Made by a program: the position numbers and the translations under genes. The notes under the pieces were generated by a model. It saw only the letters and a program-made list of their open reading frames with translations. It did not search any database and was not told the origin of the DNA. Shown one piece after another: positions 1 to 44,484 of a DNA stretch of 44,484 nt. Source of the DNA: a virus; the IMG/VR virus record IMGVR_UViG_3300006101_000022, positions 1 through 44,484 of that record. One strand, written 5' to 3'. The first letter of the stretch is position 1. Each line of letters begins with the position of its first letter.

Positions 1-2
1 TC

Positions 3-797
3 GGTAGTAGCATATCCAATCTAACCAGCAATCTCGACATCACCGGCAAGGCCGGACAGTTTGCCACAGCTTTCAGCGACCCTGCTGCGGCACTATCCAA
101 TTTAGGAAATTTTGATATTAGCAGCTTGACCAATCTAGGTAGCGGCGCCGTGACCAATTTGCTTGGCAGCACCGGTCCCTTGGGTAGTGCGGTCTCCGGC
201 CTGTTGAATGGTGGTAGCATAGGTGATGTGGCCTCCGGCCTGTTGAGTGGCAGTGGTAGTTTGGGTAGTGCGGTCTCCGGCCTGTTGAATGGTGGTAGCA
301 TAGGTGATGTGGCCTCCGGCCTGTTGAGTGGCAGTGGGTTGAGTTCAGTGACCAGTCTGTTGAGCGGTGGTGGTGTAGGTAGTTTGTTGGGCAGTTTTGG
401 CGGTCTCAGCAGTCTAGGAGCCCTGGGCAGTCTTGGGAGCCTGGGCGGACTATTTGGTGGCGGTGGTGACAGTCTGGTATCTAGTACACAAGTGGCAGCC
501 GGCTATAGCAATACTGTGGATAGAGGAACTCTTGATGTGGCATTGACCAAAATCATTGGCAGCACCAAGGTGCCAACTCCGCTGTTTGATTTTCCATCAA
601 TCAACAGTATCAGTCTCAATGCCAGTGCCGATATAACAGCCGCTTCTAACATATTGCAAAATCTCAAGAGTCAGGGCGGAGCACTGCTGAGTCAACTACA
701 ACAAACAGCTACCAACGCTGTGAGCAGTACTGTGCAAGATATAACCAAACAAGCCGGCGGCGTAATATCAGACTCTCTGAACAATCTAATAGGTTAA
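3..797 (+). CDS. Gly/Ser/Leu-rich putative virion protein (5' partial)
   Basis: The reading frame is open from the first bases of the window, so the N-terminus lies upstream and only the last 264 residues are seen. The protein is low-complexity, dominated by Gly, Ser, Leu and Asn, with repeated units containing SGLLNGGSIGDVASGLL. A more ordinary, probably helical C-terminus follows (QLQQTATNAV near the end). There is no recognisable enzymatic motif. It lies 7 bp upstream of the gp25 gene on the same strand, which suggests a baseplate or tail-hub structural role; this is inferred from position only. The first in-window start-like codon is a TTG at 126, but the upstream codons read through without a stop and look like the same protein, so I do not take it as the start. 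Confidence 0.6.
   Translation, partial: GSSISNLTSNLDITGKAGQFATAFSDPAAALSNLGNFDISSLTNLGSGAVTNLLGSTGPLGSAVSGLLNGGSIGDVASGLLSGSGSLGSAVSGLLNGGSIGDVASGLLSGSGLSSVTSLLSGGGVGSLLGSFGGLSSLGALGSLGSLGGLFGGGGDSLVSSTQVAAGYSNTVDRGTLDVALTKIIGSTKVPTPLFDFPSINSISLNASADITAASNILQNLKSQGGALLSQLQQTATNAVSSTVQDITKQAGGVISDSLNNLIG
180..337 (+). repeat. Tandem in-frame 81-bp direct repeat (two copies)
   Basis: Positions 180-256 and 261-337 are identical over 77 bp at an offset of 81 bp. The unit encodes 27 residues, so the duplication keeps the frame of the surrounding gene. Identity at synonymous positions points to a recent duplication or gene conversion. Degenerate relatives of the unit (GxGSLxSLLG-type) continue to about 470. 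Confidence 0.9.
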
Positions 798-804
798 ATA
801 CAGC

Positions 805-1179
805 ATGGCCACATTTATTGGATTCAACACCATCAATCAAAACAAGTATTTTACCTTGACCGATTTTGAATTGATCAAACGAGACTTGTTGAATGCTTTC
901 AGTATCCGCCAAGGAGAACTGGTAGGCGTGCCCGGGTATGGCACCACGTTATGGAACTTTGTGTTTGAGAATCAAACTCAAGATACCATACAAGCTGTGT
1001 ACAACGAAGTGCAACGTGTGGCCAGCGGCGATCCCAGGATCCATATCAGTTCAATTGAAGTATTCCCTCAACAGAACGGACTACTGATACAACTGCAATT
1101 GACTGTGGTACCCAGCACCGATGCCCAACGTTTGTCTATCTTTTTTGATCAGACGCAGAACATGGCCAGCTACTTATAA
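805..1179 (+). CDS. 25: Baseplate wedge protein gp25 (GPW/gp25 family)
   Basis: This 124-aa protein matches the GPW/gp25 family in length (T4 gp25 is 132 aa) and layout. It has an N-terminal strand region, a central helix with the family hallmark LVGVPGYGTTLWNFVFE (about residues 39-55), then GDPRIHISSIEV (about 75-86), which corresponds to the conserved (E/D)PR block, and a beta-rich C-terminus. In T4, gp25 sits in the inner baseplate wedge with gp6 and gp53 and helps nucleate the sheath. The ATG lies 7 bp after the previous stop. The next gene is gp6, its physical partner in the baseplate. This is one of the best anchors for calling the window T4-like. Confidence 0.95.
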   Translation: MATFIGFNTINQNKYFTLTDFELIKRDLLNAFSIRQGELVGVPGYGTTLWNFVFENQTQDTIQAVYNEVQRVASGDPRIHISSIEVFPQQNGLLIQLQLTVVPSTDAQRLSIFFDQTQNMASYL

Positions 1180-1199
1180 TATACGTAGTTTTTAAAGTC

Positions 1200-1207
1200 C
1201 ATAAATA
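1200..1207 (+). promoter_or_regulatory. Candidate T4-type late promoter (CATAAATA)
   Basis: The octamer CATAAATA differs by one base from the T4 late-promoter -10 element TATAAATA. It lies in the 46-bp gap between gp25 and gp6, 18 bp before the gp6 ATG. There is no -35-like element, as expected for gp55-type late promoters. The placement before a structural gene fits, but the motif is short. Confidence 0.45.
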
Positions 1208-1225
1208 CTCAACACTGGAATACAT

Positions 1226-4200
1226 ATGGCCACAACTACAAGACAAACTGCGATATTCGGAGTTCAAGACTGGAAACAGATCTATCAGACCTATCAGGAA
1301 GCCAATTTCCAAAGCTATGATTTTGAAACCCTGCGCAAGACCTTTGTGGATTACTTGCGCTTGTATTATCCAGAAACCTTCAACGACTATATTGAAAGTT
1401 CGGAATTTATAGCCCTGTTGGATGTGATGGCGTTTATGGGTCAGAGCTTGGCCTTCAGGACCGATCTCAACAACAGAGAAAATTATCTAGGCACAGCCGA
1501 GCGTAGAGACAGTGTGATCAAGCTGTCGAACTTGGTCAGCTATGTACCTCTCAGAAACACCGAAGCTTCGGGCTATCTCAAGGTATTCAGCATCAGCACC
1601 ACAGAAAATCTAGTTGACTACAACGGCGTCAATCTCAGCAACATCACGGTCAACTGGGCCGATCCAACCAATCTAGATTGGCAAGAACAGTTTACGACCA
1701 TACTGAATGCCAGTCTGCTCAACACACAACGTTTTGGACGTCCTGCTGCCAGTCAGACCATACTGGGCGTGAACACCCAAGAATATACCATCAATCTGGT
1801 TCCGGGCTATCTACCGGTAGTGCCTTACACTGCTGTGGTGGATGGCATCAGCATGCCGTTTGAAGCTGTCAATGCCACCAGTGCTGGTCAGGACTATGTG
1901 TACGAACCGCCTCCTCTTCCAGACGGTCGATTCAACATCCTGTTCCGCAACGATCAGCTGGGATTTGCCAGTGCCAACACCGGGTTCTTTTTCTTCTTCA
2001 AGCAAGGCACGTTGCAAAATCAAGATTTCAATCTGGTTGAACGCATAACCAACCGTGCCGTAGACATCAACATAGATGGTATCAACAACACTGACGTATG
2101 GTTGTATCAGTTGGACAATTTGGGCAACGTGCAAAATTTTTGGTTTCCTGTGCAGAGCGTGTATGCGGCCGCAGCACAGCAGACCTCAGCTGGAACCCAA
2201 CAGATCTACAGCATAGCCAGTAGAAATAACGATCAAATCACGCTGAATTTTGGCGACGGCATTTTCAGCACCATACCGGTGGGCACATTCAGGACCTATG
2301 TGCGGGCCAGCAACGGATTGACCTATATCATTAATCCGCAGGAAATGCAGAACATACAGATTCCTATCAGCTATGTGAGTCGCACTGGACAGATTGAAAC
2401 ACTCACATTCAACTGCGGTATCACTCAGCCGGTAACCAACGCCCAGGCCCGTGAAACCATCAACGATATCAAGCAACGTGCTCCGGCCCAGTACTATACA
2501 CAAAACAGAATGGTCAATGGCGAGGATTATACCAATTTTCCTTACACACAGTACAACAGTATCTTGAAAAGCGCAGCTGTGAACCGAGCCAGCATAGGAA
2601 CCAGCCGATATCTGGACCTAGTGGATGGTACTGGCAAGTACTCGAGCACCAACATATTTGCCAGTGATGGCGCCATGTATGAAACCAATCTAACTCCAGC
2701 ATTCTTGTTCAGTTGGCTCAGCATCAACGATATCAGCAGCGTGGTCTACAACCAGATCAATCCGCTGTTGACCCAGGCCGGCCTACAACAATTTTATTAT
2801 GCCAATTTTCCTAGACCCAACCTGTTGAACCTCAACTACAGTTGGCAACAAAGTACGGCCATGACCAACGAAGTCACTGGCTATTTTAAAAACAGTAGTG
2901 GCGATGCTGTGCCTGTGGGGTCAGCGGCCAGCAACAATGCCCGGTACATCACAGTTGGCAGCCTAATCAAGTTTGTTCCGCCGTCCGGTTATTATTTTGA
3001 TGCCGACAACAATCTACGACCTGGGTCGGCCACATCACCCACTGAGAAAACTGAGATCTGGGCCAGCCCTACCGCAGTTTATCTGTCAGGCACCGGTCAA
3101 GGCCTAGGCAACTTGCCCACCGGAGTAGGTCCAGTGGTGCTCAATACATTTGTACCTACAGGTGCTGTCGCCAGTTTGGTTATCCCTACACTGGTTACAG
3201 ATTTGCCAATCTCGGTCAAACAAAGCGTGGTCAATCAGATCTATCTCAATCAGAATTTTGGCCTGGGCTACAACAATCTCACAGCCACTTGGTATGTGAT
3301 CACCAGCTCAAATCTGGCAACCAATGCCACGTTTGATCTTGCTAACGCACAAAACACATCCGGAACCAATGCAGATGCCAGCTGGTTGATACAATGCACC
3401 ACCAACGGCAACAACTACACAGTGATATCAAGATCTCTAGAATACTTTTTTGGCAGCGTGGCCCAGACTAGATTTTTCTTTTACACAGCAGATCCAATCT
3501 ACGACAGTCGTACCGGCACAGTGATACGGGATTATATCAATGTGCTCAAAATCAACACTCAGCCCGATACCAACTACCCCCTGCCCAACGACAGCATAGT
3601 CAATATCATAGCTCAGCCAGTTTTGACCGATGGACTGGTCGACGACTTCCAGGTAGAAATTTCATTTGCCAGCCAACCCGGAAGCTCGGTACCAATCAAT
3701 CCTGACTTTTTTGATGAGCTGGTCGCACCCGCAACCAACTCCAATCAAAAATTGGTCTTCTTCCAGCAAACAGTGGATTTTGACAATTTACAACGCTATA
3801 TCCTGGTTGATCCTGGCACAGTCAACACCAGTTATCCCAACCAGGCCAGCATCTTGTTGGCGTTGAGTCAATATACTGTGGGCCAGACTTTTTATGCCTA
3901 CAATCAGTATCCCGGCAACACCATTACCAACCAGGTATTTTACACTATCACTCGAGATAGCACAGGCAACAACATGCTCACAGTTGATAACACGTATGCA
4001 GCACGAGTGGGTCGACAAGGATTCTATTTCCAGTACAGACACAACAGTCCCCTGTCTAGTCGTATTGACCCGGGCAGTACCAACATCATCGATCTGTATC
4101 TGGTGACCAATGCTTACTACACAGCCTATCAAAACTGGATCCAGGATGTGACTGGCACAGTGAGCGAGCCTAGTCCGCCCACTATTGATGAACTGAGTAC

Positions 4201-4654
4201 TGACTATCAAGGACTAGACACCTACAAGATGATCAGCGACAATGTCATTTTGAACTCGGTTGATTTCCAACCCTTGTTTGGACAGAAAGCCGATGTTGCA
4301 CTCAGAGCCACTATCAAGGTCATACAAAATCCTTTGAGCACAACCAGTATCACTGAAATTAAAAACAGTGTGGTAGCCACCATGGCCGCCTATTTTGATC
4401 TGGCCAACTGGAATTTTGGAGACACGTTTTATTTCAGCGAACTGTCGGCTTACATACATCAACAGATTGGTGGCATAGTGAGCAGCGTGGTCCTGGTTCC
4501 GTTGGATCCACAAAAGAGCTTTGGTGATCTTTACGAAATCAGATCGGCACCCAACCAGATATTTGTGAACGGGGCCACAGTCAATGACATAGAAGTCATA
4601 ACAGCCCTGACCAGCACCAATCTGCAGACTGCTCCTGGCAGCGGGGTGATTTGA
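1226..4654 (+). CDS. 6: Baseplate wedge protein gp6
   Basis: The 1142-aa product is a gp6-type (baseplate J-like) wedge protein. The N-terminus carries the diagnostic T4 gp6 block: YPETFNDYIESSEFIALLD (about residues 49-67), then FMGQSLAFRTDLNNRENYL and TAERRDSVIKLSNLVSYVP. The C-terminal part (about 1000-1142) contains the conserved gp6 tail region with VDFQPLFGQKADVALRATI and GDLYEIRSAPNQIFVNG. In T4, gp6 dimers form the continuous inner ring of the baseplate with gp7, gp25 and gp53. T4 gp6 is 660 aa, so this homologue carries roughly 480 extra residues, mostly Asn/Thr/Gly-rich beta segments in the middle. The gene ends in TGATG, where its stop shares the A with the next gene's ATG, indicating translational coupling. 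Confidence 0.93.
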   Translation: MATTTRQTAIFGVQDWKQIYQTYQEANFQSYDFETLRKTFVDYLRLYYPETFNDYIESSEFIALLDVMAFMGQSLAFRTDLNNRENYLGTAERRDSVIKLSNLVSYVPLRNTEASGYLKVFSISTTENLVDYNGVNLSNITVNWADPTNLDWQEQFTTILNASLLNTQRFGRPAASQTILGVNTQEYTINLVPGYLPVVPYTAVVDGISMPFEAVNATSAGQDYVYEPPPLPDGRFNILFRNDQLGFASANTGFFFFFKQGTLQNQDFNLVERITNRAVDINIDGINNTDVWLYQLDNLGNVQNFWFPVQSVYAAAAQQTSAGTQQIYSIASRNNDQITLNFGDGIFSTIPVGTFRTYVRASNGLTYIINPQEMQNIQIPISYVSRTGQIETLTFNCGITQPVTNAQARETINDIKQRAPAQYYTQNRMVNGEDYTNFPYTQYNSILKSAAVNRASIGTSRYLDLVDGTGKYSSTNIFASDGAMYETNLTPAFLFSWLSINDISSVVYNQINPLLTQAGLQQFYYANFPRPNLLNLNYSWQQSTAMTNEVTGYFKNSSGDAVPVGSAASNNARYITVGSLIKFVPPSGYYFDADNNLRPGSATSPTEKTEIWASPTAVYLSGTGQGLGNLPTGVGPVVLNTFVPTGAVASLVIPTLVTDLPISVKQSVVNQIYLNQNFGLGYNNLTATWYVITSSNLATNATFDLANAQNTSGTNADASWLIQCTTNGNNYTVISRSLEYFFGSVAQTRFFFYTADPIYDSRTGTVIRDYINVLKINTQPDTNYPLPNDSIVNIIAQPVLTDGLVDDFQVEISFASQPGSSVPINPDFFDELVAPATNSNQKLVFFQQTVDFDNLQRYILVDPGTVNTSYPNQASILLALSQYTVGQTFYAYNQYPGNTITNQVFYTITRDSTGNNMLTVDNTYAARVGRQGFYFQYRHNSPLSSRIDPGSTNIIDLYLVTNAYYTAYQNWIQDVTGTVSEPSPPTIDELSTDYQGLDTYKMISDNVILNSVDFQPLFGQKADVALRATIKVIQNPLSTTSITEIKNSVVATMAAYFDLANWNFGDTFYFSELSAYIHQQIGGIVSSVVLVPLDPQKSFGDLYEIRSAPNQIFVNGATVNDIEVITALTSTNLQTAPGSGVI

Positions 4655-7600
4655 TGACCATACCCAGCGCACAATTTAGTACCGCAGACCTTTTACCTGA
4701 AGTATTCCAGACTCCGATCAACCGGCAGTTCTTGGCTGCCACGCTGGATCAGCTGACTCAAGAACCAGCATTTGCCAAACGACAAGGATTTATAGGACAA
4801 CGTATCGGTCCTGGAGTCAATGCCAACGACCAATACGTGATTGAACCAACTGCGACTCGCAATCAGTATCAACTGGAACCCGGTGTAGTGCAGGTCAACC
4901 CTGCTGATACTGCCCAGGTGGTGGATGCCATAACCTATCCGGGCATGAATGATGCACTGGCCGTTCAAGGTGCTGTGGTTGCCAACAGTTCATCTTTGTA
5001 TACCAGCGAGTATTACACCTGGGATCCGTTTGTGGATTTCGACAAGTTCATAAATTATTCGGAATACTATTGGTTGCCCAACGGCCCCGATGCAGTCACA
5101 GTCAATGCCACTGGCATACCCACCTACGAAAATTTCACAGTCACACGCAATGACGGTTTTTATACTTTCAGCGGAATTGCCGGCAACAATCCAACCTTGA
5201 CCTTGGCCAGGAACGGCACTTACAATTTCCTGGTAGCACAAAACAACCAGGCCACCATACAGTTCCGTGTAACCAACAATGGAACCACAGCCTGGGTCAT
5301 AGACTATGACAGCAATCCGACCCTGACCCTTACCAGGGGTAACACTTATACATTTGATTTGTCGTTGTCGGCGCCACTTCCGTTCTATATCAAGACCGAG
5401 GCCAGCTATGGATCGATCAATCTTTACAACTCGGGAGTGTCCAACAACGGCGCTGTGTCCGGGCTGATCACTTTCACAGTGCCACAAGATGCGCCCGATA
5501 CCCTGTACTATTGTAACAGCACTGAATTCAATTTACGTGGCACGTTTGATATAGTCGATGCTGTTGCTGGCACCGGTCCTGGTTTTTGGATACAAACCGA
5601 TCCAGGTATCAATGGAGTTGTTGCATCTACCCCCAATATTTCAAGTCGTGATGTGTACGGTGTGGTCAACAACGGAGTTGATCTTGGTACTGTCACGTTC
5701 AACACACCTGCTACCACTGCACAGAATTTTTACTACAATCTGCCTTATATTGGTAGCCTGCCCAATCAACCTACAGGTACCGTGGATCTGGTCACCACTT
5801 TGCTGTTTGATCAGATCAACGGCATAGCATTGACAGACTTTCTTGCAACCAATCCTGCAGGCATCGATGGTGTGACCAACATTGTTGGTAGAACACTGGT
5901 ATTCAATGCCGTCAATACCACAGACACAGATCTGTATGTGGTCTGGCTGGTCAGTGAAACAGGTGGGATCATACAGCTGATCAATGTGCTGTCTATAAAC
6001 AATCTTTCTCAGTTTGGTGTGTTGTTTGGAGCCACCTATGCCAGCACCAGATGGTACAAAAATGCTTCAGGTCTACTGGTACAAATGCCCTTGTTGACAG
6101 CCACACGTGATCTGCTGTACTACCAAGACGGAACAGACCCGACCATGTTTGGCGTGATCGAACTGGTTGATTTAACAGGCACGAGTGTTTTAGATGTTGG
6201 CAACATTCTGGGCAGAAAGACCTATACCAGTCCCAATGGAGTCACGTTTACCAACGGTCTCAAGGTACTGTTTACTGGAACCACAGTTCCAGCTGGATAT
6301 CAAAACAACGAGTATTATGTGCAAGGTGTGGGCACAGCCATACAACTGTTGCCGGTCACCGATTTTGTTACACCAGAAACCTATCTATCGGGTTTGCCGC
6401 TTTATCCTGATTACCTTACCAGCAGTCGAGACAGTCTGGATCTCAATCCCTGGTGCCGCAGCAATAGATGGTTCCATGTGGATGTGATACAGCAGACTGG
6501 ATCATACAACAGGACCAACGTGGTACTGGATCAGACTCTACGAGCCAAGAGACCAATTCTGGAATTCCGTGGAGGTACACGCCTGTTTGGGTTTGGCACC
6601 CAGGGCATTGCACCGGTTGACATAATTGATTTTAGTCAGACCGATGCCTTGCGCACGGTGGAAGGCAGCTTGGGGTTTGCGACCGATGGATATCAGTTGG
6701 TCGAAGGCAGTACCATAATTTTTGCCGGGGATCAAGACATTGCGGTGCGCAGAACAGTGTATCAAGTGACGTTTATAACCCCAGATACAGTGGCTCCTTT
6801 GATACCGGAACCCATTATCAATCTGATTCCGATTGCCACAGTGCTAGCTGATCAGTCCACAGTGTGTCTAGCCGGCACAACCTTGATCGGTGTCACCTAC
6901 TACTTTGATGGAGCCAACTGGATCCTGGCACAGCAAAAAAACAGCGTGAACCAGCCTATTAGATTTGATGTGTACGATCTCAACGGTATCAGCTTTGCCG
7001 ATCAAACCACATATCCCAGTTCCAATTTCCTCGGCAGCTATCTAACCAGTTATGCAGTCAGCAACGGTACAAATGATCCGTATCTGGGATTTCCTCTGAC
7101 CTATTTGAATTTGACCAACCTGGGCGACATAGTATTTGATAACAATCTTTATGCCGACAGTTTTGTTTATACCACCAACAACACCGGAGTTACAGTTCCA
7201 CTCAGCACCGGATTTGTCAGACAGTACCAGACACGAGCTGCCTTTGATCTTGAAATAGGCTGGCAAACAGCCGTGTCCAAGAGCCAAGTGAGACAGCAGT
7301 TTGGGTTCACTTATGCCGGATTGCCGTTGCAGTTGGATGTGGCTGTGTCGACCAGTACAGTGGTCCCGGCTGTACAGATCTTTGTGAATTCAGCATTTCT
7401 AGAACCTTACAATTCCGACACCGGCACATACAATTACAGCTATACTGTGGCATCGGCCACTACCACTATCACGTTCGCATCCGGGGTAATCGCAGTAGGA
7501 GACACAGTCGAACTGCAAGTGTTGAGCAATCAGGTCAGTGCCACAGGGTTTTATCAGGTACCAATCAATCTTGAAAACAATCCGCTCAACAACAATTCCA

Positions 7601-10600
7601 GCACGTTTACTCTGGGAACAGCACGCAATCACTACAGTACCATTGCGCAAAATCTAATCAATCTTGAAGGACCTGTAATTGGTGCCAACAACACCCGAGA
7701 TCTAGGCAATCTGGTGCCGTATGGATTGCAGATCCTGCAACAGAGTTCGCCCATGACCTTGGCTGGATTTTTCCTGCGCAGTACCGAATATAATATTTTT
7801 GATTCGCTGGTATTCAACAGCCGCGAATACATCAAGTTCAAGAATCAACTGTTGAACGCCGTGATCACAAACGATTTTGGAACGCAGACTGTGCCTGAGA
7901 TCCTGGACAGTGCAGTGAGTTTGATCACGGCTGGTGATACCAGTATCAGTCCGTTTTACTGGAGTGACATGCTGCCTACTGGCACTCGACTGGCATCAAA
8001 CTCAACCACAGTGACAGCAATCACGACCAACCGATTCAACACTGTACAGACTTACGATTTTACCACCAGCAACTATCTAGGACTGTTGGTGTACCTGAAT
8101 GGCGCCCTGTTGACACGTGGTGTTGATTACAAAACCGGTGTAGGCACACCAACCTTGACCATACTGGTGCCTTTAAACACAGGCGATACAGTCACCATCA
8201 ACGAATACAATCCAACCTACGGCAATTTTGTACCCAACACTCCTACCAAGCTGGGACTGTATCCCAAATGGACTCCCAGGGCCTACATCAGCTCGGATTA
8301 CGTCCAACCAACTCCGGTCATACAAGGGCACGACGGCAGCATCACTGTTGCGTTTGGCGATATCCGCGACGACATCTTGCTGGAATTTGAAAAGCGTATC
8401 TACAGCAATCTCAAGACAGATGGTAACCCGGTACCACTTACCATAGACGAAGTGTTGCCCGGGTTTTTTCGAACCACAGATTATACCGAAGCTGAAATCA
8501 CACAGATCTTGGGTGAAGATTTCCTCAGCTGGGCGGGCTACAACAAACTGGACTATACCGCACAGGATTACCTGGCCAACAACGCATTTACCTACAACTA
8601 CAGCACCGCCGGCAATCGGATCAACAATCAGGTGTTAGAGCAAGGAGCCTGGCGCGGTATCTATCGCTATTTTTATGATACTATTACACCCAATCTGACA
8701 CCTTGGGAAATGCTGGGCTTTACTGAACAGCCAGTCTGGTGGACCAATTGTTACGGTCTGCCGCCATATACCAGCGGCAATTTGGTATTATGGGGCGATC
8801 TTGAACAGGGGCTGGTGGCTGATCCAGTAGCGCCTTACATAAAATCTAATTTTGCCAGACCCGGGCTCACACAGGTGATACCGGTGGATGGATTGGGGAA
8901 TCTGTTGCCTCCGGTCAGCAGCGTGGTTGGACTCTACAACCCCAACACGTTCCGTAAAAGCTGGACTGTGGGCGATGGTGGTCCAGTAGAAGCATCGTGG
9001 TGGTCCAGCTCGAGTTATCCGTTTGCTGTTATGCGCCTGTTGGCCTTGACCAGACCCGCTGAATTTTTCAGTCTATTTGCCGACCGAGATCTTTATCGGT
9101 ATTCGGCCACGATGCGCCAGTATCTTTACAACAAACGTTACAGACTCAATGCCAACGAATTAGAAATTTATGGCAACGGAGTCAGCAAGGCCAGCTATAT
9201 TGATTGGATAGTGGATTACAACCAACAGATGGGTGTCAACAGCACTGACAGCCTTGCCAGCGATCTGGCCAATGTGGATGTAAGATTGTGCTACCGCATG
9301 GCGGCCTGGACCGATCAACAGAGCCTGGAAATATCTCTTGAAAAATCCAGTCCACAGAGTCAAAATCAAAGTCTCCTGATTCCGCCTGAAAGTTATCATC
9401 TACTGCTTTACAAAGATCAACCGTACTCGCAATCCACCTACAGTTCAGTCGTGATAGAAAAAGTGGGCAACGGTTGGTCGGTATACGGATACAGCACCTA
9501 TCAGGCCTATTTTACTATCTTGGTCAGTGCGGTCAACGGTATCACTCAGACCATATCAGCCGGCGGCGCCACAGTACAGGTGCCAGCACAGTACAGCAAC
9601 CAGACAGCCCGGATACCGTACGGTTATGTGTTTACCAATCGCAACATGGTGGTTGATTTCTTGTTGAGTTACGGCCAGTATCTTCAGACGCAGGGAATGT
9701 CATTTACCTATATAGAAAATGGGTATGTGTTGGACTGGCGTCAGATGGCCCAGGAATTCCTGTATTTCAGTCAGCAGGGCTGGCAAACCGGAACCTTGAT
9801 CAATCTCAATCCAGCAGCCAGTCAATTGTCAGTTAGCACTCCCGGAGCTGTAGTTGACAGCATTGTCAGCTACGGTCCACAGAATCAACTGCTGGATCAA
9901 AACAGACAGACATTTGCCACTCGCAATCTTGTCATACAGCGGTTTGGCGACAGTTTTGTCATACAGCCCGATTTGTCGACCGGTCAGGCCATCAGTTATC
10001 TCAATCTCAAATTTACCGATTACGAAAACATGATCGTGTTCGACAATGTGGATATTTTTGGAGATGTGATTTACGATCCTACCACAGCCGAGCGACAAAA
10101 TAGGCTGTATCTGAATGCATTTAACAGCACCATGTGGGACGGCACATTGAATGCTCGCGGGTTCATGCTGAATCAGGACAACGTGCTGGCTTGGGATCCT
10201 ACTCAGAGATACACCAAGGGCGACCTAGTACGATACAAAAATCAATACTGGCAGGCCAACGGCACTGTACAACCTACTGCTGCATTTGATTACAACAGCT
10301 GGTTCTTGAGCAACTGGGCACGCATTCAAAAAGGTTTGTTGGCCAATCTGGCCAACAAGGCTGATCAGCTGGCCAATACCTACAACACACAAACAGCCAA
10401 TCTCAACAACAGCAATGACTTGTTGGCGTACAATCTGATTGGGTTCACACCCAGACAGTACATGGCCAATCTTGGTCTAGACGATGTGAGCCAGGTCAAT
10501 CTTTATCAGCAGTTTATCAAGACCAAAGGCAGCCTGCAGGCCACTGATCTGTTTACCAATGTGTCTTTGGCCAAAGGCAGTGGCACTTACAAGATTTACG

Positions 10601-13600
10601 AAACCTGGGGTGTGTTGATCGGAACCTACGGAGCAACGGCCAACAGAAGCTATTTTGAAATCAATCTCAACCAAGCCTTGTTGCCCAACAACCCTAGCAC
10701 AGTGCAAATCATACAACCAGGAGATATCAGCCAGGCCAATCAAACTGTGCTACTGAGCAATCTCTGGAGCGAAAGCTACAACATTGCCACAACCAATATC
10801 CTACCTACCATATATCCTACCACTCAGCAGACTGCGTTGCCGTCGGCCGGATATGTAAACATCAATGATGCCGATATCACAGTGTACAGTCTAGACGACC
10901 CTTCGTCAATCGCTGCCAACATTGGTATCATTGGCACAGGCACCACTGTCTGGGTAGCACATGACAACAGCTACGACTGGAATATCTATCGTTGTGCTCA
11001 AGTTCCTGGACGTTTGACTCAGATCACAGACAATCTAAATGGTACCAGTATCGCACAATTTAGCTCTATAACCAATCTGAAAATTGGTGACCTGATCATT
11101 GTGAGATATTTCTCCACAGTTGTGGATGGAGTATATCGTGTCTTGGGCATACGCTCGCCCACACAACTGATAATTTCTTACAGTTTTGTCAACAGCAATC
11201 AGACTACCTTGACTGGCACTGGTTTGGCCTGGCATCTACAGACCATGCGTGTCAAACAGGCCAGTGATGTAAGTCAATTGTCGTATGCCACAGATCTAGT
11301 ACCCGGCGCACGTGCCTGGGTGGACAATGACGGGTCAGGCCACTGGCAGGTATTGGAAAAACAATCACCGTTTGCCGGAGTTGAAACTGTATCATCAATC
11401 ATTCCACAATACAATGATCTATTTGGATCTGCGATAGCGCAGTCAAGCAATCATTACAGCCTGTTGGTAGGCAGTCCAAACACAGCTGGTGGAGGCACAG
11501 TTGAAACTTATCGACGTGTTACTACCAGTACCAATGCCGGCACTTATGTAGACAATCTCATACTCACGTTGGCAGCAGCCAATACAGAATCGTTTGGTAG
11601 CAGCCTCAGCTGGGGCAACAGCAACTGGGCTGTTGCTGGAGCTCCAGCCAGCGACGCTGGTCGCGGATATGCCGTTGCTATATATCAAGTGCCCGGCAGC
11701 AACGATTATGAATTGAGCCAATTGCTTACAGCACCCACCTCGACTGCGGCCGTGGCATTTGGAACTGCTGTGGTGATCAGTGCAGATGAACGTTGGATGT
11801 ATATTGGCGCACCTGGTAGAAATCTGGTCTATGCCTACGGACTGATCACAGTTCCAACACAATCTATCTCTTACACTACGGATCTAACAACCACGTCGTT
11901 TGTGTACAACACGGCCATACAGATCAATTCGGCCTATCCTGACCAATTGATTGTGACCTTGAACAATGTTCAATTGACCAATGGCGTTGATTACACTGTT
12001 ACAGCCACATCAATAGTTTTTCCGCAAGCACCGTCGCCTGGTATACAATTACTTGTGACTCGACGCAACAAGGTCATATTGACCGGTACTGGATCAGACA
12101 CCTATAATTTGTCCACCTATCTTTACACAGCTACATCCATCGACAGTTTTTCTATAGCAGTTGACGGAGTATATCAACGTCCTTATATCGACTACACATT
12201 TTCTACCCAGCTGACCTTTTTGACTGTGCCTGCGTCCGGCAGCAACATTGTGATAACTGCCGGCAATTACTGGCAATACATGTCGGCTATGCCGGTTGGT
12301 GGATTATCGTTATCTGCAGACGCTGCATTTGGTTCTGCGGTCACAACCAGCACTGACGGCAGGACCGTGATTGTGGGCAGCAATTCAGATTCTGCTCTAG
12401 ATTCGCAAGGCAATGTTGTGGCCAATGCTGGTTCAACCTATGTGTTTGATCGCAGCGTGGTACGTTATTTGGTCACTGACGTTGCTCAATTGACCTATGC
12501 CATACCGGGTGCTGTTACAGCACCGGTAGCAGTATTATTGAACGGTACGTTTTTATATAACTCTGCACAGTACATCAACGGCCAATTTACTCTATCAGGA
12601 TCCAACATTGTATTGAACAATTCGGTGGTACTCAATATTGGTGACAGTATCGAAATTGAAACCAATCAGTTCCAGTTCATGGAAAAGATAACAGCATCAA
12701 CTCCGGAGTCCGGATCACAGTTTGGATCTGCGGTACAAATTTGTTCAAACGACTGCAGCATCTACGTGGGATCTCCTAAATACACGTCGACATTGATACA
12801 GGACGGCAGCGTGACTCGCCACGTCAATCAGAGTCGATTGTACGGAGCCACAGTGAGCACAGTGGCCAACCCCACACTGACTCCTGGAACAGCTATACGT
12901 GTGAACAATATAGAAATAGCCGTACCCAACAGCCCCAACAATACCGTGGCTGGTCTGGCCAATGCCATATCTCCGTTGCCGTGGTCCAGCACCCAGACGT
13001 ACTATATCAATGATCGTGTGATCTACAACAGTGTGTGTTACATTTCTGCTCAAAGCAGTTTGGCGCAACAGCCATCGTCCAACAGCATGTATTGGACCAG
13101 CTCTTTTGCTGTGCCCAATGTGCAAGCATCGCTCAGCAACAATCTTGAATTTATCAGCGATGGCACCACACAGCTATACGATATCGGGACCGTGTACAGT
13201 GCAGCTGGATCAAATCCGGTAGTGTATGTGAACGGTGTTTTACAAATAGCCAGCCCCGCTGCAGGATATACCTACAGCTATATTCCGGCCACAACCTCCA
13301 GCCCCGGACAGATTGCTTTTGTGACAGCACCTGCAATCTATTTGCCTATAGTGATCGTGACCGGACAACTGGTCTTGAGCGTGATAGATTCGGCCGCAGC
13401 ACCCACCTTCAATCAATTGAGTGTGTTACCGGGCATAGGCTATAACGGGTCGGCATTTGCTCAGTTGGGATTTGAGACCTTTGTGTACACACAGACCTTG
13501 ACCAGTCCTGATCCAGTGGCCTATGGTGCGTTTGGTAGCGCGATTTCCATAAACAGCAACAGCCTCAACGTGGTTGTTGGCGCCCCCAATGGCAATGTGT

Positions 13601-16600
13601 ACGAAGCCATGTCGTTCGATGCAGGAAAAACCATATTTGACGAACACAGCACTCGAGTCAGTAATCCTGTAAGCAACTCCGGAGTGGCTTACACATTTGA
13701 TTATTTGCCCAGTGCCAATACTTCAGTTACCAACCCAGGACAGATGGTATTTGGTCAGCAGATTTATCAGAGTGGTACTCAGAGCGGCGACCAGTTTGGA
13801 ACAGCAGTCAACTATGTTAACGGGCGCCTGATTGTGGGTGCACCAGGGCAGGATCTTGGAGTTAGCAACAATTCCAATTACGGCAGCATATCAATCTATG
13901 ACAATCCGACCAATGCCCCCAGCTGGAAAATTGCTTATTACCAACAGCCTGCAGTCAATATTGAACTCATGAATTCGGTCTACAGCTTTGACAAACTGTT
14001 GAACAGCACACAAACCTATTTTGATTTTATTGACCCTTTGCAGGGCAAGATACTGGGCGTGGCAGCAAGAAACATAGACTATATTGGTGCTGTGGACCCA
14101 GCCAATTACAACACCGGCACCATACACAACAACGGCACTGCCTGGTATTCAGGACATGTGGGAGAAATTTGGTGGGACACTGACACTGTGAGATTTGTCA
14201 ATCCCAACCAGGACGATATAACCTATGCCAGTCGCCAATGGGCACAGATATTTCCTGGAAGCCGAGTGGACATTTATCAGTGGATAGAAAGCTCGGTGCC
14301 TCCGGCCAGTTATACAGGAACAGGTCGTCCGTTGAGCAACACCAGTTACACCACATCATCGGTGTTGACCGCCAATGGTGTGTTGGCCAACTACTATTAC
14401 TACTGGGTACGTGGGATCACATCAATCGATTCGGCCAACGGCAAAGATCTCAGTGCGTCAGCCATTGCCAGCTATATAGCCAATCCAATTGGTAGTGGCA
14501 TACCGTATCTGGCACCACTCACGGCCAACACAGTGGCCTTGTACAATGCTAGCGGGCTGATCAGTGCGCAAGACACCATACTGCATGTGGAATACGAGCG
14601 CCAGACTCCTGGAGCCGGAATCAACATACATACCGAATACGAATTTATTGCCGACGGCAAGGCCTCCAGTTTTGTAAATGATTCCATCTACAACAAATTG
14701 GTAGACAGCTTGTGCGGACAGAATACCTCGGGTGCCCTGGTGCCCGATCCATTGCTGAGCCCGGGCATGCAGTACGGAGTGCGATACAGTCCAAGACAAG
14801 GCATGTTTATCGACAGATATACGGCTTTAAAAAATTATCTAGAACGTGCCAATGCTATCCTGGCTCAGTACCCTATTACTGAAACCAGAAGCTTTGCTTT
14901 GCTCAACAGCAGTGAGCCAACTCCCGGTCAGTTGATTGGCACTGCGTCGGTTGCTTCTATCGCAGGAACAATATTGACTGTGTCAGGCACAGTCACAGGC
15001 ACATTTGCGATCGGTCAGACCTTGACTGGTACAGGTATTCCAGCATCAGTTGTTATAACCGGTTATGTTACCGGAACAGGTGGAGCAGGAACTTATAACA
15101 TCAGCACCGGTCTTTCGATATCTGCACAGGCTATAACAGCCACAGCCGGTTACAATTTTGTTGTGCCCAATATCACAGTGCTGGGCTACCAAAATCTCAA
15201 TCAAGTTCCGACGGGCTATCTATATCTGGTGCTGTCAGACAGCACCGAAGGCGGAAGATGGACTGTTTATGAAGTGATCAGCAACGCCGGTACTGGTGCA
15301 CTGCAACTGAACCGCATACAAAATTTTGATACTCCGCTGTATTGGCACTATATCAACTGGTATCAACCTGGTTACAACAGCACAGTACAGCCAGTGGCCC
15401 AGGTGGCCAACTATGCTGATCTGGCTACCTTGAGTCTGGCCACAGCACCAATCGGCAGCAGCGTACAGGTCAATGCCAACGGTCAAGGCTTGTACGAAAT
15501 TTACTTGCGGTCAGATCTTGGATGGACACGAGTGGGTCTGGAAAACGGCACTATTGCATTTGATGAGGTGTTGTGGAACTACAGTCTGGGTCCATATGGA
15601 TTTGGTGCAGATGTGTTTGATGCGCAGTTTTTTGATCAGGCACCAGTCACAGAAACACGACAAATTATCAACGCCATCAACCTACAACTGTTTGTGGATG
15701 ATCTTTTGATATATCGCAACGAATTGCTCATGCTGATGTTCAAATATGTGTATAGCGAGTTTGGCAGTCCAGACTGGTTGGTCAAGAGCAGTTTTATCAT
15801 CACGGATCATAACCTGCAACCTTTGTTGCCGTATCAGTTGTACGAAAAAGATGATCAAACCTTTGTGGAAGATTACATCAACGAAGTCAAACCGTTCCAT
15901 GTGCAAAATCTGGCCTTTAATCTAATCTACGATGGCCAGGATGTGTACAATGGCCAACTGACCGACTTTGATGTACCGGCCCATTGGGACAGTGCGTTGC
16001 AAGTACCGCAGTTTGTGAGTCCGGTCCTGACTCCGTATACCGCAGCTGGTAGCACGATAGAATCCTTTGCCAGTGATGCGTCGGCCAATGCAGCCATATG
16101 GAGTGAGCCACCTTGGCAACCGTGGTTTACCAATCATGCACTCAGCATTACCGGTGCCAGCATGTCCGCGTCTGGTACCGGATACACAGTGGTTCCGGTC
16201 GTGACCTTCGGCACACCATGGACAGCCAATACCGTATACACCGTCGGGCAACAGATTTACTATGTGAATGGGTCAACCAACAATCTTTATTTGGTCACAG
16301 TTTCTGGAACTTCAGGAGAAACTCCACCGGTGTTTGTGTCGGGGTCTGCGGTCAACGGAACAGCCACCTTGGTCTGGAGTGGCAACGGTGCCATGGGCTA
16401 TGCTACCTTGGGAACAAACGGGACTGTGGCCAGTGTCACTGTGACTGATCCTGGATCGGGTTATACAACCACGGCCACTATCACGTTGACCGGTGGCAAC
16501 GGAACCGGAGCCCGTGCCACTCCAATCATGTCCAATGCCATGGCCAGACAGTTCAGCGTGCGCATGCGGTTTGATCGATATCAATATGCATCTGACATAA

Positions 16601-17886
16601 CAGAATGGCAGGCCGGAATCACGTACCCAGCTGGCGCCCAGGTGCGCTGGTTCAATCGTGTATGGTCAGCCAACTACTCAGTCAACACCGCAACTTTTAA
16701 TGTGGATCAGTGGAGTCTGGTGGATATTACGACGCTGAGCGGAGTCGATCGCACCATGGGTTATTACACGCCTACACCCAACATGCCCGGTCTCAGCTTG
16801 CCGCTCTTGATCAACGGAGTCACATATCCTGGAGTACAAGTGTCTGCACCGGCCTTTGATCAAGATGCAGGATTTGATCTAGGCGGGTACAGTTTCAATC
16901 CATTTGACAATATATTTTACAGTCTTGAAGGCACGCCGACCTATGATCCAAGTATCCTAGATGCGGCCTATTCCAGCTCGTATGTGGATCCATATCTGGG
17001 ATTGAGACCCACTGATATCAACATAGCAGGCGGCGGCTACATTGATCAATACAGCAGCTATGCACCCGAAGAACTGGTTCCGGGCAGCGAATTTGATACC
17101 ATGGATTTCCGTGTGATCACCAATGATGGCAGTCCTGAATTCCGTATTTTTCAAGACATGCGTGGATTCCAGTTGACCTATGCCATAACAGGCCCAACCA
17201 CAACTACTGTGGCACAAGCCGTGGCCACAACCGATGATATCATACACGTGGTCAATGCCGAAGCCTTGTTTGTGCCGGATCTGGCCACCAATCAATGGGG
17301 CGTGATCACTATTGATGCTGAACGCATCATGTATCGCAATATTGATTTGACAGCCAACACAGTAAGTGGTCTTATCAGAGGCACTGCCGGAACGGCTGTT
17401 ACTGCTCATGCTATCGGATCCACAGTGCGTGACATGAGCAGTAACAATTTATACGGTCAACGATACCAAAACTACGTGGTCAGTGACACAGTCACAGCAG
17501 ATGGATCCAGCACAACATTTGTGGCACCCAGCATTGTGCTGAGCACAACTGATATAACCTGGGTCATTGCCAACAGCTACGACACCGGAGTCATAGTAGA
17601 AACTCCAGGAACTTTTAGTTCATCCCCATACGATACTACACCATTTGACGGAGGACAGTTTTATCGTGCCAAACAGGCAGTACCGGCCGGAACCGATATT
17701 ACCGACACAGACTATTGGCAACCGCTTGTCGCTGCTGTAGAAGTATATGTGGGCGGATTGCGTGTATCTCCTGAATTTTACACAGTCACAGCCTCTACTC
17801 CGGTATCGATCACACTGACTGCAACGCCACCTGCTGGACAAGATGTAACCATACTGGTGCGCAGAGGGACCTGGGTTGATTTCTAG
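4654..17886 (+). CDS. Giant virion structural protein in the gp7 position
   Basis: A single uninterrupted 4,410-aa ORF. The N-terminus has the pattern of large T4-like cyanophage/pelagiphage structural proteins: FQTPINRQFLAATLDQL, YTWDPFVDFDKFINYSEYYW, and later NPWCRSNRWFHVDVI (about residue 600) and VIQGHDGSITVAFGDIRDD (about 1220). The C-terminus has GLRPTDINIAGGGYIDQYSS and EELVPGSEFDTMDFR (about 4110-4155). Between them are a cupredoxin-like segment (about 220-300), several beta-domains of the type NGVDYTV...GD.V.I, three or more W..Y..G..V...N..W carbohydrate-binding-like motifs (starting near 1847, 2777 and 3985) and seven FG-GAP-like repeats (2257-3070). It probably works as a baseplate-attached wedge or fibre scaffold; T4 gp7, which occupies this position, is only 1032 aa. 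The start is the ATG in TGATG at the gp6 stop; a TTG directly before it is less likely. Confidence 0.85.
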   Translation: MTIPSAQFSTADLLPEVFQTPINRQFLAATLDQLTQEPAFAKRQGFIGQRIGPGVNANDQYVIEPTATRNQYQLEPGVVQVNPADTAQVVDAITYPGMNDALAVQGAVVANSSSLYTSEYYTWDPFVDFDKFINYSEYYWLPNGPDAVTVNATGIPTYENFTVTRNDGFYTFSGIAGNNPTLTLARNGTYNFLVAQNNQATIQFRVTNNGTTAWVIDYDSNPTLTLTRGNTYTFDLSLSAPLPFYIKTEASYGSINLYNSGVSNNGAVSGLITFTVPQDAPDTLYYCNSTEFNLRGTFDIVDAVAGTGPGFWIQTDPGINGVVASTPNISSRDVYGVVNNGVDLGTVTFNTPATTAQNFYYNLPYIGSLPNQPTGTVDLVTTLLFDQINGIALTDFLATNPAGIDGVTNIVGRTLVFNAVNTTDTDLYVVWLVSETGGIIQLINVLSINNLSQFGVLFGATYASTRWYKNASGLLVQMPLLTATRDLLYYQDGTDPTMFGVIELVDLTGTSVLDVGNILGRKTYTSPNGVTFTNGLKVLFTGTTVPAGYQNNEYYVQGVGTAIQLLPVTDFVTPETYLSGLPLYPDYLTSSRDSLDLNPWCRSNRWFHVDVIQQTGSYNRTNVVLDQTLRAKRPILEFRGGTRLFGFGTQGIAPVDIIDFSQTDALRTVEGSLGFATDGYQLVEGSTIIFAGDQDIAVRRTVYQVTFITPDTVAPLIPEPIINLIPIATVLADQSTVCLAGTTLIGVTYYFDGANWILAQQKNSVNQPIRFDVYDLNGISFADQTTYPSSNFLGSYLTSYAVSNGTNDPYLGFPLTYLNLTNLGDIVFDNNLYADSFVYTTNNTGVTVPLSTGFVRQYQTRAAFDLEIGWQTAVSKSQVRQQFGFTYAGLPLQLDVAVSTSTVVPAVQIFVNSAFLEPYNSDTGTYNYSYTVASATTTITFASGVIAVGDTVELQVLSNQVSATGFYQVPINLENNPLNNNSSTFTLGTARNHYSTIAQNLINLEGPVIGANNTRDLGNLVPYGLQILQQSSPMTLAGFFLRSTEYNIFDSLVFNSREYIKFKNQLLNAVITNDFGTQTVPEILDSAVSLITAGDTSISPFYWSDMLPTGTRLASNSTTVTAITTNRFNTVQTYDFTTSNYLGLLVYLNGALLTRGVDYKTGVGTPTLTILVPLNTGDTVTINEYNPTYGNFVPNTPTKLGLYPKWTPRAYISSDYVQPTPVIQGHDGSITVAFGDIRDDILLEFEKRIYSNLKTDGNPVPLTIDEVLPGFFRTTDYTEAEITQILGEDFLSWAGYNKLDYTAQDYLANNAFTYNYSTAGNRINNQVLEQGAWRGIYRYFYDTITPNLTPWEMLGFTEQPVWWTNCYGLPPYTSGNLVLWGDLEQGLVADPVAPYIKSNFARPGLTQVIPVDGLGNLLPPVSSVVGLYNPNTFRKSWTVGDGGPVEASWWSSSSYPFAVMRLLALTRPAEFFSLFADRDLYRYSATMRQYLYNKRYRLNANELEIYGNGVSKASYIDWIVDYNQQMGVNSTDSLASDLANVDVRLCYRMAAWTDQQSLEISLEKSSPQSQNQSLLIPPESYHLLLYKDQPYSQSTYSSVVIEKVGNGWSVYGYSTYQAYFTILVSAVNGITQTISAGGATVQVPAQYSNQTARIPYGYVFTNRNMVVDFLLSYGQYLQTQGMSFTYIENGYVLDWRQMAQEFLYFSQQGWQTGTLINLNPAASQLSVSTPGAVVDSIVSYGPQNQLLDQNRQTFATRNLVIQRFGDSFVIQPDLSTGQAISYLNLKFTDYENMIVFDNVDIFGDVIYDPTTAERQNRLYLNAFNSTMWDGTLNARGFMLNQDNVLAWDPTQRYTKGDLVRYKNQYWQANGTVQPTAAFDYNSWFLSNWARIQKGLLANLANKADQLANTYNTQTANLNNSNDLLAYNLIGFTPRQYMANLGLDDVSQVNLYQQFIKTKGSLQATDLFTNVSLAKGSGTYKIYETWGVLIGTYGATANRSYFEINLNQALLPNNPSTVQIIQPGDISQANQTVLLSNLWSESYNIATTNILPTIYPTTQQTALPSAGYVNINDADITVYSLDDPSSIAANIGIIGTGTTVWVAHDNSYDWNIYRCAQVPGRLTQITDNLNGTSIAQFSSITNLKIGDLIIVRYFSTVVDGVYRVLGIRSPTQLIISYSFVNSNQTTLTGTGLAWHLQTMRVKQASDVSQLSYATDLVPGARAWVDNDGSGHWQVLEKQSPFAGVETVSSIIPQYNDLFGSAIAQSSNHYSLLVGSPNTAGGGTVETYRRVTTSTNAGTYVDNLILTLAAANTESFGSSLSWGNSNWAVAGAPASDAGRGYAVAIYQVPGSNDYELSQLLTAPTSTAAVAFGTAVVISADERWMYIGAPGRNLVYAYGLITVPTQSISYTTDLTTTSFVYNTAIQINSAYPDQLIVTLNNVQLTNGVDYTVTATSIVFPQAPSPGIQLLVTRRNKVILTGTGSDTYNLSTYLYTATSIDSFSIAVDGVYQRPYIDYTFSTQLTFLTVPASGSNIVITAGNYWQYMSAMPVGGLSLSADAAFGSAVTTSTDGRTVIVGSNSDSALDSQGNVVANAGSTYVFDRSVVRYLVTDVAQLTYAIPGAVTAPVAVLLNGTFLYNSAQYINGQFTLSGSNIVLNNSVVLNIGDSIEIETNQFQFMEKITASTPESGSQFGSAVQICSNDCSIYVGSPKYTSTLIQDGSVTRHVNQSRLYGATVSTVANPTLTPGTAIRVNNIEIAVPNSPNNTVAGLANAISPLPWSSTQTYYINDRVIYNSVCYISAQSSLAQQPSSNSMYWTSSFAVPNVQASLSNNLEFISDGTTQLYDIGTVYSAAGSNPVVYVNGVLQIASPAAGYTYSYIPATTSSPGQIAFVTAPAIYLPIVIVTGQLVLSVIDSAAAPTFNQLSVLPGIGYNGSAFAQLGFETFVYTQTLTSPDPVAYGAFGSAISINSNSLNVVVGAPNGNVYEAMSFDAGKTIFDEHSTRVSNPVSNSGVAYTFDYLPSANTSVTNPGQMVFGQQIYQSGTQSGDQFGTAVNYVNGRLIVGAPGQDLGVSNNSNYGSISIYDNPTNAPSWKIAYYQQPAVNIELMNSVYSFDKLLNSTQTYFDFIDPLQGKILGVAARNIDYIGAVDPANYNTGTIHNNGTAWYSGHVGEIWWDTDTVRFVNPNQDDITYASRQWAQIFPGSRVDIYQWIESSVPPASYTGTGRPLSNTSYTTSSVLTANGVLANYYYYWVRGITSIDSANGKDLSASAIASYIANPIGSGIPYLAPLTANTVALYNASGLISAQDTILHVEYERQTPGAGINIHTEYEFIADGKASSFVNDSIYNKLVDSLCGQNTSGALVPDPLLSPGMQYGVRYSPRQGMFIDRYTALKNYLERANAILAQYPITETRSFALLNSSEPTPGQLIGTASVASIAGTILTVSGTVTGTFAIGQTLTGTGIPASVVITGYVTGTGGAGTYNISTGLSISAQAITATAGYNFVVPNITVLGYQNLNQVPTGYLYLVLSDSTEGGRWTVYEVISNAGTGALQLNRIQNFDTPLYWHYINWYQPGYNSTVQPVAQVANYADLATLSLATAPIGSSVQVNANGQGLYEIYLRSDLGWTRVGLENGTIAFDEVLWNYSLGPYGFGADVFDAQFFDQAPVTETRQIINAINLQLFVDDLLIYRNELLMLMFKYVYSEFGSPDWLVKSSFIITDHNLQPLLPYQLYEKDDQTFVEDYINEVKPFHVQNLAFNLIYDGQDVYNGQLTDFDVPAHWDSALQVPQFVSPVLTPYTAAGSTIESFASDASANAAIWSEPPWQPWFTNHALSITGASMSASGTGYTVVPVVTFGTPWTANTVYTVGQQIYYVNGSTNNLYLVTVSGTSGETPPVFVSGSAVNGTATLVWSGNGAMGYATLGTNGTVASVTVTDPGSGYTTTATITLTGGNGTGARATPIMSNAMARQFSVRMRFDRYQYASDITEWQAGITYPAGAQVRWFNRVWSANYSVNTATFNVDQWSLVDITTLSGVDRTMGYYTPTPNMPGLSLPLLINGVTYPGVQVSAPAFDQDAGFDLGGYSFNPFDNIFYSLEGTPTYDPSILDAAYSSSYVDPYLGLRPTDINIAGGGYIDQYSSYAPEELVPGSEFDTMDFRVITNDGSPEFRIFQDMRGFQLTYAITGPTTTTVAQAVATTDDIIHVVNAEALFVPDLATNQWGVITIDAERIMYRNIDLTANTVSGLIRGTAGTAVTAHAIGSTVRDMSSNNLYGQRYQNYVVSDTVTADGSSTTFVAPSIVLSTTDITWVIANSYDTGVIVETPGTFSSSPYDTTPFDGGQFYRAKQAVPAGTDITDTDYWQPLVAAVEVYVGGLRVSPEFYTVTASTPVSITLTATPPAGQDVTILVRRGTWVDF
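11422..13870 (+). repeat. Seven FG-GAP-like repeats within the giant structural protein
   Basis: Seven copies of an FG(S/T)(A/S)...(V/I/A)G(A/S)(P/N) motif begin at 11422, 11593, 11758, 12328, 12721, 13531 and 13795 (residues 2257, 2314, 2369, 2559, 2690, 2960 and 3048). Examples are FGSSLSWGNSNWAVAGAP and FGTAVNYVNGRLIVGAP. Seven is the blade number of integrin-alpha-type beta-propellers. The long gaps between copies 3-4, 4-5 and 5-6 hold inserted beta-domains. The Ca-binding DxDxDG loop of classical FG-GAP repeats is mostly absent. Propeller folding is an inference. Confidence 0.7.
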
Positions 17887-17930
17887 ATCTAAAACTTAAT
17901 CTACATGTAAAAACTCAAGGTAAATAAATC

Positions 17931-18077
17931 ATGACGGATAAAAAACCCACAACAAATAACAACGCCACACAGCCAAACCCTCGTCGTCCTGATGAATTGG
18001 GCAGTGTGTGGTTACAGGCGCATCTGCGTATCACGGATCCCAAAACTGGTCAAGTCATAGTGGAGAAATCAGCATGA
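17931..18077 (+). CDS. Small virion-module protein, 48 aa
   Basis: The ATG at 17931 opens a 48-codon frame ending in TGA at 18075-18077, overlapping the next gene's ATG by 4 nt (ATGA). The first half is polar and Asn/Pro-rich; the second half reads LRITDPKTGQVIVEKSA. That segment aligns with VRIHDPHTGEVLVDKRNA near the start of the next protein, so the small gene looks like a free-standing copy of its neighbour's N-terminal motif. Small genes of this pattern before the 200-aa neighbour are, from memory, common in T4-like marine phages. An AAGG lies 11 nt upstream of the start. Function is unknown; a structural or assembly partner of the next product is likely from the tight coupling. Confidence 0.75.
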   Translation: MTDKKPTTNNNATQPNPRRPDELGSVWLQAHLRITDPKTGQVIVEKSA

Positions 18078-18682
18078 TTATCACTCCCGGACTAGCACAG
18101 GTACAGGGGTTTGTGCGTATACACGATCCACATACCGGAGAAGTATTGGTAGACAAACGCAATGCTATCAATTATGAAAATATCAGTACTTGTATGGCCA
18201 ACACCCTCAGCAACGGTCCAAATGGATTCATTTATGAAATGGCATTTGGTAATGGCGGTAGCGCAGTTGATCTGACCGGTGTGATCACTTATCTTCCACC
18301 CAACACCACTGGTGTCAATGCCAGCCTGTACAATCAAACCTATGCCAAGGTAGTAGATCAGTACAGTGCAACCAATCTGGATCCAGCCAACAACAAAATG
18401 ACTGTGGTACACACATCAGGGCAGGTTTACACTGATATCATAGTGACCTGTTTGCTGGATTACGGTGAGCCAGCCGGACAGCAGGCCTTTGACAACAGTA
18501 CCAATTTCAATGGCGAATATGTGTTTGACGAACTGGGGTTGAAATGTTGGAACGGTAGCAGCACTGATCTGCTGTTGATCACGCATGTTATTTTCCATCC
18601 TGTGCAGAAAAGTCTCAACCGCCAGATACAGATCGATTATACCCTGCGTATCCAGACCTTGACTAATCTCAGTGCGGTATAA
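18074..18682 (+). CDS. Conserved T4-like virion structural protein
   Basis: A 202-aa protein starting at the ATG that overlaps the previous stop (ATGA); a start 66 bp upstream would bury the preceding small gene. The sequence shows a pattern I recall from structural proteins of T4-like cyanophages and pelagiphages: VQGFVRIHDPHTGEVLVDKR (about residues 10-29), then YEMAFGNGG, SLYNQTYAKVVDQ, YVFDELGLKCW and HVIFHPVQKSLNRQIQIDY near the C-terminus. It has no enzymatic motif and no membrane segment. Its exact place in the particle is not known to me; the location between the giant wedge/fibre protein and tail-fibre-like proteins suggests a baseplate or fibre attachment component. The late promoter of the next gene overlaps its stop codon. 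Confidence 0.8.
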   Translation: MIITPGLAQVQGFVRIHDPHTGEVLVDKRNAINYENISTCMANTLSNGPNGFIYEMAFGNGGSAVDLTGVITYLPPNTTGVNASLYNQTYAKVVDQYSATNLDPANNKMTVVHTSGQVYTDIIVTCLLDYGEPAGQQAFDNSTNFNGEYVFDELGLKCWNGSSTDLLLITHVIFHPVQKSLNRQIQIDYTLRIQTLTNLSAV

Positions 18683-18685
18683 ATA
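18678..18685 (+). promoter_or_regulatory. T4-type late promoter (TATAAATA)
   Basis: A perfect match to the T4 late consensus octamer, with no obvious -35 element. It overlaps the TAA stop of the upstream gene (18680-18682) and lies 32 bp before the ATG at 18718, leaving room for a short leader containing GATAGGAA (18701-18708), which can serve as a ribosome-binding site. This indicates late transcription by a gp55-like sigma and gp33/gp45-type co-activators, none of which are in the window. Confidence 0.75.
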
Positions 18686-18717
18686 CAGTGCAAAATAAAA
18701 GATAGGAATAACGCATA

Positions 18718-19953
18718 ATGTCATACACCATAACTCTAACAGACGGCGCAGTTTTTGCCACCGTGGCAGATGGCACCATCAACACTGCCAGCTCAATGAC
18801 TTTGGTTGGTAAAAATTATGCCGGTTATGGACAATTTTTAGATAACAATTTCATGCGTTTGTTGGAAAGTGCGTCGAATTCGACTGCTCCAGTAGCGCCA
18901 ATTACTGGTCAGTTATGGTGGAACAACACACCCAATGCTGGTGTGCTTTCGATCTACATGGGATCAGCCTGGAAAACCCTGGCTGCACTGGTAGTCAGCA
19001 GCGCAACTCCTAGCACCAGTACCTACAGCAACACCGGCGACATGTGGTACGACACTGTGAACCAACAGGTCAATATCTGGACCGGTAGCAAATGGTTGTT
19101 GATTGGACCGCAATTTACGTCCGGCACCGGAGTCACCGGCGCATTTGCCAATGTTATAACTGACAGCAATTCTATAAGCCACAAGGTCATTGAACTCACG
19201 GTCAACAGCACCGTGGTTGGCATTATCAGCGAAGACAGCACTTTTACTCCACAGACTCTTATCACAGGATTTGCCAACGTGAATCCAGGACTGCAATTGG
19301 CCAACACAGTGAATGGTGTGGGCGGTGTCAGTGTGCCATCATTTTGGGGACAGGGCAATTCTGGAGTCAGCGTGACTGGCAATATCTCGGGTGCCTACAT
19401 ATTTGGTAACGGAAGCACATTGAGTGGAATAACCACCAGTTTGCCGACCTATACCGGCAATCTGCAGGTCGGCAACATAACAAATGCCAACGGCAACGGT
19501 GTGGGCAATATCGGAAACAGTGGTGCATATTTCAATACTATATTTGCTCGTGCCACCAGCGCACAATACGCTGACGTGGCCGAACGATTTGCAACCGATA
19601 CCGAATACGAAGCCGGAACAGTGGTTGAATTGGGAGGCACAGCCGAAATTACCAAATCTGTTCAAGAATTAAGCGAAACTGTGTTTGGGGTCATAAGTAC
19701 CCAAGCAGCTTATTTGATGAACAGTGGCGCTGGCACAGATGCCACTCATCCACCGGTTGCAATAACCGGTCGAGTTCCTGTAAAATGTACAGGAACAGTG
19801 ACCAAAGGTGATAGGCTGGTCAGTGCCGGCAACGGTATAGCCAGAGCAGCTCAACCGGGTGAGGCCACAGCGTTTAATGCCATAGGGCGTGCGCTGGAAG
19901 ACAAAACAGATCCAGGTCTGGGTATGGTTGAAGCCATAGTCATGATCAAATAA
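18718..19953 (+). CDS. Tail-fibre-like virion structural protein
   Basis: A 411-aa protein with a clear three-part layout. The N-terminal domain (about 1-70) contains the block MTLVGKNYAGYGQFLDNNF followed by PITGQLWWN, which I recognise from marine T4-like virion proteins. A middle section repeats a short tryptophan-rich unit (GDMWYDTVNQQVNIWTGSKW) and Gly/Thr-rich beta segments. The C-terminal domain (about 280-411) starts at YADVAERFATDTEYEAGTVV and runs through GRVPVKCTGTVTKGDRLV, a head domain seen at the ends of phage tail-fibre and needle proteins. It probably forms a trimeric fibre that contacts the host or the baseplate. It is driven by the perfect late promoter just upstream and is followed after 18 bp by another structural gene. 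Confidence 0.8.
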   Translation: MSYTITLTDGAVFATVADGTINTASSMTLVGKNYAGYGQFLDNNFMRLLESASNSTAPVAPITGQLWWNNTPNAGVLSIYMGSAWKTLAALVVSSATPSTSTYSNTGDMWYDTVNQQVNIWTGSKWLLIGPQFTSGTGVTGAFANVITDSNSISHKVIELTVNSTVVGIISEDSTFTPQTLITGFANVNPGLQLANTVNGVGGVSVPSFWGQGNSGVSVTGNISGAYIFGNGSTLSGITTSLPTYTGNLQVGNITNANGNGVGNIGNSGAYFNTIFARATSAQYADVAERFATDTEYEAGTVVELGGTAEITKSVQELSETVFGVISTQAAYLMNSGAGTDATHPPVAITGRVPVKCTGTVTKGDRLVSAGNGIARAAQPGEATAFNAIGRALEDKTDPGLGMVEAIVMIK

Positions 19954-19971
19954 ATTTAGGAACAACAGAAA

Positions 19972-20937
19972 ATGACATACAGCACCGGCAACCTAATAGC
20001 AGCAACCGATTACAATACTTTTACCTCGGGTATCAACACTCCGTGGAATACCTACTACGGTCAGACTGCATTGGGCACAGTGGCCACAGGTGGCACAGTG
20101 ACCGCGGTGCAATGGGACAGTGTGGTCAATACCATAGCCAGTCTGGGCAATCATCAGCCGACCACGATCACGTCGAGATCAGCCCCCACAGCAGGTACTA
20201 CTATCGCAGCCTTGGCCAACGTGCAAACTGACATTACCAATACAAGCAACAACTATCTCAACGCTTACGCAGTAGGCAGCCAATACACAGCTTGGACTGG
20301 GACCAGCAGCAAAACAGCTGCCACCGGATCTGGTAGTGCGGCCTGGAACATAACTTTTACTCACACCATGACTTTTGCCAGCACAGCGGCCATGGGGTAT
20401 TTCTTTTATGCCGGTGGCTACGTACAACTGCAATTTGGTAAAAGCAGCACAGGCACAGTGGCCGATACTGAATGGAACACGTTTATTGGAGCCAACGGCG
20501 CTGGTGGTGTAGTGGCTGGCAAAGTCATATTCACCAGTTCCAGTACCAGCAAAACCATTGCTTCGGTAGCATATACTGGTACCAACAAGACCGGCGGAAC
20601 AGGGACACCTAGTGTGTTAGCTACCGGTATCGGGTTCGCTCAACTCACTGGATCAGCACAGACTATTTACACACAGTATGACACCGGCACAGCTTACAGC
20701 GGTAACTATGTGACCATAACAGCCTATACCAGTGGATCCACCATAATCTTTACCACAACCTGGCATGACAACGGTGATACCAATCCGGGGTCAACTGCGC
20801 AGATTTCGGGTGGTACAGCCACTTCGGGAACCACGTTCGGTACTGCACCGACCACGATCTTGACCTATTATCCACCAGAAACCACGTACTTGACCAACTC
20901 GTGGGGAACTCCCACAGTGGCCGCTACCACAGCCTAA
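19972..20937 (+). CDS. Thr/Ser/Gly-rich virion protein, probable fibre component
   Basis: A 321-aa protein, very rich in Thr, Ser, Gly and Ala and poor in charged residues, as expected for an exported or surface-exposed beta-structured fibre protein. The N-terminus reads TYSTGNLIAATDYNTF and includes VQWDSVVNTIASLGNHQ. The C-terminal two thirds contain alternating beta-type segments ending near TILTYYPPETTYLTNSWG. It resembles hypothetical virion proteins that close the fibre module in T4-like marine phages. The ATG follows a TTTAGGAACAAC sequence that can act as a weak ribosome-binding site. It is the last gene of the late structural module; the next gene follows a change of promoter type. 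Confidence 0.7.
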   Translation: MTYSTGNLIAATDYNTFTSGINTPWNTYYGQTALGTVATGGTVTAVQWDSVVNTIASLGNHQPTTITSRSAPTAGTTIAALANVQTDITNTSNNYLNAYAVGSQYTAWTGTSSKTAATGSGSAAWNITFTHTMTFASTAAMGYFFYAGGYVQLQFGKSSTGTVADTEWNTFIGANGAGGVVAGKVIFTSSSTSKTIASVAYTGTNKTGGTGTPSVLATGIGFAQLTGSAQTIYTQYDTGTAYSGNYVTITAYTSGSTIIFTTTWHDNGDTNPGSTAQISGGTATSGTTFGTAPTTILTYYPPETTYLTNSWGTPTVAATTA

Positions 20938-20950
20938 CAGGGTCAAAATA

Positions 20951-20966
20951 GCCAATATTGCTTGGC
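20951..20966 (+). terminator. Small hairpin at the structural/accessory boundary
   Basis: GCCAA, a 6-nt loop, then TTGGC form a 5-bp inverted repeat just after the structural module. No U-run follows, so it is at best a weak terminator. Its 3' arm overlaps the -35 element of the downstream promoter, so it could instead be a protein-binding site, or chance. Confidence 0.2.
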
Positions 20967-20990
20967 AAATACAATCATGTAGTGTATAAT
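20962..20990 (+). promoter_or_regulatory. Near-consensus sigma70-type promoter of the accessory operon
   Basis: TTGGCA (20962-20967) and a perfect TATAAT (20985-20990) are separated by exactly 17 bp. This is the only such combination I found in an intergenic region, and it sits at the start of the 19-gene run. The expected transcription start, about 7 nt after the -10, falls at or next to the ATG at 20997, so the first message may be leaderless. It suggests early or host-polymerase expression, unlike the late-type motifs in the structural module. Confidence 0.65.
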
Positions 20991-20996
20991 ACATGT

Positions 20997-21302
20997 ATGG
21001 ACACTGACAATTTGATCGCACATGGCCGCACAAGATTTGAACATGCGGCTGCACGCAGGACTCTCAAAGAAAAATATCAAGGTCGTATGACTTTTGCCTA
21101 TCAGGGCGGCATGTGGCGTGCTGGTCCTGAGTTACAAAACACATTGTTGACCTGTCCCGACACAGAAGCAGTGTTGCTGGATTTGTATGAAACACCGGTC
21201 AAGGTCCAAACCCGAGAGCTGATGACATTGAGTCAACAACGCTGGCAAGAACAAATGACGGCTTGGTTGATCGAACACGAACAGCTGAATCAAAATCGAT
21301 GA
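20997..21302 (+). CDS. Conserved phage protein of unknown function, 101 aa
   Basis: A 101-aa, mostly helical, charged protein. Visible features are RTRFEHAAARRTLKEKYQGR near the N-terminus, then TFAYQGGMWRAGPEL and a C-terminal helix with LSQQRWQEQMTAWL. I recall similar small proteins in T4-like marine phages but know of no function. I chose the ATG at 20997 because the only upstream alternative in frame (a TTG at 20958) lies within and before the promoter. No Shine-Dalgarno sequence precedes this ATG, consistent with a leaderless start. The stop overlaps the next gene's start by 4 nt. As first gene of the operon it is placed for strong early expression. Confidence 0.75.
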   Translation: MDTDNLIAHGRTRFEHAAARRTLKEKYQGRMTFAYQGGMWRAGPELQNTLLTCPDTEAVLLDLYETPVKVQTRELMTLSQQRWQEQMTAWLIEHEQLNQNR

Positions 21303-22102
21303 CCCAGGGTGTTGTGATATTTGCCTACAATTCAGATCAGCTGGACTATATGGCCTTGGCCGCATGGAGCGCCAACAACATACACCGACACCTGGCTGTG
21401 CCGGTCACAGTCATAACTGATTGCGATCATGTTCCTGAGTCTTACCAATTTGATCAGGTCATACAGGCCACCAGATCGGGCACTGCCACCAGGTACTTTG
21501 CCGATCTTGATCGTACAGTACCCTGGTACAACGGCAACAGGATGTCGGCCTACGAGCTGTCGCCCTACGATACTACCTTGGTCCTGGACGCCGATTATGT
21601 GGTGACCAGCGATCAGTTGGCCTGCCTGTTCGACAGTCGCCAGGACTTTGTAGCACACGATCTGGCCTACGACGTGACCGGACGAGACAATTTTGATGAA
21701 CTCAACTGTTTTGGACGCTATCACAATCCCATGACCTGGGCCACAGTCATGTGTTTTCGGCGCAGCGATCATGTCGGATTGATATTTGAAACCATGGGCA
21801 TGATTCGAGACAACTGGGATCATTATCGTGCTGTGTACGGCATTGTTGATTCAAACTATCGCAATGATTTTGCCTTGAGCATGGCCTTGGGTGTGGTCAA
21901 TGGTCACGTGCAGACCAACACCAGTATCCCCTGGAAGCTGGCCACAGTGACACACCAGCATCAATTGAGCCAGCTGTCGCAAGATCGGTACCGAGTGGAC
22001 TGGAAGACCTCGGACAACCATGCCCGCTGGATCACGCTTGCGACTGATTTCCATGCCATGGGCAAACGATACCTAGGAGACATAGTTGCCAATCCTTGCT
22101 GA
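21299..22102 (+). CDS. GT-A-like putative glycosyltransferase (DAD motif)
   Basis: A 267-aa protein beginning at the ATG of an ATGA overlap. The N-terminus (GVVIFAYNSDQLDYMALAAW, then PVTVIT) has the look of a nucleotide-sugar binding Rossmann-like half. A hydrophobic strand leads to LVLDADYVV (about residues 94-102); DAD at 97-99 is a DxD-type metal/nucleotide-sugar motif. Later come NPMTWATVMCFRRSD and a His-rich C-terminal section (VTHQHQLSQL). This fits GT-A fold transferases and matches proteins found in T4-like marine phages, usually unannotated. The specific family and sugar cannot be assigned. The next gene has a similar layout, so the two may be distant paralogues. Confidence 0.6.
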   Translation: MTQGVVIFAYNSDQLDYMALAAWSANNIHRHLAVPVTVITDCDHVPESYQFDQVIQATRSGTATRYFADLDRTVPWYNGNRMSAYELSPYDTTLVLDADYVVTSDQLACLFDSRQDFVAHDLAYDVTGRDNFDELNCFGRYHNPMTWATVMCFRRSDHVGLIFETMGMIRDNWDHYRAVYGIVDSNYRNDFALSMALGVVNGHVQTNTSIPWKLATVTHQHQLSQLSQDRYRVDWKTSDNHARWITLATDFHAMGKRYLGDIVANPC

Positions 22103-22859
22103 ACGCGGCTATCTTATACCGGCCATCAACACTGAATCTGTGGACTATGTGGCCTGTGCCCAGCAATTGGCACGATCTATTAGACAATGGCATCCGTCGG
22201 CCAACATTTCGGTCATCACAGTAAATCGATGCAGTGATCCGGTATTTGATCATGTGATTCCATTGCCGCATGGCGATCTTGAAGGATACGTCAACGATTG
22301 GCAATGCTTTGACGCCAGCCCTTATCGACAGACCATCAAGCTGGAAGCCGACATGTGGTGTGCAGGTCCAATTGATCATTGGTGGAATCTTTTTGAGTTA
22401 CGAGATGTGGTGATCAGCCGTGGATGTAGAAATTTGTATGATCAGCCGGCGCAGTCCAGATCTTACAGAAAGATATTTGATCAGAATCATTTGCCAGATG
22501 TGTACAATGCTGTGACCTACTGGCGTGTGAGTAGACCAGCCCGACAATTTTTTGCCACGGTGCGTGACATATTTGAAAACTGGGCCAGTTACCGACGTGT
22601 TTTGAAATTTGCCGACGAGGCTCCTACCACCGACGTGGTCTATGCCATGGCTGCTGTGATACTGGGTCCCGAGTCGGTCATGTTGCCCGCAGGTCTGGGT
22701 CCCAGCATAGTGCATATGAAACAGCACATGATCGGACTGCTTGGTGACGATTGGACCCAAGAACTGGTAGCCGAGCAGACCATGCCCGGATTGCGCATCA
22801 ACACCGTGGCCCAATGGGGACTGGTACATTATCATGTCAAAGAGGCATTCCGTGACTGA
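22086..22859 (+). CDS. GT-A-like putative glycosyltransferase (EAD motif)
   Basis: A 257-aa protein with N-terminal GYLIPAINTESVDYVACAQ, a strand ISVITV, then TIKLEADMWCAGPIDHWW (about residues 83-100). The EAD at 87-89 sits where GT-A enzymes carry DxD, so the first Asp appears replaced by Glu. Later segments include DVYNAVTYWRVSRPARQFF and a C-terminal GLVHYHVKEAF. The start is a TTG at 22086 directly after an in-frame TAG, so it is the furthest upstream start possible; it overlaps the previous gene by 17 nt. A role in glycan transfer is inferred from fold pattern and context only. It shares organisation with the preceding gene, but the substitution may mean altered metal dependence or a non-catalytic role. 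Confidence 0.55.
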   Translation: MPILAERGYLIPAINTESVDYVACAQQLARSIRQWHPSANISVITVNRCSDPVFDHVIPLPHGDLEGYVNDWQCFDASPYRQTIKLEADMWCAGPIDHWWNLFELRDVVISRGCRNLYDQPAQSRSYRKIFDQNHLPDVYNAVTYWRVSRPARQFFATVRDIFENWASYRRVLKFADEAPTTDVVYAMAAVILGPESVMLPAGLGPSIVHMKQHMIGLLGDDWTQELVAEQTMPGLRINTVAQWGLVHYHVKEAFRD

Positions 22860-23187
22860 ACTGACTGAACAAGACTTCTGGCGCAGCCTACAACGATTGC
22901 GAGATCACGAACCGCCGGTGCCGGTATATAGATTGTACTATGATGATGCAGGAGTTCCGCTTTTCTACAGCCAGGAACATCTGCCCGGTAATTATATAGA
23001 ACTTGACGTTGATGTATGGCACGCAGGATCTTTCAATCTACGCATACAGGATGGAATTATACAGTATTTGCAGCGACCAGCACCACCAAGATTACAACCC
23101 GAAGATTCAGGAACAGCCTGCGATCCTAGAGATATATGTGTGGTGGTCACCCAAGACCGACCACACAAGAAATGGAGTTTGAGATGA
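22852..23187 (+). CDS. Conserved phage protein of unknown function, 111 aa
   Basis: A compact 111-aa protein with the pattern PVPVYRLYYDDAGVPLFYS, then HLPGNYIELDVDVWHAG and RIQDGIIQYLQ, and a C-terminal TACDPRDICVVV. I recall this pattern in T4-like marine phages beside glycosyltransferase-like genes, without an assigned function. I prefer the GTG at 22852 because AAAGAGG (22839-22845) sits 6 nt upstream; the ATG at 22834 would add six residues but has no ribosome-binding site. The start overlaps the previous stop by 8 nt and the stop overlaps the next ATG by 4 nt. The small beta-rich fold and position suggest an accessory partner of the flanking glycosyltransferase-like proteins. Confidence 0.65.
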   Translation: MTELTEQDFWRSLQRLRDHEPPVPVYRLYYDDAGVPLFYSQEHLPGNYIELDVDVWHAGSFNLRIQDGIIQYLQRPAPPRLQPEDSGTACDPRDICVVVTQDRPHKKWSLR

Positions 23188-24113
23188 AACGTATTGACAT
23201 AGCTGATCTTGATTGTATTTTTCTCACCTACGACGAACCCGACCGCGAAGAAAACTGGGCACGCATACGCAACCAGATTCCGTGGGCTCGTCGAGTAGAC
23301 GGAGTCAAAGGATCGGACGCTGCACACAAGGCCGCAGCAGAGGCCAGCAACACCGAACGATTTGTCTTGATCGATGGCGACAACATGCCGGATGAAAGTT
23401 TTTTCAATCTTACTCTGGAGTTGCCCACTGCCGAGTGGGAATCGGCAGTGTTTCGTTGGCGTGCTAGAAATCACGTAAATGGTCTCATGTACGGCAACGG
23501 CGGACTCAGTTCGTGGACACGAACTTTTGCAAACACCATGCAGACTCACGAAGCCACAGATGGCCGTACCGAAACCCAAGTGGAGTTTTGTTTTGATCCA
23601 CAATACTGGGCCATGCACGATTGCTACAGCACTACCTATCCCAACGGATCGGCATTCCATGCCTGGCGTGCCGGATTTAGAGAAGGCGTCAAAATGTGCC
23701 TGGATCAAGGGCGTAGACCCAGCATAGCCGAATTCCAGGATCGTGTGCATCACAGAAATCTGGACCATTTGACTGTATGGCACAACGTGGGTCGCGATGT
23801 GGAACACGGTATCTGGGCCATGGCCGGTGCCAGGATGGGCACCTACATGACCATGATCACGCCCGCCTGGGATTATCGAACTGTGCAGGATTTTGATGCT
23901 TTGGAAAAATTATGGCACACAGTGAAAGATTCGGACCCCGAGATCCTGGCCGGACGTGTGGCCGAAGACTTGGTCACCCAGCTGGATTTACCGATCAACA
24001 TGATGGGACCAGGCGAAAGTGCATTCTTCAAACAACACTATCTCAGCAATTGGCACAATCGCGGAGTCATGGTCAGAGAGATTGATATAATACGACAACA
24101 GGAAGGCTGGTAG
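23184..24113 (+). CDS. GT-A-like glycosyltransferase, DGD-motif phage family
   Basis: A 309-aa protein. The N-terminus has IFLTYDEPDREENWARI (about residues 12-28) and RVDGVKGSDAAHKAAAEAS, then FVLIDGDNMPDESFF, with DGD at 64-66 as the likely metal/nucleotide motif. Further on are NGLMYGNGGLSSWTR and FHAWRAGFREGVKM. The same blocks recur, degenerated, in the last 230 residues of the 800-aa protein at 40656 (DNGEPNAEENW, GVNGRVAAYHAAAR, MAWRTAFREALK), so these are paralogues within one genome. Family members are widespread in marine T4-like phages and are usually called glycosyltransferase-like. Substrate unknown. ATG start in an ATGA overlap. GC content is high here, dropping sharply in the next gene. 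Confidence 0.65.
   Translation: MKRIDIADLDCIFLTYDEPDREENWARIRNQIPWARRVDGVKGSDAAHKAAAEASNTERFVLIDGDNMPDESFFNLTLELPTAEWESAVFRWRARNHVNGLMYGNGGLSSWTRTFANTMQTHEATDGRTETQVEFCFDPQYWAMHDCYSTTYPNGSAFHAWRAGFREGVKMCLDQGRRPSIAEFQDRVHHRNLDHLTVWHNVGRDVEHGIWAMAGARMGTYMTMITPAWDYRTVQDFDALEKLWHTVKDSDPEILAGRVAEDLVTQLDLPINMMGPGESAFFKQHYLSNWHNRGVMVREIDIIRQQEGW
24083..24091 (+). promoter_or_regulatory. Candidate internal extended -10 promoter
   Basis: TGATATAAT matches the extended -10 form (TG-N-TATAAT). It lies inside the last codons of the upstream gene, 24 bp before the GTG at 24116, with no convincing -35. It precedes the only junction of the 19-gene run that does not overlap, and the change to AT-rich sequence. 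AGGAAGG at 24100-24106 then gives a strong ribosome-binding site 9 nt before the GTG. Confidence 0.4.
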
Positions 24114-24115
24114 CC

Positions 24116-24637
24116 GTGATTAAAAAATTAAAACTAAATTACGATTTCGCTGAAATATTGTCGGCTGATTACAGCCAGCATACTGGTAGTTGTATCAAGC
24201 ATCAAATATACGAAGTGAACGATATACATGAACAGTATGGGGGTTTTCCGCAATCTTATTGTCTAGAAAACACCATGATTCACCAACTATGGTGGAATTC
24301 AACTCAATTGGACTTTGATCAAATTGGTTGCCAACTGGGGATGGAAGTTATTACTATCAGCAGCATACAACAGCCGCCGGGATGTATGATTCCCATACAT
24401 CGAGATACCTTTTTTCAAATCAACCAACGCTATCCTGATCGTTCGGAATTAAAAGTACGGGCCAACATACACCTCGAAGATTGGAAACTGGGGCATTTTA
24501 TACAATACAACGATGTAGTACATACGCACTGGAACGCTGGTGACGTGTTACTATGGGATAACCAGGTCCTGCATCTTTCGGCCAATGCTGGTATGCATCA
24601 CAAATACACCTTGCAGGTTTCGGGATTTTTGATTTGA
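24116..24637 (+). CDS. 2OG-Fe(II) oxygenase / Asp-Asn beta-hydroxylase-like protein
   Basis: A 173-aa protein with a double-stranded beta-helix oxygenase pattern: IPIHRDTFFQ gives the HxD pair (H95, D97), VRANIHLEDWKLGHF is the strand block, WNAGDVLLWDNQVLH supplies the distal His (H153), and KYTLQVSG at the C-terminus carries the basic residue (K163) expected to hold 2-oxoglutarate. Length and motif order match the small hydroxylase-like proteins of marine myophages. It would oxidise or hydroxylate a protein side chain, lipid or sugar; the substrate is not evident. GTG start with a strong AGGAAGG site. Base composition drops to about 32-40% GC in lines sampled, against about 60% just upstream, a sign of separate acquisition. 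Confidence 0.75.
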   Translation: MIKKLKLNYDFAEILSADYSQHTGSCIKHQIYEVNDIHEQYGGFPQSYCLENTMIHQLWWNSTQLDFDQIGCQLGMEVITISSIQQPPGCMIPIHRDTFFQINQRYPDRSELKVRANIHLEDWKLGHFIQYNDVVHTHWNAGDVLLWDNQVLHLSANAGMHHKYTLQVSGFLI

Positions 24638-25587
24638 CAAAATTTGACATCATTCCGGCCAGCAATTACATTTGGAATCAGCTAGAACTAATTGATTTCC
24701 TGGTCCAGAATCAACAACGCGATATAGTATTGACAACCAATTCAGAAGGCTGTTGTTGCCGTGCGATTGGGTTATATGATCTATTAGATAAGTTTCGGTT
24801 TCAATCGGTCACAATAGTTACTAGCAATCCGGTTGAACAGCATGATCATTATCAAATCAAATTGACAAGACAATGGAATTTTTTATCTGTATCGACTGCA
24901 ATAGAAGATCGGTATCATTGTTGGAACAAGCACAGAATTTTTGGAACCATATATGGTCGACCTCTCTGGCACAGGATTGGCATCGCATCGCATTTGTTAG
25001 TGCATCATCGCCAGTTGAGTCTAATAGGCTGTCGTGCCAATACTGGCGAGGCCGACGACAGAGAATTATTTGAGGTGTCTCAGTTGTTCCAGCATGATCC
25101 TGACAGTTTGCAAAAATTTTCCAGTAACTGGCAACAGTTTCCTATGTTGCTCGAAAATCTAGACAGATATACGCCCGGACAACAAAATACCGACGGTTAT
25201 ATATCACAGACCAAGCGTGTTTATGCAGATTTTTTGATCGACATTGTGGCAGAAACCTTCACCGACGGTGATTGTTTTTTTGTAACAGAGAAGACTGTGA
25301 GACCCATGATGTTAAAAAAACCATTTATTATATTTGGATCCAAAAACTATTTGTTATATCTGCGTCGCATGGGATTCAGGACATTTGCAGATTTCTGGAA
25401 CGAAGACTACGACGGCTACGAGGGTCGAGAGCGATTCGTTAGAATATTGTATCTGATTGACAGCTTGGCACAAAAATCCAAGGACGAACTTGAACGCATG
25501 TACTGGGACATGCAGTATTCTCTTGATCATAACTACAATTTGCTGTATAATCAAACTTATACCAACAGTATCAATCCTATACCATGA
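24634..25587 (+). CDS. TEKT-family glycosyltransferase-like protein (copy 1)
   Basis: A 317-aa member of a family that recurs six times here. The C-terminal signature is FFVTEKTVRPMMLKKPFIIF (about residues 215-234), followed by YLRRMGFRTFADFWNEDYD (about 242-260). The TEK...P...G arrangement resembles the donor-binding half of GT10-type GT-B fucosyltransferases, so a GT-B transferase is my best reading, not a demonstrated one. The N-terminal half lacks recognisable motifs apart from an unusual CCC run at 40-42. The start is a TTG overlapping the previous stop (TTGA). Like the oxygenase upstream it is AT-rich, and the two may have moved as a pair. The stop overlaps the next ATG by 4 nt. Confidence 0.6.
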   Translation: MTKFDIIPASNYIWNQLELIDFLVQNQQRDIVLTTNSEGCCCRAIGLYDLLDKFRFQSVTIVTSNPVEQHDHYQIKLTRQWNFLSVSTAIEDRYHCWNKHRIFGTIYGRPLWHRIGIASHLLVHHRQLSLIGCRANTGEADDRELFEVSQLFQHDPDSLQKFSSNWQQFPMLLENLDRYTPGQQNTDGYISQTKRVYADFLIDIVAETFTDGDCFFVTEKTVRPMMLKKPFIIFGSKNYLLYLRRMGFRTFADFWNEDYDGYEGRERFVRILYLIDSLAQKSKDELERMYWDMQYSLDHNYNLLYNQTYTNSINPIP

Positions 25588-26999
25588 CCAACAAAGGTGA
25601 CGAAGTCACAGCCGAGTTCAAAAGCGGATTCCTAGACAGTGCTGAACACATGCACAAAGCTCTGGGTACGGGTTTGTGCTTGGCCAAATGGAAACAGGTC
25701 AGCTTGCACTTGCCCACCGGCCTAAACAATAGCTGTTATCATCCGCCCTTGCATGCTATAGATTCTACATTATTGGCAGGCAATCCTGCAACCTTGCACA
25801 ATACACCATACAAAAAAGCTCAGCGCAAGATCATGCTCAAACAAGAACGTCCTGCAGAATGCAGCTATTGTTGGAGCATGGAAGATGCTGGCAAATTAAG
25901 TGACCGTCACTATAGATCCGGTGAATCCTGGGCTGCCATGGATTTTGAAAAGATAATGCATTCAACCGGAGATGAAGATGACATTGTTCCTAGTTATGTT
26001 GAAGTTAATTTTAATCATGCCTGCAATCTTTCTTGTAGTTATTGTAGCCCACAATTTAGCAGCACCTGGGCGCAAGAGGTGGAACGTTGGGGAGGGTATC
26101 CTACATCAACGATTCACAATGATTCTAGTCATTTTGTTGGCCGTAATCGCCCTATACCTGCAAGAGAAGCCAATCCATACGTCGACGCCTTCTGGTCTTG
26201 GTGGCCAAACCTGTATCCTGAGCTGAAACATTTCCGTATGACCGGCGGCGAGCCCATGCTGGATCGCAATACCTATCGGGTGTTTGATTATGTGTTGGCC
26301 AATCCCAAACCAGATCTGCATCTCAATGTGACATCCAACTTCAGTGTAGACGAACGGTCATGGCAACGCTACAAGACTGCTGTCAAACAGATCTGCGCTG
26401 GCGAAAACGTCGAACACTTCATGCAATATGTGAGTCTAGACTCGTGGGGGCCACAGGCCGAATATATCAGACACGGACTGGACTTCAATCTGTTATGGGA
26501 TCGGGTAAACCAGTTCTTGACCGAGATACCAGGTCGTAACAGTATCACGTTCATCGTGACCATGAACAACTTGTCAGTCACTGGACTGGGCAGTCTCATG
26601 GCCGGCATCCTGGGTCTTAGGAAACTGTACAGCACCACCTATCAGCGTGTGTGGTTTGACACTCCGGTCTTGCGAGAACCTGCCTGGCAAAGCCTGCAGA
26701 TTCTGCCCGAAAGCTATTGTGATCAACTGGAACGTTTATGGGTCTGGATGAGCAAGCAGGCCGAAACCGAATCCACACGCTTCCAAGGATTCAAGGATTA
26801 TGAACTGGCCCGTCTGGATCGAGACATAGCCTGGATGCGTGATGGACAGAAGCTGGATCCGGCCTACATCAATCAACAGAAGGCCGACTTTTATAGGTTT
26901 TTTACGGAAGCTGATCGCAGACATGGCACAGATTTTTTGACAACCTTTCCTGAAATGGCCAGCTGGTGGAACGAGTGCGGGTATCATGCCAAAACATAA
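25584..26999 (+). CDS. N-twitch-type radical SAM protein (copy 1)
   Basis: A 471-aa radical SAM protein. ACNLSCSYC gives the CxxxCxxC motif for the SAM-binding 4Fe-4S cluster (C147, C151, C154), and MTGGEPMLD (about 219-227) is the GGEP strand that contacts SAM. N-terminal to the core, LCLAKW (C32), SCYHPP (C51) and ECSYCW (C93, C96) form a four-Cys set placed like the auxiliary cluster of N-terminal-twitch radical SAM proteins. QAEYIRHGLDF and a C-terminal FPEMASWW also fit that group. This copy and the one at 29188 share KW instead of PW and NPYVDAF, forming one subtype. The reaction is unknown. ATGA overlap at its start; the next gene starts 14 nt before its stop. Confidence 0.88.
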   Translation: MTNKGDEVTAEFKSGFLDSAEHMHKALGTGLCLAKWKQVSLHLPTGLNNSCYHPPLHAIDSTLLAGNPATLHNTPYKKAQRKIMLKQERPAECSYCWSMEDAGKLSDRHYRSGESWAAMDFEKIMHSTGDEDDIVPSYVEVNFNHACNLSCSYCSPQFSSTWAQEVERWGGYPTSTIHNDSSHFVGRNRPIPAREANPYVDAFWSWWPNLYPELKHFRMTGGEPMLDRNTYRVFDYVLANPKPDLHLNVTSNFSVDERSWQRYKTAVKQICAGENVEHFMQYVSLDSWGPQAEYIRHGLDFNLLWDRVNQFLTEIPGRNSITFIVTMNNLSVTGLGSLMAGILGLRKLYSTTYQRVWFDTPVLREPAWQSLQILPESYCDQLERLWVWMSKQAETESTRFQGFKDYELARLDRDIAWMRDGQKLDPAYINQQKADFYRFFTEADRRHGTDFLTTFPEMASWWNECGYHAKT

Positions 27000-28041
27000 G
27001 ATAGGCATACTGGATTTTGACCCTTTGGTCAATCTATTGCCAGGCGCCCGCAAATGTTTTTTAGATATCACTGCATTGAGCCACAATGAACTGTTGGATA
27101 CTCTTTCGTCTCTGGACACAGCATTCGACAGCATGATCCTGTCCACAGTGGATCATTGGCACAACTATGAACAAGAACAGGAAATCTTTGATCACCCGGT
27201 ACTGAAAGACAAACTGGTATTCTTGCAAACACAGACTTATCAAAATCAGTATTTGGGGCACAACTGTTGGCGACTCAGTTATCCCAGTTGGTATCTAAAC
27301 CGTCATAGCCAATATCGGCAATCTCCTGGCTTGCGCGAATTCCGTATCAAGCCCAAACAGTTACCACGCGGATTTGGGTGCCTGAACAATCGTCCGGCTC
27401 TGCATCGTTTATTGTTGGGAACGGCGCTGAACAATCGCGGATTGCTGGATCAGATGATATTCACGCAAAACAACACGCAAGCGATGTGTCACACCAATCC
27501 GGTATATCCAGCTGGTTGCATAGATCCACAGTGCAATGAAGATCCTGGTATACTAGATTCTGTTCTGGGTTGGTACGAATACTTGCGACTGTTGCCGATC
27601 AAATGGCAAAATCAAGCGATACAAAATCAGCATTGCGTGTATCACGACGCCGAGATCAACACTTACTGTAATATCTTGACCGAAGCCACAACTGGACGCA
27701 TACCATACAATCTTGATATCAATCTTCCTGAAATAAGCGAAAAAAGTCACAAGCCGTTTGTGAGTGGACAAATTCCTTTGTATCTGGCTGCTCGGGGACA
27801 CACTGCCTATCTACAAGGACTAGGATTTGAAGTCATGTCAGATCTTACACCTGCAGGGTTCGACGATCTTGGTACATTGGATCGAATCCAGGCCATCGTG
27901 GATGTGGTTGCTCGGGGTCGAGACTGGATTGAAAATTTTTATTATGATCACATCAAAGAGATACAACACAACCACGAGCTGGTATTTGCGCACAAGACCG
28001 ATCAAATTATATTGCAACGCATACAGGAAGTGGTAGCATGA
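26986..28041 (+). CDS. TEKT-family glycosyltransferase-like protein (copy 2, divergent)
   Basis: A 351-aa protein whose C-terminal block is a diverged version of the family signature: EISEKSHKPFVSGQIPLYL (about residues 249-267), then AYLQGLGFEVMSDL. The first T of TEKT is Ser and the second is Ser as well, and the FG/IG step is altered. The mid-region GCLNNRPALHRLLLG (about 131-145) followed by RGLLDQMIF matches the family block (N.R...HR..L...L..RGLL) seen in copies 3, 5 and 6. It starts at an ATG 14 nt inside the preceding radical SAM gene and ends in an ATGA overlap with copy 3. It may be a donor-specificity variant or a partner subunit of copy 3, its immediate neighbour. Confidence 0.5.
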   Translation: MPKHKIGILDFDPLVNLLPGARKCFLDITALSHNELLDTLSSLDTAFDSMILSTVDHWHNYEQEQEIFDHPVLKDKLVFLQTQTYQNQYLGHNCWRLSYPSWYLNRHSQYRQSPGLREFRIKPKQLPRGFGCLNNRPALHRLLLGTALNNRGLLDQMIFTQNNTQAMCHTNPVYPAGCIDPQCNEDPGILDSVLGWYEYLRLLPIKWQNQAIQNQHCVYHDAEINTYCNILTEATTGRIPYNLDINLPEISEKSHKPFVSGQIPLYLAARGHTAYLQGLGFEVMSDLTPAGFDDLGTLDRIQAIVDVVARGRDWIENFYYDHIKEIQHNHELVFAHKTDQIILQRIQEVVA

Positions 28042-29195
28042 TCGGCCATCGCAAGCTGATATTGGACACATTCAGTGAAGTATCGGACCTGTTAAAACCC
28101 TGGGCAGATGCTGAATTTTGGGATTTTGCCACTCATGACATTGTGCCCGGCGCGGTGTATCTGATCAGTCGAGAACAGTTCAATCTCAACGTGCCTCGCA
28201 TACGAGAACTGGCCGAGTCGAGCACGATCATACCCATCTTGAGCAATCCCATGGAAGGGTCAGACACCATGAGATGCCATGTTGAAATGGTCACACACAT
28301 GGATGATCTGGCTCGTGCTGGCAAACTGTTGTTGATTTCGGGCGGAGAAATGGATGCAACCTGGCCATACTTGTTGTATGATAACTTCTTGCCCAAGATC
28401 TTGGACTATGAAGAAAATCTGGTCCAGATAGATCGTGGACGAGAAATTTTTACCAAAATTGACAAACCTTACCAATTCCTATTTCTCAACGGACGCATAC
28501 GGCACCACAGAAAGTATCTGTTGGAACTGTTCCGTCATCGTGGACTATTGGATTCGGCCCTGTGGACCAATTTGGATCCAAGACCGGCCACGTTCCACCC
28601 ATTGGTATTGCCTGATGCTGTCAACATCAACTGTTGGGACCATACTGTATTTCCGTTGCAACAGTTGCCACCGCAATACGAAGTGGATCGATATCGTGAT
28701 CGAGTAGACACTGTGTCTCCAGACACTGTGCGAGATCTTTATGCCAAATATCACCTGTTCAACGATGAATGGGGAGATATCTATCTCAATGCCGATCCCT
28801 ACATCGACACCTATTTCAGTGTGGTGACCGAAACAGTTTTTGAGTATCCTTACAGTTTCCGTACAGAAAAAACCTGGAAGCCAATGGCCATGGGCCACCC
28901 TTGCGTGTTTGTGAGCAATGCTGGCTACTACAGAGATCTACACAATCTGGGATTTCAAACCTGGGGACACCTGATCGACGAAAGTTTTGACACCATACAC
29001 AATGTGCAAGATCGAATCGATCGCGTGGCGCAGGTGGTCGAGGATCTGTGTCAGCAGAATCTAGCCAGTTTCTTGAGTACTGCTCAAGATGTATGTAAAT
29101 ACAATCAACAGCACCTGGCTCACATGCGCACTCAAGTGCGTGCTGAATTTCCTGAACGCTTTTTCCAATTCTTAAAAAAATACATCAATGAATGA
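28038..29195 (+). CDS. TEKT-family glycosyltransferase-like protein (copy 3)
   Basis: A 385-aa protein with a well-kept family core: FLFLNGRIRHHRKYLLELF (about 147-165) followed by RGLLDSALW, then YFSVVTETVFEY (about 259-270), RTEKTWKPMAMGHP (275-288) and LHNLGFQTWGHLIDESFD (301-318). The acidic ET pair a few residues before TEK resembles the GT10 arrangement in which a Glu-containing segment precedes YVTEK. A GT-B transferase role is inferred. The N-terminal 120 residues (with PILSNPMEGSD) would be the acceptor-side domain. It lies between copy 2 and a radical SAM gene, overlapping both by 4-8 nt. Confidence 0.6.
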   Translation: MIGHRKLILDTFSEVSDLLKPWADAEFWDFATHDIVPGAVYLISREQFNLNVPRIRELAESSTIIPILSNPMEGSDTMRCHVEMVTHMDDLARAGKLLLISGGEMDATWPYLLYDNFLPKILDYEENLVQIDRGREIFTKIDKPYQFLFLNGRIRHHRKYLLELFRHRGLLDSALWTNLDPRPATFHPLVLPDAVNINCWDHTVFPLQQLPPQYEVDRYRDRVDTVSPDTVRDLYAKYHLFNDEWGDIYLNADPYIDTYFSVVTETVFEYPYSFRTEKTWKPMAMGHPCVFVSNAGYYRDLHNLGFQTWGHLIDESFDTIHNVQDRIDRVAQVVEDLCQQNLASFLSTAQDVCKYNQQHLAHMRTQVRAEFPERFFQFLKKYINE

Positions 29196-30525
29196 TCTAG
29201 AATTTCGCCAACAGGTCTTGGACACCAAGAGTGCCAGCTTCTGTGCAGCCAAATGGTACAATGCCACCATATGGTTGGGGTCCGGACAAACCACCAGTTG
29301 CCATCATCCCTTACCACATGCGATTGATCGCGAAGAAATACGGATTAATCCTGCTGCCATACACAACACGGCCCGTAAAAAATCTGAACGTGCAGAAATG
29401 CAGTCGGGTCAACGCCCTGCCGGTTGCGAGTACTGCTGGAAGATCGAAGACATGGGCAGAGATGCTGTCAGCGACCGTGTGTACAAAAGTCGTATCTATT
29501 CCCAACAGGACCTTGATCAAGCCTATCGCACACCCAGTGACCGAGACGTCAATCTTAAAACCTTGGAAATTGCGTTTGATCGTACATGCCAGTTTGCCTG
29601 TAGTTATTGCAATCCGGCCTTCAGCAGCACCTGGGTAAATGATATTAAAAAACACGGACCCTATCAAGGTCTGGTCAGCGACGGTCGAAATCATTTTACT
29701 CATGCTCACGACAATGCTCAATTGTATCGATTTGGTGAGCCCAATCCGTACGTGGACGCATTCTTTGCCTGGTGGGAAAGTGATTTGCATAAAACCTTGC
29801 AAGAACTAAGGATCACAGGTGGCGAGCCACTCATGAGCGGAGAGACCTGGAAACTGATCGACTGGTTTCGGTCCAATCCTGGACGCAGCCAGACCCGTTT
29901 GGCCATCAACAGCAACCTAGGACATGCGGTAGACGTTGATCGCTTGTTGTCCAGCACGCAAGGACTCGAACTGGACATTTACACCAGCCAAGAAAGCGTA
30001 GGCCTGCAGGCCGAATACATCAGAGATGGCCTGGACTATGCAGCCTGGGTTGCAAACATGATGAAATTGATTGAAAGCAAACAGTTGCGAAGTCTGCATG
30101 TGATGTGTACTGTCAATGCCCTATGCCTGGACCGGTTACCGGACCTTCTAACTGTGTTCATGCGTTGGAAACACCAGCATGGACGTGACTTTCCTAACTT
30201 TACCCTCAACATCTTGCGATTCCCTAGTTTCCAAAGTGCGTTAGTATTGCCCGAGTCCCATCGTCGAGCACACAGTGATCGATTGCGGACCTGGTTGGAT
30301 CAATGGGGCACCGATGACCTGTTACAAGAACACGAACGCCGGCATGTACAACGGCTAATAGATTACCTGGACACAGTTGACTCTCCGCATGCGCAAGCAT
30401 TTGATCCACCGTCTTTGTTGAATGATTTCAAACAGTTTTATTCTCAATACGATCAACGTCGCGGAAAAGATTTTGTATCCACATTTCCCAACCTGAGGAC
30501 CTGGTATGAGTCATTATCAATATAA
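29188..30525 (+). CDS. N-twitch-type radical SAM protein (copy 2)
   Basis: A 445-aa radical SAM protein closely patterned on copy 1. SFCAAKW (C19), TSCHHPLPHAID (C38) and GCEYCW (C80, C83) provide the auxiliary Cys set; RTCQFACSYC gives the CxxxCxxC motif (C134, C138, C141); ITGGEPLMSG follows. NPYVDAFFAWW and QAEYIRDGLDYAAW are shared with copy 1, as is the C-terminal RRGKDFVSTFPNL. The shared HP...HAID segment after the second Cys marks these two copies as a distinct subtype. Substrate and product are unknown. It overlaps its upstream neighbour by 8 nt and its downstream neighbour by 20 nt, so it is translated within the same coupled message. Confidence 0.88.
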   Translation: MNDLEFRQQVLDTKSASFCAAKWYNATIWLGSGQTTSCHHPLPHAIDREEIRINPAAIHNTARKKSERAEMQSGQRPAGCEYCWKIEDMGRDAVSDRVYKSRIYSQQDLDQAYRTPSDRDVNLKTLEIAFDRTCQFACSYCNPAFSSTWVNDIKKHGPYQGLVSDGRNHFTHAHDNAQLYRFGEPNPYVDAFFAWWESDLHKTLQELRITGGEPLMSGETWKLIDWFRSNPGRSQTRLAINSNLGHAVDVDRLLSSTQGLELDIYTSQESVGLQAEYIRDGLDYAAWVANMMKLIESKQLRSLHVMCTVNALCLDRLPDLLTVFMRWKHQHGRDFPNFTLNILRFPSFQSALVLPESHRRAHSDRLRTWLDQWGTDDLLQEHERRHVQRLIDYLDTVDSPHAQAFDPPSLLNDFKQFYSQYDQRRGKDFVSTFPNLRTWYESLSI

Positions 30526-31768
30526 CAGCGCAGATCTAGCTCGACCGGTTGAACTCGACAAACGCGAACAATTCTTGTTGCGAGACAGTAAAACATTCTG
30601 CATCTATCCCTGGATACATCTGCACGCCTATCCTACCGGAGAAGCTTATCCTTGTTGTCATGCTGAAATGGGTGTGGGACAAGTGGGCAATTGCCGCACC
30701 CATACCCTGGAAGAAATTTATCGATCGCGACCCATGGATCAGTTGCGTGACAACATGCTGAATGAAACACCCTCACTGGCTTGTCAACGTTGCTACGAAC
30801 AAGAAGAATCTGGATTTTTTAGTGGTAGGAAAAGTGCCAACAAACATCATGGCCATCATATCAAACGTATTGCCGATGACCAATTCCGCATGAGCTATTG
30901 GGATGTCAGATTCAGTAACCTGTGCAATCTCAGTTGTAGAAGTTGTGGGCATATATTCAGCAGCAGCTGGTACCAGGATCAGGCTCAATTGGCTGGCGGC
31001 GACTGGAAGGAAAAAAACAAAGTTTTAAATTATGCCGGACGTACCGAGACCGACATGTGGAAACAGCTGATACCGCATCTGGATTACGTGGAGCAGATCT
31101 ATTTTGCTGGCGGTGAGCCACTCATGATGAAAGAACACTACAACATCCTGGACGAGCTGGAACGTAGAGGTCGATTTGATGTGCGCCTGATCTACAATAC
31201 CAATTTTACTCATACCAGTCTCAAAGATCGCACAGTATTTGATTACTGGCGACGATTTGACAGTGTGGCTGTTGGTGCCAGTCTGGATGCTATGGGTACT
31301 CGTGCAGAATATATCAGAAAAGGCACAGTGTGGGACACAGTAGAGCGCAATCGCGAGCAAATGCTTGAAACATGTCCTGATGTAGATTTTTACATCAGCC
31401 CCACGCTCAGCATCCTGAATGCCTGGCACTTGCCAGACTTTCATCGTGACTGGGTCAATCGTGGCCTGATTAGACCGCAAGATCTAAATGTAAACATTTT
31501 ACAAGATCCTGCACATTTACGCATTGACATCGCTCCTGCCTTGTACAAAGCAAAACTGTCTGAAAAATTCAGCGAACATATTGAATGGTTGCGCCCACAG
31601 GATCCATTGCAACGAGCCACAACCGGATTTGAAAGTGCCTGGAGATTCATGATGGCCACAGATAATTCCAAGCTGATTCCTACGTTTTGGAACAAGACAT
31701 TTGAACTGGATCGTGTCAGGAAAGAAAGTGTGTTGTCTGTGATTCCGGAATTGGCTGGGCTAGTATGA
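30506..31768 (+). CDS. N-twitch-type radical SAM protein (copy 3)
   Basis: A 420-aa protein with the more usual N-twitch layout: TFCIYPWIHLHAYPTGEAYP then CC (C32, C50, C51), TLEEIYRSRPMDQLRDNML, ACQRCYEQEESG (C93, C96). The radical SAM motif is NLCNLSCRSC (C140, C144, C147), followed by FAGGEPLMM (about 200-208) and RAEYIRKGTVWDTV. The C-terminus (ELDRVRKESVLSVIPELAGL) is the conserved tail of this group. Members are known in marine bacteria and phages, generally without an assigned reaction. ATG 20 nt before the preceding stop. The next gene starts in an ATGA overlap. This copy, 31765 and 33900 form the PW...CC subtype. Confidence 0.88.
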   Translation: MSHYQYNSADLARPVELDKREQFLLRDSKTFCIYPWIHLHAYPTGEAYPCCHAEMGVGQVGNCRTHTLEEIYRSRPMDQLRDNMLNETPSLACQRCYEQEESGFFSGRKSANKHHGHHIKRIADDQFRMSYWDVRFSNLCNLSCRSCGHIFSSSWYQDQAQLAGGDWKEKNKVLNYAGRTETDMWKQLIPHLDYVEQIYFAGGEPLMMKEHYNILDELERRGRFDVRLIYNTNFTHTSLKDRTVFDYWRRFDSVAVGASLDAMGTRAEYIRKGTVWDTVERNREQMLETCPDVDFYISPTLSILNAWHLPDFHRDWVNRGLIRPQDLNVNILQDPAHLRIDIAPALYKAKLSEKFSEHIEWLRPQDPLQRATTGFESAWRFMMATDNSKLIPTFWNKTFELDRVRKESVLSVIPELAGLV

Positions 31769-32970
31769 TAACGCCACATGATCAATTCTGTGTACTACCC
31801 TGGGTCAGTTTGGAGACCAGCCCAATTGGTACAGTGAGACCCTGTTGCTTGGCCGAACACGAGTTGGTCGACAATGCCGGAGAAAAATTCAATCTGGCAC
31901 AGGCCAAATTTACTGCAATACAGGACAGTGACAGCATGCGCAAATTGAGACAGCAGTTTCTGGCCGGTGAACGACCTGACACATGCGGCAAGTGCTGGAG
32001 AGAAGAGGATGCTGGTCGTACCAGCAAAAGAATGCACACCTTGGACAGACTCAAGCACATGATTCCTGATCAGGAATGGACCGAGGATGCTAGACCTCTC
32101 ATGTTTCTGGACCTCAAGTTGGGCAGTATATGTAATCTCAAATGCAGGATCTGTGGGTCATGGAGCTCGAGCACATTCGCCACTGAAGAGCTACAGGCCT
32201 TGCCGGTGGACCAACGACGTGGCAGTTTCCATCATAAAATGTTGCGAGCCGGTGCCTGGCCCAGAGAAAATGAATCGTTCTGGGCTGAACTGGATCAGGT
32301 GTCGGATCAGATACGTTATATTGAATTTACCGGCGGTGAGCCATTCATGATTCAAGAACATTTTGATCTGTTGCATGATTTGATTGCGCAGGGCATCGCT
32401 GGTCAAATTGAGATACATTACAATACCAATGGTACTCAATGGCCCGAGCAAGGCGAAGAGATCTGGCGCTATTTCAAAAAAGTTGAGATAGCATTCAGCA
32501 TAGACGATGTGGGTGCGCGATTTGAATATCAACGATCAAATGCTGTGTGGATCGAAGTCTGTGCCAACATACAAAAATTCCAGGACATGCGTGATCGGTG
32601 TTGTAACATCGAACTTCAGGTGTGTACCACAGTGAATGTGTTCAATGTGTATTATCTGGAAGAAGTGGCCAACTGGATCATGTTGCAAGGATTTGATTTT
32701 GTGTATTGGAACATGATGCATGATGCTCCATATTTCAGCATCAGCACCTTGCCCGATTTGGCCAAACAGGCAATCTCGGCACAGTTGAGATCGGCGCAGG
32801 TGGACGCTCGCACACGACAAGAATTTGACAATATTGTGGATTTTATGTGTCGTGGAAGCAGTCTAGATGGTTCCCTATTGCGCATGAAAATTGCCGAGCT
32901 TGATCGTAGACGCAATCAGCATTTGAAAAATGTACAACCAGAATTGGCCAGGCTGATCGGCTATGAATAA
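31765..32970 (+). CDS. N-twitch-type radical SAM protein (copy 4)
   Basis: A 401-aa protein with FCVLPWVSLETSPIGTVRP then CC (C9, C27, C28), SMRKLRQQFLAGERPDTCGK and C77 (C74, C77), and SICNLKCRIC as the CxxxCxxC motif (C123, C127, C130). FTGGEPFMI lies at about 188-196. The segment equivalent to AEYIR is FEYQRSNAVW, a divergence that could change substrate binding. The tail AELDRRRNQHLKNVQPELA is typical of the group. It lacks any leader, so the N-terminal Cys is almost at the start. It follows copy 3 in an ATGA overlap, making the rSAM-rSAM-rSAM block 29188-32970 the densest part of the cassette. Confidence 0.88.
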   Translation: MITPHDQFCVLPWVSLETSPIGTVRPCCLAEHELVDNAGEKFNLAQAKFTAIQDSDSMRKLRQQFLAGERPDTCGKCWREEDAGRTSKRMHTLDRLKHMIPDQEWTEDARPLMFLDLKLGSICNLKCRICGSWSSSTFATEELQALPVDQRRGSFHHKMLRAGAWPRENESFWAELDQVSDQIRYIEFTGGEPFMIQEHFDLLHDLIAQGIAGQIEIHYNTNGTQWPEQGEEIWRYFKKVEIAFSIDDVGARFEYQRSNAVWIEVCANIQKFQDMRDRCCNIELQVCTTVNVFNVYYLEEVANWIMLQGFDFVYWNMMHDAPYFSISTLPDLAKQAISAQLRSAQVDARTRQEFDNIVDFMCRGSSLDGSLLRMKIAELDRRRNQHLKNVQPELARLIGYE

Positions 32971-33913
32971 ACCAACCATGATTGTACCACCGTCTGCTGG
33001 ATCTTATGTGCTGTATGATTTCTTGAAATCTCAGTTCGACGTGGTGCAATATGATCCCGACACACAATACGACAAACTGAACTGTTTGGCTCTGGTGGGA
33101 TTCCGCAACGACCATGACTGGTGGAAACAGTTGTATCAAGACGGGATCAGACTGGTGATTGACAATTTGCACGAACCATACGATCATTACAAAACATTTT
33201 TTCCGCCACTGGTGGATAATTTCTATCAACTGAACAATATCAATTGGTTCTGGTATGACGAAGCGTTGTCTGACCGACAGCATTATGGTTACGTTCCGGC
33301 CAAGACTTATAAAAAATTGGCCTTGATGCCCATGAATCAACGCAAACAACACCGTACACGCTTGCACGATGCCATGAAACCGTACCTGGCAGACTGCATA
33401 TACAGTTATGTAGAGTTGGGCATCCGCTTGCCCAATGATTGTGTGGATGATGCTTGTTGGGATCGTTATACAGATCCAGACTGGTACAATGACACCTATT
33501 TCAGTTTGGTAGCCGAGGCCAATACCGATAGTGTTCCTTATAGATATCCTGTGCAACCATGGCCTTTCATGACCGAAAAAACCATGAAGCCGTTGTCATA
33601 TCGTCATCCTTACATGATCTATGGCCAATCTGGTACCTTGGCACATCTGCGTGCGATCGGATTTGAATCTTTTGAAAATCTGTTCAACGAAAGCTACGAT
33701 CAAATTGGCAATCCAAAATCCAATCAGCCAGATCCAAAACTGTATTGCATAATGGACAATGTAAAAAACTTTGAGCGACGACCCTACGATGCATTGACTC
33801 TGGGCAAAATCGAGCACAACTATCATCACTTCTTTGATCGTCAATTGATCAGGCAACGAGTTGATGTCGAAATCGTACAACCATTATTGGACTATGTCAA
33901 TGGCAAAACCTGA
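32963..33913 (+). CDS. TEKT-family glycosyltransferase-like protein (copy 4)
   Basis: A 316-aa protein with the family core MTEKTMKPLSYRHPYMIYG (203-221) and LAHLRAIGFESFENLFNESY (226-245). TYFSLVAEANTD before it parallels the SVVTET stretch of copy 3. The mid-region MPMNQRKQHRTRLHDAM corresponds to the N.R...HR block, here without the GLL. Its ATG lies inside the last codons of radical SAM copy 4 (ATGAATAA), and the next radical SAM gene starts before its stop, so it is sandwiched between two radical SAM genes. A GT-B-like transferase is inferred from the motif; donor and acceptor are unknown. Confidence 0.6.
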   Translation: MNKPTMIVPPSAGSYVLYDFLKSQFDVVQYDPDTQYDKLNCLALVGFRNDHDWWKQLYQDGIRLVIDNLHEPYDHYKTFFPPLVDNFYQLNNINWFWYDEALSDRQHYGYVPAKTYKKLALMPMNQRKQHRTRLHDAMKPYLADCIYSYVELGIRLPNDCVDDACWDRYTDPDWYNDTYFSLVAEANTDSVPYRYPVQPWPFMTEKTMKPLSYRHPYMIYGQSGTLAHLRAIGFESFENLFNESYDQIGNPKSNQPDPKLYCIMDNVKNFERRPYDALTLGKIEHNYHHFFDRQLIRQRVDVEIVQPLLDYVNGKT

Positions 33914-35192
33914 CACCCTGTGCATGGCACCTTGGACCCACACCTATCTCAGCCCACAGACCGAGCGAAGAATGTGCTGTGCCAGCCGAGAACCGGCGCA
34001 GAGTTTTGAACAGTACATAGACACTGCGACCGGCACCGGCATCTACACTCCGGTCACTCTGGACCAACACTGGAACAGCGATCACATGCGATCGGTGCGC
34101 AGACGCATGATGGCAGGCGAGACCTTGCCCGAGTGCGAGGTATGCAACGACCGCTTGCTCAATACCGATGTTTACCGTAGCTATTTCAATCATCTGTTTG
34201 GACATAAGTATTTGGAAGCCATGCAGATGACTGACGCTGACGGCCATACACACATGCAACCGGTCAGCTGGGATTATCGTTTTACCAATTTGTGCAATTT
34301 CAAATGCCGCATGTGCGGTGACATGTTGTCAAGTGCTTGGGAAAGCGAGCAACGCGAACATGCCATGATAGACTGGACCAATTCCAAGAACGCTTGGATG
34401 CGTCCTGAAACCAAGGAGAAGATTACTGCGTTTCAAGACAGCGTGATTGAAGCTGAATTTAGTCAAGCTGTCGAGCAACACCGTGTTGAGGAAATATATT
34501 GGGTGGGTGGAGAACCACTCATGTATGAACAACACTGGCGCTACATGCAACGCATAATCGAATTAGGTGACGGTCCCAGAGTCTATGCCAGATACAATAC
34601 CAATCTCAGCCGATGTCATTATCGCGGCATTGATCTTTTTGACGATATTCTTGCTCATGTTCGAGATTATCAGATCTGTGCAAGCCTGGACGGCACGGCG
34701 AAAACAGGCGAGTATATTAGAACAGGCCTCCGATACGATTCATGGCTTGCAAATTTCGCTCGAGCAGTTGACCTCAGACGTCACAGCCGCCAGGTCCGAC
34801 TTGATTTTACACTCACCTTGCCCGGACTGTTTGAAGTTGAAAACATTGTGCGACTTGCACGCGAACACGACACCGAAATACTAGCCAAAGTGGTTTTCAG
34901 CTTTGGACCCGACATCATACTGAGTCCGCTGGCTCTGCCCAGGGCCCTGTTGGATCGAAAATTGTCAGAACTGATACCGGTCACAGACGGAGCCATGCGA
35001 GCTGTGCTGGAACAGTTGCAGAATCGTCCCACGTTTGAACAACAATGGCCAGATACCTGGCAGGAATCTCTTGCAAAAGGCAAGCGGCGTGTGCTACAAT
35101 TAGAACGTATACGTGGCGACAGCTACAACTTGGCAGATATCTTGGGCCAGGATCCTGACATAAGAAAATGGTATGACTCAATCCCCACTTGA
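33900..35192 (+). CDS. N-twitch-type radical SAM protein (copy 5)
   Basis: With the start at the ATG at 33900 the product has 430 aa; ATG 33894, two codons upstream, is equally possible. TLCMAPWTH (C8), RMCC (C26, C27) and PECEVC (C79, C82) give the auxiliary set. FTNLCNFKCRMC is the CxxxCxxC motif (C132, C136, C139) and WVGGEPLMY follows (about 201-209). TGEYIRTGLRYDSW is the conserved segment after the barrel middle, and the C-terminus ends DPDIRKWYDS. It differs from the others by extra residues between the N-terminal Cys pairs (SFEQYIDTATGTG region). The reaction is unknown. It overlaps its upstream neighbour by 14 nt and its downstream neighbour by 20 nt. Confidence 0.87.
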   Translation: MAKPDTLCMAPWTHTYLSPQTERRMCCASREPAQSFEQYIDTATGTGIYTPVTLDQHWNSDHMRSVRRRMMAGETLPECEVCNDRLLNTDVYRSYFNHLFGHKYLEAMQMTDADGHTHMQPVSWDYRFTNLCNFKCRMCGDMLSSAWESEQREHAMIDWTNSKNAWMRPETKEKITAFQDSVIEAEFSQAVEQHRVEEIYWVGGEPLMYEQHWRYMQRIIELGDGPRVYARYNTNLSRCHYRGIDLFDDILAHVRDYQICASLDGTAKTGEYIRTGLRYDSWLANFARAVDLRRHSRQVRLDFTLTLPGLFEVENIVRLAREHDTEILAKVVFSFGPDIILSPLALPRALLDRKLSELIPVTDGAMRAVLEQLQNRPTFEQQWPDTWQESLAKGKRRVLQLERIRGDSYNLADILGQDPDIRKWYDSIPT

Positions 35193-36225
35193 CTGTATAG
35201 AAATAGATCTGGGCCTGCCCGCCGCACAAGAAACAGTTACTCTGTACCTAGATGTGGCCGACAACAGCCTGAGTCGCAAATGGTTGCTAGCTCTTGATCA
35301 TTTGTTATTGAACAATTATCACCTGGAAAAAAATTACTGCTGGTTTGGATTTGCAGATTCGGCACGTAATGGTCAGTATCTGTGTGATCAGATCAATGCC
35401 AGTATTGCGGCTATAAATGCCAGTGGCATAGCATATTCGATACAGGATGTGTTTTATGTAACAGATCTAATAGATGGCAATTTTGAGTTAAATCATGATC
35501 GATTGAATCGCTTGCACAGATATTTTGAAGATCTGCAAGGGCAGAGCGGTCGTATCAGCGCATACTATTCAGCAGCTGATGCCAACACACGCTGGCATAT
35601 CAGACAGTTGAATGGTCTGTGTCATGAATTTGAAAGCTGGGCCTTGAGCTGGAGAAAAAAGCATACCGCCCCTGAGTGGCAAAGACCCAGCCAGCTGATG
35701 TGTTGGCTACAGGCACCCAGATTCAAACTGGAATCAGCAGATCTGGAACTGTTTGGTATAGACACCATCAATCGATCGCTGGGCGCAGTGTATGTGGGCG
35801 TGAACAAGGCCGTGGGCAAACATCATTGGGAAGTGTTCCAGGATGAAGGACGTGACAGCAGGATAGGCGAATTGACCACGACCACCTTGTCCAGTCAGAC
35901 CGAAGCTGCCGGAGACTTTGATATCGAATGGGCCAACAATCCTGGCGCCTATGAATGGCAAAAGAAACAGCTGGCTGAGTTTCGTGACTGGTTGATCAGC
36001 AACGGACTTGATCCTGAAGATCCTGCACTAACCATTGGTCACCCCCGGGTGGCACAGGTGGATCTGATTCGTAGTTTTGGCACACAAGATTACAGGAAGA
36101 TTTGGGCAGTATTAAATACGCATCTGAATGTGTCTGCCATACGCACCAGTACAACACAGGCCGAATATCCTTACCATTGGTGGGACATCAACTACAAGGA
36201 ACTGCAAATACAATGTCTTGGATAA
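35173..36225 (+). CDS. Conserved phage protein of unknown function, 350 aa
   Basis: A 350-aa soluble protein. Visible blocks are SRKWLLALDHLLLNNYHLEK (about residues 34-53) followed by NYCWFGFAD, NRLHRYFEDLQGQSG (about 111-125), VYVGVNKAVGKHHWEVFQDE (about 211-230) and a C-terminal IGHPRVAQVDLIRSFG. From memory, proteins with KWLLALK...NYHLEKNYCF and FEDLQG blocks occur in marine myophages, always as hypothetical proteins. There is no Cys cluster, DxD or TEKT motif, so it is not another copy of the neighbouring families. It starts 20 nt before the previous stop and overlaps the following 33-aa gene by 13 nt. A role in the same surface-chemistry pathway is inferred from operon position only. 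Confidence 0.7.
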   Translation: MTQSPLDCIEIDLGLPAAQETVTLYLDVADNSLSRKWLLALDHLLLNNYHLEKNYCWFGFADSARNGQYLCDQINASIAAINASGIAYSIQDVFYVTDLIDGNFELNHDRLNRLHRYFEDLQGQSGRISAYYSAADANTRWHIRQLNGLCHEFESWALSWRKKHTAPEWQRPSQLMCWLQAPRFKLESADLELFGIDTINRSLGAVYVGVNKAVGKHHWEVFQDEGRDSRIGELTTTTLSSQTEAAGDFDIEWANNPGAYEWQKKQLAEFRDWLISNGLDPEDPALTIGHPRVAQVDLIRSFGTQDYRKIWAVLNTHLNVSAIRTSTTQAEYPYHWWDINYKELQIQCLG

Positions 36226-36314
36226 AAAATATTTACAATCGCATACGACTGGAAATACGCTATCGTCGAAAGCTTCGGGAATTGCGCAAACGCGATCCAT
36301 TTATATACAAATGA
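36213..36314 (+). CDS. Tiny basic protein, 33 aa, ending KRDPFIYK
   Basis: A 33-codon gene from the ATG at 36213, overlapping the previous stop by 13 nt and the next ATG by 4 nt. The product is very basic and helical (IRLEIRYRRKLRELRKR) and ends in KRDPFIYK. I recall very similar miniature ORFs with the same C-terminal signature in T4-like marine phages, so I regard it as a real gene despite its size. The charge pattern suggests RNA, membrane-surface or protein binding; no function is known to me. Confidence 0.65.
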   Translation: MSWIKNIYNRIRLEIRYRRKLRELRKRDPFIYK

Positions 36315-36955
36315 AAAAACAATTATTAACAGTGGGCGATAGTTATACCTACGGTGACGAACTGACAGATCGATACCAGGCATGGCCTTACCGTTTGGCA
36401 GATAGGTTGACTTACGAAGTACAAAATAAGGGACAATCGGGTATCAGTAACACCAGCATACTGAGACGCACACTAGAGGAATTGGCAATCAACAGTTACG
36501 ATTTGGTCATTATCGGATGGACCAATCCGGGCAGAATAGAATGGAAAGACGCAATCGGAGTGGCCTACGACATATGGCCCGGAGTGGTTATACCAAATAA
36601 ATTTACAGAAGATCACCCCTGGCGTACAGATTTGATAACATATATCAATCAGCATCACAGTCCGGAATATCTTTACGAACAATATTTAATACAAGTAATA
36701 TCGTTACAGTCATATTTTCAAGCACATGATATAAAATATCGCATGATTGATATTGCATACAAAAACTACTATAGACAGGTAGGACAAGAACAACACGATC
36801 AACTGTCTCGGTTGATCGACACAGATTATTTTATAGGCTGGGATCAATTTGGCATGAACGAAATTGCCGGTAAATCACGGGCCTATGGCGGGCATCCAAC
36901 CGATGCAGGGCACCAACAAATAGCAAACAAAATTTATGAACATCTTGGGAATTAG
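36311..36955 (+). CDS. SGNH/GDSL-type hydrolase
   Basis: A 214-aa protein with SGNH-family blocks in order: LLTVGDSYTYGDE (nucleophile S11), KGQSGISN (oxyanion Gly, about 44), VIIGWTNPGR (block III Asn, N72) and GGHPTDAGH (D198, H201) at the C-terminus. The catalytic triad looks complete, so it is probably active. SGNH enzymes deacylate or deacetylate lipids and glycans; here removal or transfer of O-acetyl groups on a surface glycan is a reasonable guess. Upstream in-frame starts would overlap the preceding genes heavily; the ATG at 36311, in an ATGA overlap, is preferred. The gene is AT-rich (about 27% GC in one 60-bp line counted) between GC-rich neighbours, suggesting separate acquisition. 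No signal peptide is seen. Confidence 0.85.
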   Translation: MKKQLLTVGDSYTYGDELTDRYQAWPYRLADRLTYEVQNKGQSGISNTSILRRTLEELAINSYDLVIIGWTNPGRIEWKDAIGVAYDIWPGVVIPNKFTEDHPWRTDLITYINQHHSPEYLYEQYLIQVISLQSYFQAHDIKYRMIDIAYKNYYRQVGQEQHDQLSRLIDTDYFIGWDQFGMNEIAGKSRAYGGHPTDAGHQQIANKIYEHLGN

Positions 36956-38387
36956 TGCCGGATTCCATGATGCCACGGTATCAGTAATCGACGCACAAGG
37001 CAAGATCTTGTTTGCCGGACACAGCGAGCGTTATAGCAAACGCAAAAATGATCCTGACATACATGCTGACCTGATCCAGGACCTGGCCCGCGGCCGACAC
37101 ATTGACCACATAGCCTATTACGAACGACCGTGGCTCAAACAGATTCGACAGTTCTACAGCGGACAAGGCGTTGAGTGGTCAAAACTCACAGCGCGACAGA
37201 TCATGCGAAAACAACTACAGGGTCATTTTCCGGGCGTTCCTGTCAGCACACATGATCATCATCTCAGTCATGCAGCCGGTGGATTCCAGACCAGCCCATT
37301 TGATCGCGCCACTGTGGTCGTGATTGATGCGGTAGGTGAATGGGACACTGCGACCATATGGGCCGCTGACTACGATCGTGGTCGTGCTCGATATCGCAGA
37401 CTGTGGCGACAACGCTATCCGCGCAGTATAGGACTGTTTTACAGTGCCGTGACTGATCGATTGGGCCTGCACCCCATGGATGAAGAATACATCACCATGG
37501 GCATGGCCGCCTGGGGTCAACCCAGATACACAGCCGAGCTGACCAAGTTGACCGATCAAAATCTACATGCAGGTCTGGATCCAAATTTCCTAGAATCGGC
37601 CCGAGATGAGGATATTGCCGCCAGTGCGCAACAAGTTTGCGAAAATATGATATATACGATCATGCGTCAAGCTCAAGCGTTTGGGTGGAGTTCAAATTTG
37701 GTATATTCGGGCGGTGTTGCCCTCAACTGTTTGGCCAATAGGAGATTGGATGAGTACTTTGAAAAGATTTGGATCATGCCTTGTCCTGGCGATGGTGGTA
37801 GCAGTCTTGGTGCAGCAGCCTTGGCCCACCGAGGAAGAATCCAATTTGAACATGCATACCTGGGTCACATCATTGACGGCCAGTATCCTGTTGATGCCGT
37901 TGTCCACAGTCTACTGGTTGATAGACTCTGTGGTGTTGCATCTGGAGCGGCAGAATTTGGGCCGCGGGCACTGGGCAACCGAAGTCTCCTCGCGGATCCA
38001 CGAGGAACGGACATAAAAGATCTGGTCAATGCCATCAAGCGTAGACAACAATTCCGCCCGTTTGCTCCGATTATTTTGGCCGAACATGTTGATAGTTATT
38101 TTGACATGCCCCAAGGCTGGGTAGATACCGGTTACATGCAGGTCGTGGCACGATGCCTACGTCCTGATCTTTATCCTGCCATTGTCCACCGTGATGGAAC
38201 CAGTCGTGTTCAAACTGTGCCCCCGGGAAATTCGGGCATTAGACGACTGTTAGAAGCTTGGTATAAAGCAACCGATTGTCCTCTGCTACTCAACACTAGC
38301 CTTAATATACGAGGCGAACCCATGGTCAATGATCGAGCAGATGCTGATCGATTTGAACGCCTGTACAGGATAAAAGTTTACAGCTGA
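36936..38387 (+). CDS. NodU/CmcH-type carbamoyltransferase
   Basis: A 483-aa carbamoyltransferase. N-terminal domain: ILGISAGFHDATVSVID (about 3-19), HDHHLSHAAGGF (106-117), VVVIDAVGEWDTATIW and SGGVALNCLANRRL (258-271), the ATP/Fe-type fold shared with the Kae1/TsaD superfamily. C-terminal domain: AAEFGPRALGNRSLLADPR (338-356), RQQFRPFAPIIL, DGTSRVQTVPPGN and LLNTSLNIRGEPMV. Relatives transfer carbamoyl phosphate-derived carbamoyl groups to sugar or antibiotic hydroxyls (NodU, TobZ, CmcH). All main motifs are present, though it is shorter than TobZ-type enzymes (about 570 aa). It is last in the plus-strand run, starting 20 nt before the SGNH stop. Its 3' end overlaps the convergent gene by 62 nt. 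Confidence 0.93.
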   Translation: MNILGISAGFHDATVSVIDAQGKILFAGHSERYSKRKNDPDIHADLIQDLARGRHIDHIAYYERPWLKQIRQFYSGQGVEWSKLTARQIMRKQLQGHFPGVPVSTHDHHLSHAAGGFQTSPFDRATVVVIDAVGEWDTATIWAADYDRGRARYRRLWRQRYPRSIGLFYSAVTDRLGLHPMDEEYITMGMAAWGQPRYTAELTKLTDQNLHAGLDPNFLESARDEDIAASAQQVCENMIYTIMRQAQAFGWSSNLVYSGGVALNCLANRRLDEYFEKIWIMPCPGDGGSSLGAAALAHRGRIQFEHAYLGHIIDGQYPVDAVVHSLLVDRLCGVASGAAEFGPRALGNRSLLADPRGTDIKDLVNAIKRRQQFRPFAPIILAEHVDSYFDMPQGWVDTGYMQVVARCLRPDLYPAIVHRDGTSRVQTVPPGNSGIRRLLEAWYKATDCPLLLNTSLNIRGEPMVNDRADADRFERLYRIKVYS

Positions 38388-39555
38388 GCTCATGCAAGCG
38401 ATCGTATTTGCTTGACACAAACAAGGCTTGATTGTGCAAGATATCTGGCAAGCACTGTTGATACCATGCGTGTAGATCAAGACTCAGCAGGTGTTGCACA
38501 GTATTCATGGTCCGGATGAATCTTTCTGTATTGTGGTTTTCTGCATCGTACGAGTTATCTAGGTATGTGTCAAAGGTCCTATAGCCCAATTTTCGCAAGA
38601 TAGCCAAAGTGCCTGGACAACCAAATATCACAAAAGGATGCGCATTCAATATGGCCTTGAATGTTTTTTCAGTTATAAAAGCGCCACCGCTTTGCTCGGC
38701 ATCGTACAGAGTTTCCATCACAAAACTGCAATAGCTGTCGGAATAAAGATATTCGGCCAAGACCCAATGGCTGTTGTGTTCTTCGGCAGTGAGATCATCA
38801 CACCGATAAGGACCACCGGATAAAAACTCTTGCATGCGAGATTCCAGGCCAGCGAAACGACTCAGCTGTATCGGGTTATCTTCGAATCGATCACCTATAG
38901 TGACATCACCGTAGCTCCAGTAGGCCTGTGACAGCAATCCCCGCTGGTGGAATAGACTGACTATGGTGGCACGCCACCATTTGTGGATACGACTCAGCAT
39001 GGTGAACTGTCTGCCACGTGGCTGATCGTGTGCCTGGGCTCGTGGACGGTCGTGCCCGTTCCAGCGCACACCGTTGCGCCAGTAGAACAATTCGTGGTCT
39101 GGAAAATATACAAAACGATCCATGCTGTCTGCTTGAGTATTACCTGATACAAATCGATAAGAATCCACACTTAACCCGTGCATGGCACATAGGTTATCCA
39201 ATCGCTCACGTTCTCGAAAAGGATTGTCGCCTTCGTGATAGTAAAACAATATTTTCAACCGGCCAGCCTGTATGTGGGCCATGGTAGAGGACGGAATCAT
39301 GGCAAAATAATCGATTGAATAATCAAACCAGGCCAAACCAACTGGATAAAATGCATCGGGCGGTAACGGCTCGTCCGTATAGCCGACAGCACACGGATAC
39401 CCATGATCGGCACAGTACAACAACAACCGACAAGGTGCTATACGTGGGTAAGTGTCGCCCATGCCGTGATAGGTATCGTGTGGGTTATCCATCATGGGTG
39501 CCAGATTGGGATATGGGCGGCTGTCGTTGCGCCGATCAAAAACAAAATTAAACAC
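38326..39555 (-). CDS. TEKT-family glycosyltransferase-like protein (copy 5)
   Basis: A 409-aa minus-strand protein. Family blocks: FTMLSRIHKWWRATIVSLFH (184-203), RGLLSQAYWSYGD, SYCSFVMETLYDAEQSG (274-290), AFITEKTFKAILNAHPFVIF (292-311) and LRKLGYRTFDTYLDNSYD (320-337). This and copy 3 are the most complete members. The longer N-terminus (about 150 residues) ends in FVYFPDHELFYW. The GTG start at 39555 overlaps the stop of the preceding minus gene by 8 nt, so copies 6 and 5 form a small operon. The last 62 nt overlap the convergent carbamoyltransferase. A GT-B-like role is inferred as for the other copies. Confidence 0.65.
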   Translation of the reverse strand: MFNFVFDRRNDSRPYPNLAPMMDNPHDTYHGMGDTYPRIAPCRLLLYCADHGYPCAVGYTDEPLPPDAFYPVGLAWFDYSIDYFAMIPSSTMAHIQAGRLKILFYYHEGDNPFRERERLDNLCAMHGLSVDSYRFVSGNTQADSMDRFVYFPDHELFYWRNGVRWNGHDRPRAQAHDQPRGRQFTMLSRIHKWWRATIVSLFHQRGLLSQAYWSYGDVTIGDRFEDNPIQLSRFAGLESRMQEFLSGGPYRCDDLTAEEHNSHWVLAEYLYSDSYCSFVMETLYDAEQSGGAFITEKTFKAILNAHPFVIFGCPGTLAILRKLGYRTFDTYLDNSYDAENHNTERFIRTMNTVQHLLSLDLHAWYQQCLPDILHNQALFVSSKYDRLHELSCKLLSCTGVQIDQHLLDH

Positions 39556-40654
39556 TCATGGACTCCAGCATCGCAGTAAGTTCTTGCCACAACACCGATT
39601 CAAATCCGCCTTGATAAAAATGTTGGTAGTTGTGTTCTATGATAGGACGGGCTTGATCGAACAGGGCTTGTTTTTGGGTCACAGTCATGCAATCCAACTG
39701 TTCCAACAGGTCGGCGATTCGTTCAACACGTCGCACATCATCAGTTTCAAGATCATAGCTTTCGTCCCAGAGATCTCCAAATGTTTTGAATCCGTAACTG
39801 CGCAGATGACGCAGGCTGCCGGCTGTGCCAACTATGATAAATGGCATACGCATGCAAATGGGTTTGAAAGATTTTTCAGTCAGGTGCAATCTACGACCGG
39901 TAGCTACTGTTTCTGTGACCAGATACAACAAGCTGTCGGCACTTTCTTCAAACAGAGTCAACCAGCACGAAGTCATGGGTGCATCGGTTTCGTTGGGAAA
40001 AGCAATGGGAAATGTTTGTTCAGCAAACACAGTCTCTATGTCTGGATATATGTTGGAAAATTGGCGCACCATGTCGTGTACACTGACATGTTCGTCTGGA
40101 CACACTGCCGGACAACTGAACCAGTTGTTGGTCATGCCACGCTTGAAAATGTGATACAGCATGAGCAGGCGGTGGCGACGGGTGCCGCCAATTATGCGAT
40201 TGGGCGACAGGAATGTTCGAGTGATGGTACGTTGTTCTGGTGGCGTTATCAAGAATGTGCGGTCGTAGCCACGGTACCAGTCCAAGCTAGCCCATCCCCA
40301 AAAGAAATAGTAATAGCTGGTCCATCTATATAACTTGCACACCTCGGCCACACTGTCACTGTCTTTTTCGCTGGTGACTATGGATCCAACAGGTACTTGA
40401 GAACGACGGTGTATGTCTCGGCTCCTACCTCGCTGTACTTCATCAAAGGTGGCACTGTGTATATCCAAATCAATTGGTTGCACATCAAAAAATAATGTAT
40501 AATTAAGTTCGTATATGTCGGTCCGACCATAATTAATCACACTGCTCGGATCACTTCGTCCAAATGGAGTGCAACAAAAAACTCGCATGCCAGGTCGATT
40601 TTGTTTTAACCAAGGCCAAACAGTATTGTTATAAATCTCGTCTATTCTAATCAT
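39548..40654 (-). CDS. TEKT-family glycosyltransferase-like protein (copy 6)
   Basis: A 368-aa minus-strand protein. Core: HLTEKSFKPICMRMPFIIVG (257-276) and LRHLRSYGFKTFGDLWDESY (281-300), preceded by LLYLVTETVATG (242-253). The mid-region FLSPNRIIGGTRRHRLLMLY corresponds to the family N.R...HR block with an insertion. It begins at the ATG at 40654, one base away from the divergent ATG at 40656, and is followed by copy 5 in an 8-nt overlap. With so little space, its promoter must lie within the coding sequence of the opposite gene; I could not identify a convincing one. The sequence near its start is AT-rich relative to the 3' half. Confidence 0.65.
   Translation of the reverse strand: MIRIDEIYNNTVWPWLKQNRPGMRVFCCTPFGRSDPSSVINYGRTDIYELNYTLFFDVQPIDLDIHSATFDEVQRGRSRDIHRRSQVPVGSIVTSEKDSDSVAEVCKLYRWTSYYYFFWGWASLDWYRGYDRTFLITPPEQRTITRTFLSPNRIIGGTRRHRLLMLYHIFKRGMTNNWFSCPAVCPDEHVSVHDMVRQFSNIYPDIETVFAEQTFPIAFPNETDAPMTSCWLTLFEESADSLLYLVTETVATGRRLHLTEKSFKPICMRMPFIIVGTAGSLRHLRSYGFKTFGDLWDESYDLETDDVRRVERIADLLEQLDCMTVTQKQALFDQARPIIEHNYQHFYQGGFESVLWQELTAMLESMSV
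40630..40637 (+). promoter_or_regulatory. Candidate late-type promoter (TATAAATC)
   Basis: Seven of eight bases match the T4 late octamer. It lies 18 bp before the ATG at 40656 and inside the N-terminal codons of the opposite-strand gene. A TATAAT further upstream (40498-40503) lacks a good -35. If real, the repeat protein downstream would be a late product, unlike the sigma70-type expression proposed for the main cassette. Evidence is the octamer and spacing only. Confidence 0.35.
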
Positions 40655-40655
40655 T

Positions 40656-43058
40656 ATGTTTGATGTATTCTATTCCGGTGTTAAACCAAATCTGTTTGTG
40701 CATGAGCGGGCAACCCATGATCTTGAGCATGCCAGGCAATTGAGCAGGACCAGATATTTTTGGTGGATAAATTATTTAAGCGACTACACTGGGTTCGATT
40801 TTTTATTTGAACCAGTGCCGTGGGAAAGCCAATACACTCACACCTGGCCCAGTCAGCACCATGCGTTCTCGGGCACCTATCTGGTACCCACACATGTACA
40901 ACAGGTTGAGTACAAATTCCATACCAAAATCATACCCAATCAGTCTAGGCCAGACCACTTCCACAACATAATATCAGGTGTGCAGTTTGACTGTACCTGG
41001 CATCCGCATCCGCATGACCCGCCTTATCAATACGTGTTTGGCAATCAATGGTGGCCAGCCAATCGCATGCCCACTGTGGAATATCATGTGCCTGGTGCTA
41101 CCGAGCGCAAATACATTTTTGACCCATGTGCTCGATTGCCCGAACGTCACACCAATCACTGGCATACTCTGCACGACTGCGAATGGGACTACAGCTGGGT
41201 ACCCGATCCAGGAGACCCGCCCTTGATCTATGTGTTTGGCAATCAGTGGTGGCCGGCAGTCACAATGCCCACTGTGGAATATCATGTGCCCGGTGCTACC
41301 AAGCGCAAGTACATGAATCATCCACGGGCTCAATTGATACCAGATCAGGTCAAATGGACCATACCGGATGGAGTCGACACCGACTCGTTCGATTTCACCT
41401 GGTGTCCCGATCCAGGAGACCCGCCCTACATCTATCAGTTTGGTACACAGCATCAAAGGACCGGTGGTCCTAGGTATGTGATGCCAGACGCTGACACAAT
41501 CAAGTATGTGTCTCGGCCTCGGGTTGCCAAGATTTCAGTTGATCAGGACAAATGGACCATACCCGACGGAGTCGACACCGACTCATTTGATTTTACCTGG
41601 CATCCAGATGACACAGATGACCCCTACATCTATCAGTTTGGTACGCAACATCAAAGGACCGGTGGTCCTAGGTATGTGATGCCAGACGCCACCGAAATCA
41701 AGTTTGTGGATCAGATACGCATACGTACCGAACGTGTGGCCACTGCCATCTACGAAATAGATCACCTGGACGGTCATGCTGGACAGATTCCAGATACCAC
41801 AAAGACAGTGCGCTATTTTGACAATTATCTAGACACCCTGTTGCGACTGGCACGAAATATACAACACCAACATGAATTTGTGTGGATCTGTTCCAGCATC
41901 TGCGACTATCGGGACTTTGATTTTTCCTGGCATCCTGAACAATGGCAAGCCTCCATGTTGCATGTGTTTGCCAGCGATGATCAAAAGTTTGGAGACACGT
42001 TTTTCATGCATGTGCCCAGCTTTGTGGATCGTGCCCAGAACTGCCAGCTGCTGGAATGGTACGATGTGAATTTTGTTGATCGATCTGTGCCACGACGAGC
42101 CATGCCTGTAATCGTGCATGATCTGGATTCGCATGTGCCAGCAGTCAAAACACAGGATTGGCTAGGCCCGTTGGCCCTGTTCACAGTGGCTGACACGCCC
42201 GATCGAATACCGGTTGTACCATTATGGCGCAGTGAAACCAAAACCATAGTACCGCTGTCGGCCGGTGCCGGTGCAGTCGTAGTGCCTAGAGTGGCCAAGG
42301 CCAGCATACGCACGCAGTTGTACGATTACAAGCACATAGACCGCTCACAGCGCGGCGTATGCCAGGATCACCCACTAGACATAGTGTTCATTGACAACGG
42401 CGAACCCAACGCAGAAGAAAATTGGAAATATCTTGGCGACTGCCATATGTTTACCAACCAACGCATAGAACGTAGTAGCGGAGTTAATGGGCGTGTGGCT
42501 GCTTACCATGCAGCAGCCCGACTCAGTGCGACACCTTGGTTCTTTGCGGTATTTGCCAAATTGCGTGTTAATAAGAATTTTGATTGGTCGTGGCAACCGG
42601 ACCGTATGCAGATGCCCAAACACTATATCTTCCAGGCATTCAATCCAACAAATGGATTGACTTATGGTCACCAGGCCATGATTGCCTACAACAAGCAATT
42701 GGTGTTAGACAATCCTGGAGTGGGTTTAGACTTTACACTAGACTCGGCACACGAAGTTGTGCCAATACTGTCAGGCACAGCCGAATATGCCCATACGCCC
42801 TGGATGGCATGGCGTACGGCGTTTCGTGAAGCGTTGAAACTAAAAGGCAGTGATGATGTAGAAAGTCAATATCGACTCAATCGTTGGTGTGCCAACGGCA
42901 CAGGAGTCAATGCTCAGTGGAGCAGTTTGGGTGCTCAAGATGCTGTGGAATACTATGAGGAAGTTGGTGGGAATTTTGACGAGCTTCGTAAAAGCTACGA
43001 CTGGGCCTGGTTGGCTAGTTATGCTTTGTTGAAGCGTAATTTAACACAGTATCAATAA
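40656..43058 (+). CDS. Repeat protein with C-terminal glycosyltransferase-like domain
   Basis: An 800-aa protein. It carries seven copies of an FD(F/Y/W).W.P......(Y/H).FG-like motif, starting near residues 47, 111, 177, 245, 311, 421 and 642; the four central copies are nearly regular (66-68 aa) with YVFGNQWW or YQFGTQHQRTGG blocks and KY-ending linkers. The last 230 residues (about 570-800) align by eye with the DGD-type protein at 23184: DNGEPNAEENWKYL, SGVNGRVAAYHAAARL, NGLTYGHQAMIAYNK and TPWMAWRTAFREALKL. The DxD-like motif of that relative appears replaced (FFAVFAKLRVNKNF), so catalysis is doubtful. Proteins of this repeat type occur in marine T4-like phages. Possible roles: multivalent glycan binding or a scaffold. 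Its end overlaps the convergent DegT gene by 44 nt. Confidence 0.75.
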   Translation: MFDVFYSGVKPNLFVHERATHDLEHARQLSRTRYFWWINYLSDYTGFDFLFEPVPWESQYTHTWPSQHHAFSGTYLVPTHVQQVEYKFHTKIIPNQSRPDHFHNIISGVQFDCTWHPHPHDPPYQYVFGNQWWPANRMPTVEYHVPGATERKYIFDPCARLPERHTNHWHTLHDCEWDYSWVPDPGDPPLIYVFGNQWWPAVTMPTVEYHVPGATKRKYMNHPRAQLIPDQVKWTIPDGVDTDSFDFTWCPDPGDPPYIYQFGTQHQRTGGPRYVMPDADTIKYVSRPRVAKISVDQDKWTIPDGVDTDSFDFTWHPDDTDDPYIYQFGTQHQRTGGPRYVMPDATEIKFVDQIRIRTERVATAIYEIDHLDGHAGQIPDTTKTVRYFDNYLDTLLRLARNIQHQHEFVWICSSICDYRDFDFSWHPEQWQASMLHVFASDDQKFGDTFFMHVPSFVDRAQNCQLLEWYDVNFVDRSVPRRAMPVIVHDLDSHVPAVKTQDWLGPLALFTVADTPDRIPVVPLWRSETKTIVPLSAGAGAVVVPRVAKASIRTQLYDYKHIDRSQRGVCQDHPLDIVFIDNGEPNAEENWKYLGDCHMFTNQRIERSSGVNGRVAAYHAAARLSATPWFFAVFAKLRVNKNFDWSWQPDRMQMPKHYIFQAFNPTNGLTYGHQAMIAYNKQLVLDNPGVGLDFTLDSAHEVVPILSGTAEYAHTPWMAWRTAFREALKLKGSDDVESQYRLNRWCANGTGVNAQWSSLGAQDAVEYYEEVGGNFDELRKSYDWAWLASYALLKRNLTQYQ
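40986..41690 (+). repeat. Four tandem 198-204 bp coding repeats
   Basis: The codons for the FG element recur at 41037, 41235, 41439 and 41637, giving periods of 198, 204 and 198 bp. The first two units share long near-identical stretches (from TTTGGCAATCA through the VEYHVPGAT codons), as do the last two (TTTGGTAC through the MPDA codons, with only a few synonymous changes). This pairing indicates stepwise duplication, with the two pairs diverged from each other. Confidence 0.85.
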
Positions 43059-44094
43059 TGTATTCCACTTCCAAGTCGGCAAGCTCAGGATAAAGCGGTA
43101 GGCTCACACATCTGCGTGCCAGGCTTGATGCTGCACTCAAGATATCAGGACCAGTGAAGTCTCGGTAAGCTGACATTTCATGTACTGGTGTTTGGTAGTG
43201 TATTTTGGTTTCAATCTTGTGGGTTTCCAGATACTGTCGCAATTGATCTCGTTGATCCAGTTCGATCACAAACTTGTGGTAAGCATGCGTGGCAAAGTTG
43301 CCCTTGTCAATCAGGCTGCGTATGCCCGAGCGTTCCAGACGTTCCATCCAGTATCGCGCAATCACAGCTCTACGCTGTTGCCAGGCATCAATGTATCGTG
43401 TCTTGACCATCATCTGCGCACAGTCTACCTCGCTCATTCTGCTGTTGGTACCCGGCACACTGTGATCAGGTTTGCCGTTGTTGCGCCAGGACCTGGCATA
43501 GTGCATGATATCCAGACTGTTGGTCACTATGGCTCCACCGTTGCCGTAACAGTTGAGATTCTTCATGGGATCAAAACTGATGGCAGCTGCCAAGCCCACC
43601 CGACGTGAGTCGGCGCTGAGCCAATGCTGTGCCGCATCTTCAAACACCACTGTGGTCTTGGATCCAGCGTTATCGGGCAGAGCCATGCCGTACAGTCCAA
43701 CCAAGACCTCTACATGGCAATCAAGACCTGGATCCAGTTTTCTGTAGTCGGCTTGTCCGTGCCCGTCAGTGTCCAACAACACTACCTCGTAGCCAGCCCG
43801 TGCAAATGCATTGGCTGTGGCCACATAGGTCATGGTAGGTATCAAGACACGTGGCGGATCAAACATCAAATTGCGCTCTAGATTCCAAGCAGCCAAAATT
43901 TCCAAGGCCTGTGTGCCCGAGTGGCAGGTCACTGCATATTTGACATGGTTGCGACGGGCCAGCCAGTTTTCAAATTCGGCTGTGTAGTTGCTGTCCATGA
44001 GAGATCCCGATCTTAGAACTTCGTCGGTCACATCCAGGATTTCAGTGCGTATCTGGTTGTATTGTTTTTTGATTCCGGTGAACGAAATCGTCAA
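43015..44094 (-). CDS. DegT/DnrJ/EryC1-type PLP aminotransferase
   Basis: A type-I-fold, PLP-dependent sugar aminotransferase. Blocks in order: ISFTGIKKQYNQI at the N-terminus, AVTCHSGTQALEIL (phosphate-binding SGT), VLIPTMTYVATANAFARAG, VVFEDAAQHW (the Asp that holds the pyridine nitrogen), ISFDPMKNLNCYGNGGAIVT (the Lys of SFDPMK is the PLP lysine) and RMSEVDCAQMMVK. Such enzymes aminate keto-sugar nucleotides for surface polysaccharides. The start is uncertain: only TTG codons are available (44151, 44133, 44115, 44094). I use 44094 because it gives MTISFTGIKKQY, where family alignments usually begin; the product is then 359 aa. It overlaps the upstream epimerase 3' end, consistent with an operon. 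Confidence 0.88.
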   Translation of the reverse strand: MTISFTGIKKQYNQIRTEILDVTDEVLRSGSLMDSNYTAEFENWLARRNHVKYAVTCHSGTQALEILAAWNLERNLMFDPPRVLIPTMTYVATANAFARAGYEVVLLDTDGHGQADYRKLDPGLDCHVEVLVGLYGMALPDNAGSKTTVVFEDAAQHWLSADSRRVGLAAAISFDPMKNLNCYGNGGAIVTNSLDIMHYARSWRNNGKPDHSVPGTNSRMSEVDCAQMMVKTRYIDAWQQRRAVIARYWMERLERSGIRSLIDKGNFATHAYHKFVIELDQRDQLRQYLETHKIETKIHYQTPVHEMSAYRDFTGPDILSAASSLARRCVSLPLYPELADLEVEYIIDTVLNYASTKHN

Positions 44095-44484
44095 GCCAGT
44101 GTAGGTAATTTTCAAATCCTTGTTCGATATCAATACATGGTGCGAAACCAAATACCACCCGGGCCCGTGCTGTATTTAACTGACCGCGACTGGGGAAACT
44201 GTTGTCGCGATTGTTGACCTGTATGCGCCCCGATCCAACCAGTTGTATGATCAGTTCGGCTGCTTCCAACAAGCTACGGCTGCGACCTCTAGTGATGTTG
44301 TAAACTCCAGTACGATTGCTGATTGTGGCCTGCACTATGCCTCGAGCTGCATCGTCCACGTGGGTAAAATCCAATGCATCTTGAGCACCGTTGACCTGTA
44401 ATACCTGATCTCGCATGGCTGCCAGCATGAATCGGCTGATCACTCGATCTTCGACATCTCTGGGTCCGTATACAGCACTGGGTC
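44042..44484 (-). CDS. NAD-dependent sugar epimerase/dehydratase (5' partial)
   Basis: The frame is open to the window edge, so only the C-terminal 146 residues or so are present. The visible N-terminal edge reads SAVYGPRDVEDRVISRFM, the substrate-binding segment that follows the catalytic YxxxK in extended short-chain dehydrogenases of the NAD-epimerase family. DFTHVDDAARGIVQA and GVYNITRGRSRSLLEAAELI are the usual next blocks. The catalytic and Rossmann parts lie outside the window. Such enzymes make UDP-, GDP- or dTDP-sugar intermediates; with the DegT gene that follows it suggests a path to an amino-sugar nucleotide. I do not assign the sugar. Confidence 0.88.
   Translation of the reverse strand, partial: PSAVYGPRDVEDRVISRFMLAAMRDQVLQVNGAQDALDFTHVDDAARGIVQATISNRTGVYNITRGRSRSLLEAAELIIQLVGSGRIQVNNRDNSFPSRGQLNTARARVVFGFAPCIDIEQGFENYLHWLDDFVHRNQKTIQPDTH

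Follow-up and report, generated by a model that had tools for sequence, protein, structure and literature searches.

The question raised by this locus is what a phage might do with five radical SAM enzymes, a series of glycosyltransferase-like proteins and several sugar-tailoring enzymes encoded in a single block next to its tail genes. The window analysed here is the whole 44,484-nt stretch of the IMG/VR virus record IMGVR_UViG_3300006101_000022. Gene calling reproduced 19 plus-strand genes at positions 20997-38387 (a count that includes the 33-aa ORF s33), arranged 5' to 3' as u1, G1, G2, u4, G3, OG, Ka, R1, Kb, Kc, R2, R3, R4, Kd, R5, uX, s33, SG and CT. The genes overlap by 4-26 nt at 17 of the 18 junctions, the lone exception being a 2-bp gap between G3 and OG. 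The block and its overlaps had been described in an earlier, sequence-only reading and proved to be real, but the range of 4-20 nt given there was too narrow, as the longest overlap (G2/u4) reaches 26 nt when the ATG start is used.

The cassette is preceded by a structural block on the same strand, which begins with a putative gp25-like baseplate gene (805-1179; an ORF matching Atu_ph07 gp182 in position). It is followed by the gene for a baseplate wedge subunit (1226-4654; tblastn identity of 33-35% over 93-97% to RaK2-like phages and Atu_ph07), an ORF coding for a giant 4411-aa virion structural protein (4651-17886; positional match to the 13.3-kb gp180 of Atu_ph07), the structural gene t1 of the fibre region (18008-18682; profile match to Atu_ph07 gp177, 227 bits) and the tail fibre-like t2 (18718-19953; profile match to gp176, 267 bits). 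The last gene before u1, t3 (19972-20937), had no homologue in INPHARED by tblastn and codes for a fibre-like protein which, by its Ser/Thr content (32% in the window, with a median of 30% over 146 copies) and its position, is a candidate acceptor of a modification. Fibre proteins, however, are commonly rich in these residues without carrying glycans.

To define the distribution of the cassette, scans were seeded with five separate members (R3, G3, uX, u1 and t3), and all five returned the conserved order t2-t3, u1, G1-G2-u4-G3, R1-R5, uX, the 33-aa peptide and the carbamoyltransferase. A chance neighbourhood is thereby ruled out, for this order recurs both among the R3-selected loci (those of the 80 IMG/VR relatives closest to R3) and among the loci selected with G3, uX, u1 and t3. 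Every one of the 80 u1-selected loci has t3 upstream of u1, and a radical SAM gene is present in 49 of the 52 loci selected with t3. In viral_contigs, G3 has at least 576 relatives and u1 has 390 among candidate stretches. Hundreds of large freshwater bacterial viruses carry the block directly after a tail-fibre gene, and the carriers are T4-type/RaK2-like jumbo phages; a T4-like Gp23 was found in 16 of 22 related contigs. Cyanophage origin was rejected, photosystem genes being absent from nine long contigs. Few cassette genes have any relatives among 50,697 phage records. No bacterial genome carrying the cassette was found in the first genome scan, and since the marine metagenome bins retrieved by the G3 genome scan carry the phage gene order, no host was assigned. 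The synteny search proposed in the sequence-only reading therefore gave a clear result: the cassette order beside fibre genes recurs across IMG/VR relatives, which supports a coupled, phage-borne set of radical SAM, glycosyltransferase and sugar-tailoring genes. Gene decay, which together with a lack of co-occurrence had been named there as contrary evidence, is likewise ruled out, as the window holds no broken copies and the radical SAM genes are under purifying selection (dN/dS 0.05-0.13).

All five radical SAM proteins anticipated from the sequence are present: R1 (25584-26999, 291 bits), R2 (29188-30525, 290 bits), R3 (30506-31768, 380 bits), R4 (31765-32970, 336 bits) and R5 (33894-35192, 285 bits), encoded on the plus strand, all clear the curated 170-bit threshold of the N-twitch family NF033640 by a wide margin. 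The CxxxCxxC cluster motif is intact in each of them and in practically all orthologues. Phylogenetically they represent five orthologous lineages, that of R1 forming a clade of 79 loci with a support of 100. In R3 the SPASM/twitch domain is N-terminal. A profile built on R3 hits the anaerobic sulfatase-maturating enzyme (E 4e-4); its similarity to BtrN, an enzyme working on an aminoglycoside precursor, is weak and lies in the twitch part (E 0.047). BtrN and other sugar-acting radical SAM enzymes offer a parallel in their twitch/SPASM-type chemistry on sugars, which R1-R5 may share, but the twitch domain of R1-R5 is N-terminal and the five belong to the separate family NF033640. Viperin-type defence was considered and rejected, similarity to the defence library being weak and confined to the radical SAM core.

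Radical SAM enzymes with SPASM/twitch domains often act on peptides. R1-R5 might accordingly modify side chains of a virion protein in a RiPP-like manner, with the transferases then glycosylating or building on those sites. The R3 match to a sulfatase-maturating enzyme agrees with this, and so does a related locus of the cultured phages Atu_ph07 (Agrobacterium) and Phosso (Sinorhizobium), where the baseplate wedge, the giant structural gene, t1 and t2 are likewise followed by radical SAM and oxygenase-like genes. There, SPASM-type radical SAM genes adjoin a gene whose product has a conserved, RiPP-like CHxSCHASCHxSRSRR tail. This likely virion protein (gp170 / gene 289) is 296-306 aa long, shows 38% overall identity between the two phages and ends in CHSSCHASCHNSRSRR / CHTSCHASCHSSRSRR, the peptide at its C-terminus being CHSSCHASCHNSR. 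The radical SAM proteins of these phages, however, are of the C-terminal SPASM type and resemble the DynA/PapB/DarE maturases, reaching 24 bits at best against NF033640, so that those of the window belong to a different subfamily; G1-G3 and the carbamoyltransferase were not seen there. Moreover, no Cys/His-repeat tail was found near the cassettes, and neither a RiPP precursor nor a RiPP-recognition domain was detected in the cassette by Pfam and tail searches. Protein editing of this kind is therefore considered unlikely. It is also doubtful, though a little less so, that the locus after the fibre genes of RaK2-like jumbo phages is a general radical SAM workshop acting on the virion, with rhizobial phages performing RiPP-like chemistry on the Cys/His-tailed protein and freshwater phages applying five N-twitch enzymes to fibre or glycan.

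As for the transferases, the expected four TEKT-type proteins were found within the block and two further copies beyond it. Ka (24634-25587) is GT-B-like and was recognised in alignment with Kc; Kb (26986-28041) is degenerate (SEKS) and occurs in three loci only; Kc (28038-29195) lies between R1 and R2; Kd (32963-33913) completes the plus-strand set, and the two further copies are the minus-strand genes Ke (38326-39555) and Kf (39548-40654). Kb, Kd, Ke and Kf were assigned by the TEKT alignment, the six proteins being too diverged for it to seed a collection scan. Kc, the only near-constant member across loci, had no INPHARED match by tblastn. When its AlphaFold model (pLDDT 92.8) was compared with the PDB by Foldseek, nearly all matches were GT-B proteins, albeit remote ones (best E 8.8e-4, TM 0.26-0.42). 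Judging from this predicted structure, the TEKT proteins look like GT-B glycosyltransferases, in support of the transferase role proposed for them earlier. Their identification as GT10 fucosyltransferases was not upheld, for there is no Pfam match and the GT10 structure 2nzy appears only among the remote fold matches. The suggestion that radical SAM and TEKT enzymes act as obligate paired steps also failed, because R1-R5 persist in the TEKT-less loci L065, L067, L069 and L071.

Three other proteins are tentatively classed as GT-A-like, their DxD-like motifs having been recognised by eye: G1 (21299-22102, plus strand; LDADYVV motif), which matches G2 in profile-profile comparison with a probability of 98.9%; G2 (22086-22859, plus strand), whose weak PDB matches are all glycogenin (E 0.6-0.85); and G3 (23172-24113, plus strand; IDGDN motif), found in 74 of the 80 R3-selected loci. 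Profile searches of the PDB gave no GT-A match for G1 or G3. Downstream of the block, RG (40656-43058, plus strand) consists of 198-nt repeats and a G3-like C-terminus (BLASTP to G3, 5e-5); by tblastn, homologues of G1, G2 and RG were absent from INPHARED.

The remaining core products are mostly small. The conserved 101-aa protein u1 (20997-21302) matched nothing in INPHARED (tblastn) or in family libraries, and the 117-aa u4 (22834-23187), present in 61 of the 80 R3-selected loci, evolves fast (dN/dS 0.40). The core protein uX (35173-36225), whose gene overlaps R5 in 170 of 174 loci, gave a confident model (AlphaFold pLDDT 89) with no fold match in the PDB; its equivalence to Atu_ph07 gp166, hinted at by a viral fold match, was not confirmed by profile comparison. 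The basic microprotein s33 (36213-36314; C-terminus KRDPFIYK) was found in 160 loci, is exactly 33 aa long in 136 of them and had no tblastn match in INPHARED. All four genes are on the plus strand.

Of the tailoring genes claimed previously, the SGNH/GDSL hydrolase SG (36311-36955, plus strand; PF13472) and the Nol-like carbamoyltransferase CT (36936-38387, plus strand), which has both the N- and the C-terminal domain (PF02543, 4e-37; PF16861, 1.5e-43; phrog_1601, 2e-85), were found, but the 2OG-Fe(II) oxygenase-like OG (24116-24637, plus strand; six loci) showed only weak Pfam matches below the cut-off. OG is a slot gene: between the five radical SAM lineages lie exchangeable slots occupied by sugar-tailoring genes, which code for methyl-, acyl- and carbamoyltransferases, oxygenases, SGNH hydrolases and NDP-sugar enzymes. 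Beyond Ke, Kf and RG, the putative DegT-type aminotransferase (43015-44151, minus strand) and the putative NDP-sugar epimerase truncated by the window end (44042-44482, minus strand) were seen as predicted, both supported by sequence and conserved position. Phage DNA hypermodification can also employ glycosyltransferases and radical enzymes, and the cassette could in principle serve hypermodified bases or a metabolite. This seems highly improbable given the position of the block after baseplate and fibre genes, its lack of base-synthesis genes, the glycan-typical content of the slots and defence-library matches limited to a weak viperin-like radical SAM core.

The choice between the phage particle and the host envelope as the target is more delicate. 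All encoded proteins look soluble, the highest 19-residue hydropathy in the cassette being 1.62, with no transmembrane segment, and no flippase, polymerase, polyprenol-phosphate transferase or membrane transferase was found within the block. In this it differs from the gtrABC-type O-antigen glucosylation module, which has a membrane flippase and a membrane transferase. On the other hand, DegT, epimerase, carbamoyl-, methyl- and acyltransferase genes are the typical content of O-antigen loci, and s33, being short and strongly basic, could bind membranes. In Vibrio phage K566 the gene for PagP, a lipid A enzyme, lies near related radical SAM and glycosyltransferase genes.

Transcription signals bear on the same choice. 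A T4-late-type box, TATAAATA, precedes t2 (18678-18685, plus strand); chance alone would place roughly one exact copy of it in the window, and TAYAAATA occurs at 115 of 235 t1-t2 junctions versus 4 of 297 t3-u1 junctions. At u1, a promoter TTGGCA-17-TATAAT (20962-20990, plus strand) is predicted 6 nt before the ATG and is apparently leaderless. A -10-like box (consensus tGTATAATa) was found in 154 of 181 unique gaps versus 9 when shuffled, and 149 of the 154 sit 5-7 nt before the start. Since a conserved terminator separates t3 from this promoter, the cassette is probably transcribed without a leader, as a unit separate from the accompanying fibre genes. This split from t3 and a promoter unlike the TATAAATA box at t2 make an early host-directed product nearly as plausible. 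The enzymes would then alter the host O-chain or capsule, blocking superinfection or re-adsorption of progeny. O-chain modification is also favoured by the authors who described the host recognition cluster (HRC) of pelagimyophages, with its radical SAM cassettes and glycosyltransferases (PMC7029224). Envelope remodelling is a close rival and quite possible, yet it has to contend with the missing membrane functions, with t2-t3 as near-obligate neighbours and with the homologous Atu_ph07 locus, which sits at the margin of the cluster of virion proteins formed by CDS 170-215 (PMC6102473).

We tentatively prefer a cytosolic glycan assembly-and-editing pathway, most likely decorating t3, in line with the earlier proposal of fibre or envelope decoration. 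It is favoured by the sugar-tailoring genes in core and slots, the GT-B fold of Kc, soluble proteins in a block free of flippases and membrane transferases, the Ser/Thr-rich t3 as near-obligate neighbour of u1 and the radical SAM genes, the R3 profile matches, and the pairing of SPASM-type enzymes with a likely virion protein in Atu_ph07/Phosso. Against it stand the terminator and separate promoter, the many Ser/Thr-rich fibres free of glycans, the O-chain reading of the pelagimyophage clusters (PMC7029224) and PagP in K566. According to the preferred pathway, transcription would start at the promoter just upstream of u1, and G1, G2 and G3, possibly assisted by u1 and u4, would build a core glycan, for which Ser/Thr residues of t3 are the likeliest attachment sites. 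The TEKT enzymes, with their predicted GT-B fold, may attach further sugars, whose carbons the five N-twitch enzymes would edit by C-H chemistry, for example by dehydrogenation or epimerisation as in the case of BtrN. Slot genes would supply lineage-specific decoration, so that the phage adhesion apparatus would end up with a variable coat of complex chemistry.

The statement of the sequence-only reading that no such system had been described was too strong, as host-recognition clusters with radical SAM and glycosyltransferase genes are already known in marine phages (PMC7029224), and the T4-like environmental genome TARA_ERS488813_N000010 has 12 radical SAM genes (PMC5332604). The HRC and the VrlC-adjacent region of Pelagibacter phage Mosig EXVC030M are likewise variable regions beside baseplate/fibre genes, with glycosyltransferases, radical SAM cassettes, carbamoyltransferase, DegT-type aminotransferase, epimerase and oxygenase. 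By definition the HRC of a T4-like phage occupies the interval from VrlC to gp14; our cassette adjoins the giant baseplate-region gene. The HRC, however, is described as non-syntenic, in contrast to the fixed t3-u1-G1-G2-u4-G3-R1..R5-uX-s33-CT order, while Mosig has a different gene set with two short radical SAM-like proteins. The TARA genome resembles the cassette in having many radical SAM genes in one T4-like phage, but the passage devoted to it in PMC5332604 reads them via iron-sulfur metabolism and gives no cassette, order or fibre link. Mycobacteriophages, according to Freeman 2023 as cited within PMC12619734, glycosylate virion proteins with phage-encoded glycosyltransferases, a parallel in which t3 is a candidate acceptor only. 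The cassettes discussed here add a radical SAM component, a step that mycobacteriophage virion glycosylation is not known to include. Among the papers searched, none described a pathway for virion or envelope modification with a fixed set of five radical SAM enzymes that are orthologous between phages.

The block is widespread in uncultured jumbo phages, with at least 576 stretches related to one member, and represents an untouched set of enzymes that could perform C-H chemistry on either glycans or proteins, together with a conserved fold, that of uX, without a solved relative. It offers a testable idea of how phages diversify their adhesion apparatus, part of which the cultured Atu_ph07 and Phosso put within reach of testing now. 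If the general radical SAM workshop were true, viruses would be major users of radical SAM post-translational chemistry on their own particles.

The window record is a linear IMG/VR virus fragment of 44,484 bases. Its left part carries a baseplate block (a gp25-like protein, a wedge protein and a 4411-aa structural protein), and the fibre-like genes t1, t2 and t3 lie between this block and the cassette (20997-38387). The 19 cassette genes proposed by the sequence-only reading were borne out, including that of a 33-aa peptide (s33, 36213-36314, plus strand); neighbouring genes overlap by 4-26 nt at 17 of the 18 junctions, with a 2-bp gap at the remaining one. A minus-strand gene pair lies 3' of the cassette. 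Past it are found the repeat protein RG (40656-43058, plus strand), in which repeats of 198-nt period precede a C-terminal domain resembling G3, and, at the right end, the DegT and epimerase genes. Relatives matching RG are encoded on actinobacterial contigs.

An IMG/VR search with R3, one of the five N-twitch radical SAM (rSAM) proteins R1-R5, yielded matches in at least 579 stretches; the 80 top-ranking loci share, as far as the contigs extend, the order t2 t3 u1 G1 G2 u4 G3 (slot) R1 (Kc) R2 R3 (slot) R4 (slot) R5 uX (slot) CT, where u1 and u4 are small proteins, G1-G3 GT-A-like, Kc TEKT-type, uX a core protein and CT a carbamoyltransferase. Past CT follow the minus-strand TEKT-type genes Ke and Kf, then RG, Dg (DegT-type) and Ep (epimerase). 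The order is likewise kept in loci chosen by other genes: R2, R4 and R5 each occur in 50/50 uX-selected loci with full flanks, R3 in 49 and R1 in 48; t3 precedes u1 in 80/80 u1-selected loci, R1 is present in all 50 of those with sufficient downstream sequence, and an rSAM gene in 49 of 52 t3-selected loci, although these counts are not independent samples, since the scans overlap in contigs and give the best 80 loci only. In a tree of 419 rSAM proteins each position forms one clade (73-81 loci in each), with support of 96-100 for R1-R4 and an unsupported branch with R5. These position-specific clades indicate that R1-R5 did not arise by recent copying but represent five old lineages of orthologues. 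The dN/dS values are 0.05-0.13 for the rSAM genes and 0.12-0.14 for G1-G3; uX and CT both stand at 0.13 and the fibre gene t2 at 0.46.

Inserts are found mostly in four intervals, G3-R1 (87/163), R3-R4 (54/206), R4-R5 (83/191) and uX-CT (37/146), and 232 of 239 slot ORFs run in cassette direction. A Pfam scan of 42 cluster representatives matched NodS-like methyltransferase, hexapeptide acyltransferases, NDP-sugar epimerase/GDP-mannose dehydratase, AMP-binding enzyme and additional rSAMs; the pattern is a constant core combined with interchangeable steps of sugar tailoring. The suggested pairing of rSAM with TEKT genes is not general, as R1-R5 occur without TEKT genes in loci L065, L067, L069 and L071.

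All five rSAM proteins of the cassette belong to NF033640 (285-380 bits, cut-off 170), and in each the CxxxCxxC motif is intact and N-terminal cysteines are retained. In the PDB, the R3 profile matched the anaerobic sulfatase-maturating enzyme at E 4e-4, and there was a weak match to the twitch part of BtrN (E 0.047). The TEKT proteins gave no Pfam match, and Ka-Ke no PHROG match. The predicted structure of Kc (pLDDT 92.8) retrieved remote matches, almost exclusively GT-B glycosyltransferases. G1 and G2 are homologous, and G1-G3 are likely GT-A enzymes; the carbamoyltransferase CT is Nol-like, and SG belongs to the GDSL hydrolases. The uX model is good (pLDDT 89) and has no fold match in the PDB; its significant fold relatives are only phage proteins without annotation.

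Among 181 unique t3-u1 gaps, 131 contain an intrinsic terminator and 154 a -10-like box (9 in shuffles), 149 of these boxes lying 5-7 nt upstream of the start codon (consensus CTTTACTTTT...tGTATAATa.....ATG). The window's own gap (20938-20996) reads TTGGCA-17-TATAAT-6-ATG, with no terminator detected. The T4-late-type TAYAAATA is found at 115/235 t1-t2 junctions versus 4/297 t3-u1 junctions. The terminator and -10 box before u1, and the other box at t2, argue that the cassette is a separate, apparently leaderless transcription unit, yet kept beside t3. Since a -35 is present in few gaps (15/181), polymerase and timing are inferred.

Contigs with the cassette reach about 347 kb, and 16 of 22 long ones encode a Gp23-type major capsid protein; the wedge protein of the window has its nearest counterparts in RaK2-like jumbo phages and in Agrobacterium phage Atu_ph07. 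NF033640-type matches number 7-21 per contig in 12/12 long contigs, while 0/14 control genomes exceed the cut-off. The 347-kb contig G001 (behind L017) has 21 N-twitch family matches, most above the curated cut-off and some far away from the cassette. The over-cut-off matches at G001:318146-319294 and G009:180029-181252 each contain one in-frame TAG, which may reflect decay, sequencing error or stop-codon recoding. No photosystem genes were found in nine contigs searched, and from IMG project numbers we tentatively take these phages to be of freshwater origin. In marine metagenome bins that contain G3, most plausibly phage contigs, the order t2-t3-u1-G1-G2-G3 is kept, with fewer or different rSAMs. 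In Vibrio phage K566 (L082), glycosyltransferase-like genes lie in among four rSAM genes of N-twitch-like type, with a PagP gene nearby. Marine virus AG-345-D19 (L083) carries in a row SGNH, a short peptide ending SDPYIYEE, carbamoyltransferase and N-twitch rSAM genes.

The s33 product is a basic microprotein (MSWIKNIYNRIRLEIRYRRKLRELRKRDPFIYK). In a blind codon-pattern scan for KRDPFIYK (L251-L330), an ORF ended at the motif or within 3 aa of it in 80/80 loci, most with a carbamoyltransferase nearby and many without the rSAM cassette. These peptides form a carbamoyltransferase-linked phage family, apparently undescribed.

The cassette resembles the pelagimyophage host recognition cluster, in which glycosyltransferases and rSAM cassettes likewise occur (PMC7029224). 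Cultured phage Mosig has a parallel gene set adjoining VrlC, and a T4-like environmental genome, reported to carry 12 rSAM genes (PMC5332604), is a parallel in rSAM abundance. New relative to these are the fixed gene order, the five N-twitch enzymes of orthologous lineages and the constant fibre partner, as well as uX, the 33-aa peptide and the predicted dedicated promoter.

Upstream, Atu_ph07 is arranged like the window: wedge, giant structural gene, and homologues of t1 (227 bits) and t2 (267 bits). Next come an oxygenase-like gene of JmjC/cupin type, three genes annotated as rSAM, and one for a 296-aa protein that ends in CHSSCHASCHNSRSRR. This set recurs in Sinorhizobium phage Phosso, where the tailed protein (38% identity overall) ends in CHTSCHASCHSSRSRR. 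In both, SPASM-type rSAM genes adjoin the tailed protein (L247:29119-30009, minus strand; L249:12001-12921, plus strand) with its conserved RiPP-like C-terminus CHxSCHASCHxSRSRR. The protein, gp170 in Atu_ph07, is likely a virion protein; virion proteomics of Atu_ph07 puts a virion-protein cluster as a whole at CDS 170-215 (PMC6102473). The rSAMs of these phages have a C-terminal SPASM domain, are peptide-maturase-like and fall outside NF033640, whereas R1-R5 fall inside it. By analogy, and with differing rSAM families, this locus hints at action on the virion and is the strongest such pointer. Side-chain editing of a virion protein is unlikely, and DNA or metabolites are highly improbable targets.

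Modification of the host envelope is a reading nearly as probable as virion decoration: the promoter separate from the fibre genes, the interpretation of pelagimyophage clusters as O-chain modification (PMC7029224) and the PagP gene near related genes in K566 speak for it and against t3 as the target. The near-obligate t3 neighbourhood, enzymes that all look soluble, the absence of a flippase from the cassette and the Atu_ph07 parallel favour t3 instead, whose Ser+Thr content is 32% in the window (median 30%). We tentatively prefer virion decoration, in which a complex glycan would be built in the cytosol and edited by radical chemistry, its acceptor most likely being the Ser/Thr-rich fibre protein t3.
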